This document shows, piece by piece, positions 1 through 64,000 of a stretch of 64,000 bases of DNA; the stretch's first letter is position 1; every line of letters begins with the position of its first letter. This DNA comes from Prosthecobacter vanneervenii (lineage in GTDB: Bacteria; Verrucomicrobiota; Verrucomicrobiia; Verrucomicrobiales; Verrucomicrobiaceae). The stretch lies in NCBI RefSeq assembly GCF_014203095.1, contig NZ_JACHIG010000005.1, forward strand, positions 124,001 through 188,000, written 5' to 3'. A program made the translations under genes and the position numbers. The notes beneath the pieces are model-generated. The model did no database searches, was not told the origin of the DNA, and saw nothing but the letters and a program-made list of their open reading frames with translations.

Positions 1-181
1 GGATGGAACCACAGTCACGCCACACACCAGCTCGGCTGATTTTCAAAACCTTGACTGAGTCCACTTCCAAAAGCCGACGAATGGCCGGCCTCACCTGAAT
101 CGTTCTCCAGCAATGGCGGAGGAACATCAGGGCCATCAGCAGGCCCCAAAGGAAGATCATGGCTAAGTACAATATTTTCAT
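1..181 (-). CDS. Partial small membrane protein, N-terminal part only
   Basis: Reading down from an ATG at 181, the minus strand is open to the window edge, about 60 codons. Residues 1-20 are hydrophobic (start MKILYLAMIFLWGLLMALMF) and are followed by a basic stretch, so it is a signal anchor or first membrane helix with a cytoplasmic or periplasmic tail. The start lies 13 bases after the stop of the next gene on the same strand, so the two are probably co-transcribed. The C-terminus is outside the window. I do not recognise the family. Confidence 0.5.
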   Translation of the reverse strand, partial: MKILYLAMIFLWGLLMALMFLRHCWRTIQVRPAIRRLLEVDSVKVLKISRAGVWRDCGSI

Positions 182-194
182 TTCATGCCGGAGG

Positions 195-545
195 TCAAGC
201 GAGCCCTCCCCCGTGAAAGCGGCGGAGCAGCACCTGACAGGCTGCAATGGCATGATCGCGATGAAATGATTCAGCAGCTCTGATTTCTGCGTCTTTGACC
301 GCCAGAGCCTCTGACGCCCAATGCTGACGGATTTCCCCGATGGGTAGATGGTCGGTTTCGCTATCGATACCGACGAAGCAAAGGAAGTCCGGATCGTGCT
401 CCAATGAGGACACTCGGCAGCAAAGACCAGCAAGAAGCCTTGAACCTTCAATGATGCCCAGTTCGCCACGCAACATGGCAGATGCCGCCTCAACGACTTG
501 CTGCTGAGGTGACTGTTCGGTGAAGGCTAATTCAGAGTCTTTCAT
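195..545 (-). CDS. Hypothetical protein, 116 aa
   Basis: A soluble protein of 116 residues without signal peptide or membrane helix. The N-terminal half looks helical and acidic (QQQVVEAASAMLRGELGIIEG), which resembles small conserved proteins of unknown function, but no catalytic motif is visible. It precedes the partial membrane protein by 13 bases on the same strand and is divergent from the TPR gene at 617. The function is unknown. The call rests on an ORF with plausible composition and on its operon-like placement. Confidence 0.55.
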   Translation of the reverse strand: MKDSELAFTEQSPQQQVVEAASAMLRGELGIIEGSRLLAGLCCRVSSLEHDPDFLCFVGIDSETDHLPIGEIRQHWASEALAVKDAEIRAAESFHRDHAIAACQVLLRRFHGGGLA

Positions 546-616
546 GGCAAGCCAGCAGGTTAAGAATGCAGTTTAATACCATTGACCAAGAACCGTCCGC
601 CAGCATAAAAAAGCGC

Positions 617-1627
617 ATGAAAAACGACGCCAGAACATTGCTATTGGCTGCAGCACTGGCACTTTCGCCCACAGCTGCCACGGCATGCCTTTGGGACAGC
701 GACACACTGGCCGCAGAAAGCGCCCGGTTCCCCGGCATCTCTCAGCTCATCACCGGAGCTTTCCCTCGTCATTCGCAGGAGTTCTATGAATGGCGGCGAA
801 AAACTTGCGAGCAACAGCTGGCCAAAAACCCGGCCCTTATTGCCTTGTATGACGATCTCTCCGTAGCGCAGCACAAGCTCGGCGATCACAAGGCAGCCAT
901 TGCCACAATGCTGGCCAAGGAAAAGCTCAAGCCCGGTGTGTATGAGACCTATTCGAACCTGGGCACCTTTTACATCTACACCGGTGAACTCGAAGAAGCC
1001 ATCAAATGGATCAGCAAGGCGCTGGCCATCAATCCCAACGCGCACTTTGGGAGGGAGAAATATCAAAAGTGGCTGGTCGAATGGCAGATCGACCTTAAAA
1101 AACCCAGGGGAGAAAATGACAGCCAACCCCAACCAAGATTATCACCACACAACACGTTGATGGGCTTTGCTCGGTTCGTGGCCAGCAAAGAATCCGGCAT
1201 GGACACCATGTCTTATGACTCCGACCTCGCGCTTTCTCCTGAGCAGGCGCTGGCCGCCATACGTGGTGTCTCAGGCATGATGCGGTTTGCAGATTTTGAC
1301 AACCCGCTGCTGCAGGAAGCCATGGGAGATTTGCTTCTCGTAGGAGAACTGAAAAGAAATGCAGCGCAGCTAGCCTCGATTTGCTACATGCAGGCAGCTC
1401 AGCAGTCGACTGATGATGAGAAGAAGGCTGCCATGCAGGCCAAATGCAAGATGGCAGGCCGATTTACACCCGACTTCAGCATGGATTTAGTAAAAAGTCA
1501 GCTTCTGTACGGACTCAAGGAGGGCAATTCCTACTTTCAAACGATTCGGGAAGACGAAATGAACTGGATCGCCGCTGGTCTGGACGCCAGCGCCGAATTC
1601 CAAAAGAAGTATCTGGCGGCCCGCTGA
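617..1627 (+). CDS. Secreted TPR-repeat protein
   Basis: 336 aa from the ATG at 617. That start is preferred over an in-frame ATG at 566 because it gives a clean signal peptide (MKNDARTLLLAAALALSPTAATA, cut before CLWDSD). The mature protein carries at least two TPR-like helix pairs in its first half, including the segments around YDDLSVAQHKLGDHKAAIA and YSNLGTFYIYTGELEEAIKW followed by ALAINPNA, which is typical TPR spacing. The C-terminal half is helical and of unknown family. It probably works in the periplasm or at the cell surface as a protein-interaction module. No partner is evident from the neighbours. A short hairpin with a T-run overlaps its stop codon. Confidence 0.7.
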   Translation: MKNDARTLLLAAALALSPTAATACLWDSDTLAAESARFPGISQLITGAFPRHSQEFYEWRRKTCEQQLAKNPALIALYDDLSVAQHKLGDHKAAIATMLAKEKLKPGVYETYSNLGTFYIYTGELEEAIKWISKALAINPNAHFGREKYQKWLVEWQIDLKKPRGENDSQPQPRLSPHNTLMGFARFVASKESGMDTMSYDSDLALSPEQALAAIRGVSGMMRFADFDNPLLQEAMGDLLLVGELKRNAAQLASICYMQAAQQSTDDEKKAAMQAKCKMAGRFTPDFSMDLVKSQLLYGLKEGNSYFQTIREDEMNWIAAGLDASAEFQKKYLAAR

Positions 1628-1639
1628 GCCAGTTTTTTT
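1613..1639 (+). terminator. Possible intrinsic terminator of the TPR gene
   Basis: CTGGC (1613-1617) pairs with GCCAG (1628-1632) across a 10-base loop, and seven T residues follow immediately (1633-1639). The stem is short (5 bp) and overlaps the stop codon of the TPR gene. The position and the T-run fit a Rho-independent terminator that separates this gene from trpA. Confidence 0.4.
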
Positions 1640-1701
1640 GGATTCTGGAGCCCATTCCGCCAGTCGACAGCGAGGGGATTGCATGCTAAACACCCCGCCC
1701 C

Positions 1702-2514
1702 ATGTCTGCCACCACCAACCGTCTTGACGCCCGTTTTGCCCAGCTTCGTGCCCAGAAGAAGAAGGCTTTCGTTGCCTATGTCTGCGCCGGGGACCCCACG
1801 CTGGAGGGTACGATCGACATCGTGCTGGGCCTGGAGCGTGCCGGGGCGGATGTGGTGGAGCTGGGCGTGCCCTTCTCTGACCCTCTGGCAGACGGAGTGG
1901 TAAACCAGATGGCGGCGGACCGCGCGCTGAAGGCCGGTGCCACCACGCCGAAGGTGCTGGAGATGATCCGCCAGCTGCGCACGAAGTCGCAGATCCCGCT
2001 GGTGCTCTTCACCTACCTGAACCCCGTCTATGCCTACGGCTATGAGCGCTTTCACATCGATGCCGCTGCTGCCGGAGCCGATGGCGTGCTCGTTCTGGAC
2101 CTGCCGCCGGATGAGGCCGCGCAAAATGCCGAGCTGAAGCCCTCCCCGGAGCTGCGCCACATCCAGCTCATCGCCCCCACCTCCCCGGCGGACCGCATCG
2201 CCAGCATAGCCAAATCGGCCGAGGGCTTTGTCTATTACGTCAGCCGCCTCGGTGTGACCGGCGCGCAGGCGGAGGTCGCCACGGGCATCGCCGAGCAGGT
2301 GGCGGTGATCAAGGCGGCCACCGATGTGCCGGTGTGCGTGGGCTTTGGCGTGTCGAACCCCGCCCAGGCCGCCGAGATCGCCAGCAAAGCCGACGGCGTC
2401 GTGGTGGGCAGCGCCATCGTAAAACTCATTGAGCAGAACGGCACCGCGCCCGACTGCGCCGCCAAGGTGGAAGCCTTCGTCAAACCGCTGGTGGATGCCG
2501 TCCACGCGCTCTGA
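1702..2514 (+). CDS. trpA: Tryptophan synthase alpha subunit
   Basis: 270 aa, the normal TrpA length. It cleaves indole-3-glycerol phosphate to indole and glyceraldehyde 3-phosphate, and indole passes to the beta subunit in the last step of tryptophan synthesis. The catalytic Glu and Asp lie in the motifs VVELGVPFSDPLADG (E53 and D64). The phosphate-binding and loop region is seen in YYVSRLGVTGA and GFGVSNPAQ. The usual PTIQ after the SDPLADG motif is VVNQ here, a change seen in some non-proteobacterial TrpA. No trpB is next to it; dapF follows after 42 bases. Confidence 0.93.
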   Translation: MSATTNRLDARFAQLRAQKKKAFVAYVCAGDPTLEGTIDIVLGLERAGADVVELGVPFSDPLADGVVNQMAADRALKAGATTPKVLEMIRQLRTKSQIPLVLFTYLNPVYAYGYERFHIDAAAAGADGVLVLDLPPDEAAQNAELKPSPELRHIQLIAPTSPADRIASIAKSAEGFVYYVSRLGVTGAQAEVATGIAEQVAVIKAATDVPVCVGFGVSNPAQAAEIASKADGVVVGSAIVKLIEQNGTAPDCAAKVEAFVKPLVDAVHAL

Positions 2515-2556
2515 CCGTCTTGATTCCTTGCCCCTTTTTTTGACCACTTTTCTCTT

Positions 2557-3369
2557 ATGACTCTGAACTTCACCAAAATGAACGGCGCCGGCAATGACTT
2601 CGTCATGCTGGACAATCGCGATCTTTCCATCTCCCTGACCAAGGAGCAGATCGAGAAGCTGTGCGATCGCCATCGCGGCATCGGTGCCGATGGCCTGCTC
2701 TGCGTGGAGCCCGCCACGGCGGACGGCGACTTCAAAATGCGCTACTACAATGCCGACGGCGGCGAGGCCGAGATGTGCGGCAACGGTGCGCGCTGCTTTG
2801 GCCGTTTTGTAAACCACCTGCATGGCGACAAGCTCACGAAGATCCGCTTTGAGACCCTGGCCGGCATCATCTCCGCCGAGTTTGAGGGCAGTCAGGTGCG
2901 CATCAACATGAGCACCCCGCACAACCTCAAGCTGTCCAACCACCTCGAAGTGGCTGGCGCCGGGCTGACCGTGCACAGCGTGAACACCGGCGTGCCCCAC
3001 GCCGTGGTGATGGTGGACGACCTGGAGACCGTGCCCGTGCGCGAGTGGGGTGCTGCCCTGCGCTACCATGAAGCCTTCAAGCCCAAAGGTACCAACGCCA
3101 ACTTCTCCAAAGTCGTGGCCCCCGGCAGCATCGCCATCCGCACGTATGAGCGCGGTGTGGAGGATGAGACCCTGGCCTGCGGCACCGGCATGGTGGCCTG
3201 CGCCCTGATCTACCACGAGCTGACCGGCGAGCCCGGCCCCATCAGCGTGCTGGTGAAAGGCGGCGACACCCTCAAGGTGGGCTTCGAAGAGCCCAACAAG
3301 AGCGAATACACCAATGTGACGCTCTTTGGACCCGCAGATTTCGTTTTCCAAGGCACAGTTCAACTCTAA
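2557..3369 (+). CDS. dapF: Diaminopimelate epimerase
   Basis: 270 aa. It converts LL- to meso-diaminopimelate without a cofactor, for lysine and peptidoglycan synthesis. The two active-site cysteines are visible: C74 in MCGNGARC and C208 in ETLACGTGM. The start motif MTLNFTKMNGAGNDFV is typical. It lies between trpA and dapA on the same strand with gaps of 42 and 28 bases, so trpA-dapF-dapA probably forms one transcript, with two consecutive lysine-pathway enzymes together. Confidence 0.95.
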   Translation: MTLNFTKMNGAGNDFVMLDNRDLSISLTKEQIEKLCDRHRGIGADGLLCVEPATADGDFKMRYYNADGGEAEMCGNGARCFGRFVNHLHGDKLTKIRFETLAGIISAEFEGSQVRINMSTPHNLKLSNHLEVAGAGLTVHSVNTGVPHAVVMVDDLETVPVREWGAALRYHEAFKPKGTNANFSKVVAPGSIAIRTYERGVEDETLACGTGMVACALIYHELTGEPGPISVLVKGGDTLKVGFEEPNKSEYTNVTLFGPADFVFQGTVQL

Positions 3370-3397
3370 GGTATACGCCCTTTCCCTCTACCGCCCC

Positions 3398-4279
3398 ATG
3401 TTCGCAGGAACCCACACCGCCATCGTCACCCCTTTTCGCAACGGCCAGATTGACGAAGCCGCGCTCAAATCGCTGATCGACTTTCAGTTCGACAACGGTG
3501 TCACGGGCGTTGTGCCCTGCGGCACCACGGGCGAGTCTCCCACGCTGGATCATGAAGAGCACTCCCGTGTGGTTAAGCTGACTGTTGAGTTTGCCAAAGG
3601 CCGCGGCGTGGTCATGGCGGGCACAGGATCGAATTCCACCCGCGAGGCCATCGAGCTGACACAGGAGGCGGAAGCCGCAGGTGCCACGGCGTCCCTGCAG
3701 GTGGCTCCCTATTATAACAAGCCCACCCCTGAGGGGCTGTATCAGCATTTCAAGGCCATCGCCGACAACACCAAGCTCCCGCTCATGCTCTACAGCATCC
3801 CCGGGCGCTGCGGCATTGAGATCGGCCTGGATGTGCTTGTGCGCCTCGCAGAAAGCTGCCCGAACATCCGCTCCATCAAGGAAGCTGGTGGCAACCCCGA
3901 GCGCGTGAGCCAGATGAAGCAGCTGCTGCCGGCAGACTTTGAGATCATGTCTGGCGACGACGGCCTGACCCTGCCCTTCATGTCTGTGGGCGGCGTGGGC
4001 ATTGTCAGCGTGGCTTCCAACCTGATTCCAAAGCCGATCAGCGAGATGGTGCAGCTGGCCCTCAAAGGCGACTACGCCAGTGCGCTGAAGATCCACACCA
4101 AGTATTACCCGCTCTTTGCCGCCTTCCTGAAGCTGGCCACCAACCCCATCCCGATCAAAACGGCCATGGCCCTCGCCGGCCACTGCACTGACGAGCTGCG
4201 CCTGCCGCTCGTGGGCATGGAGAAGGAGAAAGTCGCCGAGCTGACCGCCACGCTGAAGAAGCTGGGCATCATTGGGTAA
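3398..4279 (+). CDS. dapA: 4-hydroxy-tetrahydrodipicolinate synthase
   Basis: 293 aa from the ATG at 3398 (MFAGTHTAIVTPF). An upstream in-frame ATG at 3326 would overlap dapF and add a non-family tail. It condenses pyruvate with aspartate semialdehyde, the first committed step of the diaminopimelate pathway. The Schiff-base lysine is K161 (SIKEAGG), the catalytic tyrosine is Y132 (LYSIPGR), and the GTTGESPTL motif at 42-50 binds pyruvate. It is the last gene of the trpA-dapF-dapA run and is followed by a palindromic repeat element that may end the transcript. Confidence 0.95.
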   Translation: MFAGTHTAIVTPFRNGQIDEAALKSLIDFQFDNGVTGVVPCGTTGESPTLDHEEHSRVVKLTVEFAKGRGVVMAGTGSNSTREAIELTQEAEAAGATASLQVAPYYNKPTPEGLYQHFKAIADNTKLPLMLYSIPGRCGIEIGLDVLVRLAESCPNIRSIKEAGGNPERVSQMKQLLPADFEIMSGDDGLTLPFMSVGGVGIVSVASNLIPKPISEMVQLALKGDYASALKIHTKYYPLFAAFLKLATNPIPIKTAMALAGHCTDELRLPLVGMEKEKVAELTATLKKLGIIG

Positions 4280-4305
4280 GGCATTGCCGGGCGCAGCCAG
4301 CTTGC

Positions 4306-4506
4306 ATAGTGGTCCGCACAACGCGAAGCCAGCCGAAGGCAATCCTCTGTGCGGTTCGGGCTACCCAGAATCAATTTCCACCCAAACTTCCGCGTACCAG
4401 TTCCAGCCGCACGGCGTGCTCTAAAGTGGAATGCTGGATTCTGCGCTGCGTGGTTTGTGAAAAAATGGAGCCTGCGTGCCGCACAGAGGACTGTGCGGAC
4501 CACTAT
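4306..4506. repeat. REPIN-like inverted pair of a palindromic repeat (family 2)
   Basis: ATAGTGGTCCGCACA at 4306-4320 is repeated exactly in inverse orientation at 4492-4506. Each end is itself a hairpin. The right copy (read on the minus strand) is CCGCACAG-tcct-CTGTGCGG. The left copy has the same outer arms, but 22 bases (4321-4342) sit between CCGCACA and TCCTCTGTGCGG. The unit fills most of the 238 bases between dapA and the HD pseudogene. The palindrome sequence differs from the GTAG/CGGGCA family found elsewhere in the window. No gene is visible inside. Confidence 0.7.
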
Positions 4507-4517
4507 CAATATCTGCT

Positions 4518-5036
4518 TCAGCCCGCATCGCCCAGATACGGCTCCGCCAGGTGCAGCCAGGGGTGGATGACGCCGTGATCGGCGATCTCCTTGCCGAAGG
4601 CAGTGCTCATAAACCGTGCGTTCGGGATCATGCCCACACGCCCGAGGTCCAGCCTGTCGGCATCCCAGCAGGTGCCGATGGTGGGATCTTCATGGTGCTC
4701 GCCCTCGGTGTGCCAGATGCAGGCGTGGCGAAGAAGCGCGTGGTCTTAGTCTGAGAGATCAAAGAGATGGCCGCGAAAGGTGTCGGCAAAATCTGCGCCC
4801 CGCTCTCCATGCCCTGGGTCCCAGCCTTCGTTTTCGCGCCGGCTGTCGTGAAACAAGGCAAACAAGCGCACCACATGGACCTTGGCTCCCGTCCGCGCAG
4901 CCAGGATGCAGCCGTTGCGCTCCACGCGCCGCCAGTGGTCCGGTCCGTGTGCTGAATAGGGATCGCGATGGTGCGGAGCTTGCGTTACAGCGAGCCAGAG
5001 GCGGCGAAAATCGATGGAGTGTTGCTTGGTTGTCAT
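4518..5036 (-). pseudogene. HD-domain protein interrupted by an in-frame TAA
   Basis: From the ATG at 5036 the frame encodes an HD-superfamily metal-dependent hydrolase-like protein: HGPDHWRRV around residues 30-38 and the FHDSRRENEG motif with H63-D64. Codon 97 is TAA (4746-4748). After it the same frame continues for 75 sensible codons (DHALLRHACIWHTEGEH, then CWDADRLDLGRVGMIPN) to a TGA at 4518. The post-stop part has the late Asp/His-rich features expected of this family, so one base change appears to have split a 172-codon gene. Alternatives are a sequencing error or readthrough. It was probably a cytoplasmic phosphohydrolase of unknown substrate. Confidence 0.75.
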
Positions 5037-5139
5037 GGCTTCTACCGGGCGCTGTATCGCTGAGTTGAGCAGCGGCGTGGCATTTTCAAGTATTCGCAGA
5101 TGATTAGCATCTCGCAGGCATGTGTCAGTCACCGCCATG

Positions 5140-5700
5140 TCACTGCCTGAAGGAAGAGTATGACAGCACCAGCCGCACGACCCAGGCACCGAGGATCACC
5201 ACCAGCAGAAGCGTCAAGACTATCGTGGTGGACGAGGTGCGTTGTTTCACATGAGGTGTCAGATTCACGAGCAACTGATACTGCGGAGACATCACCGTGC
5301 GCCCCTTTGCAGAAAGCATCAGCCACAAGACATAGCCATTGAGCAGCGGTCCCACGATGGTGAAAAAGGAAATGACTCCCAGGAGGCCGGAAATGACAGC
5401 CATCGGAACTCGCACCCATGGGGACAGCCGCCTCAGCCCCGCCCCCAGAATCAGAGCGCCCACTGAAATCAAGAGGGCAAAGAACCAGGCAGAAGGCCCT
5501 CGTCTCATCATCCCCTCTCCTATGGCCTGGAAGAGCGGGATAAGCATGAGCCCGCCAAACAGCCCATAGAGCAGCCCCACGCCTTTGATCTCGGCCTCGT
5601 ACCAGAGGTGTGCCCGCCGGACAGACTCCGGAGATGTCTCATCCACCATCTGCTGCGACTGCGGCGGTGCATAGGGATTGAATGCTGAGTCTTGACTCAC
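5140..5700 (-). CDS. Multi-pass membrane protein with NPYAPPQS N-terminus
   Basis: 186 aa. It begins MSQDSAFNPYAPPQS, a short motif seen at the N-terminus of many small membrane proteins of Planctomycetes and Verrucomicrobia. Four or five hydrophobic segments follow (around residues 41-60, 71-88, 96-115, 118-130 and 158-180). A conserved GLRRLSPWVRVP loop and a YQLLVNLTPHVKQRTS segment precede the last helix. The gene at 25461 has the same layout (GLRRLQSWARVP, YQRIVAATPHVKRKTS), so the two are paralogues. The function is unknown. Confidence 0.75.
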   Translation of the reverse strand: MSQDSAFNPYAPPQSQQMVDETSPESVRRAHLWYEAEIKGVGLLYGLFGGLMLIPLFQAIGEGMMRRGPSAWFFALLISVGALILGAGLRRLSPWVRVPMAVISGLLGVISFFTIVGPLLNGYVLWLMLSAKGRTVMSPQYQLLVNLTPHVKQRTSSTTIVLTLLLVVILGAWVVRLVLSYSSFRQ

Positions 5701-5797
5701 GGAGCCACTCTACCCGAACACCCGCAGCGTGCACCAGCCCCAAATGCCGCATTGTTGCAGGCTGGACATGCGGCGGCAGATGCGCATCAATACAGAC

Positions 5798-6418
5798 ATG
5801 TTGTCACTACGCCATCTGTGCCTCGCCGCTTTGCTGCTGGGCTTGTCCAGCTGCAGCTACCTTGCTTCCAAATATGCTGCCGCGAAGCTGAGATCGCAGA
5901 AGTCGGCTTTGGATAAGAGCATCCGTGAGGCCAAGGTGATCGGCGTCATCGAGATGGTGAACCCGGAACAAAACTACGTGCTGATCAATTGTGAGCAGCA
6001 GCTGGACATCCCGGCCGGGACAGAGATCATTTCCCAAGGTGTCAACGGCACCAACGGCAAGCTCAAGGTGACTCCTGAGCGCAAGGGCAACTACATCACG
6101 GCAGACATCGTGGAAGGCACCCCGCAGCTGCGCGATCTGGTGGTTTACAAAGTGGACTCCAGCAACGTGGCCACTCAGCAGGCAGCGCCGGCGGCCACCG
6201 GCCCCGCAGCTCCCCTGACGCCCATCATGCAGGCCGATGTGATCCCGCCGCTGAACGCCCCCTTTCAGCCCATGGCTCCAGTGCAGCCCTCTGCGCAGCC
6301 GCAGATGCCACCTCTGCGCCAGATGCCACCCGTCCCCGCCCAGGCACCTGCAGCCCCGCCTCAGCAGCCTGAGGAACCTGCCGCCGACCTGAGCAAACTG
6401 CCGCCTGTGATCCGATGA
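5798..6418 (+). CDS. Proline-rich lipoprotein
   Basis: 206 aa from the ATG at 5798, chosen because it gives a lipoprotein signal ([19 protein letters not shown]) with a lipobox LSSC. The ATG at 5780 is an alternative. The first half of the mature protein ([20 protein letters not shown]) looks like a small beta-rich domain. The C-terminal 75 residues are a Pro/Ala/Gln-rich tail. Its stop overlaps the start of moeA (ATGA at 6415-6418), so the two are translationally coupled. It is probably anchored to the outer or inner membrane facing the periplasm. The role is unknown and a link to molybdenum metabolism is not evident. Confidence 0.7.
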
Positions 6419-7602
6419 TCTCTGAGAGCGAGGCACGCGCACGAGTTCTGGCTGCGGTGGCACCGCTGCCGCCACGCAGCAGCACACTGCTGGAGGCACT
6501 GGGCTGCTACGCGGCGCAGGATGCCATGGCCACCGTGCCCATTCCGGCTTTCGATCAGTCCGCCATGGATGGCTATGCCATCCTTGCCGCTGAGAGTGCC
6601 ACAGCCCAGCCACTGCGCGTCGCCGGAGAGCAGGCCGCAGGTCTGGATGCCGGGCTGCATCTGCAAAGCGGCTGCGCCATCCGCATTTTTACCGGGGCGC
6701 CCATTCCAGCCGGGGCCGATGCCGTCATCATGCAGGAGGATGTGCGGCGCGAGGGCGACACCATCGTGTGCACCGATCCCGTCGTGCCAGGAGAAAACAT
6801 CCGGCGCGCCGGAGAGGATCTGTGCCGTGGGCAGTTTGTGCTGCGCCGTGGAGAGCAGCTCACACCGGGACGCGTGGCGCTGCTGGCATCTCAGGGGCTG
6901 GCGCAGATCTCCACGCATGCGCTGCCGCGCGTGGCCGTGCTCAGCACCGGAGACGAGCTGGTACCGCCGGGCGCAGGCCCGTTGAAGGCCGGACAGATTT
7001 ACAACACCAACGGCCCCATGCTCTGCGGCATGCTGGCGCAGCTCGGCATACCTGGCAGCACGCAGGTGCACTGCCGCGATGATTTGCAGGCCACCATCGA
7101 AACTCTGCGCAGCCTGCTGAGCACGCATGATGTGGTGCTCATCAGCGGCGGCGTGTCGGTGGGAGATCATGATCAGATCAAGCCCGCCCTGAAAGAGCTC
7201 GGCATCGAGCCCGGGCTCTGGCGTGTGAAGGTGAAGCCCGGCAAGCCCTTCCTCTTTGCCCGCAGTGCGCAGTCCCATATCTTTGGCCTGCCGGGAAATC
7301 CGGTGTCCTCCTTTGTCACCTTCCAGCTCTTTGTGCGTCCGGCCCTGCTGCGCCTGATGGGTGCTGCGGAGAGCCTGATCCAGCCACGTGTTATTCCTGC
7401 GAAAGCCGGAGCCGCTTTGACCAATCCCGGCGACCGCCCGCACTACCTGCGTGGCGTGCTGGCAGGCGGGCAGTTCATGCCCTTCGGCCTGCAGCAGAGC
7501 CATGCGCTGCTCTCCCTCAGCCGGTCCAATGCCCTGCTGCGGCTGGAGGCTGGTCAGGAGTTGCAGGCGGGAGAAGCAGCAGATGTGTGGCTGCTGGATT
7601 GA
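6415..7602 (+). CDS. moeA: Molybdopterin molybdenumtransferase
   Basis: 395 aa, the usual MoeA length. It inserts molybdate into adenylated molybdopterin to form the molybdenum cofactor. Family landmarks are [11 protein letters not shown] (N-terminal domain), [47 protein letters not shown] and KPGKPFLFA with [10 protein letters not shown] in the catalytic domain. It starts inside the stop of the upstream lipoprotein gene. No other cofactor gene (moaA-E, mogA) is adjacent. Confidence 0.95.
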
Positions 7603-7658
7603 TTCATTGAGTGAGAGGTTGCGCGCACCCCGCCGCCATCCATGCTGGCGCTTCACTC

Positions 7659-8261
7659 ATGGAACACGTCCTCGTCATCACCCGCGCGCTTTTTGATCAA
7701 CTCGGCAGCTTCCAGGGCTTTCAGCCCGATGCCCCACGCTACCTGCATGCCATGCTGGCCCCCGGGGCCAATCACTTCATGGAGCGCCCGGCCGCTGAGA
7801 AGGACCCCACGCACAAGCAGCTCATCCCCTACGCCATCTTTCACCACGCTGGCAGCTACCTGAGCTACACACGCGGCGGCAGCTCCGGAGAGAAGCGACT
7901 CGTGGCCAAACGCTCCATCGGCATCGGCGGCCACATCAATCCCGTGGATGCAGGCCAGGATGAGCTGGGAGAAACCATGTACTACAACGGCGTGGAGCGC
8001 GAGATGGCCGAGGAGCTCGTCATCGGCGGCACGCACACGCAGAAGGTCATCGGCCTGATCAATGACGACGCGACAGAAGTCGGCAGCGTGCATCTGGGCG
8101 TGGTGCATTTCTTTGACCTCAGCAGCTCTGATGTGAAGTCCAATGAAGACGCCATCCAGGACCTGCGCTTTCACACGCTGGAGGAGCTGCATGCCATGCG
8201 CGATCAGCTGGAGACGTGGTCGCAGATTTGTGTCGATCACCTCTGGAGCGTTCAAAAATAA
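7659..8261 (+). CDS. Nudix-like hydrolase
   Basis: 200 aa from the ATG at 7659; an in-frame start at 7611 adds a short non-conserved tail. A Nudix-type box is readable at about residues 90-121: GGHINPVDAG, then GVEREMAEELV with R114, E115, E118 and E119 in the REx2EE pattern. The box is longer than standard because about ten extra residues lie between the glycines and the helix. The substrate is unknown; a nucleoside diphosphate derivative is the family norm. There is no signal peptide, so it is cytoplasmic. It lies between moeA and an ECF sigma gene on the same strand. Confidence 0.75.
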   Translation: MEHVLVITRALFDQLGSFQGFQPDAPRYLHAMLAPGANHFMERPAAEKDPTHKQLIPYAIFHHAGSYLSYTRGGSSGEKRLVAKRSIGIGGHINPVDAGQDELGETMYYNGVEREMAEELVIGGTHTQKVIGLINDDATEVGSVHLGVVHFFDLSSSDVKSNEDAIQDLRFHTLEELHAMRDQLETWSQICVDHLWSVQK

Positions 8262-8325
8262 TTGAATTTTACACCTTGGGAAGAAATGCTTGTCTCCTGA
8301 TGGAACGAATGTTTCTCTTACCTAA

Positions 8326-8970
8326 ATGGAAGATTCATCCCTCAGCGCCGAAGCGGCTCCCGCCGCATCGCTGAACCAACCACCAGCCGGCAGCAGCTCT
8401 GCAGAAGACCGTGCCCTGGTGGACAGAGCTCAGGCGGGCGACACACGTGCCTTTGATGATCTGGTGCGCAAGTACACGCCCAAGCTCTATGGTCTGATCT
8501 ATAACATGACCTCCAACCGCGAGGACACTGCCGACCTGCTGCAGGATGTGTTTGCCAAAGCCTACCGCTCCATCAAGCGCTTCATGGGCAAGTCATCTTT
8601 CTACACATGGATCTACTCCATCGCGGTGAACATGACGCTGAACTTTTTAAAGAAGCGTGGCCGTCATCACAAGGTGAGTCTTGACGATGTAGATACAGGC
8701 ATTGAGAACGATCCGGAATTTATCCGCGTGACCACGGCCAATTCTGGTACCTTACGAGAGGTGGGCATCCATGAGCTGCAAAAAAGGTTGAACGCAGCCA
8801 TGATGAAGCTGTCAGAAGACCATCGCACGGTGGTGACCTTGTACGATGTGCAAGGTCTCCAGCATGCCGAAATCAGCAAGGTGCTCGGAGTCTCGGAAGG
8901 GACTGTCAGATCACGATTGTTTTACGCACATCGCCTGCTCCAGACCTACCTCGAAGACTTTGTCAAATAA
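8326..8970 (+). CDS. RNA polymerase ECF sigma factor
   Basis: 214 aa. Region 2 (about residues 43-112) has the core-binding and -10 recognition pattern, with FDDLVRKYTPKLYGLIYNM, DTADLLQDVF and SSFYTWIYSIAVN. Region 4 (about 152-208) has the helix-turn-helix AEISKVLGVSEGTVRSRL. Region 3 is absent, as expected for ECF (group 4) factors. A 24-residue Ala/Pro/Ser-rich N-terminus precedes region 2. The downstream gene encodes a single-pass membrane protein that may be its anti-sigma partner. A weak sigma70-like promoter (TTGAAT at 8262, AATGCT at 8285) lies upstream. Confidence 0.9.
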   Translation: MEDSSLSAEAAPAASLNQPPAGSSSAEDRALVDRAQAGDTRAFDDLVRKYTPKLYGLIYNMTSNREDTADLLQDVFAKAYRSIKRFMGKSSFYTWIYSIAVNMTLNFLKKRGRHHKVSLDDVDTGIENDPEFIRVTTANSGTLREVGIHELQKRLNAAMMKLSEDHRTVVTLYDVQGLQHAEISKVLGVSEGTVRSRLFYAHRLLQTYLEDFVK

Positions 8971-9015
8971 CGCACCTTGAAACACGACAGTAGAAACAAC
9001 AATCCACAGCACGCC

Positions 9016-9537
9016 ATGAGTGAGTTTGAAGACATCCAGCGGTTGATTCGGCTGAAGCGCTATGAGCAGCCCGAGGAAGGTTTCACTGAGAAGTTCCTGG
9101 AGCAGTTCCATCAGCGCCAGCGCGCTGAGATGCTGCAAAAATCCTCCCTCGCCCTGTTCATGGAACGCGTGGGCACCTGGTGGGAAAATCTTCTGGTGCC
9201 AAAATGGGGCGTGGCCATGGCCGCCGCCGCCGTGTGCGCCGTGAGCGTGTGGATGGTCGCACAGCCCGCAAAAACGAATTCCGCGACAGCAGCCACCACA
9301 GCTGCACCCGCCGCCCAAGAGAAGCCCTTTGTGCCCAAGATGGATCTCAGCGACTTGCCGCCTGAGCGCCTGGCAGAAAAGAGCAAGCCCCAGCAGAAGC
9401 CTCTCCAGCAGGACAAGCTCATGAAGGTGCCTGGCAATTCATCCTCGCTCCCAGCCAGCAACCAGCAGGGAGGTCCCAGCGCGAACAAGGCCGCTCCGGC
9501 AGTCCAGTCGGGAGACAAAGGCAAACTGGGCCAGTAA
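9016..9537 (+). CDS. Single-pass membrane protein, possible anti-sigma partner
   Basis: 173 aa from the ATG at 9016 (MSEFEDIQRLIRLKRYE). A TTG at 8977 would add 13 residues. A charged cytoplasmic N-terminus of about 65 residues is followed by one membrane helix (WGVAMAAAAVCAVSVWMVA) and a Pro/Ala/Lys-rich tail outside the membrane. That layout, 45 bases after an ECF sigma gene, fits a membrane-tethered anti-sigma factor. However, I do not see a zinc anti-sigma (HxxxCxxC) motif, so the role is inferred from position and topology only. Confidence 0.65.
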   Translation: MSEFEDIQRLIRLKRYEQPEEGFTEKFLEQFHQRQRAEMLQKSSLALFMERVGTWWENLLVPKWGVAMAAAAVCAVSVWMVAQPAKTNSATAATTAAPAAQEKPFVPKMDLSDLPPERLAEKSKPQQKPLQQDKLMKVPGNSSSLPASNQQGGPSANKAAPAVQSGDKGKLGQ

Positions 9538-9540
9538 GCC

Positions 9541-9857
9541 CCATATCTCAGACTTTGCAGGCCCGGCCGCCGGAGTCTACCGGCAGCCAGCCCCCTTAAA
9601 AAGTTCTCTTTGCCAGCAGGGCAGGCCCGGCGTATTTTGCACGCTGCTCATGGGAGACCGCCCTGACAACCGCCTGATTATCCGAATTAGCCACGGACTC
9701 ATCCGCGCCTGACGCCGCCGGAAGAGTCCGTTGTCATGCATGCCCCGCGCTTTCAGGCGCCACCGGCATCCGGCGTCCCGGGATTCCACCTCCATCACAG
9801 GCCCGGACTGTTTTCTCGTTGCACCTCCCCCTTCCCCACTTCATTTCCCCTCCCCTC
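9541..9857 (+). other. Non-coding stretch before cimA with an inverted repeat
   Basis: About 320 bases with no convincing gene. The clearest structure is a perfect 8-bp inverted repeat, ACGGACTC (9693-9700) and GAGTCCGT (9724-9731), with a GC-rich 23-base loop that could fold internally. It lies about 125 bases upstream of the cimA start and could be part of a transcribed leader. No known riboswitch or T-box consensus was recognised. Confidence 0.3.
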
Positions 9858-11420
9858 ATGTCTCCTGTTACCATCTATGACACCACCTTGCGCGACGGCA
9901 CGCAGGGCACCGGCATCTCCTTCAGCACCCTCGACAAAATCCGCGTGGCGGAAAAGCTCGATGACTTTGGCGTGCACTACATCGAAGGCGGCTGGCCCGG
10001 CTCCAACCCCAAGGACGCCGCCTTCTTTGAGGAGGCCTCCAAGCGCTCGTGGAAAAAGGCCAAGATCACGGCCTTTGGCATGACCCGCCGTGGCAAAATG
10101 AAGGTGGAGGACGATCCGCAGGTGAAGATGCTGCTGGATGCCAAGACCCCCGCCGTGACCGTGGTGGGCAAGACCTGGGCGCTGCACGTGACGGAGGTCT
10201 TCCAAGTCACGCTGGAGGAAAACCTGGCCATGATCTCCGACACCGTTGCCTATCTGAAAAAGCACGGTCGCGAAGTGCTGTATGATGCGGAGCATTTCTT
10301 CGACAGCTACAAGGAGAACCCGGAATACTCCCTCAAGACCATCAAGGCCGCACAGGATGCCGGAGCCGACCTCATCGTGCTCTGCGAGACCAATGGCGGC
10401 GCACTTCCGGAGTTTGTCGAAGAGACCACGCGTCAGGTCATCGCCCATCTGGGCCGCCCGGTGGGCATCCACACGCACAATGACGGCGGTGTGGGCGTGG
10501 CCAATGCGCTGGCCGCTGTGCGCGCCGGCGCCTGCCAGGTGCAGGGCACCATCAATGGCTACGGCGAGCGCGTGGGGAACTGCAACCTCACCACCATCAT
10601 GCCGAATCTTCAGATCAAGATGGGCATCGATCTCGGCCTCGACCTCACCCACCTGCGTGATCTGGCCCACTTTGTGGACGAGCTGGCCAATGTGCCGCAC
10701 GACATCCGTGCGCCCTATGTGGGCGTGGCGGCCTTCACGCATAAAGGCGGCCTGCATGTGCACGCGGTGCAGAAGCTAGCGCGGACCTATGAGCACGTGG
10801 ACCCCACCCTGGTGGGCAACCAGCGCGTCATCACCATTTCGGACATGTCCGGTCAGTCGAATGTGCTCATCAAGGCCGAAGGCATGGGCTTCAAGTTTGC
10901 CAAAGGAGACGCCCGTGTGCAGACCATTCTGGCCGAGGTGAAGCGCCTCGAAAGCGAAGGCTATGAATTTGAAGCTGCGGAGGCCTCTTTCGAAATGCTC
11001 ATCCGCAAGCAGCTCGGCCAGTACCAGCCGCTGTTCAACCTCATCGAATACCACTCCACGCACCGCTTCCACGGCGGCGAGCACGGCTTTGAAACCTGCG
11101 AGGCCACGATCAAGATCGAGGCAGGCGGCAACCGCGTCTATACTGTGGATGAAGGAGACGGCCCTGTGAACGCGCTGGACAATGCGCTGCGCAAAGCCCT
11201 GCTGCCTCTCTTCCCCGCGCTGAAGGACATGCGCCTGGCGGACTACAAGGTGCGCATCATCGACGGAGGCACCGGCACGGCGGCCAAGACCCGCGTGCTC
11301 ATCACCAGCACCGACGGCAACGCCACCTGGAGCACCGTGGGCGTGAGCTTCAACATCATCGACGCCAGCTGGAAGGCGCTGGTGGATGGCATTGAGTATT
11401 TCCTGCTGAAGCGTTCCTAA
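9858..11420 (+). CDS. cimA: (R)-citramalate synthase
   Basis: 520 aa from the ATG at 9858 (MSPVTIYDTTLRDGTQG); the in-frame ATG at 9819 adds a tail unlike the family. It condenses pyruvate with acetyl-CoA to citramalate, opening the threonine-independent route to 2-oxobutyrate and isoleucine. The HMGL-like barrel shows TLRDGTQG, YIEGGWPGSNPKD, HTHNDGGVGVANALAAV, NGYGERVGN and FTHKGGLHVHAV. The C-terminal LeuA-type regulatory domain is also present (about residues 400-515). The FFEEASK and GGWPGSNPKD features separate it from 2-isopropylmalate synthase. Its stop overlaps that of the convergent pseudouridine synthase in the four bases CTAA. Confidence 0.9.
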   Translation: MSPVTIYDTTLRDGTQGTGISFSTLDKIRVAEKLDDFGVHYIEGGWPGSNPKDAAFFEEASKRSWKKAKITAFGMTRRGKMKVEDDPQVKMLLDAKTPAVTVVGKTWALHVTEVFQVTLEENLAMISDTVAYLKKHGREVLYDAEHFFDSYKENPEYSLKTIKAAQDAGADLIVLCETNGGALPEFVEETTRQVIAHLGRPVGIHTHNDGGVGVANALAAVRAGACQVQGTINGYGERVGNCNLTTIMPNLQIKMGIDLGLDLTHLRDLAHFVDELANVPHDIRAPYVGVAAFTHKGGLHVHAVQKLARTYEHVDPTLVGNQRVITISDMSGQSNVLIKAEGMGFKFAKGDARVQTILAEVKRLESEGYEFEAAEASFEMLIRKQLGQYQPLFNLIEYHSTHRFHGGEHGFETCEATIKIEAGGNRVYTVDEGDGPVNALDNALRKALLPLFPALKDMRLADYKVRIIDGGTGTAAKTRVLITSTDGNATWSTVGVSFNIIDASWKALVDGIEYFLLKRS

Positions 11421-12163
11421 ACCGCCTTCATCCCCGCCGCCTCCAGCACCGCACTCAGGTCTGGGGGCAGCGGCGCAGTAATGGTGAGCGGCTGGCCTGA
11501 GGCGGGATGCTTCAGGCTGAGCTGATGCGCGTGGAGAAAGAGCCGCTTGGCCAGGATGGATTTGCGCAGCTTGCGGTTGAGCTCAAAGGAGCCGTACACA
11601 TCGTCCCCCACCAGCGGGATCTGGCGTGAGGCGGCCTGCACACGAATCTGGTGCGTCTTGCCGGTGATAAGTTCCACCTCGATCAGCAAGATGCGATGCA
11701 GCGCGCTGCGCTCCAGCACGCGGTATTTCGCCTCGGCATTGGGGCGCTGACCGTGACGCACAGTGCTGCGCACTTGATTGCGTTCGTGGGCGGTCACGAG
11801 GTGATCCAACCACACGCCCTCTGGCTTCAGCGCGCCACCGCCGCTGCACAGGGCCAGGTATTTTTTGCGCACCTGCTCGGCTTCAAAGAGAGCACGACAT
11901 GCAGCGGCCGTTTTTTCATCCTTGGCCCCCAGCAGCACGCCCGAGGTGTCCTGGTCCAGACGGTGCAGCAGCCATACCACTCCGGCGGCGGTTTTGAAGC
12001 AGCGCCGGTCGGCATCGTAGCTGCCCTCAAAGGCCGAAGTCTGCGGCTTGCCGCTTTTCGGATTGGGATGGGAGAGCACTCCATGCGGCTTGTTCACCAC
12101 GATGAGAAAGCGATCCTCATGCAGCACATCGCAGCGGGTCATGGCGGAGGCAGGCGTTGTCAT
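11417..12163 (-). CDS. RluA-family RNA pseudouridine synthase
   Basis: 248 aa. It isomerises uridine in rRNA or tRNA. The catalytic motif HRLDQDTSG has the nucleophilic aspartate at D70. The start of the fold is LIVVNKPHGVLSHP, and the late motif LITGKTHQIRVQAASRQIPLVGDDVYG is typical of RluA/RluC/RluD/TruC enzymes. No S4 domain precedes it, so a TruC- or RluA-like single-domain enzyme is likely. The target base cannot be told from the sequence. Its ATG overlaps the stop of the upstream reductase gene (ATGA, 12160-12163), so the pair is coupled. Confidence 0.88.
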   Translation of the reverse strand: MTTPASAMTRCDVLHEDRFLIVVNKPHGVLSHPNPKSGKPQTSAFEGSYDADRRCFKTAAGVVWLLHRLDQDTSGVLLGAKDEKTAAACRALFEAEQVRKKYLALCSGGGALKPEGVWLDHLVTAHERNQVRSTVRHGQRPNAEAKYRVLERSALHRILLIEVELITGKTHQIRVQAASRQIPLVGDDVYGSFELNRKLRKSILAKRLFLHAHQLSLKHPASGQPLTITAPLPPDLSAVLEAAGMKAV

Positions 12164-13044
12164 TTCGGCTGATACTTCTCCACCAGGTATTCCTCCAGCG
12201 CATCATACCAGCTGCGAATCTCTGCTCCAAGCAGGCCGCCCAGCTTCTGATTGCTCATCAGCGTCATGAGCGGCCGTGGGGCTTTGAGCTGGGTCAGGCT
12301 GGCCAGCGGGATGGGCTGCACACGCGTGGTCTTCACCGGCAACCCCAGGCGGTGCGCGATCTCCAGCGCGGCCTCGGCCCAGGAATGCCAGGAGGCGATG
12401 CCGCTGTTGCACAGGTGCAGCGGCCCGGAGACATCGGGATGACTGATGATGAGTTGCTCGACCCAGCGGCAGATGTCCGCATTGCTGGTCGGCGCGGAAA
12501 CTTTGTCCACCACAGCCGCGAGATCATCGGTCTGCAGCGCCTTTTGAATGATGTTGTCCGGATGGCTGGCCTTGAAATGTCCAAACAGCCACGACACACG
12601 CGCCACGAGCGCCCGGGGAGAGGCCTGCAGCACCGCCTGCTCTCCGGCGAGCTTGGTGCGGCCATAGACGTTCACAGGCAGTGTCTCATCCTGCTCGGTC
12701 AATACATCATGAGGCTCGCCGCTGAAGACGTAATCCGTGCTGAAGTGGACCATGCGGGCACCCCGCTTCTGACAGCACTCCGCCAGGACCTGCGGCGTCA
12801 CGGCATTGGCCAGAAAAGCACGCTGCGGCTCCACTTCGCATACATCAGGGCTGGTCATACCAGCTGCATTGAGCAGCACATCAAAGTCACGGCCAGCCAG
12901 AGCCGCTGAAACCGTGTCCGGCTTTTCAAAATCCAGCTCGGCACGCCCCAGGGTGGAGGTCTGAAATCTGGGTGAAAAGTGGCTTTGCAAGGCACGCCCC
13001 AGGCCACCGGTGGCGCCGAGGATGAGGATGCGAGGTGCTGGCAT
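12160..13044 (-). CDS. dTDP-4-dehydrorhamnose reductase-like (SDR) protein
   Basis: 294 aa from the ATG at 13044. The Rossmann motif GATGGLGRAL (10-19), the STDYVFSG segment (102-109) and the YGRTK catalytic pair Y127/K131 place it in the RmlD branch of extended short-chain reductases, which make dTDP-L-rhamnose or related sugars, or act as the MAT2B-like branch. No rmlA, rmlB or rmlC lies nearby, so the substrate is uncertain. It is divergent from the FAD oxidoreductase at 13120 (75 bases apart) and coupled to the downstream pseudouridine synthase. The frame stays open far upstream, but that part is antisense to the FAD oxidoreductase and is not coding. Confidence 0.8.
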   Translation of the reverse strand: MPAPRILILGATGGLGRALQSHFSPRFQTSTLGRAELDFEKPDTVSAALAGRDFDVLLNAAGMTSPDVCEVEPQRAFLANAVTPQVLAECCQKRGARMVHFSTDYVFSGEPHDVLTEQDETLPVNVYGRTKLAGEQAVLQASPRALVARVSWLFGHFKASHPDNIIQKALQTDDLAAVVDKVSAPTSNADICRWVEQLIISHPDVSGPLHLCNSGIASWHSWAEAALEIAHRLGLPVKTTRVQPIPLASLTQLKAPRPLMTLMSNQKLGGLLGAEIRSWYDALEEYLVEKYQPK

Positions 13045-13119
13045 GCCCCATGCTTGCCACGCCTCCGGCGCTTGCAAAGCTAAAAGGCATCTCCATAGAT
13101 GGGCGCGCCATAGTTCAGA

Positions 13120-14394
13120 ATGAGTGATGTGCAGCCCAGAATCGTGATTGTCGGCGCCGGCCTTGCGGGGCTGGCCTGTGCTCGCGTGCTGGCGGCTGCC
13201 GGTCGTCCCTTCATGATTCTGGAAGCCTCCAATGCCGTGGGCGGCCGCGTGCGCACGGACAAGGTGGATGGCTTTCTGCTGGACCGTGGCTTTCAGATCT
13301 TCCTGCCAGCCTACCCCGAAGCGCGGCGTGTGCTCGACTACGAGGCACTGGACCTGCGGCCCATCTACCGTGGTGCCGATGTCTTTGTGAAGAACCGCTT
13401 CCACCGCATGGCGGATCCGCTGGCACACCCGCTCGCAGCCCTGAAAAACATGGGCGAGGAAGTGGCCACGCTGCGTGACAAATGGACCACGCTGCTGCTG
13501 CGCAAGGAGGTCTTTGGCATGCGCGAGCCTCCGCTGGAGCTGCCTGAAATGGAGACGGAGGATTATCTGCGGGATTTCGGCTTCTCGGAGAACATGATCG
13601 ACCGCTTCTTCCGCCCCTTCTTCGGCGGCATCTTTCTGGAGAAGGATCTGCGCACCAGCGCACGCATGATGCTGTTTTTGTTCTCCATGTTTGACCGCGC
13701 AGGCACCGCCCTGCCGGCACGCGGCATGCAGTCCATCCCCGAGCAGCTGGCCATGTCCCTGCCTCCCGGCAGCCTGCGGCTGAATGCACCTGTCTCCGCC
13801 GTGCGTGCCGGAGAGGTGACGCTGGACACAGGAGAGGTGCTGCAGGCAGACCACGTCATCGTGGCCGTGGGCGAGGAGGTGGCCAGCCGCCTTCTTCCTG
13901 CCGAGGAAAACAGCGCTCCGCTGCTGCCCAGCCGCTCCACCACCTGCCTCTACTTTGCCACGGATGAGCTGCCGCCCGGAGATGCCATCCTGCATCTGGA
14001 CGGCGATGGACGCGGACCGGTGAACAGCGTGCTGGTACTCTCCCGCGTCTCGCCGCACTATGCTCCGCCCGGACAGCATCTGATCTCCGCCTCCATCATC
14101 GGAGCACCTTCCAGCACCGAGCTGGAGCAGGTGGTACGTGAGCAGATGTGCCGCTGGTTTGGCGACAAGGTCGTCTCCCGCTGGCGCCACCTGCGCACCT
14201 ACCAGATCCGCCACGCCCAGCCGGAAAGCCGCCAGCTGCGCCTGGGCACAGGCCCGCTCTCCAGCGTGATCCAGCCCGGCCTCTACCGCTGCGGCGACTG
14301 GTGCGAAAACGTCTCCATCAACGGCGCGCTGCTCAGCGGCCGTCGGTGCGGAATGGCGGTAATGAAATCGTTGGGAGATCCGAGCTTGGATTGA
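13120..14394 (+). CDS. FAD-dependent amine oxidase-like oxidoreductase
   Basis: 424 aa. The N-terminal dinucleotide-binding motif is IVIVGAGLAGLACARVL (8-24), and ILEASNAVGGRVRT follows (33-46), the classic start of the flavin amine oxidase, phytoene desaturase and protoporphyrinogen oxidase superfamily. The C-terminal FAD motif appears as YRCGDWCENVSINGALLSGRR. The protein has no signal peptide. The substrate is unknown; no carotenoid or haem gene lies beside it. Its last 62 bases overlap the end of the convergent lipoprotein gene. Confidence 0.85.
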   Translation: MSDVQPRIVIVGAGLAGLACARVLAAAGRPFMILEASNAVGGRVRTDKVDGFLLDRGFQIFLPAYPEARRVLDYEALDLRPIYRGADVFVKNRFHRMADPLAHPLAALKNMGEEVATLRDKWTTLLLRKEVFGMREPPLELPEMETEDYLRDFGFSENMIDRFFRPFFGGIFLEKDLRTSARMMLFLFSMFDRAGTALPARGMQSIPEQLAMSLPPGSLRLNAPVSAVRAGEVTLDTGEVLQADHVIVAVGEEVASRLLPAEENSAPLLPSRSTTCLYFATDELPPGDAILHLDGDGRGPVNSVLVLSRVSPHYAPPGQHLISASIIGAPSSTELEQVVREQMCRWFGDKVVSRWRHLRTYQIRHAQPESRQLRLGTGPLSSVIQPGLYRCGDWCENVSINGALLSGRRCGMAVMKSLGDPSLD

Positions 14395-14806
14395 CCACCG
14401 GAGGCGACTCTGTGGGCAGCACGAAAGGATTGATGGTGGCCGGAGCGTTGGTCAGCCGCACCTCCACCTTGGTGGCCCCAAATTTATCCTTTTTCTTTTC
14501 TGCAAGGGCGCGCAGCTCCTGTGCCACGCTTTCGGCATCGGCGCGGTTGGCAAGATCGTGAATGGTCAGGGTGGTGACACCCACGCCCGGCTGCACCTCG
14601 ATCTTGCTGGCCGGCACACCCATGCCCTCATGGATGAGCTTCTCCCACTCGGCGGCATGCTGCAGATCTGTGGCCGTGACCAGACCCGCCTGATGGTAGC
14701 GATCCTCGTTCGGATTGTGCGCAGTCGTGGCAGAGGCTGCTGGCTTGCTCTGGCAGGCAGCCAGACAGGCGCACACAGAGAGTGGGAGGAAGAGTCTGAG
14801 GGTCAC
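14333..14806 (-). CDS. Lipoprotein, 157 aa
   Basis: The N-terminus MTLRLFLPLSVCACLAAC is a lipoprotein signal with lipobox LAAC (Cys18). The mature protein is soluble, with a central part (HEGMGVPASKIEVQPGVGVTTLTIHDL) that looks like a small alpha/beta domain. It has no known catalytic motif. The start overlaps the stop of the upstream acyltransferase gene by four bases (14803-14806), so they are coupled. The last 20 codons lie inside the convergent FAD oxidoreductase gene, which is an unusually long overlap. The function is unknown. Confidence 0.7.
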   Translation of the reverse strand: MTLRLFLPLSVCACLAACQSKPAASATTAHNPNEDRYHQAGLVTATDLQHAAEWEKLIHEGMGVPASKIEVQPGVGVTTLTIHDLANRADAESVAQELRALAEKKKDKFGATKVEVRLTNAPATINPFVLPTESPPVVNPSSDLPTISLPPFRTDGR

Positions 14807-16017
14807 AGTTTGAGGAATGCTTTCTGCTTATACAGCCACCAGCAGATGAGCCAAAGCACAAATAGCACGCCGCAACGATCAATCACAGGCGCCCAATAGG
14901 CCGGGAAGGCCGTCTCTGGCAGGTGCTTGTGCAGGTTCTCCAGGATCCAGCCTGCGCACAGGCTGTGAAGCAGATAGATGATGATGCTGTTCATGCCCAC
15001 GACCACCAGTGGAAACACCAGCCGCCGCATGCCGAGGATCTCCACCACGAGATAAAAAATGGAAAGCAGGATGAGCACCCAGCCACCGCTAAGCACGGCC
15101 CAGGAGGGCGTCCAGATGCGCTTCACCACGGGCAGAAGTGTGTACTGGTCCAGCTGCGGGCCCACGAAGGGCAGCACACGCACATCCAGCACGGTGCCCA
15201 GCACCAACAGCAGAATGCCAATAATGAAAAGCGTGGCACACTTGCTCTTGTCAGACTTGGTGCTGCGCATGAGGAAGCTGCCGGTCAGTGCGCCGCCCAG
15301 CATGGTGGCCAGTGCGGGGATAAAATTCAGCGTCTGATAACCACCGGCATTGTATTGAAAGGGCTGCGCCTGCGGCAGCAAATTGAGGAACCAGCGGTCA
15401 AACGCCGCGGCGGCATTCGTGTGGATGCTCCAGTGTCCGGCAAAGCCCTGCAGCACGGCACGCTCCGTGCCCTTCATGCCGGAGATGGCGGCCAGATCCT
15501 GAGCCGAGGGCAGCGGGTGATTCACAAAGAACCAGGTGTATCCCGCCAGGATAAGAATGATGGCAGAGAGCACATACTCCCAGCCCATGCGGGTGAACAG
15601 AAAGAGGAAGAAGTACCCCAGGCCAATCTGCGCCAGCACATTGGTGAAGGCAAAAACCGTGTGCTTGTCCGCCGAGCGCGTGGCCAGCATCACCCCCAGT
15701 GCCACCAGCAGGATGGAGCGTGAGAGCGCGTGCCAGGCCATGCCAATGTAGGACTGCCCGTGCTCGCGCCGCTTGGCGTAGGAAAACGGCACCGCCATGC
15801 CCACCATGAACATGAAGCTCGGCTGGATCAGGTCCCACAACGAACAGCCCTGCCAGTCCTGATGGGCAAACTGGGGCTTGATGAACTCCCAGAGGGTGCC
15901 CGGATGCGCGGAGGCCATCTGCACAATGCCGAAGCCCGAGGAGGCCATCAGCAGCATGATGAACCCTCGAAACGCATCGAGGGAAAGGAGTCGTTGGTTG
16001 GTGGTGGTTGGATTCAT
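14803..16017 (-). CDS. DUF5009/HGSNAT-type membrane acyltransferase-like protein
   Basis: 404 aa from the ATG at 16017 (MNPTTTNQRLLSLDAFRGF); a start five codons upstream is less likely. About ten to eleven membrane helices are visible. SLDAFRGFIMLLM in the first helix and CSLWDLIQPSFMFMVGMAVPFS are hallmarks of the NagX/DUF5009 family, related to heparan-alpha-glucosaminide N-acetyltransferase, which carries acyl groups across the membrane onto amino sugars. The family is abundant in Bacteroidetes and Verrucomicrobia that degrade polysaccharides. It is translationally coupled to the downstream lipoprotein gene. The substrate cannot be read from the sequence. Confidence 0.85.
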   Translation of the reverse strand: MNPTTTNQRLLSLDAFRGFIMLLMASSGFGIVQMASAHPGTLWEFIKPQFAHQDWQGCSLWDLIQPSFMFMVGMAVPFSYAKRREHGQSYIGMAWHALSRSILLVALGVMLATRSADKHTVFAFTNVLAQIGLGYFFLFLFTRMGWEYVLSAIILILAGYTWFFVNHPLPSAQDLAAISGMKGTERAVLQGFAGHWSIHTNAAAAFDRWFLNLLPQAQPFQYNAGGYQTLNFIPALATMLGGALTGSFLMRSTKSDKSKCATLFIIGILLLVLGTVLDVRVLPFVGPQLDQYTLLPVVKRIWTPSWAVLSGGWVLILLSIFYLVVEILGMRRLVFPLVVVGMNSIIIYLLHSLCAGWILENLHKHLPETAFPAYWAPVIDRCGVLFVLWLICWWLYKQKAFLKL

Positions 16018-16079
16018 GGCGTGAACCACCAACGCCGCTTGCGCGCGCCTGCTATCGGGCGCGGCTCAGGTATTCAAAA

Positions 16080-16529
16080 TCAGGCGGCTGCCTTAAGCAC
16101 TTCGTGCGTGTGGATCGCAGGATTCACGATGTCGCGCACAAACTGGGCAGGTTCCGCGCCTTCGCCAAAGACGTAGATGCGGGTGCGCAGCGTCAGCTTT
16201 TTGATCTCAAAGCCCGGATTTGGCGTGCCCCGGTAGTAGTTGAGGATCATCTCCTTCTCCAGGTCCAGCGCCGCGCCTTTCATGCCGTATTCCAGCACAA
16301 AGGCGGCCTTGGCAAACGCGGGCTCTCCGCCCACGCGGGCCTCCTGGCTGATGGAGTCGATCAGCACCTTGTCCACAAAGGCCTTCAGCGCGGCCTCGTC
16401 TCCTTCAAACTCGATCTTGTACACCCGGCCCTCGCGGTACTTCAGCGGCAGCGGATGCGGGGCATACAGCAGCTTGTGGCAGTCGCTTTCAGTGTCGAAT
16501 TTACCGAGGATTTCAAAAATTTGGGTCAC
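16080..16529 (-). CDS. Hypothetical protein, about 149 aa
   Basis: The coding part is clear from about 16500 downwards: LLYAPHPLPLKYREGRVYKIEF, then NYYRGTPNPGFEIKKL and RTRIYVFGEGAEPAQFVRD. There is no ATG in a suitable place. A GTG at 16529 (VTQIFEILGKFD) is the most reasonable start, although no good ribosome binding site sits directly before it. The protein is soluble, acidic and of mixed alpha/beta look. I do not recognise the family. It is divergent from the FHA gene. Confidence 0.6.
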   Translation of the reverse strand: MTQIFEILGKFDTESDCHKLLYAPHPLPLKYREGRVYKIEFEGDEAALKAFVDKVLIDSISQEARVGGEPAFAKAAFVLEYGMKGAALDLEKEMILNYYRGTPNPGFEIKKLTLRTRIYVFGEGAEPAQFVRDIVNPAIHTHEVLKAAA

Positions 16530-16649
16530 AGTGGTGGCGGGGATGGTTGCCCCCTCCCTAGCGGAGAACACCGCCCCGCGCAAGCCCGCAGCCAGGTCCT
16601 GTGAATCCCTCTTGCCACTCCAGCCCCGGCCTGCTAGAACTGCGCTGTT

Positions 16650-17159
16650 ATGCCCCGAATTCAATTCACCACTCCTGAAGGTGCTTCCGGCACACTCGAA
16701 CTCGACTCTGAACGCATGTCCCTGGGCCGCGCTGACGACAATCAGCTCGTGATCGCAGATGAATCCGTTTCCAGTCATCATGGTGAAGTCTCCTTCGACG
16801 GCAGCGGCTGGACCCTCACCGACCTCGGTTCCACCAACGGCACCAAACTCGGCGGCTCCCGTGTGGAAAGCATTCAGCTCACCGCAGGTGGTGCCTTCCA
16901 GCTCGGAAACGTCAACTGCGTGTTTATCGGAGACGAAGCCGCTGAGGAGGATGCCTATTCCGCCCCCACGATCATGGTCTCCGCACCAGCCAGCGGCGGC
17001 TACGGCAGCCAGCCCTACAACGGAAAGCTGCGCCAGGGCTTTGGCCCGAAGGTGAAGGAAAAGAACCCCGGCGGCGCCTTGCTGACCCTGCTGGGCGTCG
17101 TGGGCCTTCTGGCATGCGGTGCCGCTGTTTATTTTGCCAATCAAATGGGAGTCAACTGA
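16650..17159 (+). CDS. FHA-domain protein with C-terminal membrane anchor
   Basis: 169 aa. Residues 1-90 form a forkhead-associated domain that binds phosphothreonine peptides. The key positions are GR (26-27), SSHH (41-44) and LGSTNGT (59-65). A linker of about 45 residues with Ser/Ala/Gly and a basic patch leads to one membrane helix (ALLTLLGVVGLLACGAAVYFA) at the C-terminus. The FHA domain is therefore probably tethered on the cytoplasmic face. No Ser/Thr kinase lies next to it. purA follows on the same strand after 167 bases. Confidence 0.85.
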   Translation: MPRIQFTTPEGASGTLELDSERMSLGRADDNQLVIADESVSSHHGEVSFDGSGWTLTDLGSTNGTKLGGSRVESIQLTAGGAFQLGNVNCVFIGDEAAEEDAYSAPTIMVSAPASGGYGSQPYNGKLRQGFGPKVKEKNPGGALLTLLGVVGLLACGAAVYFANQMGVN

Positions 17160-17326
17160 GACCGAAACATCCGTAAACATCATCTGAGCACGCGCTCGCT
17201 TTCCGGGTCTTTTTGCGCCTGGATATTCCAGCGGTCATTACACCGCCGTGGCACAGCCTGCGCGTCACAAAAAACCCCTCGCGGGCCCCTTCCCCAAGGC
17301 ACCGCCATCCCCTGAAAAAAGAATCC

Positions 17327-18598
17327 ATGTCCAATACAGTCATTGTCGGCGCCCAGTGGGGCGATGAAGGAAAAGGTAAAATCGTTGACTACCTCACCGA
17401 AGGAGCAGACGTCGTCGTGCGCGCCGCAGGCGGCAACAACGCCGGCCACACCGTGATCAGCGGCGGCACCAAGTACATCCTGCACCTCATTCCCTCCGGC
17501 ATTCTGTGGAAGGACAAGGTCTGCGTCATCGGCAACGGCGTGGTCATGGACCCCATCGGCCTGCTGGAAGAAATGGCCAAACTGCGCGGCCAGGGCGTGT
17601 CCATCACGCCTGAAAACCTGCTCATCAGCGAAACCGCCCACTTGGTGATGCCCTACCACCGTGGTCTGGACAAGGCCCGCGAAGCCAAGCGCGGCGACAA
17701 GAAGATCGGCACCACCGGACGCGGCATCGGCCCGGCCTACGCCGACAAGGTGGAGCGCGACGGCCTGCGCACCGTCCTCATGACCCAGCCGGAGATCTTT
17801 GAAGAAGAGCTGCGCGACCGCCTGGCCCGCCACAATGCCACCTTTGCCGAGCTGGGAGTCGATCTTGTGCCAGTGGAGGAAACCGTGAAGGTCATGCTCG
17901 AAGCAGCCCGCACGCTGGCCCCGCACATCACCAACACCACCGTGTATCTGCACGAAGCCATCAAGGCCGGTAAAAACCTGCTTTTTGAAGGCGCGCAGGG
18001 CACCTACCTGGACATCGACCACGGCACCTACCCCTTCGTCACCTCCTCCAACACCACCTCCGGCGGGGCCTGCACCGGCTCTGGCGTGCCTCCGCGCATG
18101 ATCGACAAGGTGGTGGCCGTGGGCAAGGCCTACACCACCCGCGTGGGCAGCGGTCCCTTTGTGACGGAAAACGACGACATCGGCGACATGCTGCACAACA
18201 TGGGCCGCGAATTTGGCGCCACCACCGGCCGTGCCCGCCGCTGCGGCTGGCTGGACGCCGTGCTGGTGCGCTACGCCGTCATGCTCAATGGCGCGGATGA
18301 GCTGGCCATCACCAACCTGGACGGCCTCGACGGTCTGGACACCATCCAGATCTGCACCGCCTATACCCTGCGTGGCAAGACCATCCACTATCCGCCCAGC
18401 ACCGCCGCCGATCTGGCTGCCTGCGTGCCGGTGTATGAAACCCACCAGGGCTGGAAGCAGGATCTCAGCGGCATCAAGAAGTTCTCCGACCTCCCACCGC
18501 TGGCCAAGGCCTACCTCAAACGCATGGAGGAGCTGACCGGTGCCCGCATCTCCCTCGTTGGCGTGGGTCCGGACCGCGAACAGACTCTCATCGTTTGA
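17327..18598 (+). CDS. purA: Adenylosuccinate synthetase
   Basis: 423 aa from the ATG at 17327 (MSNTVIVGAQWGDEGKGK). The in-frame ATG at 17213 would add 38 non-family residues. It joins IMP and aspartate with GTP on the way to AMP. The GTP-binding loop GDEGKGK is at residues 12-18. NNAGHTV, GTTGRGIGPAYADKVERDG, FEGAQGTYLDIDHGTYPFVTSSNT and TTGRARRCGWLD are all present. rpsU follows on the same strand after 77 bases. Confidence 0.96.
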   Translation: MSNTVIVGAQWGDEGKGKIVDYLTEGADVVVRAAGGNNAGHTVISGGTKYILHLIPSGILWKDKVCVIGNGVVMDPIGLLEEMAKLRGQGVSITPENLLISETAHLVMPYHRGLDKAREAKRGDKKIGTTGRGIGPAYADKVERDGLRTVLMTQPEIFEEELRDRLARHNATFAELGVDLVPVEETVKVMLEAARTLAPHITNTTVYLHEAIKAGKNLLFEGAQGTYLDIDHGTYPFVTSSNTTSGGACTGSGVPPRMIDKVVAVGKAYTTRVGSGPFVTENDDIGDMLHNMGREFGATTGRARRCGWLDAVLVRYAVMLNGADELAITNLDGLDGLDTIQICTAYTLRGKTIHYPPSTAADLAACVPVYETHQGWKQDLSGIKKFSDLPPLAKAYLKRMEELTGARISLVGVGPDREQTLIV

Positions 18599-18675
18599 GG
18601 TCACATTCCATTTGACGTCCGCCCTCATTCCCCTACTTTCTCGGCCCTTTTCCCAAACCTACCCAGACCCCGTCT

Positions 18676-18918
18676 ATGACCGAAATTCAGATCCGTAAAG
18701 GCGAGCCCGTTGACCGCGCTCTCAAACGCCTCAAGACCCGCCTTGAAATGGACGGCATCCTTGAAGAAGTCCGCCGCCTGCGTGCGCATGAGACCCCCAA
18801 GGAGCGCACCAAGCGCAAGGCCCGTGCCGCAGCCAAGCGTGGCAAGATCCGCTACCGTTTCACCATGCCGAAGGCTCCTGGTGCTGCTGAAGCTCCTGCC
18901 GTCACCGCCGCTGTCTAA
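18676..18918 (+). CDS. rpsU: 30S ribosomal protein bS21
   Basis: 80 aa, slightly longer than the typical 70 because of an Ala/Pro tail. The family core is TEIQIRKGEPVDRALKRL, followed by the very basic stretch HETPKERTKRKARAAAKR (residues 38-55). It helps 30S subunits start translation. It ends in a strong bidirectional terminator. In many bacteria rpsU heads an operon with dnaG and rpoD; here those two lie together 39 kb away. Confidence 0.93.
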   Translation: MTEIQIRKGEPVDRALKRLKTRLEMDGILEEVRRLRAHETPKERTKRKARAAAKRGKIRYRFTMPKAPGAAEAPAVTAAV

Positions 18919-18944
18919 TCCAGCCTAGGGAAAAGAATCCATTT

Positions 18945-18975
18945 AAAAGGGCGGGTGAACAAACCCGCCCTTTTT
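18945..18975 (+). terminator. Bidirectional intrinsic terminator between rpsU and the P-type ATPase
   Basis: A perfect 12-bp stem pairs 18945-18956 with 18963-18974 (core GGGCGGGT / ACCCGCCC), with the six-base loop GAACAA. The arms end in A-run and T-run, so each strand shows a GC stem followed by U residues. It can stop both rpsU and the convergent ATPase transcript. Confidence 0.9.
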
Positions 18976-18997
18976 CGTGCCTTCATCTCAGCGCCGG

Positions 18998-21403
18998 TCA
19001 GGCGGCCGCAGGCACGGGCTCCAGTTCGGCAGGCAGGCTTCCCACTCTGCGCGCCTGGGCCGTGGCCCGGCGGAAAGTCAGGGCCACCAGGGAGAGCGTG
19101 CACAGGGAGCTCAGCGGCATGAGCACCGCCGCCACCAGCGGGTCCAGATGCCCGGCCAGCCCCACGATGGCGGTGGCGATGTTGTAGCTAACCGAGAAGG
19201 CAAAGACGCGGCGCGTGGCCACGCGGTGCATGCGCGCCACCGTGAGCAGCCCACTGACAAACCGCAGACTGTGGCCCAGGAAGAAGAAATCCGCCTTCTG
19301 CTCAAGAAAGCTGCGCCCCGTGACTGGACTGCCCGCACACAGCGCGGCATCAAAGGCCAGGCTGTCATTGGCCCCGTCTCCCACATAGAGGGTGTCATCG
19401 CGGTTGCGCTCGCGCAGCCAGGCGGCCTTGGCCTCAGGCGTCAGCTCGGCCTGCCAGCAGGAAGTCGGCAGTTCCAGCTTGCGGGCGATTTCAGCCACCT
19501 TGTGCGCACGGTCGCCGCTGAGCACGCAGACCTCGATCTGCTGCGACCTGAGCTGGCGCACCTCCTGCACAGACTCCGCACGCAGCTCGTCGCGGAAGCG
19601 GAAGGCGGCGCAGACAGCGCCAGCCCGCGTCAGCACGGCATCTCCGGTGCCCGCCACCTCGGGTCTGCCCAACCGCCACTCACACCCGGCTGCATCCACA
19701 AACGAGAGCCCGTGGCCCACCGTCTCCTTCACCATGCCCGTCATGGGCGTGGTGGCATCAGCAGCAAAGGCGACGGCATCAAACAGGCTGCGGCTGACCG
19801 GATGGAGGTTCCCTGTCACCAGATGGCGCAGGGCCGCACGAGCCTCGGCATCCAGAGCACGCAGCACCTCGGGATTTTCCAGCACCGGATTCTCCAGAGT
19901 GAGGGTGCCGGTTTTATCAAACACGACGCGCTTCACGCGCAGCAGCCGCTTCCAAAGGCCCAGCGTGCGCACAAAGACGCCCAGCTTTTCGGCACGAGAG
20001 GCAGCCATCTCCTCCGCCAGCGGCACCGCCACGCCCAGCGCGCAGGGGCAGGACACCACAAAGATGGAGATCATGACCTGCAGCGCCTGCGCCACCGCAG
20101 CCCCATGCCACCACCACCAAAGCGCACCCGCAGCGCCTACGACGACCACCACGGCCAGATAGCCCCGCAGCAGCCGCTCCAGCCTGAGATCGCGGAATTC
20201 GGCCTCCTTTCGCGCATCCAGCAGACGCCGCAGGGTGGAGTCCTCCCACGTTTCGACTGCTTCCACTTTCACGGCCTCGGTGCCGATATTGAGCGCGCCA
20301 GAGGGCAGCAACTGACCTTCTTCGCGGGCCTGCGCCTCGCTCTCGCCATTGATCCACTCCAGGCTCACGGAGGCATCCCGGCTGAGCAGTTTGGCTGCCA
20401 CGGGCACGGTCTGTCCGGGTTTGACCACAAAGGGCATGCCGCCGCGCAGATCCGCCACTGGCTTCATTTCTTCGGCACCTTCATCATTCAAAACGCCTAC
20501 CGTCTCAGGGATGGAGGTGTCTCGCATAAGGCGGCGGCGATTGCGCTCCACAGCAGCCTGCTGCGCCCAGCGGCCCGTGAGCATGAGGAAGATGAAGATG
20601 GCGACAAAGTCGAAGTACTTCAGCCCCTCCACGCCACCGATCCAACCGCCGATGGACCCCACATAAGCGGCGGTGACGCCGAGCGCGATAGGGGTGTCGA
20701 TGTGCAGCACGCCCGCACGCAGGCTGCGCCAGGAGCGCTCGATGAAGTAGCTGCCGCCCACCGCCATGGACAGCGTGGCGGAAAAGGCCGCGATGAGCTC
20801 AAACCAATGCGCGAAGGCAAAGTCCGGCGGCATGTCGAAATACCTGGGGACGGAAAACGCCATGGCATTCATGGCAAAGGCACCGCACACGCCCATACGC
20901 CGCGCCAGACCGGAGGATTCCTTGCGCCCGGCATCCTGCAGCGGAGGCCCCAGAAGGTAGCCAAAGCTCTGCAGCTCGCGCGCCAGAGTCACGGCATCAA
21001 ATTGCCCGCGCTGCCACATGAGTCGCATCTCCCCATGCACCACGTCCACCATCACGCGCAGGGCGCCTGGCTGGCGGGAAAACAGCCTCTCGATGAGCCA
21101 GACGCAGCCCACGCAGGAGAGCCCCTGCACGGCAAGGCGCAGCTCCACGACGTCCCCTTCCCCGGTGCTATCGGCCGTGGTCTGCATCAGGTTCAGCCAC
21201 TCGTAGTCACGCTCCCGCAAAGCCTGCGGTGCCACGGGCGGCAGGGCGGCGGAGCCTTTGAGATTGTAGAAGTAGTCCAGCCCCTGCTGATGCAGGAGGT
21301 CATAAACATAGCTGCAGCCAGCGCAGCAAAACCCATCGTCGCGCCCTGCCGGTACCGGCGAGCCGCAATGGGTGCAGTTAAGGGATTTGTGAGGCGCGTT
21401 CAT
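18998..21403 (-). CDS. CcoI/FixI-like heavy-metal P1B-type ATPase
   Basis: 801 aa from the ATG at 21403 (MNAPHKSLNCTHCGSPVP). The N-terminus has the Cys-rich metal-binding segment of CcoI/FixI ATPases (C10, C13, C26, C27, C30), then an HMA-type domain with GLSCVGC (about residue 96). Eight membrane helices, the translocation motif SCPCALG (about 449) and the phosphorylation motif DKTGT (about 495) are present. It probably moves copper for cytochrome oxidase assembly or export. Two odd points: the actuator motif is NGES instead of TGES (about 350), and the hinge reads GDGANDSLAF instead of GDGxNDxPAL (about 674). No cco oxidase gene is nearby. Confidence 0.88.
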   Translation of the reverse strand: MNAPHKSLNCTHCGSPVPAGRDDGFCCAGCSYVYDLLHQQGLDYFYNLKGSAALPPVAPQALRERDYEWLNLMQTTADSTGEGDVVELRLAVQGLSCVGCVWLIERLFSRQPGALRVMVDVVHGEMRLMWQRGQFDAVTLARELQSFGYLLGPPLQDAGRKESSGLARRMGVCGAFAMNAMAFSVPRYFDMPPDFAFAHWFELIAAFSATLSMAVGGSYFIERSWRSLRAGVLHIDTPIALGVTAAYVGSIGGWIGGVEGLKYFDFVAIFIFLMLTGRWAQQAAVERNRRRLMRDTSIPETVGVLNDEGAEEMKPVADLRGGMPFVVKPGQTVPVAAKLLSRDASVSLEWINGESEAQAREEGQLLPSGALNIGTEAVKVEAVETWEDSTLRRLLDARKEAEFRDLRLERLLRGYLAVVVVVGAAGALWWWWHGAAVAQALQVMISIFVVSCPCALGVAVPLAEEMAASRAEKLGVFVRTLGLWKRLLRVKRVVFDKTGTLTLENPVLENPEVLRALDAEARAALRHLVTGNLHPVSRSLFDAVAFAADATTPMTGMVKETVGHGLSFVDAAGCEWRLGRPEVAGTGDAVLTRAGAVCAAFRFRDELRAESVQEVRQLRSQQIEVCVLSGDRAHKVAEIARKLELPTSCWQAELTPEAKAAWLRERNRDDTLYVGDGANDSLAFDAALCAGSPVTGRSFLEQKADFFFLGHSLRFVSGLLTVARMHRVATRRVFAFSVSYNIATAIVGLAGHLDPLVAAVLMPLSSLCTLSLVALTFRRATAQARRVGSLPAELEPVPAAA

Positions 21404-21586
21404 CACATCATCACTTTCCACAGGCGGGCGGCGGACTCTCTGCACAGCTTGGCATAGAGCGCGCCTGCTTTGCGCAGCGTGCAGGCCGGACCGGGATGTG
21501 TCAAGACCAGCCAACCTTCAGTCACTTCTCTCTGTTCATTGCATCGCATTGCGCTTAATCGTACTTTAATTCCATTTTCTTCCCCT

Positions 21587-22471
21587 ATGAAGCTCAAGCT
21601 CGACCTCGATGATTACCGCGTTCCCGACGGCAAGGAATTCCGCATCAAGAAGGCGAAGACGAAGGTGAAGAGCCTCTACCGGGATGACGCGCACTACGAG
21701 TCCCTCATCGCCGAATTCCGCACGGAGATCGACGACCTGCAGCAGAAAATGTATGCGCAGGACCGGCAGGCGCTGCTGCTTGTTTTCCAAGCCATGGACG
21801 CCGCCGGCAAGGACAGCACCATCAAGCATGTGATGAGCGGCGTGAACACCCAGGGCGTGGAGGTGCATGCCTTCAAACGCCCCACCTCTGCCGAGCTGGA
21901 CCACGACTTCATGTGGCGCACCACCCGCGTGCTGCCCGCACGCGGCCGCATCGGCATTTTCAACCGCAGCTACTACGAGGAGGTGCTCATCTGCCGCGTG
22001 CACCCGGAGATCGTGACCAAGATCCAGCGCCTGCCGGAGAGCACGACGAAGAATCTGGACAAGCTCTTTGCTGATCGCCTCAAGGACATCCGCAACTTTG
22101 AAGCCTACTGCCAGCGCAACGGCATCCTGGTGCTGAAATTCTTCCTGAATGTCTCCAAGTTCGAGCAGAAGAAGCGCTTTCTGGCCCGCATCAACACGCC
22201 CAGCAAGAACTGGAAATTTGAAGAGGGAGACGTGGGGGAGCGCGCCCACTGGAAAGAATACATGGAAGCCTACGAGGATGCCATCCGCGTCACCGCCACA
22301 GAAGAGTGCCCCTGGTATGTCATCCCGGCAGACGACAAGAAGAACATGCGCCTCATCGTCAGCGCCGCCATCCTGGCCGAGATGAAGAGCATGAAACTCA
22401 AATACCCCGAACTGCCGCCCGAGCAGAAGAAGCACCTGCAGGCCGCCAAGCGCATGCTACTGGCAGAGTAG
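21587..22471 (+). CDS. PPK2-family polyphosphate kinase
   Basis: 294 aa from the ATG at 21587. The family transfers phosphate between polyphosphate and nucleotides. The Walker A loop is AMDAAGKDSTIKH (69-81), and the lid and Walker B region shows GRIGIFNRSYYEEVLICRVHPE. The length and DDYRVPDGKEF start fit the single-domain PPK2 group that phosphorylates nucleoside mono- or diphosphates; the exact class cannot be read. It is cytoplasmic. Its TAG stop is the last three bases of the GTAG head of a REP palindrome (22468-22471). Confidence 0.9.
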   Translation: MKLKLDLDDYRVPDGKEFRIKKAKTKVKSLYRDDAHYESLIAEFRTEIDDLQQKMYAQDRQALLLVFQAMDAAGKDSTIKHVMSGVNTQGVEVHAFKRPTSAELDHDFMWRTTRVLPARGRIGIFNRSYYEEVLICRVHPEIVTKIQRLPESTTKNLDKLFADRLKDIRNFEAYCQRNGILVLKFFLNVSKFEQKKRFLARINTPSKNWKFEEGDVGERAHWKEYMEAYEDAIRVTATEECPWYVIPADDKKNMRLIVSAAILAEMKSMKLKYPELPPEQKKHLQAAKRMLLAE

Positions 22472-22531
22472 TGCGGGCAATCCTGCCCGCCACAACACCG
22501 CATCGCTTACGGGCAAGATTGCCCGTGCTAC
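22468..22531. repeat. REPIN of the GTAG/CGGGCA family
   Basis: Two REP palindromes face each other. The left one is GTAG (22468-22471), one base, then GCGGGCA-ATCC-TGCCCGC (22473-22490). The right one is the inverse: ACGGGCA-AGAT-TGCCCGT (22509-22526), one base, CTAC (22528-22531). A spacer of 18 bases separates them. It fills the whole space between two convergent genes and supplies the stop codon of both. It shares head and stem with the REPs around the transposase at 61.6-62.5 kb and may also act as a bidirectional terminator. Confidence 0.88.
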
Positions 22532-25374
22532 TTCAGAGTCCGCAGCCAGGCCACGAGGTCGAGCAAGTCGGCTTCGGGCATGGTCTGGTCCAGGCCCTGG
22601 GGCATGAGGCTGGTGGTGAGCGTGGTGTCGCCAGCGATGGTCTGGTGAGCGATGGTCTTTTCCTGACCGGCGATGTCCACCACAAGCAGCCCTTCGGCGG
22701 TGTGAGATTTGATCACGCCCAGTGTCTGCTGGCCGTCACTTGTTTCGATGATGTGCGCCTCGTAGTCGCGCGCCAGGGTGTTGCTGGGGAAGAGGATGCT
22801 CTCTAGCAGATCGCGCTCCGTGCGGATGGCGCCGATGTGGGAGAGATCAGGGCCGATGGGGCGGCCCGCGGAGCCGATCTTGTGGCAGGCGATGCAGGTG
22901 CCCTTCCCCATTTCAAAGTTTTTCTTCCCTTTCTCCGCATTGCCGCTGGCGACCACTTTATCCGCGAGCGGTCCAAGCTGACGCTTTTTGGCCTCAGATG
23001 CCGCCACAGCCGCGTTGTAGGCAGGCAGGAGGATGGTTTCAAAAATCTCCGGCGGCTGATCGCTGAAGGCGGTGCGGTACACGCTTTCCTGCTGACTGGC
23101 GATCACCGGATTTTTGGCGATCTCAGTGGCCAATGCGCGACCGACCTCCAGTTCCTTCGATTTGCGCACGATGCCCAGCAGCGCCTTGAGCTCGACCGGC
23201 CCCAGCGTGGCAAACAGCGGCGCGAGTTCTAGAAGCTGAGGCTTAGCCAAGGGTGCACTGGCGATCATACCTGCCGCCTGAATTTTTGCCGCTGAGGAAG
23301 AGGCAGCATCTGCCAGCACCCCTTTGACCATCGTGAAGGTTTCGCCGGTGAGTTTGACGGACTTAGCCGCATCCAGCGCCTTGAGCCGGATGGCGAGAGG
23401 GCGCTTGGTGTCGTTGGCAATAGCTTGAAGCGCGGCGTCGAAACGCGGTGTTTTGAGTTTCTTGATGGCATCAAAAACAGCAGGTGCAGGTGCTTCGGCG
23501 AGCAGTTTGTCCAATGCCGGAAGCCATGCCTCATTGATGGCTCCTGTGGTCTGTACTGCCAGAATGCCAATGGCGGTGCCGCGCACCTCGGGTGAAGCAT
23601 GCACCAGCATTTTAGTGATGAGACTTTGCGCGCCTGGCTTCATCACCAGCATGGAGCAAAAACCGGAAAGAGCCTTGAGACGATGCGGTGTCAGACGGAC
23701 GCCATCCAACCACGCGTTCATCTGAGCGGCGGCCTTGCTGTCAGCATCTGGCTGAGAAACGGCAAAGGCCAGCGCCGCGGCGGCCAGATCGGCATCCGAT
23801 GAATCCAGCGCCTTCATGGCCACCTCCAGTGCCGCATCTTGATCCGCCGCGCTTTCGGCATTGAAACCTTGCAGCATGCGTCGCAGCGCCATCGGCTCGG
23901 TGCAGTCTTTTAGTGCCTGGACGTTCACAGCCTTCTGTTTTTCTCCCGCATAGATCACCGCGTGTTCCAGCGAAGGATCCAGTTTCTCATTCATCAGCTT
24001 CAGCAGCGCAGACTTGGCGGCGCTGTCTCCATGCGGAGCACGTGCCACAACGGCCAGCGCATGCAGCCGCGTGTGTGCGTCGGCTGATTGGAGATCCACG
24101 AGAGCCTGTTTCAGATCTCCTGGATATTCGATGACCAACGGCTTGGGTGCTACCACCTGAGGCTTCACCGATTTGATCCGATACACCGCACCCAGCAGAT
24201 CCGACTTGGCCATCAGGCTCGACGGGCAGCCGATGCGGAACCAGCCGCCGGTGTCCAGCAGGATGAGAGAGCCGTCGCGCGGGTCTTCCATGACATCGGT
24301 GAGATGGATGTCGGGGTTGTAGAGCTTGAGGAATTCATTCTCCACGGCCTTGTAGGTGCTGCCGCTGGGGGTCAGCTCCATGCGCACGAGGCGCTGGGTG
24401 TTGAAATGTGTGACCATGAACTGCTGTGCGCTCGTGTTTTTCGTCGGATAACCCTTCCAGAAGCAGCAACCGCTGACCGCCACGTGGCCGAAATTGTACA
24501 TCACGGGCATGGTTTCCAGTGTGCGTGGCAGGTGGGAGATGGCCTTGAGCTGGTCGCTGCGCTCATACACACCGCCGTAGAGCCAGTGGATGATGGTGTC
24601 TCCACGCGGCTGGGAGTAGTAGAGATTTTGTACGCCGATGATGTCGCCATCGCGTGTGAAATCGACTTCCACCGGATTGTCTCCGCAGCCGAGCGAGTGC
24701 CAGGCCACATCGCTGCCGTCAGGCTTGCAGCTCCAAATGCCGCAGGCGAGTGATTCATCCACCAGCGAGCCGTCCTTCTGCACCACCTTGTGGCCTTTGC
24801 GCCCGTGGCACCAGTAGAGGCGACCGTTTGGATGCAGGAAGGGACCGTGAATGTCAGCGGCGTTCCCTGTGTAATCAAAGCCGCCCACAATCATCTCGCG
24901 CTGATCGGCCACGCCATCATTATCGGTGTCCGTGAGCTTCCAGATGCCGGGTGGCGAGCCGACATAGAGCGAGCCATTCAGCCAGCAGGCCCCCTGGGGA
25001 AAAGTCATCTTGTCGGCAAAGACCGTGCTCTTGTCATAGCTGCCGTCCTTGTCGGTGTCTTCCAGCAGCAGCACGCGGTTTGGCGGGTTTGCTTCGAGCT
25101 GCGCCTTGTTCCAGTTCACGCCCACGGCATCGCCGATGAAGAGGCGGCCCTTGTCATCCAGGCAGCCCATGATGGGATGAGTGACGAGCGGAGAGGCGGC
25201 TACGACTTCCAGCTGATAGCCCTCTGGCAGATCATGCTTGGGCAAAGCGAGTGAGGATTTGCCGGAGATGACGACAGGCCGCATGCCGCTTTCAGGAATG
25301 GTGCCGCCCTTGTCCGGCGGCAGGTCGGCGGCGATGACGGGGACGGCAAGAAGGAGAAAAAACGGCAGGCGCAT
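22528..25374 (-). CDS. PVC-type membrane-bound dehydrogenase with HEAT repeats and CxxCH haem domain
   Basis: 948 aa from the ATG at 25374, which gives the signal peptide MRLPFFLLLAVPVIAA. The first 430 residues resemble the Pirellula/Verrucomicrobium-type N-terminal beta-propeller domain (GCLDDKGRLFIGDAVG, DTDKDGSYDKSTVFAD, DTDNDGVADQRE, DVMEDPRDGSLILLDTGGWFRIGCP). The middle is helical with HEAT-like repeats. The C-terminus has a mono-haem cytochrome domain with CIACH (C827, C830, H831) and GPDLSHIGAIRTERDLLESILFPS. It is exported and probably oxidises a sugar or alcohol at the membrane, but the substrate is not known for the family. Its stop codon lies in the REP element. Confidence 0.88.
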   Translation of the reverse strand: MRLPFFLLLAVPVIAADLPPDKGGTIPESGMRPVVISGKSSLALPKHDLPEGYQLEVVAASPLVTHPIMGCLDDKGRLFIGDAVGVNWNKAQLEANPPNRVLLLEDTDKDGSYDKSTVFADKMTFPQGACWLNGSLYVGSPPGIWKLTDTDNDGVADQREMIVGGFDYTGNAADIHGPFLHPNGRLYWCHGRKGHKVVQKDGSLVDESLACGIWSCKPDGSDVAWHSLGCGDNPVEVDFTRDGDIIGVQNLYYSQPRGDTIIHWLYGGVYERSDQLKAISHLPRTLETMPVMYNFGHVAVSGCCFWKGYPTKNTSAQQFMVTHFNTQRLVRMELTPSGSTYKAVENEFLKLYNPDIHLTDVMEDPRDGSLILLDTGGWFRIGCPSSLMAKSDLLGAVYRIKSVKPQVVAPKPLVIEYPGDLKQALVDLQSADAHTRLHALAVVARAPHGDSAAKSALLKLMNEKLDPSLEHAVIYAGEKQKAVNVQALKDCTEPMALRRMLQGFNAESAADQDAALEVAMKALDSSDADLAAAALAFAVSQPDADSKAAAQMNAWLDGVRLTPHRLKALSGFCSMLVMKPGAQSLITKMLVHASPEVRGTAIGILAVQTTGAINEAWLPALDKLLAEAPAPAVFDAIKKLKTPRFDAALQAIANDTKRPLAIRLKALDAAKSVKLTGETFTMVKGVLADAASSSAAKIQAAGMIASAPLAKPQLLELAPLFATLGPVELKALLGIVRKSKELEVGRALATEIAKNPVIASQQESVYRTAFSDQPPEIFETILLPAYNAAVAASEAKKRQLGPLADKVVASGNAEKGKKNFEMGKGTCIACHKIGSAGRPIGPDLSHIGAIRTERDLLESILFPSNTLARDYEAHIIETSDGQQTLGVIKSHTAEGLLVVDIAGQEKTIAHQTIAGDTTLTTSLMPQGLDQTMPEADLLDLVAWLRTLK

Positions 25375-25460
25375 GGGGCATGTACGCAGCGAAAACACAG
25401 CTTGTGTCGGCGCATTCACACACCCATTGACTTTCTTAACAAAAAAGCACATACAACCCC

Positions 25461-26012
25461 ATGGAAATGGAAATCAATCCTTACGCAGCTCCCCAATCCC
25501 AGATACTCCAAGCGACTTCTTCGGACGAGCTCATCCGTCAGGAGCACATCAATACTGAGGCGACGCTCAAGTCTGTGGGTATTCTCTACTACCTCGGCGC
25601 ATTCGTTTTGACCCTGATGGGTGGCATGGCCCTTTTTGGCTCACTTATGAACGGGGAAACGGCCTCCGTGTTGCTCGGCCTGTTCTTCCTCATCATCGGC
25701 GTCACCCAGGGTGTGGCGGCCTACGGCCTGAGGCGGCTGCAAAGCTGGGCTCGCGTACCCACCATCATTCTTTCCTGCATCGGTCTTCTCGGCTTTCCTC
25801 TGGGGACATTGATCAATCTCTACATCCTTGTGAAGGTGGCGGGCAAGCAGGGAAAGTTTATCCTGACGCCGGAATATCAGCGCATCGTCGCCGCCACGCC
25901 GCATGTGAAGCGAAAGACTTCCATCGTCATGAAGATTGCCCTGGCGCTGCTCTTTATCATCCTTCTCGGCATCATCATCTCCGTCAGCCTCAGCCAGCTC
26001 AAACAGTACTAG
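25461..26012 (+). CDS. Multi-pass membrane protein with NPYAAPQS N-terminus
   Basis: 183 aa from the ATG at 25461; a second ATG two codons later would also work. It begins MEMEINPYAAPQS and carries about four hydrophobic segments (around residues 43-65, 70-90, 98-125 and 155-178). GLRRLQSWARVP and YQRIVAATPHVKRKTS align with the product of the 5140-5700 gene, so they are paralogues of the same length. The function is unknown. The stop shares the four bases CTAG (26009-26012) with the convergent gene. Confidence 0.75.
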   Translation: MEMEINPYAAPQSQILQATSSDELIRQEHINTEATLKSVGILYYLGAFVLTLMGGMALFGSLMNGETASVLLGLFFLIIGVTQGVAAYGLRRLQSWARVPTIILSCIGLLGFPLGTLINLYILVKVAGKQGKFILTPEYQRIVAATPHVKRKTSIVMKIALALLFIILLGIIISVSLSQLKQY

Positions 26013-27496
26013 AGCCGCCGCACTTCCTGCACCTCCAGGCCGGTGAGCTTCCATTCTTCCTTCATCGGGGTGACGGTGATGCGCGCATTGTAAATGTTCA
26101 CCCGAGGGTGGCTGTGCCCCCAGTGGCCGACGATGCCACGTGCCATCCAGTTGCAATCTGCCATGAAGCCAGGCCCTTTGGGATTGGGCAGCACTTTGTC
26201 CACTGTGGCGGAAAATTCGGCGATGGTCACACGCGTTCCCTCGCGTCCATCCAAAGTCAGCGCCTGGATGGTTTCCAAGTAAAGGCGGCGCAGCAGCTCG
26301 CCGTCCACGCTGCGGGCCAGGACGTCATACACCTCGGATTCGGCATGGTGGTCAAAGGCGCGGTAAACATTTCTCAGCAGCGGAGAAACGATTTTCTGCG
26401 CCTCTGAAACCTCTGTGATGGCGGGTGCCGAGCCCGAGCCGGTCTGGATGGGGATGACCAGCATCTGGCTCATGAGCACCGCGCCAAGCAGCCATACAAA
26501 CACATAAGGCAGGCTGCCGCCGGGGAGCTTGCGATCCTTGACCTTGAGGAAAATGTAAAAGAGCAGGCCGGCCAGAAACCAAAAAATGCCCCCGGCAGGC
26601 ACAAGCAGAGGCTCCTGCAGCAGGATCTGCGGCACGGCGGCCAAGGGCGCAGGACGCGGCATGCGCCCCTGATTGCGCCAGCGGTAGCTCTTGAGGGCGG
26701 CGAGCAGCTCACCGCTCTCACTCTGGGACCCAAAGAAGACACGCAGCGGCAGCTTGGTGGTGCCTTTGATCCAGCCTTTCCAGGTGACATTCAGCTCTTC
26801 CGGGCCCGGTGGCGTGGCAAACTCCCACATCAGGCCGACAAGCGCCTGATTCATGGCCACGGAGTCACCTTCTTTCATTGGCAGGGTGTTTCCTGGCAGA
26901 CCTTTGATGACCGAAGCCAGCGGCTGGGGCACAGGCAGAGGCTGATCTCCGGCGCTCATGCTGCACCAGGCCGAAGCACGGGCCACCATGGTGTCGGCAA
27001 GCTGCTTTTGCTGATCTGGGGCGAGCGCCTCCGGCAGAGCCACTCCAGGGGTCAGCCAGTCCATCACGGTGGCGGCATCAAAGATCACCTCAAACCGGGT
27101 CTGAAACGGCTCGATGTAGAGATAGGCCTGCGCGATGGGGCCCGAGATGGTGACCGTGCTGTTGGTGGGCAGCGGAGGCGGTGCGGCAGGTGCCTGCGCC
27201 TCAGTGGATGGCGCAGCCTGGGGAGCTGGTGCAGCGGCCTGAACCGGAACCGGAGCCAGAGCCGGCACTGTGGCAGCGGGCGGCGGCATCACAGGAGCAG
27301 AAGACAGCCCCAAATCGCCTGAGGGCTTGGGCACCGCGCCCGTCCCACCCAGTGATGGCAGCGTCTCCAGCGGCTTCAAAGGGCCTACCTTGATGGTATC
27401 CTGCGCCCGCATGCCCACCGGCACGGCTGCTCCCAGGGCCAGGGTGACCGCCAGGACAAGACCGCGCCAATCAGTTGTCGGGAAGAATTTGGGCAT
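26009..27496 (-). CDS. Hypothetical exported membrane protein, 495 aa
   Basis: A signal peptide (about residues 12-31, VLAVTLALGAAVPVGMRAQ) is followed by a Pro/Ala-rich linker (residues 45-110) and a periplasmic domain (about 110-300). Two membrane helices follow near the sequences IFWFLAGLLFYIFLKV and YVFVWLLGAVLMSQMLVIPI, and then a C-terminal soluble domain. RVFFGSQSESGELLAALKSYRW is a notable segment before the first helix. I do not recognise the family. It shares a stop with the 25461 gene and runs in the same direction as the Gfo/Idh/MocA gene upstream (40 bases apart). Confidence 0.7.
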   Translation of the reverse strand: MPKFFPTTDWRGLVLAVTLALGAAVPVGMRAQDTIKVGPLKPLETLPSLGGTGAVPKPSGDLGLSSAPVMPPPAATVPALAPVPVQAAAPAPQAAPSTEAQAPAAPPPLPTNSTVTISGPIAQAYLYIEPFQTRFEVIFDAATVMDWLTPGVALPEALAPDQQKQLADTMVARASAWCSMSAGDQPLPVPQPLASVIKGLPGNTLPMKEGDSVAMNQALVGLMWEFATPPGPEELNVTWKGWIKGTTKLPLRVFFGSQSESGELLAALKSYRWRNQGRMPRPAPLAAVPQILLQEPLLVPAGGIFWFLAGLLFYIFLKVKDRKLPGGSLPYVFVWLLGAVLMSQMLVIPIQTGSGSAPAITEVSEAQKIVSPLLRNVYRAFDHHAESEVYDVLARSVDGELLRRLYLETIQALTLDGREGTRVTIAEFSATVDKVLPNPKGPGFMADCNWMARGIVGHWGHSHPRVNIYNARITVTPMKEEWKLTGLEVQEVRRL

Positions 27497-27536
27497 GCGA
27501 GGATATATGATGAGGGTGTGACAAATCGCGCCAGGA

Positions 27537-28961
27537 TCAGAGAGCCCAGGGCTTGCGCCACTCCTTGGAGAGCAGTTTTGAGGCCGCCATGTTGTCTGCG
27601 ATCGTTTCTGTTTTCGGATCCCACTTCAGGCTGGTGCTGCCGCTGCGCAGGGCGACATTGGCCAGATGCGCGATGCTGATGCTGCGGTGCGAGACCTCGA
27701 TGGGGGTGGCCGTCGGCTTGCCGTCGTAGATGCAGGAGAGGAAGTTGTCCGTATGATCCTTGCTCTCGTAGAGATGGATCTCTTCAGGACGGGTCTTCTC
27801 GCGCAAAATGTCGGGATTGCTGGCGGTGATCTTGCCGCGGTTGACGTAGATCCACTTGCCCTCGTCGCCCTCAAACATCACACCCACGTGGTCAAAGGGC
27901 TTCTTGGCGTTTGGATTTTGCAGGACTGCCTCCACTTCAGGCATCAGCTTGTGAGTGGGGCTGGCCACATGCATGACCACGCCGTTTTCATACACGCATT
28001 CAAAGGAGAACTCCGTGGCGGTGTTGTAGAGCGCGGTCTTGTCCATGACACCGGAGACATTTCTGAGCTCCACCGGACCCGTGAGCTGCGTGCCCATGCC
28101 CCACTGGGCGATGTCGATGTGATGCGCGCCAAAGTCGGTGATCATGCCGCCGCTAAAGTTGAAATTGTGCCGCCAGTTGAGCGGGAGAAGCGCCGGGCGG
28201 TAATCGATCTGCTCCGCCGGGCCAAGCCACATTTCATAATCAAAGTCGGGAGGCAGAGGCGCGGGGTTGATCTGGTCGGCCATGCCGTTCCAGTTGCTGT
28301 GACCGCCGGGCAGGCCCACTCGCACCCGCTTGAGCTTGCCGATGCGGCCATTCTGAGTCAGCTCGCAGGCGAGACGGAAGTACTGGTCGCTGCGCTGCTG
28401 GCTGCCCGTTTGCCAGGTGACTCCGGCTTTGGCCACTTCATCGCTCATGCGGCGGCCTTCGGCCACATTCAGCGCCAGCGGCTTCTGGCCGTAGATGTGC
28501 AGCCCCTTGCGTGCGGCGTAGATGGCCATGTAGGCATGCCAGTGGTCCGGGGTGGAGACCTGCACGGCATCCAGATCTTCCTTTTCAATCATCTCGCGAA
28601 AATCAGCGTAGGCCACGCAGCCTTTCGCAGGCTTGCTGGCAGACTGGGAGTAGTGTGCATCGATGACTTTCCGCCCCGCCTCACGCCCACCCGTTTTCTT
28701 GCCATCGTAGCCGTAGTGGCCGTATTCCTTCATGGGATCCGCCACGGCAATGACCTGGCACTTGTCGTTGTTGAGAAAAGTAGGCGTCCAGTCGCTGGCG
28801 ATCGTGCCCCAGCCGATGGCCCCTACGGTAATGCGTTCCGAAGGCGCAGGGCGTCCGCCTTTGCCGAGAGCTGTGGCAGGAATGATGGTGGGAAAGCCAA
28901 GCGCGGCAGCGCTGGAAACCAGAAAACGGCGGCGGGTAAAGGCGGTGGGGACAGTGCTCAT
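27537..28961 (-). CDS. Tat-exported Gfo/Idh/MocA-family oxidoreductase
   Basis: 474 aa from the ATG at 28961. The N-terminus MSTVPTAFTRRRFLVSSAAALG is a twin-arginine signal, so it is exported folded with its NAD(P) cofactor. The Rossmann part contains ITVGAIGWGTIASD, and the family motifs VSTPDHWHAYMAIYAARKGLHIYGQKPL and MITDFGAHHIDIAQWGMG are clear. The EKP motif reads QKPL here: a Gln replaces the usual Glu before the catalytic Lys, a common change in PVC and Bacteroidetes members. The family acts on sugars or inositols. It is divergent from the substrate-binding gene at 29073. Confidence 0.88.
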   Translation of the reverse strand: MSTVPTAFTRRRFLVSSAAALGFPTIIPATALGKGGRPAPSERITVGAIGWGTIASDWTPTFLNNDKCQVIAVADPMKEYGHYGYDGKKTGGREAGRKVIDAHYSQSASKPAKGCVAYADFREMIEKEDLDAVQVSTPDHWHAYMAIYAARKGLHIYGQKPLALNVAEGRRMSDEVAKAGVTWQTGSQQRSDQYFRLACELTQNGRIGKLKRVRVGLPGGHSNWNGMADQINPAPLPPDFDYEMWLGPAEQIDYRPALLPLNWRHNFNFSGGMITDFGAHHIDIAQWGMGTQLTGPVELRNVSGVMDKTALYNTATEFSFECVYENGVVMHVASPTHKLMPEVEAVLQNPNAKKPFDHVGVMFEGDEGKWIYVNRGKITASNPDILREKTRPEEIHLYESKDHTDNFLSCIYDGKPTATPIEVSHRSISIAHLANVALRSGSTSLKWDPKTETIADNMAASKLLSKEWRKPWAL

Positions 28962-29072
28962 AAAGTAACAGCTTATAGAATGCTCATTCTTAGGCGAGAA
29001 AGAAATCACAAACCGCGCCTCGTGTGCAAGCAAAGATGGACAGCCCCGCCGCATTTATAGCAAGATGAACCG

Positions 29073-30044
29073 ATGAATATTTCGAAGGCTCTTCTTATGC
29101 GCCTGCTGATCCCCATCTGTGCGCTGCTGCTCATTGTGGCGGCATTTTTTCCGTATGAAGAGAACAAGCACCGCCTGAGGATCGCACCAGGCATGTGGCC
29201 GGCTGCAGAGCCTCTGCTGCTGGCGGGAGACATGCAGATGCTGCCGCCGGACCGCTTCCAGATCATGGAAATTCCGTGGTCGTCCGCAGTGATGCGGGCT
29301 TTTGGCAGCGGGGCAGCGGACGTGGTGGTGGTGACGCTGGAGGGGCTGATGCGCATGCGGGCTGCCGGGCAGAAGCTCAAGGCGCTCATGGTGCTCAATC
29401 AGTCCGTCGGAGCAGATGCCATCCTGACCCGGGAGCCCATGCAGCAGCTGGCAGACCTCAAAGGCAAACGCGTGGGCATTGAGCGCAGCTCAGGCATCTA
29501 CATCCTCATCAGCGCCCTGGAAAGCGCAGGTCTGACGATGCAGGACATCGAGCCTGTGCCGATGTTGCAGTCTGAAATGGAGCTGGCGCTGCAGAGCGGA
29601 CAGGTGGATGCCGCAGTGGCCACAGAACCATGGCTCACCAAACTGCAACGCTCTGACCTGCACAGTCTTTATGACTCCACCAAGCTGAAAGTTCCCATCA
29701 TCTACCTCCTGGTGGCCTCCGAACGCGCCTGTGCCAGATCCCGGGAGGATCTGGTATCCCTGCTCAAAATCCAGTCTGAGATGGCGGAACAACTCTGGGC
29801 TCAGTCGTCATTTCCGGGCATGGATGTGGTACAACGCCGGGAGCGACTGGATGCGGGCGAACTGAAGTCATGCCTCAGCAAGCTACACAAAGTGAGCAAG
29901 GACGAAAACAAGGCGATGATGCAAAGACTGCCGGAAATGGCGAAGCAGATGCAGGAGTCTCTGCTCAGAGACGGCGTCATCCTCTCGCGGCCCGCCAAGG
30001 GCGAATGGATCAACACTTCCATCAGCGAGGAGGCATTCCATTGA
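29073..30044 (+). CDS. NMT1/SsuA-type periplasmic substrate-binding protein
   Basis: 323 aa. An N-terminal hydrophobic segment (LLMRLLIPICALLLIVAAFF) without lipobox suggests an uncleaved anchor or signal peptide. The fold of nitrate/sulfonate/thiamine-precursor binding proteins is suggested by LRIAPGMWPAAEPLLLAG, FGSGAADVVVVTLEGLM, LNQSVGADAIL, LADLKGKRVGIERSS and SGQVDAAVATEPWL. No ABC permease or ATPase gene accompanies it. Instead its stop overlaps the TTG start of a histidine kinase, which argues for a role in sensing. The C-terminal 70 residues are helical and may contact the kinase. Confidence 0.8.
   Translation: MNISKALLMRLLIPICALLLIVAAFFPYEENKHRLRIAPGMWPAAEPLLLAGDMQMLPPDRFQIMEIPWSSAVMRAFGSGAADVVVVTLEGLMRMRAAGQKLKALMVLNQSVGADAILTREPMQQLADLKGKRVGIERSSGIYILISALESAGLTMQDIEPVPMLQSEMELALQSGQVDAAVATEPWLTKLQRSDLHSLYDSTKLKVPIIYLLVASERACARSREDLVSLLKIQSEMAEQLWAQSSFPGMDVVQRRERLDAGELKSCLSKLHKVSKDENKAMMQRLPEMAKQMQESLLRDGVILSRPAKGEWINTSISEEAFH
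30027..30033 (+). promoter_or_regulatory. Shine-Dalgarno that sets the TTG start of the histidine kinase
   Basis: GAGGAGG at 30027-30033 lies seven bases before TTG (30041-30043). The TTG overlaps the TGA stop of the upstream gene (30042-30044), so ribosomes finishing the binding protein can restart on the kinase. Confidence 0.75.
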
Positions 30045-31420
30045 TCTTTTTCCGTTCCATTCAAAGCCGAATCACCCTGAGCGTATTGCTCTTCGGCCTG
30101 CTGATGATCCTGTTTAACAACTGGAGAAACAAGGACTGGCTGACAGAGCGCCAGATCGAGCGCATGACGCAGGAAGCCGCCGACACCGGCAGCCGTCTGG
30201 CGGGCCTGCTGCAGCATCTCTCGCGCAAGCAGCAGGAACGTGCCGCCGAACTCGAGATGTCCTACGTCTCACTCTCCCCGGATGTGGATCTGGGATTGGT
30301 GTGCAACAAGGAGGGCCAGGTGACATGCGCCACGCACATGCAGTGGTATCACATGAATGTGCAGCAGACACCGCTGGCGGAGGAGTGGCGTCAGCACAGC
30401 AGTGTGCTCACCTCGATGGAGCCCGCCGTGGAATGGGACTCCGAGCAGAAAAACCTCTTTGTGATGGTGCCCTTTTTTGAGACCTACGAGACCACCAGCC
30501 GGGCGGCGGTGCTGATCCGCTACAACTCCACCCTGGCGCTGGAACGCGTCAGCGAGGAGGCCTGGCACGAGTCTGTGAGACAGGCCGCGGTGCTGCTCGG
30601 CTCCTGCATGCTTCTGTGGTTTGTGCTGGATGAACTGGTGACACGCCGGGTAAGAAAAGTCGTGGACATCCTGCGAGATGCCAGCAGCGGCAAAGGACCA
30701 CCCGAAGTGCTGAAAGGAAAAGACGAACTCTCGCTGATCTCCCGCGAGTTTGCAGGCACCATGGAAAAGCTGCGCATCGCCGAAAACATGGTGCTGGAGG
30801 CGGCCGAGCAGGAGCGACGTAAGATTGGAAAAGATGTGCACGACGACCTCTGTCAGCGCCTCTCAGCCACCAAGATGAAAGCCGAGGTCATGCGCGGAAT
30901 GATCAAGGACAGCGAGGGCAAGATAGCCAGCCTGGCCGGACAGGTGGCTGACGAGCTCTCTGAATCCACCGTCATCGCACGCAGCATGGCCTGGGGCCTG
31001 GCGCCGGTGAGCATCGAAAAACATGGCCTGAAGGACGCCCTGGAAAACATCATCCGATTTGCCGAAAAGTCATACAACGTGCGCTGCTCCCTGGACTATA
31101 CCGATGTGAGCAGCAGTCTGACCAACAGCTCCAAGGAACTGCTCTTCCGCATCGCACAGGAACTGGTGGTCAATGCCTGCAAACATTCCAGCCCCCAAGT
31201 CGTCAGCATCACTGTGAGAACTGAGGATGACCACATTGTGCTGAGCATCATTCATGATGGCTCCGCCTTTTCCGAGCCTGCCGAGGGTGGGAATGGAATG
31301 GGGTTGCATCTGCTAAGCCAGCGCCTGCGTACCCTATCTGCAACACTGGAAAGAACGAGTGAAACGGGAACAAAGGATTTCCAGATTGCGATCGTGCGCA
31401 TTCCGTTAAACAATCCTTGA
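30041..31420 (+). CDS. Membrane sensor histidine kinase, NarX/NreB-like (HisKA_3)
   Basis: 459 aa from the TTG at 30041, chosen for the GAGGAGG seven bases upstream and the overlap with the previous stop; a frame opening at 29870 lies inside the upstream gene. Helix 1 is about residues 10-25 (TLSVLLFGLLMILF), a periplasmic domain spans about 26-180, and helix 2 is about 183-202 (AVLLGSCMLLWFVL). A HAMP-like linker follows. The phosphoacceptor H267 lies in ERRKIGKDVHDDLCQ. The ATPase part shows ELVVNACKHSS (N box) and GNGMGLHLLSQRL (G box). It probably phosphorylates the downstream response regulator. Confidence 0.88.
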   Translation: MIFFRSIQSRITLSVLLFGLLMILFNNWRNKDWLTERQIERMTQEAADTGSRLAGLLQHLSRKQQERAAELEMSYVSLSPDVDLGLVCNKEGQVTCATHMQWYHMNVQQTPLAEEWRQHSSVLTSMEPAVEWDSEQKNLFVMVPFFETYETTSRAAVLIRYNSTLALERVSEEAWHESVRQAAVLLGSCMLLWFVLDELVTRRVRKVVDILRDASSGKGPPEVLKGKDELSLISREFAGTMEKLRIAENMVLEAAEQERRKIGKDVHDDLCQRLSATKMKAEVMRGMIKDSEGKIASLAGQVADELSESTVIARSMAWGLAPVSIEKHGLKDALENIIRFAEKSYNVRCSLDYTDVSSSLTNSSKELLFRIAQELVVNACKHSSPQVVSITVRTEDDHIVLSIIHDGSAFSEPAEGGNGMGLHLLSQRLRTLSATLERTSETGTKDFQIAIVRIPLNNP

Positions 31421-31457
31421 ACACCGCGTCACAGCAAACCTCCAACCCAACGCGCCC

Positions 31458-32147
31458 ATGAAAGTAAAATCGCCCTCGAACGTCACCCGTGTAGCCATTG
31501 TGGATGACCATACCATGATGCGTGAAGGCTGGCGCCTTTTTGTCGAAAACGCCACCGATCTCGCCTTTGCCTGGGTGGCGGGAGATGCCTCCGAAGCCAT
31601 GCGCAAAGTGGACGAAGACACGCCGGATGTTTTGGTGGTGGACATCTCACTGCCAGACCGCTCAGGACTGGAACTGATCAAGGATCTCCGCCTCCTGCGC
31701 CCAAAGATGCCCATGATCGCCATCTCCATGCATGATGAGAAACTCTACGCGCAACGCGCCCTCAAGGCCGGAGCACGGGGCTACGTCATGAAGAGTGCGC
31801 CTCAGAAAGATCTGGAGCAGGCACTACATCGTGTGGCGGCAGGTGGCATTGCCGTCAGCGAGGAGATGTCCGAAGAAATCCTCAAGGCGTTCTCTTCCGG
31901 CCACTCCGCCGAGCCCAAAGATTCCATCTCTGAACTTAGTGACCGCGAGTTTGAGGTGTTTGTGCTCATCGGCCAGGGGAAAACGACCGGCCAGATAGCC
32001 GAAGCACTGCGCATCAGCACCAAGACTGTGGATGTGCACAAGATGAACATCCGCACGAAGCTGGGCATGAACGAGAGCGGAGAGCTGGCCTACTTTGCCA
32101 TCCGCTGGGCTGAGGGGCAGAAGACCACCTCAGACCGTCAAAAGTAA
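31458..32147 (+). CDS. NarL/FixJ-family response regulator
   Basis: 229 aa. The receiver domain has the acidic pair D16-D17 (VAIVDDHTMMREG), phosphoacceptor D62 (VVDISLPDRSG), S90 (IAIS) and K112 (YVMKSA). The C-terminal LuxR-type helix-turn-helix is ELSDREFEVFVLIGQG followed by IAEALRISTKTVDVHK. It follows the kinase by 37 bases and is the natural partner. The targets are unknown. The giant repeat-protein gene converges on it from the other strand, but that is not evidence of regulation. Confidence 0.93.
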   Translation: MKVKSPSNVTRVAIVDDHTMMREGWRLFVENATDLAFAWVAGDASEAMRKVDEDTPDVLVVDISLPDRSGLELIKDLRLLRPKMPMIAISMHDEKLYAQRALKAGARGYVMKSAPQKDLEQALHRVAAGGIAVSEEMSEEILKAFSSGHSAEPKDSISELSDREFEVFVLIGQGKTTGQIAEALRISTKTVDVHKMNIRTKLGMNESGELAYFAIRWAEGQKTTSDRQK

Positions 32148-32162
32148 ACGGTGATGCAGCCA

Positions 32163-32398
32163 GGGGCTGTAACGCAGTCGTCAGCCCCGAAAAACAACGG
32201 TGCAGATCATCCGACATAGGATGATACGGAAACACTGTGTCCAAGCAGTAAAAAGACATTCCAAGATCTGACACCACGCGGAGCTGAAATTCAGGACATC
32301 CTGGCACGAGCGTGTTGAAGAAGGAATGGGAACGCAGAACTCCCACGAGTCTGCCAAACCCGTGGGAGCACACACATCAAGCACCTGACCTCCAGGTG
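32163..32398. other. Three hairpins between convergent genes
   Basis: The 261-base gap between the response regulator and the end of the giant gene holds no gene but three inverted repeats: GGGGCTG/CAGCCCC (32163-32169 and 32182-32188), CTCCCACG/CGTGGGAG (32340-32347 and 32361-32368) and CACCTG/CAGGTG (32382-32387 and 32393-32398). None has a clear T-run. They may jointly serve as terminators or RNA stabilisers for the two converging transcripts. Confidence 0.4.
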
Positions 32399-32408
32399 AA
32401 AAGCACCA

Positions 32409-35400
32409 TCAATCCTCTGCCATGCGACGGCGGCGGCGCATGCAGAGGCCGAACAGGCCAAGCATGAGCAGAAGCAGGCGGGCCGGTTCAGGCACCACCA
32501 CGATGATGCCGTTGCTGGCAAAAAGCTGGGAATTAAATGCCAGTCCGCCCCCGAGGACCACACCGGTGTAGTCAAAGCTGGTGGCACCGGAGGCGCTGCT
32601 GAGGCTGGCCCAGTCAAGCAGGTTAAACACATCCCCATAGACGGGTGTGTAGCCATTCAGGAAGGTGGAGTCGATCTTGACCGTGCCATCGATCACCGGC
32701 GCATTGGCTCCGTTGATAACGATGTGGTCATGCAGACTCGTGCTGGCGCTTTCCCAGGTGGCGATGATGGAGGGGCTGAGAGTATCCAGAGAGCTTTCAT
32801 TGCCCTGGATGGAAGCAGCATCATTGAGTGATGCACCACCCAGTTGCATGAGCAGGGTACCGCCGCTGTTGATGGTGAGGTTCCCACCCACAGTGAGCAA
32901 TCCTTCAACTGCAACACCCGGTGCCAATGTGCCTCCGCTGTTGATGTTCAGATTTCCGCCCACCACTCCCGTGCCACCCAGCGTGCCTGCATTGACGTTG
33001 ATGGCCCCGGAGTTGGTGTTGATGGCGTTCAGCAGCAGCGTACCCGCGCCTGTTTTGCTGATGTCTCCAGCACCGGTGATGACGCTGCTGACGGTCGTGG
33101 TGGTGCTGGCCGCCGTCTCGAATGTGGCACCGCTTGCGCCCGCGGTGATGCCGCGGTTGCTGGAGATGCTGACGTCAGCTGTGGTCTGCAGCGTTCCCCC
33201 GTTAATGGAGAGCTGATCCGCCACCACAGAAGCCGGAGCTGCACCAAGGTTGTTGTCTGCCGAGATGCTGAGCGTGCCGGCATTTACCGCCGTCTTTCCA
33301 GCGTAAGTGTTGGCCCCTGAGAAGACCACAGTACCTGCGCCGGTTTTCGTCACACCATCCGTGTCAGCAGTTCCGGAGATGACGGCGCTGACGGTGAGCT
33401 CCTGCGTGGTGCCCGTGCTGTCGCCCACATTAAAGGTGCGGGTGGCACCACCGAGATTCACCTTGCCGGAGAGAGACGCGGCACCGGGATTGCTGGTGGC
33501 ATCATAGGTCACGTTGCCAAGCAGGGTCAGGGTGCCCGCACCTGTCTGCACCACACCCAGGCTGCCAGCGGCACCTGCATACGTCAGGGAGGCGATGGCG
33601 TCGTTGTTGCCATTGAGATCCAGCGTCACGGTGCTGGAGGCAGTGGTGGAAGCCACGGTGACCGCTGTGGTGTCCGGAATCACATTGCTGGCCGCCGTGG
33701 TGATGCCGCCCGCATTGATGGTAGTGCTGCCGCTGTAGCTATTGGGTCCGCCCAAAGTGAGGGTGCCCGTGCCCACCTTGACGAGGTTGAGGGTGGAGCC
33801 CACGTTGTTGGTGATGGCACCACCGAAAGCGGTGCTGGTGGAATCGCCTATAATGAGTGTCACGGTGCCGCTGGTGGCGGAGGTGGTGATCAGGCCACCC
33901 GTGGTGCTGCTGCTGCCGGAGAGAGAGGCAAAGGTGACCGTGCTGCCGCCGCCATTGATGTCCAGTGTGGCACCAGCAAGCACAGACACAGCGGAGAGTA
34001 TCGGAATGGCGTTGGTGGCTCCATATTTCAGCAGACCGCCGCTTACGATTGTGGCTCCCGTATAGTCATTGCCAGCACCGGAGAGCACCAGAGTGCCATC
34101 GCCAGCCTTGGTCAGACCAGACCCTGCACCGCTGGTGAGCTTGCCGCTGAGGGTGGCCGTCACCTGCGGACTGGAGACGGTGATGGTACGTGCTGCCGTG
34201 CCGAGATTCACCGTGCCGCTGAGGGTCAGGTTGTGCGTGCTGGCGGTACCACCAAAGGTGAAGCCTCCATTCACCGTCACAGCGTTTCCAATGACGCGCG
34301 CCGCAGTGCCAGCCTGGATGGTGGTGCCATCCGCAATCGTCAGCGTGCCCGTGCCAAGCGGACCGCTGGTGATGGCGGGAGGTGTGCCTGTGGTGGCGGC
34401 GTCGAGGATGAGAGTACCCGCATTCAGATTGAATCCGGTGGTCCAGTTGCTGCTGCCACTGTTGAGCACCAGGGAGCCGGAGCCCGTCTTGGAGATGGCT
34501 CCGGTCATGCCCGCATTCTGGGTGATGGCGGCGCTGATGATGAGTCCCATCGGAGACAGGCCGGAGACATTGATCACCGGATTGGCATTGCTGAATTCCA
34601 AGGACGCAAACTGCGTGCCGGATGTGTAGGTGCCGCTAATCGTGGGCGTGGTGCCCAGGTTGTCATTCACCACTGTGATGGCATTGGCTGCACTCAGGAC
34701 AACCCTGGCGGTGGTGCCAGCTCCAGGAGCACCCAGTGCAAGCAGAGGCGTGGTGGTGCCGCCCATGTCATTGAAGACAATGCTGTTGAAGGTGTTGGTG
34801 CCGCTGGCCGTGTAATTCGGGAAGGTCAGCGTGGCGCCGCCATTGAGCGTGATGACATTTGAAGAGTCAATCAGGCCATAGACTGTGGTGCTGCCACCGC
34901 TGAAGTTCACCGCTGCGTTGTTGATGGTAAGACCGCCCGCCGGGATCACGGTGCCAGCCGTGGTGGCTGTGATGGATGTGGTGGCGCTGTTGATGATAGT
35001 GCCGCCTGTGTAGCTCTGATTCGGGTTTGGTAGAACGAATGTACCGCCATTGGCCGTGGCCAGTACCAGGGTGACTGGATTTCCATTATCAACCACACGT
35101 GCATTGAGCGTGAGCGCAGCCTGATTGTTGTAGAGATACAGGGTCTGCGAGGCCGTGCCTGTAGTGACACGTCCGGAATCAAGCGTGCCACCAAGGGAGA
35201 AGTTGGCATTGCCGGTTTTCAGGAAGCCGCCGCTGGTGAGCGTGAGCAGATCCGTGGCAGTGGTCCAGGTCAGCGGGGTGGCTGACTGGGTGCTGTTGAT
35301 CACCAGCGAGTTGACGGTGTAGGCGGCGCTGATGTTGAAATTGATGCTGTTGGTCGTGGTGACGTACTTAACGTTGTTGGTCGCACCAGCACCGCTCAGG

Positions 35401-38400
35401 TTGGTCGTGGCGGTGATGGTGCTGTTGGTGTTGTAGTTGGCAAAGCCTGCACCCGTGTCTCCCAGCACCCCCACACCCAGCCCACCAGCGGCAGCCTGTG
35501 TGGGCAGGTAGGTCAGGTAGTCTGTGCCTTGGTAGATGGCCCAGCCGCCGATGATGCTGTTGATCAGGGTCGGAGCGGTGGTGAAAACCATCGTCGGTCC
35601 CTGGCCCCCTTCCACGCTCAGCGGGCTGCGGCCGATCTGGAAGCTGCCATTGACGACGTAGAAGATGGAGCTGTTCAGCTGCGTCAGGCTTGGGGAGGTG
35701 ATGTTGAAACCGCCGCCGCGTTCCGGCGTGGCAAAGTTGAAGATATTGACACCGGCGTTCAGAGTGATTGTGCCAAAGGTGTTGTTGATCTCCCCTTCCT
35801 GACGCGGGAGGATGGAGATGGTGCCCCCGGTCAGCGTGATGGGCGCCGAGCCAAAGCGGTTCAGCACCGAAGAGATGCCGGTGTCATTCCACGTGAGGGT
35901 GGAATAATTGACATTGATGGCCGAGGTGTTCTGGATGGAGGCGCTGTCCTGGAGCTGCAGAGTACCGGCCCGCACCGTGGTGGATCCCGTGTAGGTGGCC
36001 GCACTGGTGAGCGTCCATGTGGCATTGCCAGTCTTGTCCACATTGAAGTTGTTGCCGCCAGTGCCGCCGAGGACGCCTGCAAAGGTGGTGCTGCCGGTCT
36101 GGGCAGTGAACAGCGTGGCCGTGGTGGCGCTGGTGTTCACGATGGAGCCGCCTGAGTTAGGCAGGAGGTTGTTGTTCGTGACCGTGATCTGCCGCACGGC
36201 CTGGTTGTAGCCGTTGAGGTCAAAGGTGCCCGCATTGACCACGAGATCTGCCAGCGTGGCAACGGTGGCCGTGGGTGCGACGAGCAGCGTGTTTGCGCCG
36301 GCATTGAGCTTCAGTGTGCCGGCATTCACGAAAGTAGCTCCGGTATTGTAGCTGTAGCCGCTGAGTGTCAGCATGCCGTCGTCTGCTTTGACAATGCCGC
36401 CGCTGCCCAGGATGGAGCTGCTGATGGCAAGGTCTCCAAGAGTGTGCAGGATCAGCAGTGAGCCGCCTGCGGTGAGCGCGCCATTGCTGATGCCCACATT
36501 GCCAACGTTTGCCACGAGTGCTCCGCTGGTGATGGTCAGTGTGTTGAGCGTGCCAGCAATGCCGTAGTCAAGGCCCAGCGGGCTGCTGGTGCCATTCATG
36601 AGGTTGCCATTGGAAATCAGCCCGCCGCCACTGTCCAGCGTGAGGCTGTTGACCGTTGTGGCCTGATAGAGCTGTGTCAAAGCCCCGGTCCTGACGTTGG
36701 CCGTGGCAGGCACACTAAAGTTAAAGCGACCCACCGCCGAGCTGGTGGCCGAGCTGCCAAAGGTGAGTGTGTTAGTTCCCAGGGCATTGACAAGACTGTT
36801 GGCGGTGATGCCATTGACCGCCGCCACCAGGCTCTGCCCCGTGACAAGACCGGTGATGTCTGAGAATTGAACCACGTTGCTGCCATTGCTGGTGACACCT
36901 GCCACCACCGCCCCGAGACCGCTGCCCGTGCTAGGAAGCGTCTGGTACTCAGCCGCAGTCAGCAGACGGATTCCGGTGCTGGTCACGCTCGTGACGAGGC
37001 CGCCGGTCGTGTTTGTGCTGTCGATGCCGATAAGATCCGGACGGATGCTCATGGTGACCGTGCCTGGGCCGCCACCGCCACCAGTCAGATTGGCAGCTGC
37101 AGGCACAATATTCACCGATCCAGCCCCAATCGGACCGCCAAGAATCGCTGAACCTGCATTGATGACCCCCGTGCCACGGTTGCCCGTGTTGGACACGCTA
37201 AGTGCGGAGATGTTGATGACCGTGCGGTTCGAGCTGCCAGTCAGATTCCACTGGCTCTGGCCTTCAAGGAATGTCACGGTGCCCAGGCTTTCTGAGACAT
37301 TCGATGCACTGCTGCCGATGTAATTAAGCACGCCACCGCGCATACTCAGCGTGCGGCCACCACTGATGCCCGTGGCTCCACCGAGACGGTCATTGAGCAC
37401 ATTGACACTGTTGTCGAGCGTGAGAGTGCCGCCTTCATCCAGCAGCACGGCGCTGAATCCGGACTTGGCAGTGACACCGCTCAGAATGACGCTGCCCGCG
37501 TTGATGGCCAGATTGCCGATGAGCTGAGTGCTGTTGTCCGCCGTGAGCGTCCAGCTGCCAGAGCCGGCCTTGGTGACGTTCAGCAGTCCGCTGGTGAAGT
37601 CGCTCGTGAATATGCCGTCAAATGCGGCATTCGTATTGTCAAAGCCCAGGACGAGCGTCCCTCCCGAGTTGGGGCTGAAGTTGCGGATCGTACCTGAACC
37701 AGTGACAGACCCGACGGCGAGGTTGGTCTGGCCGCGCATGTCCAGCGTAGCGCCGGATTCCACGGTGATGGCCATGCGTGTGTAGGAGGTTGTTCCTGTC
37801 AGCACCAAGGTGCCCGTGATGACGTCCACATTGACGAGGGTGTTGGGATTGCCCTGCCCGCCGATCGCCAGCACGCCAGCACCAAGCTTCTGAAGATTGG
37901 TGGTGCCCCCCACGAAATTCGTGTTCAGAGCCAGACCGATCTGGCTGTTGCCGCTGACCACGCTGGCTGCCACCGTGTCAACCGTGATAGTGTGGGTGCC
38001 GGTCATGTTCACATTCCCGGTGAGCAAAGGAATGACTCCGAGCTGCTGCAGGTTGCTGGCAGAAATATTGCCCGTCAGCGTGAGCACGCCTGTGCCAGTC
38101 TCCACGCGGGCTCCTTCATTGCCATTGCTGCCGCCATCGCTGGTGAAAACGAGATTGGCCACGGTGTCATTGTAGCCGTTCAGTGCCCACATGCCGCCAC
38201 CGTTGACGGTCACAGTGGCACTGTCTGCGATCTGATCGCTGAACCCGCGATTAATCACACGAGATGCAGTGATCGGGGCGGAGTCTGACAAGGCACCGTT
38301 GCTTGTTGTGGTGCCGCCAGAGATGACGAGGTTTCCGGTGATGGCATTGCCGCTGCCTGTGCCGTTGCTAAGATTAAGGATGACACCATTCACATAGGTG

Positions 38401-41400
38401 GTGCCCACATAGGTATTGGCGTTGCCAAACGTGATTTCTGGCGCCAGATCGGCACGGCCCAGACCCGTGGTGATGAGATCAAAATTGCCGGTGATGACGG
38501 AATTGATCTGCAGCAAGTTTTCAGCATTGCTGATGTAGAGCTGCGGTGCGCCTGTGGTGATGACGCCTGGGAGAGCGGTGGTGCCGATGGTCTTGCTGAA
38601 GTTTTCAGTACCACCCAGCAGGCCACCCGCAGTCAGCGTCAGTACATCGTTGGCATTCGTAAAGGTCAGGGTGCGTGCCACAGTGAGACCGTTCCAAGTC
38701 AGAGTATTGACCGCCGCTCCCCCGGCTGTAACGGCGATGCCAGTGCCGTCTCGCAGCAGCAGATTGTCGTTAGCTGTGGAGGTGGCAAAGCTGCTTGTCT
38801 GCATGTAGGAGGCAAGCGGGCGGACGCCTGTGGCCGGATCGTAGGTGGCAAAGGCCGCACCGCTGCTGGGGGTGGAAGTGATGACCGTGGCCCAGGCTCC
38901 AATGATGCCATTGGTAAGAGTCGGCGCCGTGGCGAAGGTGATGAACGGATTGTCTCCCAGACCTCCGTTGGCCGTGGAGAAAGTCACCGAGGCGGTGCCC
39001 TGACGGATCAGAGAGCCAAAAGACATCGTGGCGGTTCCCACGTTGCTGTTTCCAACGTTGACCTGCACAAAGGACGCATTCGATGCCAGCGTGAGATCGC
39101 CAAAGGTGGCCACCGTATTTGCCCCACCGCGTCCGACGTAATACAGCGCACCACCGTTGAGGATGATGTTGCTGGAGTTTGCATTCATCGCATAGCTCGA
39201 GGTGGAAAGACGGTTGCTCAGCGCCTGAATGCCGCTGTCATCCCAGCGCAGCACAGCACGATTGATCGTGATGGTGCCGCCGCCGGAGAGCCGTCCCTGA
39301 TCCTGCAGAGTCGTGACCCCACCCATGAGCAGGGTGCTTCCAGAGTAGTTGCTGTTGTACGTCAAGGTCAGTGTATTGCCGCCACTGCGGACAAAATTCA
39401 GATTGTCATTGATGCTTCCGGCAAAGGTAAAGCTGGCAGTCATCAGAGTATGGAAATTGGCAAAGCCAGCAGCCATGTTGGTGATGATGCCACCACCTCC
39501 TGGCTGCGTGACAGTGCTGGCCAGAGATCCCACCACCTGGTTATGGCCATTGAGATCGAAGACAGACCCCTGCTGCACCACAAAGTTATCAGCACGCAAC
39601 GTGGTGGCGGTGGTGGTGGGAGCAGGCGCTTCGGTGAAGCGGAAGAAGAGCGGATTATTCGCAGGGGCTGCAGATCCAATCTGAAGCGTGCCAAGGTTCA
39701 GGCGGGTTTCGCCGATGTAGTTGTTCTGGGCATTGAGCATCAGCTGACCGTCTCCACTCTTGGTCAGGCCGCCAGTGGAGGCAGCGCCATACAATCCGCC
39801 CAATGGAACGTCCACCTCCAGAATCGTGCCGCTGCCCATGGTGAAGATGGAGAGGTTGTTCGCGGTGGTGGCGGTCAGGGAGCCCGTGCCAGAAATCGTG
39901 GCGCTGGCCTTGGCCAGGATACCGCCGCTGTCCACCGTTACGTTTCTCAGGGCGTTGATGGTCAGGCTGCCGCCGCTTTCAAAGGTCAGCGAGTTGACCA
40001 GGGTGTTGCTGAAAACAGTGGCATCAGCACCCGAGGTGAGCGCACCGATCAGGCGAATGTTGTTGTTCGCAGTGAAGGTGGTGTCCATTTCCGTGGTGAG
40101 ATTCAGCGGACGGATACCCGTGGTGGCGTCGTAGGTGGCAAAGGTGGCGTTCGCGCTGGTGCCGTCTCCAGTGGCGGACGGATCTGCAACCACCCAGCTC
40201 AGCACGCGGATGTTTTTGCTGCCGTTCGTGCTGCTGCTCTGGCCGGTAAAGGTCGGTGCCGTAGCCAGCATGATGTTGGTGTTGTTCGCGGCCGGTGCGG
40301 CAGATCCCAAATTGGTGCCACGGATAAACACAGTGCCATTGGACACACGCGTCAGCGTTCCAGAGCCCGTGGTGCTGGCACGCACATTGGCGCCGTTGTT
40401 CACGAGCGTGATGATGTTGTAGAGGTTGTTGATGGAGATCGATTGATCAGTGGCCAGTGTTTCATTCACCGCCGTGGTGGAATTGCCGTCGATTTCCAGC
40501 AGGCCGCCGGTCAGCGCCACAGGACGCCCGCCCAGACGGGTGCTGCTGGCGGTGGTGGTGTTGTCCAAGATCAGCTGGCTGCCCATCACTCCGGAGCTGT
40601 AGCCGCTGCCGTTGATGGTGACGGTTCCGGCATCACCCAGACGTCCATTGCCACGCACAATGACAGTGCCTTGATTCACATTGGTGGCATCAAAGGTGTT
40701 GCCGCCGTTGGTGATGATGAGCTTGGCGGTGCCGACCTTGGTAAGGGTGAAATTCCCGCTGATCACGCCATCCACCTGGATGTCCCCTTCGGTCACACCG
40801 CTCAGCGGATTGAATCCGCTTGAGCCGATGCTTGCATTCGCAGCCAGTGTCACGGCACCGGAGAGGGTGGCGGCGGTGGTTGAGGTATTGATGAGAGACC
40901 CCAGGCTGTTGACGGCCAGGCCGAAATTGGTCAACCCCGTGCCGGAAACGGTAAGCGGTTCCGCGATGGAGAAACCATTGAGATCCAGCACAGCTCCACT
41001 GGCCACTGTCGTTCCTGCAGTGGTGGCACCGAGGGCATTGGCATTGCCCACTTTGAGCGTGCCGTAATTCACCGCAATGGCTCCAAGCAGTGTCGTGGAG
41101 TTGTCCGCGGTGAGGGTCAGCGTATTGCCGCTGATCTTGGTCAACGGATTGGACGCGCTGGCTGTGATCGCGCCACTCAGCGTGATATCCCCCTGCCCGC
41201 CAATCTGCACATTGTTGCTGTTGATGGTGATGGCTCCCACCACGCTGGCAGCATTGGGGCTGCTGTTCCACAGGGCGGCATTTGCGCCACCCAGCATGTT
41301 GTTCACGTTGGAACCCGTGGTCAGCGAGGTGCCGGTGCCAGTGGTCGGATTCACCTGACCCGTGCCATTGAGAACGATGGAGCCGGTGACACCCGTGGTG

Positions 41401-44400
41401 CCATTCAGATCCAGCGTGGCTCCGGTGGCAAAGACAGCGCTCAAAGAGGCATTGGTGGCCGTGGCCGCGTCTGAAATCTCCACCGTGGTGCCATTCACAA
41501 TGCGTGTGATGAAGGCACCCTGAGGGATGCCAGTGCCGATGACCAGCTCGCCTACACTGCGACCGGCCGTGGTGGACATGGTCACCTGAGTGGAGCCGGA
41601 AGTGATTCCAGAAGTGACGGTGGCACTGCTGCTCGCAATGGTGGTGGTGCCGCTGGTCAGAGCATTGGCTCCAGCGACGACAAGCGTGCCCGCCTGGATG
41701 GTGAGACCTCCGGAGAAGGCGCTGCTGTTCCCCAAGATAAGGCTGCCGGAGCCCGTCTTGACGAATCCATTTCCACTATCACTGACTCCTCCGATGAGGT
41801 AGAGCATGCCGGCTCCGCTGGTGGAATTGAGCCCCACATTGAGAATCGTATTGGAGCCGATGGTGGTGGTGCCTGTGACACCAAACCATCCAGTGCCAAT
41901 GCTGCCGCCCGTTCCGCTCACAATGCTGAGGATGGAGGGAGTGGCTGCACTGCCATTACCGATCGAAAGTGTGTCGATCGTGGAGTTCAGCACAGAGCCA
42001 AGGGTGTCCACGGTGGCCCTGTCACCACCGGCCAGATTCCAGCCGCCGGTGAGCTGAGCCGCAGTGAGATAGCCGTTACCAGAAGTGGCCAGGCTGAGTC
42101 CCGCAGAATACAGCCTGGAGGCGGGTATGGCCTGGAAATTGCCCATCGTGGTGTTTGCCCCCTGGTCACTCACCGTATCCGGTCCGGAGTAGAGCACATG
42201 GAAACCGCCGGCGTTGGTGGAACCGGAGGCATTTTGCTGCTTGAACACGATGCTGTGATAGCCCGCGCTGAGAAACACCGTGGTGCCGGTGGCAGACTCA
42301 GCCGCGCCACCAGTGGCGTTTGAGATGATGGCCTTGCCATCAATGTAAAGGATGGAGCTGTCGTCAGCCGCCGTGCGGAAGGTGTAGCTGCCACCCGTCA
42401 CGATCTGCAGATAGCCGTTCTGCACGGAGATGCCGCCGTTGAAGTTGGTGCTGGTGACTCCGATGGGATGAACAAAACCGCCCATGTCACCAAGGCCCAC
42501 CTGGGCAAATGTGCCGGAGGCGCCGGCGCCTGATGCGATGGCAGAATTGATGGCGACCGAGGTGGCAAACTGGTAGTAGCTGGCCGAGAGACCGCCAGAC
42601 ACATAATCTCCCGGAAGTGTGCTGAGCGTGGCTGCCTGCGGCACCACCGGATTCAGCCCCGTAAGGATGCTGCCATTGGCCAGCGGGGTCGTGGTATTGA
42701 TGGTGGGGATCTCAGGGAAGATGACCGTACCAAGACCAACGTTCACCGGTTTGACCGATCCATAATTGAAGACGTAGATCGTCGTGCCCAGCGCAGGGTT
42801 CAGCCGTGCGGCGCCAGCGCCCGTGGTGTTGACATTAAGCAGGCGCAGCTGGTAGCCGTTTGCGCTGCTGACATCCAATGTCTGCCCGCCTGCGATGTTC
42901 AGGTTGGCCACTTCCATCACGTTATTGGTGTTGGCACCGTTGTTGCCAATCGTCAGACCAGCTCCGCTGATGGCGCCGGCAAGCGTGATGTCATTGTTGT
43001 AGGTGATGACGGTGCCGTTACCACCGCCGTTGTTGAGCAGGCTGAGAAGTGCATTGCTGCTGTTGATCAAGGCGGCACCCCCTGGGATCGGCGAGGCAAA
43101 GCCGCCATTCAGGCCCGAGAGCACGAGATTGCCTCCATTGAGGGTAATGCCGCCCTGGAAGGTGTTGTTGTTCCCCAGGGTCAGAGTTCCCTGCCCTGCT
43201 TTGATAAGCGCGGAGGTGTTGTCTGTTCCGGAGATGATGCCGTTCATTGTCAGGTTGGTCAGCAACATGTCCACCGTAATAGTGGTGGCACCGCTGGGCA
43301 GCGTCGTGGCCCCGTTGAGCGTCAGGCTCTGGTTCCCCTTCATGGAGAAGTTCCCAGCAGTCACATAGTCATTGTTGACGATGTTTGCAGAGGAGGATGA
43401 GGTCAGGAAGGTGCCTGCACTGAGGGTCAGCACTCCGGTGCCGAGCGGCCCGCTGGAGAAGATGCTGGCCACACCAGTGACAGAGTCGCGGGAGGTCACA
43501 TTGGTGCTGGCACCGATGGCGATGCCACCCGCAGTGAGATTGACACCGCCGGTGAAGGTGCTCTGGCCGCTGAGCTGCAGCAGCCCTGTGCCATCCTTGA
43601 TGATGCCTTCGGAGCCGGTTCCCACCACGTTTCCTGAGACATTGAGATTTGGCAGCAGGTAGTTCAGGCTTTCACCGTTCCACTGCACCGGGTCCACGGT
43701 GAAGGTGCGGGTGCTGCCGCCGAGATTGATGCTGCCGGAGCCCGTGGTGCTGATGGTGGCTACGGAGCCCAGGTTCTGCCCGCTGGCCTGCACGTTGCCC
43801 CCGAGGATGAGGTTGCCCGTGCCGGTGGTCACTGTGGGGGAATCACCACCGTTGTTGTTGAAGACGAGGCCTCCCACGCGCTGGTTGAACCCATTCAGGT
43901 CCAGCGTGGCTCCACCCATAATCGTGACAGTGGCTGTGTTTTTGATCTGGCTGGCAGCCCCAAGCACCACACGGGTGTTGCGGTCGGAGAAGACGCCCGG
44001 ATTGCTGCTGTAGCCGCCTGCAATTGTTACATCTCCCGTGCCTGTGGCGGTGGTGCTGACTCCGTCCGCGCCCGTGGTGTTGAGCACCACACGGCCGGAA
44101 TTGACGTAAGTACCCCCCGTGTAGGTGTTCACACCAGTGATAAAAACATCATTCGTGGCCGCAAGAGTGCCGCGGCCGTTGTTGCCATCGATCACCAGCG
44201 TCACTGCACCACCAGCGGAGTTGTTCGTGATGTTGGCGGAGAAGGTGACGTCCGCATTACCGGTATTGTCCGCCTGGTTGTTAAGCCAGCTCAGGGCATG
44301 CAGGTAGAGGTCCGCCGGACTGGAGGTGGTGCCGGCCGTCAGGTTGCCATTGACGATGCTGATGCTGTTGGCCGAGGCCGTAGTAGCGATGGGGGATGCG

Positions 44401-47400
44401 ATCAGGCCGCCGCTGGCGACCGTCAGAGTCTTGCCGCCCAGGTCCAGGGTGCTGTTGCCAGTGGCACCTGTGTTGGCCTGCAGATTCAGCGTATAGAGCG
44501 TGGTGTCTGCCGTGAGCGTCGTCGTGGAGCCTGCCACTGGCAGAAGGATGCGGATGTTGTCTGTAGCCGTGGCAGTAAAGATGCTGTTGGGGGAGTAGCC
44601 TGCATAACCGTTGTTGGTCAGACCAGCCAGACCTTCGCTGGGAGTATAGGTGGCAAATTCACGCTCAAACGTGGCCCAGCCGCCGATGATGTTGTTGGTC
44701 AGGCCGTCACCGAGGTTGGTGGTGGCCACTCCATTGATGTTGCTGATGAACAGGCGCTGCAGGGCGGAGAGATTGCCGTCGATGTTCAGGAAGCGCACCG
44801 TACCGTGCTGCCCTGCCACCTGGATCAGGCTGGCCATGGTAACGTCAGACTGGTTCACACCTGTGCCCGGCTCGGCAAAATCAATGATGCTGCTGGCGTA
44901 GCCGATCTTGACTGCGCCGAGCTGCTCCGTGGTGTAGAGCGCCGCACGGCTGCGCCACTGCAGCATGGCACCGTTCAGAGTGATCATGGCCGCGTCATTG
45001 ATGCGGTCGGTGAGGCTGACTGGCTCGGTGCTGGTGTTGCTGGCAGAGACCAGCAATGTAGAATTGGAGAGCTCGATGGAGGACGTGCCGCTGAGCGCAC
45101 CTCCGTCAATCAGCTGCGTGCGACCGCCATTGAGCAGCGTGGGACCCGTGTAGGTGTTGTTGCTGTAGAGGTTCCAGTCCGTCGTGGCACCAGCGCTCTG
45201 AGAGCGCACCACGGCGATGTTGCTTTCAGCGGGGTTGCTGCTTCCGATGCTGCCGCGGAAGCTCACGTTGCCCGTGGTGATCCCCAGGGTGGCCTGTGAA
45301 GCGGAGGTGTTGATCACCACACCACCCGTGTTTACAGCAAAGCCGTCATTGACCGCCAGTGATCCCGTCTGGGCCTGAACAGAATTGAAATTCTGCACGT
45401 TGCCGTTGAGGTCAAGATACCCGCCGAGAAGCTGCAGCGCCTGGTTGGGCAGGATGGTCTGGTCTCCGCCGTCCAGCTTGAGGGTGCCGTCATTGAGCGT
45501 GACGGTTCCGGTAAAGACATTGCCAGCTGTCAGAGTGAGCTTGCCGCTGCCAGACTTGGTCAGGCCGCCGCTGGTTCCTGCAATGGCCACCCCGATGTTC
45601 AGATCACCGGCATTGTAGATGATCAGTTCGCGGTTGGAGAGAGTGGTCAGGTAGCCGTTGCCACTGATGCCACCGTTTCCAGCCAGCGCCAGCAGGCCGC
45701 CGCTCTCGATGGTGAAGGCTCGCAGATGACTGTCGATGGAGAGGCTGCCGCCGCTGCTGAGCTGCAGGGAGTTCACCTGCCAGGCATTGAGAATGTTGTA
45801 GGTGGTCGCGCCAGAGACGGCGGTTGAGAGGTTCAGGTTTTCAAAGGCATTGAGTGTGACCGGTGCCGTGATACCTGTGACCTGCTCAGACGCACTGAGA
45901 AGGCGGAGGCGGTTGGTGCCCGTGTTGGCACCGGAAGCGGCAGAGTCCGCTGTCACAAAGCCCAACGCATCACCAGAGAGGCTGAGATTATTTCCAAAAG
46001 CCCAGGGCAGGATTGATTTGTTGGTGGAACCCGTGCCGCCCAGCTGGCCGGTAAACGCGTAGGCGGTGCCACTGCCCTGAATGGTGGCCACATTAGCACC
46101 TGCCGCACTGCCAAAGCCATCCGCACGGATGAGCAGCGTGGAGCCCGCATTGCGCGTGACGGCACCCGTGGTGAAGTTCAGCTGCTGTCCGGTGCCGGCA
46201 TCGAGGGTAAAGACCGTCGCGCCTGCATTGAAGGTCAGAGTGCCGGTGGTGTTTTCCGTGGTGGTGGCGCTGCTGCTGCCCAGCAAGACGAAGTCAGAGC
46301 CCTGGAATGACAGCGTGGCATTACCCAGACGGTTGCTCACGTTGGTGCCCGTGTTGTCCAAGGTCAGGGTGGCGGCATCATGCACAATGACGGCGCGTGT
46401 CGATCCCTGGCCGGTGCCCAGGGCACCAAAGGTGCCTGCGCCGTTCATGGAAAGCGTGCCCTGCTTCACGATGATATCTCGTCCGGAGAAGGCATTGGCC
46501 ACCTGAAGATTCAGGGTGCCGGTGCCGTATTTGTTGAGCTGGAAGATGCCCAAGGTTCCAGTGTTGGTGAATCCGTTGGTGGTGATGTTGATGGTGCCTG
46601 CACCACCCAGCCCCACCCAGGAGTGGCGGTTGGTGCCCGCCGTGCCCACCTGGGCCAGCACACCGCCGGTGATGTTCAACGTGGAGCCTGCATCGGCCGC
46701 CAGGGTCACCGCACGCATCTGATTGTCGGCGGTCGAGGTTGCGATGATGATCTGCCCGGAAACCGTGTTCACACCCGCTGTGCTGCGGATGGCACCTGCT
46801 CCATTGATGCCGGCGCTGGTGGCATTGTTGCTGGCGTTGACAAAGATCGAATCCGCCGCGGTGACTCCTCCGGTCAGCTCAAGGGCGGCACCCACATTGC
46901 CAAGGACGACGCCGCCCGCAGACGAGGTGATGGTGGGATTGGCGGAGGTGATGTTCTGACTGAGCGTGATCGTCGTTGCCGTGATCGAATTGATGATCGT
47001 GTCGGCAGGGATGCCAGCACCAGTGACCAGCTGACCGACCCCGTAGTTGGCCGTGCCGCCGGCGGGCGTGAGCACCGCCTGACCGGAAGCCCCGGTCGTG
47101 GCGGTGGATGCCGTGGTGGAAGATGCATTGCCCAGCTGCGCGCCGTTGGAAACTCTCAGGATGCCCTGCTGCACAAACATGACGCCATTCCAGCCCGTCT
47201 CAGGCTGGGTGAGCACGAGCGTGCCGAGGTCGTATTTTCTCAAGGCGTTGTTGGCCGAGGCAAAAGTAAAGGCGGTGTTCAGCGTCAGCGTATTGCCCTG
47301 CGTGACTTCAAATTCAGCTGCAGCTGAATTGAGGTTGAAGGTGCGCGAGGTGGTGAATGTCCCAGTGGCACGGAAGCCGAAACCGAGATTGTTGGTGCTC

Positions 47401-50400
47401 AGGCGGACGATGTTGCCAGCATTGCCAAGGGCACCATCGGACGAGGCTGCGATCAAGCCTGCAGTGATGTCGATGATGGAACCGCCACCGCCAAAGGAGT
47501 TGCCCGCGTTGCCCAGGGTCAGAACACCTGAACCCGCCTTGGTCAGCACCACAGCAGACGCGCCAGTCGGGCCACCCGTGAGCAGGCCGTTGAGTATCAG
47601 CCCGTCAAGCTGCAGTGAAGTGCTGCCATTGGCCACAGTGAACGTGGGTCCCTGATTGGAGGAAACCGTGTTGAAGACGATGTTGTCTGACAGGAGCAGT
47701 CCGTAGTTGTTGTTGTTGGTCAAATTGATGCCATTGCCGAGCTGCGAGGAGACCAGGGCCGCAGGTGCGATGATCTTGTTGACCGCCTGCGGGTAATAAA
47801 GCTGCGTGCCAGCACGACCGATGGTCAGGGCCAGGGCTGTTCCAGTCACTGCAGGCTCCCAGGTAATGGTGCCCAGATTGATCGTCTGGAAGGAGCCCGT
47901 GCCATCCCCGTCATGCAGAATGGAGAAGGCACCGTTGGAAAGTGCCCCGATGTTGATCGGCACCGTGCTGCCAAGGCCGGTCAGGTTCAGTCCTGTGATA
48001 TTGCCGGTGCCGGTCTTGCTGATCGTGTTGGCTCCCGTTCCGCCGATAGAGGTGATCGTGCCGATGTTCGCGATCGGGCCACCGAGCACCACATTCAGAA
48101 ACGGTGTCGGAATATTCACCACCAAGCCGGTTGTAGTCTGCGTGGCAAAAGTCAGCGCACCGTTGAGCGTCAGAGTGACCAGGTTCGTGCCGGTGTTGTT
48201 AAAGATGGGGGCGTCGGCAAAGCTCATGGCATTGGCCACGGTTCGGCTGTTGTTGTCCGCGAGCAGTGTGGTGCCACTGGCAAAGGAAACAGACCCGATG
48301 CCAAGAGGGCCCGAGACCAGACTGTTTGGCACCGTGGAGGTGCTGTTGGCAGAGAGAATCAGGCCGCCGCTTTGCACTGTCATGCCACCGTCAAACGTGT
48401 TCTGTCCACTGAGCTGCAGCAGGCCAGTGTCCGTCTTGAGTATGCTGGACCCGGTGCCGGTGATGACTGACGAGATGCTCAGTGAAGAACCGATCTGCGT
48501 ATAAAGCAGGCCATCCAGGGTCGGCCCCTGAACGCTGAAGGTATTGGCACCGCTGGCCAGCGCCAGGAAGCCACCGCTGATCGTCGGCACCGTGGCCGCA
48601 TTGCTGTTGAGCACCGTGACTGGAGTCGAAGATGTCAGCGTCAGGATGCTGTTGGTGGGAATGCTGACCGTCGGCGTTCCGGAGCCGCCGTTGTTGTTGA
48701 AGGTGATGCTCTTGAGCGTGTTGTTAAAGCCCAGACCACCAGCGAGCGTGAGCGTGGAGCTGCCCACCAGCGTCACATCATTCGCTGCGGCAATCTGCCC
48801 GCTGTTGGTCAGCATGGTGACCGCGGCATTATTGATGGTCAGCCCACCAGCCGGGATGACCACTCCATTGCCAATCAGATTCAGTGTTCCCTGATCCACC
48901 ACGGTGCCACCCGTGTAGGTGTTGCTGGCAGAGAGGTTCAGCACGCCCGTGCCAGACTTGACGAGAGAGACGCTGTTGCCAAAGCCATTGTCTGCAATGA
49001 CCGAATTGATGATCATGTTGCTTACTCCCACGGTAAAGGTGAGCGCACTGCCAGCCGCTGTCGCAGCCTGGCTGAGGGTCACTTGAGTAGGGCTGTCCAC
49101 AGACACCACATAGGTGCCGGCAGGGATGCCTGTCCCGGTGAGCGTCATTCCCGGGGCGATGCCCGTGGTGGAGTTCATGGTGACGACGGCAGAACCAGCC
49201 GTGGTAGCACCACTGACAAAGGAACCACCCGTGAAGGTCTGGCCGGTGGCCGTCGCTGTCGCAGGGATGCTGACGGTCGCCTGGGTCAAACTGTCCACAG
49301 ACACAATCGTCGTGCCAGCAGGCAGGCCGGCGTTGGTGATCGTCATTCCAGGCTGCAGACCCACGGTGGAGCTCATGGTGATCACAGCGGAGCCGCTGGT
49401 CGTGGCACCACCGCCAAAGGTTGGGTTGCCCGTGGCATTCAGGTACACCACCAGTTCACGCGTTCCGCTGGTCTCTGTGCCGCCCGCAGTGAGTGTGCCA
49501 CGCACGGCCGAGGTGCCGATGGAGGTGTCGAAAACGTTGTTGCTTCGCAGCAGGCCGCCCAGCTCCAGATTCAGCACGCTGGAGTTGTTGGTAAATGCGA
49601 TGTTGTTGGTAAAGTTGCCTGCGATGCGCAGCATCCCCGTGGTCGTGGTGCCGGAGAGAGTCGTGGTCAGAGGGGCGGTGGCCAGCGTGCCGATGCCGGT
49701 GATGTTTCCGCTGCCGAAATCCGGCGAATAACCAGCAAAACCTCCGTTGCCCACCGTGCCTACGCCATTCGTGGCATTGTAGGCGGCATAGTCGCTCGCA
49801 TTTGAAATGGCCCAGGCGCCAAGAACTCCATCACCATAGGTGGTCGGCGCCGTCGTGAACACGATTCGCGGCACATTGCCGATGCTTCCCAGCGCGGTGG
49901 AGTTCTGGAAGTTCACCGTCGTGCCAGCCGCACGTGTCAGGCTGGCAATCGTCAGATCTATGGATGAGAAGGCGCCAGCCGTGCCGGTGCCGCCGGTCGC
50001 AGCCTGGATGGAGTTGGCACCCTGGGCCAGAGTGATGGCTCCCAGTGTTTCTGTGGCCACTGTATTCACGCGGCCGTTCACTTGCAGGGAACCACCCCGC
50101 AAGGTGATCGCGATGCCGTCTCCAATACGATCATTGTTCTGCGTCTGCAGGCTGGTGTTGCTGGTGACGACCAAGGTGGCACCATTGATGTCGATGGCGG
50201 AGGTGCTTTGCAACGTGGCGTCATTTTCCAACTGCGTGGTGCCGCCCAGCAGCCAGGTGCGGCCAGTGTAAGTCTGTGCCGTTTCCAAAGTCAGCGTGTT
50301 GCCACCCACACGTCCGAGGTTGATAGCGCCCGAGATGATGCCGCCGAAGGTGCCGCCACCGTTTGTCACAAAGGTGCTGGCGGTCAGAGAGGTGTTTGTC

Positions 50401-53400
50401 AGGGTGCCGGCGGTGTTCGGCATCACGCCGCTGCCTGTCAGATTTCCCAGATACTGCGAGCTGCCGTTGAGATCCACCGTGGCACCAATGCCGATGTTGA
50501 GGCTGTTCACTGCAGGGAAGATGGCGTTCAGCCCGGCATTCAGTTGCAGAGTGCCTCCCATCACGTTGGTGGTGCTGTTGAAGAAGCTGGTGCTTTCCAG
50601 GCTCAGCACACCATCACCCACCTTCGTGATCTGGCCATTGATCACGGTTGAGGTGAGATGCAGAGTTGTGCCGCCCTGCACCTGGATGTAGCCAGACTGC
50701 CCGCCCAGATTGAGCTGGGAAACAGCGATCGTATTGTCACCGCCGGTGCTGATGACGGAGCCGGTGCTCAGAGTGAGCACATTATTGGCAGTGCTGGTGA
50801 TGGAGAGGCCGCTGCCATTGATCTTCATGGCGTTCAACGTGCGCGAGGCCGTGATGTTGGCCGTGCTCGTCACGTTCATCGTGTCCGTGGAGGCGGCGGT
50901 GTTCAGGTTGTTGCTGTTGTTGTAGGCGCTGAAGACCACCACGCCATTGGTGCTGTCATAGGCGGCAAAATTGTTGGCCAGGTAGATGCGCGGCAGAATC
51001 GCATTGGTGAAGGTGCTGCCCCCCTGCTGATAGGTGGTGATCTTGACCTTGTTCGTGCTGCCCAGCCCGCTGATGCCGCTGAGATCCCAGGAGGAGCCTG
51101 AGTTGGCAAAATTGACCGTGGCAAAGGACAGTGTGTTGCTGCCCGCACCTGACATGCTCAGGGTGCCCATGATGTTGTTCACCGTGGCGTTGCCCATCGT
51201 TTCCGTGGTGCCGGCGCTGCTGCCCACAAGGTTGAGCGCACCGCCGTTGAAGGTGAACGCACGCCCGGCCACGCGGCCGCTGGCATTGTTGCCGCCGCTG
51301 CTGTCCAGCACCAGCGTACCGCCTGCGTTCAACGTAATGCCTGAGGCAGAATTGACGCTGCCGCTGCTACCGCTGATGGTGACCGTGCCACGATTGATCG
51401 TCAAGGCACCCGCAAAAGTGTTGGTCCCGGAAAGGTTCAGCGCATTGCCCTGAAACTGCAACGCGGAAGCCGTGGCGGTGCCGCCGTTCACTATGGCGCT
51501 GGTGATGTTGGTCGTGCCGGAACCAGCAATGACCATGGTGCGGTTGGTGGCCGCCTCCGCAAGATTGACGCCGCCGGAGAGTGTCAGCACTGCTGTGCCG
51601 CTGAGGTCGTTCTGCAGCACACGCGTACCGCCGTTGTTCGTGAGGGCCGCGCCAAACTCAATGCTGTTCGTACCATTGATGACGGCGGGGTCGCCAGCAA
51701 TCGTCACCGGATTGATCACCTTGTTGGTGCCAGTGAGATCCAAGGTCGATGTGAGGACGCCGCCATTAAGTATAACGGCGTTCGAGGCGGATGTCCCAAG
51801 AGCCTTGGCATTTCCTACAACCAGAGTGCCCTGACCGAGCAAGATGCCGCCAGTAAGCGTGGTCGCGGCATTCAGGGTAAATGATGCTGTATTTGCGATG
51901 CGGATGTCGAAACGCGTCAGTGACGTGGACACAAGGGTGTTGTCCTTGATGTCACCATTCCACACCGTCGAGCCATTGCCTCGGACGTTGAATGTGCGGG
52001 TGGCATTAGCCCCGTTTTGGAAGTTGAGGAAGTTGCCGTTGATGGTCAGCACTGCGCCGCTGTCGAGATTGTTGCTGAAGGTCTGGTCATTGCCTCCCGA
52101 ATTTTTGATCACATCGTTATTGATCGTGATGGAATTGGAGCCGCTGAAAACGGCCGAGGAGTTGTTGTTAAGGACTACGGGCTGAGAAAGCGTCAAGCCC
52201 CCAGGATCAGTGGCAAAGATGCCGCCATTGGACATCAGAAGACCACCAAACACAAGCTGCGCCCCGGCAGGAATAGTGCGGGATGCGGAAATGGTGAAGG
52301 TTGTTGCACTGGTAATGCTGGTGATGACGTCACCATAAGCGATGCCGGTGCCATTGACGTTCATGCCCACGACCAGCCCCGCGGTAGTACCGCTGGAAAG
52401 CGTGATGGTGCCGGAGTTGCTCACGGCGGCGGATACCAGGCCGGCAGAGACGCCGATGCCGTTCGCGCCCAGAGAATCAGAGGTCCCAATGCCCAGCAGG
52501 CCGCCGTCCGCACGGGTGCCGCCCGTATAGGTATTCGCTGCATTCAAAATCCAGACACCTCCATCCGCCTTGAGCAGACGCAGCGAGCCCACACCTCCAA
52601 AGGGGGTGGTCAGCCCCGCACCATTGTCTGCGAGCACCGACGTAATCATGTTGCCATCAGTGTTCGTACCGCGGATTTCCAGAGTCTTGTCCCCTCCCGT
52701 GGTCACCACGGATGTGGCGGTCGTATTCACCACATTGGTGAGGATGATCGGACCGCTGCCGCTGGAATCAATGCGCCGGGTGCCGGTCGTGCCGATCAGA
52801 TCGATCTCACGTGTCGTCGTCTCACCTGCCCCCACATACATCAGACTGACGGTGGTGTTGGTGCCCGGGTTACCCAGTTGCAGCGCGCCGCCTGAGACGT
52901 TGGTGCCAAAGCTGGAGGAGGTGGCACCCGCAGCACCGATGGATGTCGCAAAGACTGCTTCCTGACGAATGACGGTCTTGCCGCTGTAGGTATTGGCATC
53001 TCCCAGGATGAGGCTGCCGGAGCCCGTTTTCCCCAGGCCGCCAGTGCCGCCGATCACTCCTGAGACGGTGGCGAAGTCGAGGTTGGTGCTGCCATTGTCA
53101 TCCACCTGGATCTGGCGGAATTCACCCGCCAGCACTGATGCTGTAATGCTCGTTCCAGATGCCGTTGCATTCTGGCTGATGGTAAAGGTGCTCGTTCCGG
53201 TGATGGCGCTGATGAAGGAGCCCGCTGGAATATTAGTGCCTGTCACCGTCTGTCCCACAGTCAGTCCTGTGGTGTTTCCCGTGGTGACAGTGATGGCATT
53301 GCTGCCGTTTGTGGTCGTCACGGTCAGCGAGGCAGCACTGCCAGCAGGGGCCAGGTTGAAATTCCCTTTGATCTCCACATCGGCGATCGAGGTGGCATTG

Positions 53401-56400
53401 TTCAGGATAAGCGCACCTGCCCCCAGGAAGCCCGCGGTCGAGCCCCAGGTAGGTGTGCCCAGCCCGCTAAAGTCCACGGTCAGCTTGGACGAGCCAGAGG
53501 AGAAGCCCCCGTTGGCCGTGGCCGCAAACTGGAACTGCCCGGCTCCGCTGCCGAGAGCACGGTTAAAGGTCCCGGAGGTCTGATACACACCACCATTGAG
53601 CAAGAGATTGCTGCTGCCGGAGAGCCCGAAACCATCCACCGCCTGTAGCGCACCGCCGTTGATCGAGGTCGTCCCAGAGTAGGTGTTGGCCGTGGCGGGA
53701 TTGAGAATCCACAGGCCGGAGTTGGTCTTGGTCAGGGAGAGCGCCCCTCCACCATTCGGATTGTTGATGAGATGGATGTCGATCTCATTGTCCCCCTGGG
53801 AGTCACCATCCAGCGTCAGCGTGCGGGCCCCTGTGCCGCTGAAAGCCAGATCTGCTGTGTTGTTGAAGATCAATGTGGCGTTGTTGTTCGCACGCGAAGC
53901 CGAAAGGTTTCCATAGCTGCCGTAGGATGCGATTGTGCCATTCCCTGCCAGGGTGAAAAGACGATTGATGCTTACCGAAGGCGACTGCGTGGCCGTGACC
54001 GCACCGCCGGAGTTGGTGCCCACATAGCGCAGAGCTCCACCGTTGAGGACAAGGCTGGCGGCGTTGGTCGCATCACTGGTGGCATCCCCCATGCCGATGC
54101 CGCTGGCCACACCGATGTCAGCGATGTTGGGAATGTCGAGGTTGCCTCCCAGAATCGTCACGGATCCCTTGAAGGTGCTAGCGCCTGTAAGACTGACCGT
54201 TCCGCTTCCAGCCTTCACGAGAGAAACCGTCGCCGAGGCACCATCTTGAATCAGGCCGGTGAAAACGCCGCCGGAGTTGTTGTTGCCAAAGCGCAGGGCG
54301 GCCGTTCCGCTCGCGGCACTGTTGGTGATGATGCCCGCTCCATTGAGCGCATTCACCGAGTTGTTGCCAGAGGCCACGGTTCCCACGTTCACTCCATTGA
54401 GGTCAAAGGTGGCCCCCTGCCGGATGGTCAGGTTGATGTTGGTGGCCCCCAGCAGACCAGAGCCAGCCATCTGCAAAGTACCTTCGTTGACGGTGACGGT
54501 GCCTGTTTCAGCATTCGCACCGCTCAGCACCAGAGTGCCCTGGCCATTTTTGGTCAGACCGCCGGTCGTCGTGGATGTAATCGGTGCAGAAATCAGCAGC
54601 GAATCCGTCAGGCCATCCACACGCACCACCAGATCCTGGTTGCCGTTGGTCGTTACGCCAGTGCCGCTGATCGTGCCTGCACCGCCCGTCTGCAAAATGC
54701 CCCCGGAGGTGTTGCTGCCTACATTGATGGTTAGAAGCCCGGTCTGCGATACGGTCTGGCTGCCCAGAATCTTCAGGGAACTGATCGTCAGCGCCCCGGT
54801 GCTGGTGTTGGCGGTGACGAGGTTGTGGCTGGTGGCCGTGAGACCAGCGCCCGCGATCACAAAGCCCGCATCCGTGCCATACACGGGTGCCACCAGCACC
54901 CCGCCGTTAGAGCGCGCAAAATCAGACCCGTTGAAATAGATATGCCCATTGCCCGGCAGCGTCGTGGCGGTGCTAGTCGCGACACCAGTCAGTGTCACCG
55001 TGCCGTTGCCAATGACATTCAGGCCCGTGCCGATGGAAGGTGTGGCCAGAGAAGAAAAGATCAGCCCGGTGGCACCACCACCAGCGGTGATTTTGATGGT
55101 CCCGGCACCCGCCGTCATGGTCAGAGCACCCAGAGTTTCTGTGATGGCCCCGCCACTGAAGCCAAGGTATTCAAAGGTGCCACCCGCCACCTGGTTGGTG
55201 TTCAGCGGGTCGGCATTGAAAACAAGCGCAGACGCATTGTTGATTACATCCGAGCCATTGCCGCTGCCTGCGGTCGCTTTGATCTGCAGGGTGCCTCCTG
55301 CAACTGTGACGCTGCCTGTAAAGCCGGTCACGGCCCCAAATGTCAGCGCCGTGCTGGATGTCACAGCCGTGGTGATCGTGTTGTTGATGGTGATGGTGCT
55401 GCCGCTGATCGCCGTGATGATGGATCCAGAAGGAATGTTGGTGCCTGAAACCGTCTGTCCCACCACCAGACCCGTCGTGCTGGAAACCGTGAAGGTGTTG
55501 CTTTGGGCCGCTCCACCACCAGTCGTCGTCACACCAGTTGCTGGCGTGGTCACAAAGTTGCTGGCAGCAGGATCATAGAGCCAGGTACCGGAGCCGATCT
55601 TGACCAGTGAGGTTTTGTTGGTCGTGGTATTGTCCTGAATGACGCCCTGGATTTCATTTTGCAGGGTGCTGGTGCCACCGAGGTAGAAGTTTTTGCTTCC
55701 TCCACCCGTGGCCGCGATGTTGTTGGCAATCACCAGCGCTGTGGGTGCCGAGCCCGACTGGTTGGCCAGAATGATGCCCGAGCCGGTCGTGCCAGTCAGG
55801 TTGACCGCCTTGGTCACGATTTCACCAGCCCCGGTGCCGGAAGCCCCCAGGTAGCTGAGAGCGCCGCTGTTAAGCTGCAGGGCGCCGCTGGCACCACTGT
55901 TGATGGCTCCGAATGAATTGATCGCCACGGTCCCGGCGTTGACATTGAAGCTGCCAAGGAAATTGCTCGCCGTCCCCCTGATGGTCAGCGTTCCGATGCC
56001 CGCCTTGGTCACCGCATGTGCGGCTCCTGAGGCCGTGAGATTACCTGTAAGCACCGTGTCTCCATTTCCCTGGATGGTCAGAGTGCGTGCCGTGGTGTCT
56101 GTCTGGTTCCAAAGGCTGGAGGTGGCCAGCGTGAGCAGGCCGTTGGAGTTGTTTTCAATGAGGGCGTTGTTGGCACCGCCCTGCCCCATGATGCCCGTGG
56201 CGGAGTTGTTCAGCCCCAGCAGGGTCACGTTAAATCCATCTCGTCCAGTAATGCGGAAGTTGGTGTTGGTGCCAGTGGCGCGTGTTTCCCCGAAGGTCAC
56301 GGTTTTGTTGATTGCGCTGCCATCGCTGGCACGGCTGACAAAGATGCCCGTGTTCGTATTGTCACGGTTGAAGATCTTTCTCGTCGAGAAGTCCGCATTG

Positions 56401-57494
56401 CCCACGCCAGGAGTGTCCGTGCGCACTTCCAGGATGCCGTTGTTGAGGTCCACAGCCTGGGTGCTGGTGTTGTTGCCCAGAGCTGTGTTGGTGGACACAC
56501 GCACGGTGCCGGAATCAATGCGGACGGACTCGCCAAAATTGTTGTTCGCATTCTGCAGCCAGAGCGTCGTACCATAGACATTGCCCGATTTGGCAAAACG
56601 GTCGTTGGCCACTTCATACCCTGTCACCGGGCCGGAGATGATGAAGTTGCCATTGCCAAGCAGGGTCTGCGTGGTGCCGTTGCCCAGCTGCACGCTGCCT
56701 GAAATCGTCGTGACACCATAAGCTGAGATAATATTCCCCTGCGATCCTGTGCCGCCGAGCACGACGTTTCCAGAGATCGTGTTGTTGCCCACGCTGATCA
56801 GCGCGCCGCCGTTGTTCACTGCGCCTGGACCACGTCCGGCGAGGCTGATGTCGCGGCTGAGTGTCATGCCAGCCAGGCCTCCTTGCAGCACCAAGCTGCC
56901 GCCGCTGAAGCCCGGATTCCCCGTATTGGCCAGACCATTGACAGAAATCACCTTGGTGCCCGCACCAAGCTGAGCCTGGTCAGTAATGACAACAGCACCA
57001 CCGTTGATGACCACATCTCCCGTGAAGGTATTGGCAGCTCCCAGCTTCAGCGTGCCATTGCCGGTTTTTGTCAGTCCGGATGTACCCGCGATGACGGAAT
57101 CAATCTCAGCGCGCTTCTGCGGGGCCACGTAGATGACCGGAGAAGGATTCAGTCCAGCCACTGAGCTCAGCGTCAGCACATCACCGGTGATGACAAAACC
57201 ATCCGAGCCGAAAACAAGCCCCCCTGCCGTTTGCGGTCCGCTTAATGTCACAACGCCTGGCGGGCTGAAAAATGCGGCCACATCACCATTTGTCCACGTA
57301 ACGGCATCAAGCAGACTGCTGGTGGTGGACCACTGCGCTGTCGTCTGATCCCAGGGGCCGTCGTATCCCTGATAGTAGAGCGTGGCACCTTGTGCCTGCA
57401 TGGCCCAGAGAGGAAGAATCACTGCCATTGCGGTGGCGACAGGACGCTTAAAACGACGACGCAATGTGTCCAAGAGCACGCTGGATTTCTTCAT
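32409..57494 (-). CDS. Giant autotransporter-associated beta-strand repeat protein with PEP-CTERM tail
   Basis: About 8361 aa in one open frame of 25 kb from the ATG at 57494. An upstream in-frame start at 57608 lacks a signal-like N-terminus. MKKSSVLLDTLRRRFKRP plus a hydrophobic stretch ending AMQAQGA is a signal peptide. The body is Thr/Gly/Ser/Asn/Ala-rich and made of PATR repeats of the form GLTKTGxGTLxLxGxNTYTGxT (about 38 recognised by eye), which build beta-helix passengers. Inserted are eight modules of about 60 aa, about eight W-A/F-A-T-Y segments and one PA14-like domain. The C-terminus is a PEP-CTERM signal, not a beta-barrel, so it is probably anchored or released by an exosortase system. 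A role in the outer layer or adhesion is inferred. Confidence 0.88.
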   Translation of the reverse strand: MKKSSVLLDTLRRRFKRPVATAMAVILPLWAMQAQGATLYYQGYDGPWDQTTAQWSTTSSLLDAVTWTNGDVAAFFSPPGVVTLSGPQTAGGLVFGSDGFVITGDVLTLSSVAGLNPSPVIYVAPQKRAEIDSVIAGTSGLTKTGNGTLKLGAANTFTGDVVINGGAVVITDQAQLGAGTKVISVNGLANTGNPGFSGGSLVLQGGLAGMTLSRDISLAGRGPGAVNNGGALISVGNNTISGNVVLGGTGSQGNIISAYGVTTISGSVQLGNGTTQTLLGNGNFIISGPVTGYEVANDRFAKSGNVYGTTLWLQNANNNFGESVRIDSGTVRVSTNTALGNNTSTQAVDLNNGILEVRTDTPGVGNADFSTRKIFNRDNTNTGIFVSRASDGSAINKTVTFGETRATGTNTNFRITGRDGFNVTLLGLNNSATGIMGQGGANNALIENNSNGLLTLATSSLWNQTDTTARTLTIQGNGDTVLTGNLTASGAAHAVTKAGIGTLTIRGTASNFLGSFNVNAGTVAINSFGAINSGASGALQLNSGALSYLGASGTGAGEIVTKAVNLTGTTGSGIILANQSGSAPTALVIANNIAATGGGSKNFYLGGTSTLQNEIQGVIQDNTTTNKTSLVKIGSGTWLYDPAASNFVTTPATGVTTTGGGAAQSNTFTVSSTTGLVVGQTVSGTNIPSGSIITAISGSTITINNTITTAVTSSTALTFGAVTGFTGSVTVAGGTLQIKATAGSGNGSDVINNASALVFNADPLNTNQVAGGTFEYLGFSGGAITETLGALTMTAGAGTIKITAGGGATGLIFSSLATPSIGTGLNVIGNGTVTLTGVATSTATTLPGNGHIYFNGSDFARSNGGVLVAPVYGTDAGFVIAGAGLTATSHNLVTANTSTGALTISSLKILGSQTVSQTGLLTINVGSNTSGGILQTGGAGTISGTGVTTNGNQDLVVRVDGLTDSLLISAPITSTTTGGLTKNGQGTLVLSGANAETGTVTVNEGTLQMAGSGLLGATNINLTIRQGATFDLNGVNVGTVASGNNSVNALNGAGIITNSAASGTAALRFGNNNSGGVFTGLIQDGASATVSLVKAGSGTVSLTGASTFKGSVTILGGNLDIPNIADIGVASGIGMGDATSDATNAASLVLNGGALRYVGTNSGGAVTATQSPSVSINRLFTLAGNGTIASYGSYGNLSASRANNNATLIFNNTADLAFSGTGARTLTLDGDSQGDNEIDIHLINNPNGGGALSLTKTNSGLWILNPATANTYSGTTSINGGALQAVDGFGLSGSSNLLLNGGVYQTSGTFNRALGSGAGQFQFAATANGGFSSGSSKLTVDFSGLGTPTWGSTAGFLGAGALILNNATSIADVEIKGNFNLAPAGSAASLTVTTTNGSNAITVTTGNTTGLTVGQTVTGTNIPAGSFISAITGTSTFTISQNATASGTSITASVLAGEFRQIQVDDNGSTNLDFATVSGVIGGTGGLGKTGSGSLILGDANTYSGKTVIRQEAVFATSIGAAGATSSSFGTNVSGGALQLGNPGTNTTVSLMYVGAGETTTREIDLIGTTGTRRIDSSGSGPIILTNVVNTTATSVVTTGGDKTLEIRGTNTDGNMITSVLADNGAGLTTPFGGVGSLRLLKADGGVWILNAANTYTGGTRADGGLLGIGTSDSLGANGIGVSAGLVSAAVSNSGTITLSSGTTAGLVVGMNVNGTGIAYGDVITSITSATTFTISASRTIPAGAQLVFGGLLMSNGGIFATDPGGLTLSQPVVLNNNSSAVFSGSNSITINNDVIKNSGGNDQTFSNNLDSGAVLTINGNFLNFQNGANATRTFNVRGNGSTVWNGDIKDNTLVSTSLTRFDIRIANTASFTLNAATTLTGGILLGQGTLVVGNAKALGTSASNAVILNGGVLTSTLDLTGTNKVINPVTIAGDPAVINGTNSIEFGAALTNNGGTRVLQNDLSGTAVLTLSGGVNLAEAATNRTMVIAGSGTTNITSAIVNGGTATASALQFQGNALNLSGTNTFAGALTINRGTVTISGSSGSVNSASGITLNAGGTLVLDSSGGNNASGRVAGRAFTFNGGALNLVGSSAGTTETMGNATVNNIMGTLSMSGAGSNTLSFATVNFANSGSSWDLSGISGLGSTNKVKITTYQQGGSTFTNAILPRIYLANNFAAYDSTNGVVVFSAYNNSNNLNTAASTDTMNVTSTANITASRTLNAMKINGSGLSITSTANNVLTLSTGSVISTGGDNTIAVSQLNLGGQSGYIQVQGGTTLHLTSTVINGQITKVGDGVLSLESTSFFNSTTNVMGGTLQLNAGLNAIFPAVNSLNIGIGATVDLNGSSQYLGNLTGSGVMPNTAGTLTNTSLTASTFVTNGGGTFGGIISGAINLGRVGGNTLTLETAQTYTGRTWLLGGTTQLENDATLQSTSAIDINGATLVVTSNTSLQTQNNDRIGDGIAITLRGGSLQVNGRVNTVATETLGAITLAQGANSIQAATGGTGTAGAFSSIDLTIASLTRAAGTTVNFQNSTALGSIGNVPRIVFTTAPTTYGDGVLGAWAISNASDYAAYNATNGVGTVGNGGFAGYSPDFGSGNITGIGTLATAPLTTTLSGTTTTGMLRIAGNFTNNIAFTNNSSVLNLELGGLLRSNNVFDTSIGTSAVRGTLTAGGTETSGTRELVVYLNATGNPTFGGGATTSGSAVITMSSTVGLQPGMTITNAGLPAGTTIVSVDSLTQATVSIPATATATGQTFTGGSFVSGATTAGSAVVTMNSTTGIAPGMTLTGTGIPAGTYVVSVDSPTQVTLSQAATAAGSALTFTVGVSNMIINSVIADNGFGNSVSLVKSGTGVLNLSASNTYTGGTVVDQGTLNLIGNGVVIPAGGLTINNAAVTMLTNSGQIAAANDVTLVGSSTLTLAGGLGFNNTLKSITFNNNGGSGTPTVSIPTNSILTLTSSTPVTVLNSNAATVPTISGGFLALASGANTFSVQGPTLDGLLYTQIGSSLSISSVITGTGSSILKTDTGLLQLSGQNTFDGGMTVQSGGLILSANSTSTVPNSLVSGPLGIGSVSFASGTTLLADNNSRTVANAMSFADAPIFNNTGTNLVTLTLNGALTFATQTTTGLVVNIPTPFLNVVLGGPIANIGTITSIGGTGANTISKTGTGNITGLNLTGLGSTVPINIGALSNGAFSILHDGDGTGSFQTINLGTITWEPAVTGTALALTIGRAGTQLYYPQAVNKIIAPAALVSSQLGNGINLTNNNNYGLLLSDNIVFNTVSSNQGPTFTVANGSTSLQLDGLILNGLLTGGPTGASAVVLTKAGSGVLTLGNAGNSFGGGGSIIDITAGLIAASSDGALGNAGNIVRLSTNNLGFGFRATGTFTTSRTFNLNSAAAEFEVTQGNTLTLNTAFTFASANNALRKYDLGTLVLTQPETGWNGVMFVQQGILRVSNGAQLGNASSTTASTATTGASGQAVLTPAGGTANYGVGQLVTGAGIPADTIINSITATTITLSQNITSANPTITSSAGGVVLGNVGAALELTGGVTAADSIFVNASNNATSAGINGAGAIRSTAGVNTVSGQIIIATSTADNQMRAVTLAADAGSTLNITGGVLAQVGTAGTNRHSWVGLGGAGTINITTNGFTNTGTLGIFQLNKYGTGTLNLQVANAFSGRDIIVKQGTLSMNGAGTFGALGTGQGSTRAVIVHDAATLTLDNTGTNVSNRLGNATLSFQGSDFVLLGSSSATTTENTTGTLTFNAGATVFTLDAGTGQQLNFTTGAVTRNAGSTLLIRADGFGSAAGANVATIQGSGTAYAFTGQLGGTGSTNKSILPWAFGNNLSLSGDALGFVTADSAASGANTGTNRLRLLSASEQVTGITAPVTLNAFENLNLSTAVSGATTYNILNAWQVNSLQLSSGGSLSIDSHLRAFTIESGGLLALAGNGGISGNGYLTTLSNRELIIYNAGDLNIGVAIAGTSGGLTKSGSGKLTLTAGNVFTGTVTLNDGTLKLDGGDQTILPNQALQLLGGYLDLNGNVQNFNSVQAQTGSLAVNDGFAVNTGGVVINTSASQATLGITTGNVSFRGSIGSSNPAESNIAVVRSQSAGATTDWNLYSNNTYTGPTLLNGGRTQLIDGGALSGTSSIELSNSTLLVSASNTSTEPVSLTDRINDAAMITLNGAMLQWRSRAALYTTEQLGAVKIGYASSIIDFAEPGTGVNQSDVTMASLIQVAGQHGTVRFLNIDGNLSALQRLFISNINGVATTNLGDGLTNNIIGGWATFEREFATYTPSEGLAGLTNNGYAGYSPNSIFTATATDNIRILLPVAGSTTTLTADTTLYTLNLQANTGATGNSTLDLGGKTLTVASGGLIASPIATTASANSISIVNGNLTAGTTSSPADLYLHALSWLNNQADNTGNADVTFSANITNNSAGGAVTLVIDGNNGRGTLAATNDVFITGVNTYTGGTYVNSGRVVLNTTGADGVSTTATGTGDVTIAGGYSSNPGVFSDRNTRVVLGAASQIKNTATVTIMGGATLDLNGFNQRVGGLVFNNNGGDSPTVTTGTGNLILGGNVQASGQNLGSVATISTTGSGSINLGGSTRTFTVDPVQWNGESLNYLLPNLNVSGNVVGTGSEGIIKDGTGLLQLSGQSTFTGGVNLTAGGIAIGASTNVTSRDSVTGVASIFSSGPLGTGVLTLSAGTFLTSSSSANIVNNDYVTAGNFSMKGNQSLTLNGATTLPSGATTITVDMLLTNLTMNGIISGTDNTSALIKAGQGTLTLGNNNTFQGGITLNGGNLVLSGLNGGFASPIPGGAALINSSNALLSLLNNGGGNGTVITYNNDITLAGAISGAGLTIGNNGANTNNVMEVANLNIAGGQTLDVSSANGYQLRLLNVNTTGAGAARLNPALGTTIYVFNYGSVKPVNVGLGTVIFPEIPTINTTTPLANGSILTGLNPVVPQAATLSTLPGDYVSGGLSASYYQFATSVAINSAIASGAGASGTFAQVGLGDMGGFVHPIGVTSTNFNGGISVQNGYLQIVTGGSYTFRTAADDSSILYIDGKAIISNATGGAAESATGTTVFLSAGYHSIVFKQQNASGSTNAGGFHVLYSGPDTVSDQGANTTMGNFQAIPASRLYSAGLSLATSGNGYLTAAQLTGGWNLAGGDRATVDTLGSVLNSTIDTLSIGNGSAATPSILSIVSGTGGSIGTGWFGVTGTTTIGSNTILNVGLNSTSGAGMLYLIGGVSDSGNGFVKTGSGSLILGNSSAFSGGLTIQAGTLVVAGANALTSGTTTIASSSATVTSGITSGSTQVTMSTTAGRSVGELVIGTGIPQGAFITRIVNGTTVEISDAATATNASLSAVFATGATLDLNGTTGVTGSIVLNGTGQVNPTTGTGTSLTTGSNVNNMLGGANAALWNSSPNAASVVGAITINSNNVQIGGQGDITLSGAITASASNPLTKISGNTLTLTADNSTTLLGAIAVNYGTLKVGNANALGATTAGTTVASGAVLDLNGFSIAEPLTVSGTGLTNFGLAVNSLGSLINTSTTAATLSGAVTLAANASIGSSGFNPLSGVTEGDIQVDGVISGNFTLTKVGTAKLIITNGGNTFDATNVNQGTVIVRGNGRLGDAGTVTINGSGYSSGVMGSQLILDNTTTASSTRLGGRPVALTGGLLEIDGNSTTAVNETLATDQSISINNLYNIITLVNNGANVRASTTGSGTLTRVSNGTVFIRGTNLGSAAPAANNTNIMLATAPTFTGQSSSTNGSKNIRVLSWVVADPSATGDGTSANATFATYDATTGIRPLNLTTEMDTTFTANNNIRLIGALTSGADATVFSNTLVNSLTFESGGSLTINALRNVTVDSGGILAKASATISGTGSLTATTANNLSIFTMGSGTILEVDVPLGGLYGAASTGGLTKSGDGQLMLNAQNNYIGETRLNLGTLQIGSAAPANNPLFFRFTEAPAPTTTATTLRADNFVVQQGSVFDLNGHNQVVGSLASTVTQPGGGGIITNMAAGFANFHTLMTASFTFAGSINDNLNFVRSGGNTLTLTYNSNYSGSTLLMGGVTTLQDQGRLSGGGTITINRAVLRWDDSGIQALSNRLSTSSYAMNANSSNIILNGGALYYVGRGGANTVATFGDLTLASNASFVQVNVGNSNVGTATMSFGSLIRQGTASVTFSTANGGLGDNPFITFATAPTLTNGIIGAWATVITSTPSSGAAFATYDPATGVRPLASYMQTSSFATSTANDNLLLRDGTGIAVTAGGAAVNTLTWNGLTVARTLTFTNANDVLTLTAGGLLGGTENFSKTIGTTALPGVITTGAPQLYISNAENLLQINSVITGNFDLITTGLGRADLAPEITFGNANTYVGTTYVNGVILNLSNGTGSGNAITGNLVISGGTTTSNGALSDSAPITASRVINRGFSDQIADSATVTVNGGGMWALNGYNDTVANLVFTSDGGSNGNEGARVETGTGVLTLTGNISASNLQQLGVIPLLTGNVNMTGTHTITVDTVAASVVSGNSQIGLALNTNFVGGTTNLQKLGAGVLAIGGQGNPNTLVNVDVITGTLVLTGTTSYTRMAITVESGATLDMRGQTNLAVGSVTGSGTIRNFSPNSGGTLVLGFDNTNAAFDGIFTSDFTSGLLNVTKAGSGSWTLTADNSTQLIGNLAINAGSVILSGVTAKSGFSAVLLDEGGTLTLDNSVNVLNDRLGGATGISGGRTLSMRGGVLNYIGSSASNVSESLGTVTFLEGQSQWNLTGSSNRTVINISALSVSNTGNRGTGVINAGSAILGGPIGAGSVNIVPAAANLTGGGGGPGTVTMSIRPDLIGIDSTNTTGGLVTSVTSTGIRLLTAAEYQTLPSTGSGLGAVVAGVTSNGSNVVQFSDITGLVTGQSLVAAVNGITANSLVNALGTNTLTFGSSATSSAVGRFNFSVPATANVRTGALTQLYQATTVNSLTLDSGGGLISNGNLMNGTSSPLGLDYGIAGTLNTLTITSGALVANVGNVGISNGALTAGGSLLILHTLGDLAISSSILGSGGIVKADDGMLTLSGYSYNTGATFVNAGTLKLNAGANTLLVAPTATVATLADLVVNAGTFDLNGYNQAVRQITVTNNNLLPNSGGSIVNTSATTATLFTAQTGSTTFAGVLGGTGGNNFNVDKTGNATWTLTSAATYTGSTTVRAGTLQLQDSASIQNTSAINVNYSTLTWNDTGISSVLNRFGSAPITLTGGTISILPRQEGEINNTFGTITLNAGVNIFNFATPERGGGFNITSPSLTQLNSSIFYVVNGSFQIGRSPLSVEGGQGPTMVFTTAPTLINSIIGGWAIYQGTDYLTYLPTQAAAGGLGVGVLGDTGAGFANYNTNSTITATTNLSGAGATNNVKYVTTTNSINFNISAAYTVNSLVINSTQSATPLTWTTATDLLTLTSGGFLKTGNANFSLGGTLDSGRVTTGTASQTLYLYNNQAALTLNARVVDNGNPVTLVLATANGGTFVLPNPNQSYTGGTIINSATTSITATTAGTVIPAGGLTINNAAVNFSGGSTTVYGLIDSSNVITLNGGATLTFPNYTASGTNTFNSIVFNDMGGTTTPLLALGAPGAGTTARVVLSAANAITVVNDNLGTTPTISGTYTSGTQFASLEFSNANPVINVSGLSPMGLIISAAITQNAGMTGAISKTGSGSLVLNSGSSNWTTGFNLNAGTLILDAATTGTPPAITSGPLGTGTLTIADGTTIQAGTAARVIGNAVTVNGGFTFGGTASTHNLTLSGTVNLGTAARTITVSSPQVTATLSGKLTSGAGSGLTKAGDGTLVLSGAGNDYTGATIVSGGLLKYGATNAIPILSAVSVLAGATLDINGGGSTVTFASLSGSSSTTGGLITTSATSGTVTLIIGDSTSTAFGGAITNNVGSTLNLVKVGTGTLTLGGPNSYSGSTTINAGGITTAASNVIPDTTAVTVASTTASSTVTLDLNGNNDAIASLTYAGAAGSLGVVQTGAGTLTLLGNVTYDATSNPGAASLSGKVNLGGATRTFNVGDSTGTTQELTVSAVISGTADTDGVTKTGAGTVVFSGANTYAGKTAVNAGTLSISADNNLGAAPASVVADQLSINGGTLQTTADVSISSNRGITAGASGATFETAASTTTTVSSVITGAGDISKTGAGTLLLNAINTNSGAINVNAGTLGGTGVVGGNLNINSGGTLAPGVAVEGLLTVGGNLTINSGGTLLMQLGGASLNDAASIQGNESSLDTLSPSIIATWESASTSLHDHIVINGANAPVIDGTVKIDSTFLNGYTPVYGDVFNLLDWASLSSASGATSFDYTGVVLGGGLAFNSQLFASNGIIVVVPEPARLLLLMLGLFGLCMRRRRRMAED
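32412..32495 (-). other. PEP-CTERM sorting signal of the giant protein
   Basis: The last 28 residues read VPEPARLLLLMLGLFGL, then CMRRRRRMAED: a VPEP motif, one hydrophobic helix and an Arg-rich end. This is the tripartite signal processed by exosortases. No exosortase gene was found in the window. Confidence 0.9.
35524..51010 (-). repeat. Recurrent W-A / F-A-T-Y segment in the giant protein
   Basis: A segment of 40-60 residues of the form FTTAPTLxNGIIGxWAxxxxxDFATYxxxxGVRPL occurs at about 35.53, 38.90, 40.15, 44.68, 45.99, 49.82 and 50.96 kb, with a decayed version at about 36.98 kb. Each copy follows a stretch of the form GGALxYxGxxxxTVxTFGxxTLxxGxxxxxVxxG and closes a unit of several PATR repeats, so the protein has a higher-order period on top of the single repeats. 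Confidence 0.65.
36717..55505 (-). repeat. Eight copies of a module of about 60 residues inside the giant protein
   Basis: Copies lie at about 55336-55505, 53145-53310, 52248-52424, 49232-49396, 49033-49200, 46925-47095, 41430-41612 and 36717-36900. The shared pattern is GSxxITxSSTTGLxVGQxVxGTGIPxGTxIxxIxxxTxITxSxxAT. The most characteristic part is GLxVGQxVxGTxIPxG, which is not part of the PATR consensus. Two copies are directly adjacent (49.0-49.4 kb) and the rest are scattered. The first copies at the N-terminal side resemble each other more than the last one (36.7 kb), which is degenerate and lacks the IPxG turn. Confidence 0.8.
42105..42605 (-). other. PA14-like domain inside the giant protein
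   Basis: Residues of about 4964-5130 differ from the surrounding repeats. They read GLSASYYQFAT, then GSYTFRTAADDSSILYIDGK, LSAGYHSIVFKQQN and FHVLYSGPD, the order and spacing of a PA14 domain, a beta-barrel fold that often binds carbohydrate. It is the only such insert seen. Confidence 0.75.
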
Positions 57495-57818
57495 CGGTTG
57501 GTTGAGTGTATGGGGGCTGCGGGAGGCGGTTGGAGCGCGATCAATGCAGGGCGGGAAATCTGCAATTAATTGGCTGAAGTGATCTTCATCTTGTCCTAAC
57601 CCCCTCATTCAGAGCCATTGCCGAATGGCTTGTTGTTGTGTAAACAGGACCCGAACCCGGACTGGCTCGAAACTTTAATTCGAATAAAGAAATAACTGTA
57701 GCGCCTCTGCACCGATGACTTGTCATGCCATGGCTCGCAACTTCAGCGGGGCTTTGGAACTCAGCATACAACCGCATCCACAGTTGCGGGCTCGCCCCGG
57801 CTCAACACTTTCCCAGAC
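57495..57818. other. Divergent intergenic region between the giant gene and dnaG
   Basis: 324 bases with no gene; it must hold the promoters of both directions. The clearest structure is a 7-bp inverted repeat, AGCCATT-GCCG-AATGGCT (57613-57630). A lower-GC patch with a TCGAA/TTCGA repeat lies near 57668-57684. No convincing -35/-10 pair was found. Confidence 0.3.
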
Positions 57819-59690
57819 ATGTCGCGCATCCCGGAAGAAACCATCCAGCAAGTGATTGCCGCCACGGATATCGTGGCGCTGGTGGGCCGTTCCGTGAAGC
57901 TGCGCAAGGCGGGAACGAATTTTATCGGACTGTGCCCTTTCCATAATGAAAAGAGCCCCTCCTTCAATGTCAGCCCCTCGCGCAACACCTACCACTGCTT
58001 TGGCTGTGGTGCGGGCGGCACCGCGATCCGTTTCGTCATGGAGCACGACGGCCTCTCCTTTGTGGAGGCGGTGAAGCGCCTGGCAGATGCGGCGGGCATC
58101 CGCATTGAGGAGGAAGTGTGGGATGCCAACGCCGAGGCCGAGGCCAAGCACCGCAGCCTGCTGCTGCGTGCGCACCGCGAGATCGCGGAGTGGTTTCACC
58201 TGCTGCTCATGAAACACAAAATCGCCGCTCCAGCGCGCGATTACCTGAAATCACGCGGCATTTCATCGCAGGTGGCCAAAAACTGGCAGATGGGCTACGC
58301 ACCAGGAAACAGCGCCTTTTTCCGCGAGTGGGCCTCACAAGCGCGCATCCCCGAGAGCGTGCTGGTGGAGGCGGGCCTTTTTGTTCAGGCCGATGAAGAC
58401 TCCGGTCGCCGGGGCACCTACCCGCGATTCCGCGACAGGCTCATGTTCCCGATCCGCAATGACCATGGCGATGTCATCGCCTTCAGCGGACGTGTGCTGG
58501 ACCCGAACGCCAAGACCGCCAAGTACCTGAACTCCCCCGAGACGCCGCTCTTCAGCAAAAGCAAGGTGCTCTTCGGCTTTGACCGCTCCAAGCGCGCCAT
58601 CTCCAAGGCTGGCGAGGCCATCGTATGCGAAGGGCAGATCGACATGATCATGGTCTATGAGGCCGGATTCCAAAACGTGGTGGCCGGACAAGGCACCGCC
58701 TTCACGGAGCTGCATGCCAAGCTGCTCAAGCGCGTATGCAATGAAGTGGTGCTCTGCTACGACTCCGACAACGCGGGCTACAAAGCGGCCGAGCGCGCCT
58801 TCGAGATCCTCTCCCCCATCGGCCTGACGGTGAAGGTGGCCGCCCTGCCTCAGGGAGAAGACCCCGACTCCCTGCTGCGCAAGCAGGGCACCGAGGCGCT
58901 GCAGACCGTGCTGGGTGGTGCCACAGACTTTTTGGAGTACCAGATCCGCCGCCTGCGTGCCAGTGCCAAGTCTGACAGCATGGTGGAGCGCGTGCGCATG
59001 GCGGAGCAGGTGGCATCCGCCATCAGCATTTTCAGCGGAGTGGCCCAGCGTATCACAGCCGTGAACAAGGTGGCCAAGCTGCTGGAAATCTCCGAGGAAC
59101 AGCTCACGGCCATGGTCAACCGGGCCGCCAAGGAGGCTAAAAACGCCCCGGCAGGTGCCAAAGACGCCGCCCCCTCACAGGCCAATGTGGTGGATGAGGC
59201 CAAAAAACTCCTCGCCTCCCAGCACCGCACCGCCGTGACCCTCTGCCAGATGGCCCTGGCTGACGCCGAGGTGATGTACTGGCTGCGGGAAGAGGCCGAC
59301 TGCGGAGACCTTCTCAATGAGGTGCCCGGCACCGAGCTGCTGGCCCTGCTGGTGCGCAGCCGCCATGATCCCGTGGAGGAGGCGTCAAAACTGGCCTTTA
59401 TGGCCGGGCTGGAGCGCCACCAGGAGGCGGCGCTGGCCCAGCTGCAGAGCCGCTCTCGCCGTCCCGGCACCCCGGAACCCTCCGGGCTCGCCGATGCCAA
59501 ACGGGCGCTGGACACCTTGGAGCTGGTCCGGCTGCAGAATCGCCTCCAGAGCGTGAACGCCAAATTGAGGGCTCCAAACCTCTCCGAAAGTGAAATTTCC
59601 CACCTCTGGGAGCAGATCCGGGAACTCACCGCCCGGCACAAAGATTGCCTTGACCGCACGAAACCCACCCCGAATAGTTTCGCCCCCTGA
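57819..59690 (+). CDS. dnaG: DNA primase
   Basis: 623 aa from the ATG at 57819 (MSRIPEETIQQVIAATDIVALVG); a start at 57720 adds 33 non-family residues. It makes RNA primers at the replication fork. The zinc-binding domain has C39, H42, C60 and C63 (CPFH and CFGC). The RNA polymerase core includes ISSQVAKNWQMGYAPG, and the TOPRIM part shows VCEGQIDMIMVYEAGF and CYDSDNAGYKAAERA. The C-terminal 170 residues are the helicase-interaction region. rpoD follows after 30 bases, so dnaG-rpoD is one unit, as in the classical macromolecular synthesis operon. Confidence 0.95.
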   Translation: MSRIPEETIQQVIAATDIVALVGRSVKLRKAGTNFIGLCPFHNEKSPSFNVSPSRNTYHCFGCGAGGTAIRFVMEHDGLSFVEAVKRLADAAGIRIEEEVWDANAEAEAKHRSLLLRAHREIAEWFHLLLMKHKIAAPARDYLKSRGISSQVAKNWQMGYAPGNSAFFREWASQARIPESVLVEAGLFVQADEDSGRRGTYPRFRDRLMFPIRNDHGDVIAFSGRVLDPNAKTAKYLNSPETPLFSKSKVLFGFDRSKRAISKAGEAIVCEGQIDMIMVYEAGFQNVVAGQGTAFTELHAKLLKRVCNEVVLCYDSDNAGYKAAERAFEILSPIGLTVKVAALPQGEDPDSLLRKQGTEALQTVLGGATDFLEYQIRRLRASAKSDSMVERVRMAEQVASAISIFSGVAQRITAVNKVAKLLEISEEQLTAMVNRAAKEAKNAPAGAKDAAPSQANVVDEAKKLLASQHRTAVTLCQMALADAEVMYWLREEADCGDLLNEVPGTELLALLVRSRHDPVEEASKLAFMAGLERHQEAALAQLQSRSRRPGTPEPSGLADAKRALDTLELVRLQNRLQSVNAKLRAPNLSESEISHLWEQIRELTARHKDCLDRTKPTPNSFAP

Positions 59691-59720
59691 CCGCAGGCGT
59701 GGACCCCCACCGAGGTTTGT

Positions 59721-61574
<1,854 letters not shown>

Positions 61575-61579
61575 GTGTA

Positions 61580-61641
61580 GTAGCACGGGCAATCCTGCCC
61601 GTGTTGGGCGCGCTCTTTGCGGGCAGGATTGCCCGCACTAC
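61580..61641. repeat. REPIN between rpoD and the RAYT gene
   Basis: The left REP is GTAG (61580-61583), C, ACGGGCA-ATCC-TGCCCGT (61585-61602). The right REP is the inverse: GCGGGCA-GGAT-TGCCCGC (61619-61636), A, CTAC (61638-61641), after a 16-base spacer. It is the same family as the pair at 22468. The right GTAG head, read on the minus strand, contains the TAG stop of the transposase gene. Confidence 0.9.
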
Positions 61642-62282
61642 CTCATGACCTGCCAGCGCTGGACATAAGTAAACTCGTCCGGTCTCAGCCCCGCTTTGAC
61701 TGGATTATGGCGGATATATTCCTGCACACGCTCCAATTGGTCCAAGCTGCGCATGATATGGTCGAAGGATTCGCCCTGCCACAAGGTGCCCGTAACGCCC
61801 GAGGCTCGATTGATGTTACGTGCGCTCACTCCTTTGATGGGACGTAGGAGGATCTGAAGCTGTTCGGAAAACTTCGGTTTTAACAACATGTGCACGTGAT
61901 TTGGCATGATGACGAAATCACCGAGGACGTAGTTCACTGCATCACCGTGCAGGAGACAGCGCTGCATCTCTTCGCGGTGAATGGGCTGGCGGAGCAGGCA
62001 GGAACCGTGCCCGGCGTCCATCCACCGCTCCATCCTGCGGGTGAACAATCGCCTGAAGTCGGCTTCCTCCTGCGCACCCCACGGTTTGGGATGACTTTGC
62101 ATCCAGGCATCTCTTTCCTGCCTCCACCGTGCTGCCACATGTGCAGGAACGGCATCCGCCAGCCGGAATGTAATGAAGTAAATGACACCCGGCTGGGTGA
62201 TATGAGGAAGATTTCTCTGATAACCCGGAGCGACAGCATCCCAGTCAAAAGGCACAAAATCTTTCGGGCCGATGGAGAGCAT
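61638..62282 (-). CDS. REP-associated tyrosine transposase (RAYT)
   Basis: 214 aa from the ATG at 62282 (MLSIGPKDFVPFDWD). It is a single-strand Y1/HUH endonuclease of the IS200/IS605-related RAYT group. The metal-binding HUH motif is H129-V-H131 in FVIMPNHVHMLL. The catalytic tyrosine is probably Y189 in VQEYIRHNPVKAGL, and LWQGESFDHIMRS (168-180) is a family hallmark. These enzymes cut and join REP palindromes at the GTAG head. REPs of one family flank the gene on both sides. There is no Shine-Dalgarno before 62282; an in-frame ATG at 62336 would read through the upstream REP and is an alternative. Confidence 0.88.
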   Translation of the reverse strand: MLSIGPKDFVPFDWDAVAPGYQRNLPHITQPGVIYFITFRLADAVPAHVAARWRQERDAWMQSHPKPWGAQEEADFRRLFTRRMERWMDAGHGSCLLRQPIHREEMQRCLLHGDAVNYVLGDFVIMPNHVHMLLKPKFSEQLQILLRPIKGVSARNINRASGVTGTLWQGESFDHIMRSLDQLERVQEYIRHNPVKAGLRPDEFTYVQRWQVMR

Positions 62283-62294
62283 GAATGATCTGAA

Positions 62295-62317
62295 GTAGCA
62301 CGGGCAATCCTGCCCGT
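62295..62317 (+). repeat. REP element upstream of the RAYT gene
   Basis: GTAG (62295-62298), C, then ACGGGCA-ATCC-TGCCCGT (62300-62317), identical in head, stem and loop to the REP at 61580. It lies 12 bases before the RAYT start, on the opposite strand. An inverse partner lies at 62445. Confidence 0.9.
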
Positions 62318-62444
62318 AAAGCCCGGCCCATCGCATTCAGTAGCAGCGCCCCTCAATATCGCGCCTGCCTCCAATGCTCAAAACGACTGCTCACTTAGAA
62401 GTCAGCTTTAACACAGGCAAACTTGCCAGTGTAGAGCACTCTCT

Positions 62445-62467
62445 GCGGGCAAGATTGCCCGCGCTAC
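62445..62467 (-). repeat. REP element, inverse partner of 62295
   Basis: GCGGGCA-AGAT-TGCCCGC (62445-62462), G, CTAC (62464-62467), so the GTAG head is on the minus strand. With the REP at 62295 it encloses about 130 bases without a gene, which contain one further decayed GGCA/TTGCC hairpin near 62416-62427. This stretch and the one to 62614 hold only repeats. Confidence 0.85.
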
Positions 62468-62548
62468 CTATCCGCTCCGCCAACGCTGGGTCATTTGCAG
62501 GCTCTGCAGTCTATACTTTGGAAATACATCACGCCTGCCAAGCCAACT

Positions 62549-62571
62549 GTAGCACGGACAATCTCGCCCAT
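62549..62571 (+). repeat. Decayed REP element
   Basis: GTAG (62549-62552), C, then ACGGACA-ATCT-CGCCCAT. Head, spacing and loop match the family, but two stem pairs are lost, so it looks like a degenerating copy. Confidence 0.6.
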
Positions 62572-62614
62572 ATCGCACGCTCTCGCCGACAGGCAGGAGT
62601 GCCAGTCGTTCTTT

Positions 62615-62980
62615 TCACCAGCACACGCCCACCTCGGGCCTGCCTTCAACACTGCGGAGGTAGATGTACCCCTCCACACACTGGGCTGTCCACTGGGCTG
62701 TCCACTCGCCTGCCAGCTCCATCTTGACGCGTTCGTATTCGCCTCCGTCAGTGTCTTCCAGCACATCCAGGTGGGCGAGACCCGCCTCGTCCACTCTCCA
62801 CACCTCGCCTTCAATGGAGAGGCCGTTGTCATCCCGCACCATCCCAGGGTAACCGCCCAGGTCATACATGCGATACTTCGGTGCCGTGCGCGCCTCAGCC
62901 ACAAACTGCTGCTTCTCGATCCACGAGTGATTGCTGCCACCGCGCTTGAGCGTGCCGTACACAAAGACCAGCGTCTTCAC
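62615..62980 (-). CDS. Gamma-glutamylcyclotransferase/AIG2-like protein
   Basis: 121 aa. The start MKTLVFVYGTLKRGGSNH carries the YGTLKRG substrate-binding motif (8-14), and IEGEVWRVDEAGLAHLDVLE holds the conserved acidic residues of the GGCT fold. The family acts on gamma-glutamyl amine or peptide compounds. Near the C-terminus WTAQ is repeated (residues of about 93-100) because the 12 bases GGGCTGTCCACT occur twice in tandem (about 62683-62706), a recent-looking duplication. Its ATG overlaps the stop of the lipoate ligase-like gene (62977-62980), so the two are coupled. Confidence 0.85.
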   Translation of the reverse strand: MKTLVFVYGTLKRGGSNHSWIEKQQFVAEARTAPKYRMYDLGGYPGMVRDDNGLSIEGEVWRVDEAGLAHLDVLEDTDGGEYERVKMELAGEWTAQWTAQCVEGYIYLRSVEGRPEVGVCW

Positions 62981-63726
62981 AGCGCATCCTCCCTTTCATT
63001 CAGCCAAGAAGGCAGACTGTAGCGCTTCTGCGTCAGTTCATCGGCTCGCTCTTTCATTGCAGGAGTCATCTCGGAATGAACGAGCACGTTTTTGGCCAGT
63101 TGTGCCGCCCAGCGCGGCCAGAAGTCATCGCCCAGCGTCACCTGCTGCACGCTGCCCTGGTGCAGCAGCCCCAGCTTGCCACGCCGCTGCCCTGCCCCGG
63201 CCACCTTCACCTTGTCACGGATGACATCATGCATGGCGGGAGCTACAAAACAAAACGGCGCCTCGATCAGGTCCTCCATGCCTGCGAGCCGGCTGCCGTC
63301 GCACAGCGCACGCGCCAGCGACTCATGGATGAGGCGGTAGCTTTCCAGCGGATTGGTCTGCGACCACGGATGCACCGCAGGCACGATGACCGAGTAGGTG
63401 TAGTCGTTGTCATGCAGCACCACGCCGCCTCCCGTCCAGCGCCGCACCACCGGCCAGCGCGGCAGCGAATCGCCCAGCTTTGCCAGACTCTGCGCGTAGC
63501 CGATGGTCGCCGTGGGCTCCGTCCAGCGATACACCCGCAGCACGGGCACCTCGCTGAGCTCCAGCCAGGCCTGATCGGCCGCCATGTTCCAGGGGCCGTC
63601 ATGCGGCACGGGATCAAAATGGAGAATGAGTTGGTCGAAGAGAGGAGATGCTGAATCCACGCGTATATCATGGCCCACTTTTGCCCGCTTGCAGCCCGGA
63701 TGTTTCTTTGACATCACCCGCCGCAT
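62977..63726 (-). CDS. Lipoate-protein ligase A / octanoyltransferase (LipM)-like protein
   Basis: 249 aa from the ATG at 63726; a GGAG eight bases upstream supports this start over the ATG at 63714. The BPL/LplA/LipB fold shows NMAADQAWLE, RVYRWTEPTATIGYAQ, VVRRWTGGGVVLHDND (lipoyl-binding motif) and VKVAGAGQRRGKLGLLHQGSV. A Cys in APFCFVAPAMHDV fits the LipM/LplA PCF pattern. It would attach lipoate or octanoate to carrier proteins. The conserved lysine and the HGS motif are slightly changed (HQGS), so activity on another acyl group is possible. Confidence 0.85.
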   Translation of the reverse strand: MRRVMSKKHPGCKRAKVGHDIRVDSASPLFDQLILHFDPVPHDGPWNMAADQAWLELSEVPVLRVYRWTEPTATIGYAQSLAKLGDSLPRWPVVRRWTGGGVVLHDNDYTYSVIVPAVHPWSQTNPLESYRLIHESLARALCDGSRLAGMEDLIEAPFCFVAPAMHDVIRDKVKVAGAGQRRGKLGLLHQGSVQQVTLGDDFWPRWAAQLAKNVLVHSEMTPAMKERADELTQKRYSLPSWLNEREDAL

Positions 63727-63743
63727 TTTTCAGACTCCACGCC

Positions 63744-64000
63744 ATGCACCCGACCCGCCTGCTCGCTCTCGTTTTTTCCCTTCTCTCCCCGGTTCTCTGC
63801 TCTGCGGCAGACGACTACCAGCCCGGCCCCGACTCCAAACCTCAGGAAGGCGTGCCGAAAGGCGATGTGCTGAAGTTTGAATTCAAAAACAGCAAAATCT
63901 TCCCCGGCACCGTGCGCGATTACTGGGTGTACGTGCCCAAGCAATACACTCCCGACAAGCCCGCCTGTGTGCATGTGAACCAGGACGGCATCCAAAACCT
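63744..64000 (+). CDS. Secreted protein, N-terminal part (esterase-like family of Verrucomicrobia)
   Basis: An ATG at 63744 opens a frame to the window end, about 85 codons. MHPTRLLALVFSLLSPVLCSA is a signal peptide. The mature part contains FPGTVRDYWVYVPKQYTPDKPACVHVNQDGIQ, which resembles the start of secreted esterase or gluconolactonase-associated hydrolase domains of PVC bacteria. It is divergent from the lipoate ligase-like gene by 17 bases. The catalytic part lies outside the window. Confidence 0.65.
   Translation, partial: MHPTRLLALVFSLLSPVLCSAADDYQPGPDSKPQEGVPKGDVLKFEFKNSKIFPGTVRDYWVYVPKQYTPDKPACVHVNQDGIQN

Follow-up and report, generated by a model that had tools for sequence, protein, structure and literature searches.

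PEP-CTERM substrates of exosortases, PATR repeats and huge proteins of PVC bacteria have each been described separately (PMC1569441, PMC4960237, PMC3048395, PMC12188702, PMC9977779, PMC11573180, and PMC12057145). Verrucomicrobium spinosum is credited with 65 PEP-CTERM proteins (Haft 2006; PMC1569441), and the abstract of that study ascribes to such substrates little homology to known proteins. PMC12188702 presents a polysaccharide locus as the usual setting of an exosortase and describes the outer-membrane passage of PEP-CTERM proteins as unclear, suggesting that they travel with polysaccharide via a Wza-type pore. In autotransporters, PATR repeats are thought to aid efficient passenger secretion (Doyle 2015, cited in PMC9977779). 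By title and abstract, a giant protein uniting PATR repeats with a PEP-CTERM signal was not found in partial listings of the open-licence literature, which comprise neither subscription papers nor preprints; PMC11892184 has little bearing on this question.

The window analyzed here, a stretch of 64,000 nucleotides from Prosthecobacter vanneervenii, encodes such a protein. It resembles the substrates of EpsH-type exosortases in its signal-peptide-like start, in its C-terminal PEP motif, helix, and basic cluster, and in the presence of exosortase genes in the genome, one of them within a polysaccharide locus, but differs from the PEP-CTERM substrates of that abstract in being a giant array of a named autotransporter repeat. 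With classical (type Va) PATR autotransporters such as IcsA and Ssp it shares the repeat, a mature chain devoid of cysteine and a composition rich in Gly, Thr, Ala, Ser, and Asn, whereas it lacks their C-terminal barrel, carries some thirty repeats and ends in an exosortase tail. Like the huge proteins of the PVC group, as described in PMC11573180 and PMC12057145, it exceeds 5000 residues in a PVC host and is likely extracellular; it is set apart from them by its repeat type, its tail, and the lack of any Pfam match to a degradative domain at E ≤ 1. We favor, with reasonable though far from full confidence, its interpretation as an autotransporter-like, cysteine-free passenger that would use an exosortase route instead of a barrel.

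The open frame extends over positions 32409-57608 of the minus strand (8399 codons from its first ATG) with no internal stop. The ATG at 57494 appears to be a better start than the first one, because it opens a signal-peptide-like segment that aligns by eye with the starts of homologues; it yields a protein of 8361 residues (32409..57494, minus strand), whose N-terminal 37 residues (57384..57494, minus strand; MKKSSVLLDTLRRRFKRPV...QAQGA) resemble a signal peptide by eye and in comparison with the homologues. No promoter emerged when 57400-57900 was scanned for a consensus. The earlier note had described an intact 25-kb gene for an 8361-residue protein, which agrees with this frame and start, and its placement of the product among very large bacterial proteins holds at 8361 to 8399 residues, a size above 5000 that is not unique in the genome or the genus. 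By eye, a response regulator (31458..32147, plus strand) converges on the gene, with a sensor kinase (29870-31420) beside it, and a dnaG primase frame (57720..59690, plus strand; likely ATG near 57819) diverges from it. A frame at 61638-62336 of the window resembles, also by eye, a REP-associated (Y1) transposase.

A chance open frame was rejected, since an alternative frame across 32412-45208 contains 165 stops. That the gene is an assembly artefact or is decaying would be suggested by its richness in repeats, by the draft state of the assembly (33 contigs) and by a relative broken into two frames in the genome G021, itself a draft of ∼700 contigs. In the latter, at G021:C521, about 8379-36423, a frame of 6852 codons stops without a tail and the tail profile matches the adjacent frame of 2500 codons, which would reflect either a broken gene or a draft error. 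Repeat collapse was nevertheless rejected as unlikely, because the gene holds no direct exact repeat of at least 25 bases (in direct orientation, the only one scanned, a single 20-base repeat was found); Tandem Repeats Finder reported one short array, and the window is free of N. Decay was rejected on account of long frames in other species and of purifying selection. Over 3694 columns of an alignment with a relative, amino acid identity is 53.6% and fourfold sites agree at 32.9%, against 27.7% expected at saturation; with fourfold sites thus near saturation, the gene is under purifying selection. Together, these data make an artefact or a decaying gene very improbable.

Homologues of the first 500 residues occur in 27 of the 37 genomes searched, including 22 of 23 from further members of the genus, and the protein is colinear with a 7482-residue protein of G019 (5643 residues aligned, 46% identity). 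The 8512-codon giant of G011 is flanked by the same genes, with dnaG and rpoD at one end and the kinase/regulator pair at the opposite end, yet it aligns to only 29% of the window's protein, so the position of the locus is better kept than the middle of the sequence. The kinase/regulator pair borders a giant gene in G004 as well. A relative of the N terminus (44% identity) lies on a metagenome-assembled contig labelled Akkermansia muciniphila, a label that may be wrong. Viral contigs scanned with the C-terminal 599 residues yielded no relative.

The PATR character claimed in the earlier note was confirmed by profile searches of the two halves of the protein, in which TIGR02601 matched 15 and 14 stretches and PF12951 matched 15 and 16. 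An HMM that was first built from the protein itself and then refined with its relatives included resolved 33 units with a median spacing of ∼250 residues, which together span 32979..57068 (minus strand). The NCBIfam name of TIGR02601, 'beta strand repeat protein', suggests that curators are aware of this repeat outside autotransporters. The protein also has an N-terminal cap (57060..57368, minus strand; ORF residues 81-183), matched at E 2e-22 by an HMM built from 13 further giants, of which 12 showed a PEP tail. Part of a PA14 domain was matched by PF07691 at 29.6 bits (cut-off, 24) over ORF residues ∼5064-5137 (42198..42419, minus strand), and this part weakly matches the solved PA14 chain 6qdi (E 0.0036). 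There are also a module of ∼54 residues in nine copies and another of ∼70 residues in six. PATR, the single PA14, and these two modules are what was found of the four module types that had been proposed, which may have been others. The computed mass is 825 kDa and the pI 4.7. The mature chain contains no cysteine, 15% Gly, and 15% Thr; from residue 39 on, the sole cysteine (8389) lies inside the C-terminal hydrophobic helix.

The sequence would suit a beta-solenoid, the probable fold as judged from the repeat family and from a sequence match to the autotransporter IcsA (5ke1, E 1e-5), the one solved protein found to be related in sequence to the C-terminal part, rather than from structure models. 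Single-sequence AF2 predictions gave no firm fold for the C-terminal 599 residues (mean pLDDT 50.5), in which ten-residue blocks at ORF residues ∼8131-8230 reached 63 to 81 and a helix was placed at the last residues with low confidence, and a useless model for the N-terminal 600 residues (mean pLDDT 39.6). Foldseek returned nothing at E ≤ 0.001 for the C-terminal model; autotransporter passengers lead the list, the best at E 0.08, for a model whose mean pLDDT is 50.

Consistently with the PEP-CTERM end proposed earlier, TIGR02595 matched the C terminus at 21.2 bits, above its cut-off of 16. The signal (32424..32495, minus strand) consists of VPEP, the hydrophobic helix with cysteine 8389, and RRRRR. 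It is preceded by a module (GDVFNLLDW ... LFASNGIIV; 32499..32681, minus strand) that is conserved in the PEP-tailed paralogues of alignment A1. A spurious match over an ordinary membrane anchor could be argued from PF07589, which scored 20.2 bits and so missed its 20.7-bit cut-off by 0.5. Against this stand the TIGR02595 score, 34 TIGR02595 matches in the same genome, an exosortase in every genome of the genus surveyed, and the invariance of VPEP and RRRR in the nine tails aligned among the genome's 15, although other tails vary (KRRR, RRRK, and RRKR as shorter arginine runs in three further tails of this genome, and VPEA in the G001 giant). We regard a spurious tail as highly unlikely. The claim that the protein has no beta-barrel was likewise upheld: profile searches of both halves reported no barrel family at E ≤ 1, and the genome-wide barrel search at the same threshold matched eight other places and never the giant's frame. 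A barrel in cis was thus rejected.

The genome holds at least 19 PATR frames by PF12951 (150 of 500 candidates scored), of which 15 end in PEP-CTERM by TIGR02595, two in a PF03797 barrel, two in neither, and none in both. Five of the other PEP-tailed frames encode 7937 to 11633 residues. The barrel-tailed frames are 5528 and about 2067 to 2074 codons long, and those with neither tail about 4691 to 4693 and 1191 codons; a twentieth frame, of 1500 codons and ending in a barrel, qualifies as PATR by our own HMM alone. The cap HMM matches the 5528-codon barrel-tailed paralogue (G000:C21) at E 1.7e-9, more weakly than the giant, and also the tailless 4691-codon frame; it does not match the barrel-tailed frames of 2067 and 1500 codons. 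By its cap sequence, at least one barrel-tailed passenger thus has a relationship to the PEP-tailed giants that goes further than the repeats. This frame, which has a related cap and the same repeats, is a related passenger in its classical form, since it ends in a PF03797 barrel.

The 4691-residue frame without PEP-CTERM or barrel (G000:C1:6745-about 20820) has an end that is SBBP-repeat-like by eye. On the same contig, a 4089-residue frame (G000:C1:172731-185000) carries a PF03797 barrel and no PATR match by our HMM. PEP-tailed PATR frames also lie in tandem, at G000:C1:223300-239041, on G008:C6, and on G004:C30, which suggests gene duplication.

In the genus, 39 genomes were surveyed (those of the relatives as drafts), 27 of them of good quality, with a tail profile (A1) built from nine of the 15 tails above. 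TIGR02602 detected an exosortase in all 39 (37 over cut-off), and A1 matched 35 of 39 genomes and all 27 of good quality, whereas PF03797 barrels were found in 21 of 39 and in 17 of the 27. Sixteen genomes had the tail and no barrel at the thresholds used. Among the matches listed, a frame of 5000 codons or more bears the tail profile in 19 genomes; eight of these are free of PF03797 at E ≤ 1e-8 and of TIGR01414 at E ≤ 1e-3, the latter being the less sensitive profile (three barrels in the window's own genome, against seven for PF03797 at E ≤ 1e-8). Six of the eight are ≥90% complete with ≤5% contamination; one of the others is 87% complete and the other has 8% contamination. To judge from these eight genomes, the giants probably leave the cell by a means other than an autotransporter barrel. 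The two tails also differ in the length of the frames that bear them: 46 of the best 150 (by E-value) of 273 tail matches reach 5000 codons, compared with two of 79 barrel matches (Fisher p 9e-8, a value that ignores kinship between genomes, with short frames included among the 79 irrespective of PATR, which was checked in fetched frames alone). The longest tail-profile frames among the matches listed, 14657 codons in G002:C102 and 14376 in G001:C83, come from two species. Across the phylum, the profile matched at least 39 of 145 genomes (at most 23 candidates scored per genome), and the largest frame outside the genus among the candidates scored has 5363 codons and belongs to another genus of the same family. 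The PEP tail is thus wider than the genus, and giant size seems largely a feature of the genus within this sample.

Export in trans, whether by the autotransporter barrel of another gene or by a transporter of the two-partner type (ShlB/TpsB), would find candidates in the window's own genome, with its seven PF03797 matches (E ≤ 1e-8) and three ShlB matches, but against it stand the eight relatives whose PEP-tailed frames reach 5000 codons and in which neither PF03797 nor TIGR01414 matched at the thresholds above. ShlB-type pores were surveyed in this genome alone. One ShlB gene adjoins a large candidate partner of its own, and genes that look ExbD-like by eye lie near the other two. At E ≤ 1, profile searches of the giant gave no two-partner secretion (TPS) domain, and by eye its neighbors are dnaG and the kinase/regulator pair rather than TpsB. 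These observations make a barrel in trans less likely, and we consider it improbable, if less firmly so for ShlB-type pores. The absence of a barrel from the protein, the exosortase in 39 of 39 genomes, and the eight barrel-free genomes support the earlier proposal that these proteins leave by a route different from that of classical autotransporters.

The exosortase route that we favor instead rests in part on the genes that could serve it. TIGR02602 gave two matches over cut-off in the window's own genome, one more at E 7.5e-25 and one weak (three at E ≤ 1e-10). One of these exosortase genes adjoins an EpsI-like gene; a flippase, glycosyltransferases and WecG/TagA are encoded in the same locus (10 selected frames per scan of the exosortase loci). 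In G000:C2, an XrtU-type exosortase lies beside a choice-of-anchor E protein (8186-10542 of that locus), possibly as a dedicated pair. Counted against the exosortase route are the six Poly_export (Wza-type) matches of the genome, all of them off the contig of the polysaccharide-linked exosortase, as well as the sub-threshold PF07589 score and the tailless end of the 6852-codon G021 frame. The literature is also mixed. When cyanoexosortase B was deleted in Nostoc, motility, biofilm, and scytonemin were lost and most of the extracellular PEP-CTERM proteins detected became less abundant, although only one decrease was significant after correction and two proteins rose (PMC12188702); Akkermansia produces PEP-CTERM proteins, nine of 23 detected by mass spectrometry, and these were more abundant in the intracellular fractions than in those of the outer membrane (PMC4960237).

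The Akkermansia fractions, together with the unclear outer-membrane exit acknowledged in PMC12188702, would also suit a giant retained in the periplasm or inner membrane, where it would act as a scaffold of the envelope or stalk and PEP-CTERM would be no more than a membrane anchor. The sequence relative IcsA is, however, a surface passenger, and one exosortase lies beside polysaccharide genes. Moreover, an ordinary periplasm would poorly accommodate a rod that measures well over 100 nm. A scaffold of this kind is therefore unlikely, if less so than a barrel in trans.

For the favored exosortase route, a sequence of steps can be envisaged. The N-terminal signal peptide would direct Sec export; the C-terminal VPEP, helix, and RRRRR would then retain the chain in the inner membrane, where an EpsH-type exosortase would presumably cut it. 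Having no barrel of its own, the released chain would cross the outer membrane by another way, perhaps together with exopolysaccharide. Outside, the PATR coils could form a fibre. A beta-solenoid accommodates 20 to 25 residues per 0.48-nm coil, so that 8299 residues would give a length of very roughly 160 to 200 nm. Such a fibre may structure the matrix or bind surfaces, and its PA14 domain may bind glycans. We infer a placement in or on the extracellular polysaccharide matrix, together with the outer-membrane passage, anchoring, and function outlined here; the giant as a cell-surface fibre or adhesin, as the earlier note suggested, would fit this scheme.

A broader and more tentative idea is that these are passengers with interchangeable exits, in which related caps and the same repeats would leave the cell through a fused barrel or else, in the case of giants, by release through an exosortase and export together with polysaccharide. 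The barrel-free route might lift a limit on size and so permit genus-wide matrix fibres of up to ∼14,600 residues, which may be covalently joined to exopolysaccharide. Since PATR occurs on barrel-less proteins and in genomes without a detected barrel, its role is probably independent of the barrel. With many substrates of varied size and both kinds of tail on related passengers, this genus renders outer-membrane exit testable, and the further giants that it carries do the same for the question of how giants leave the cell.
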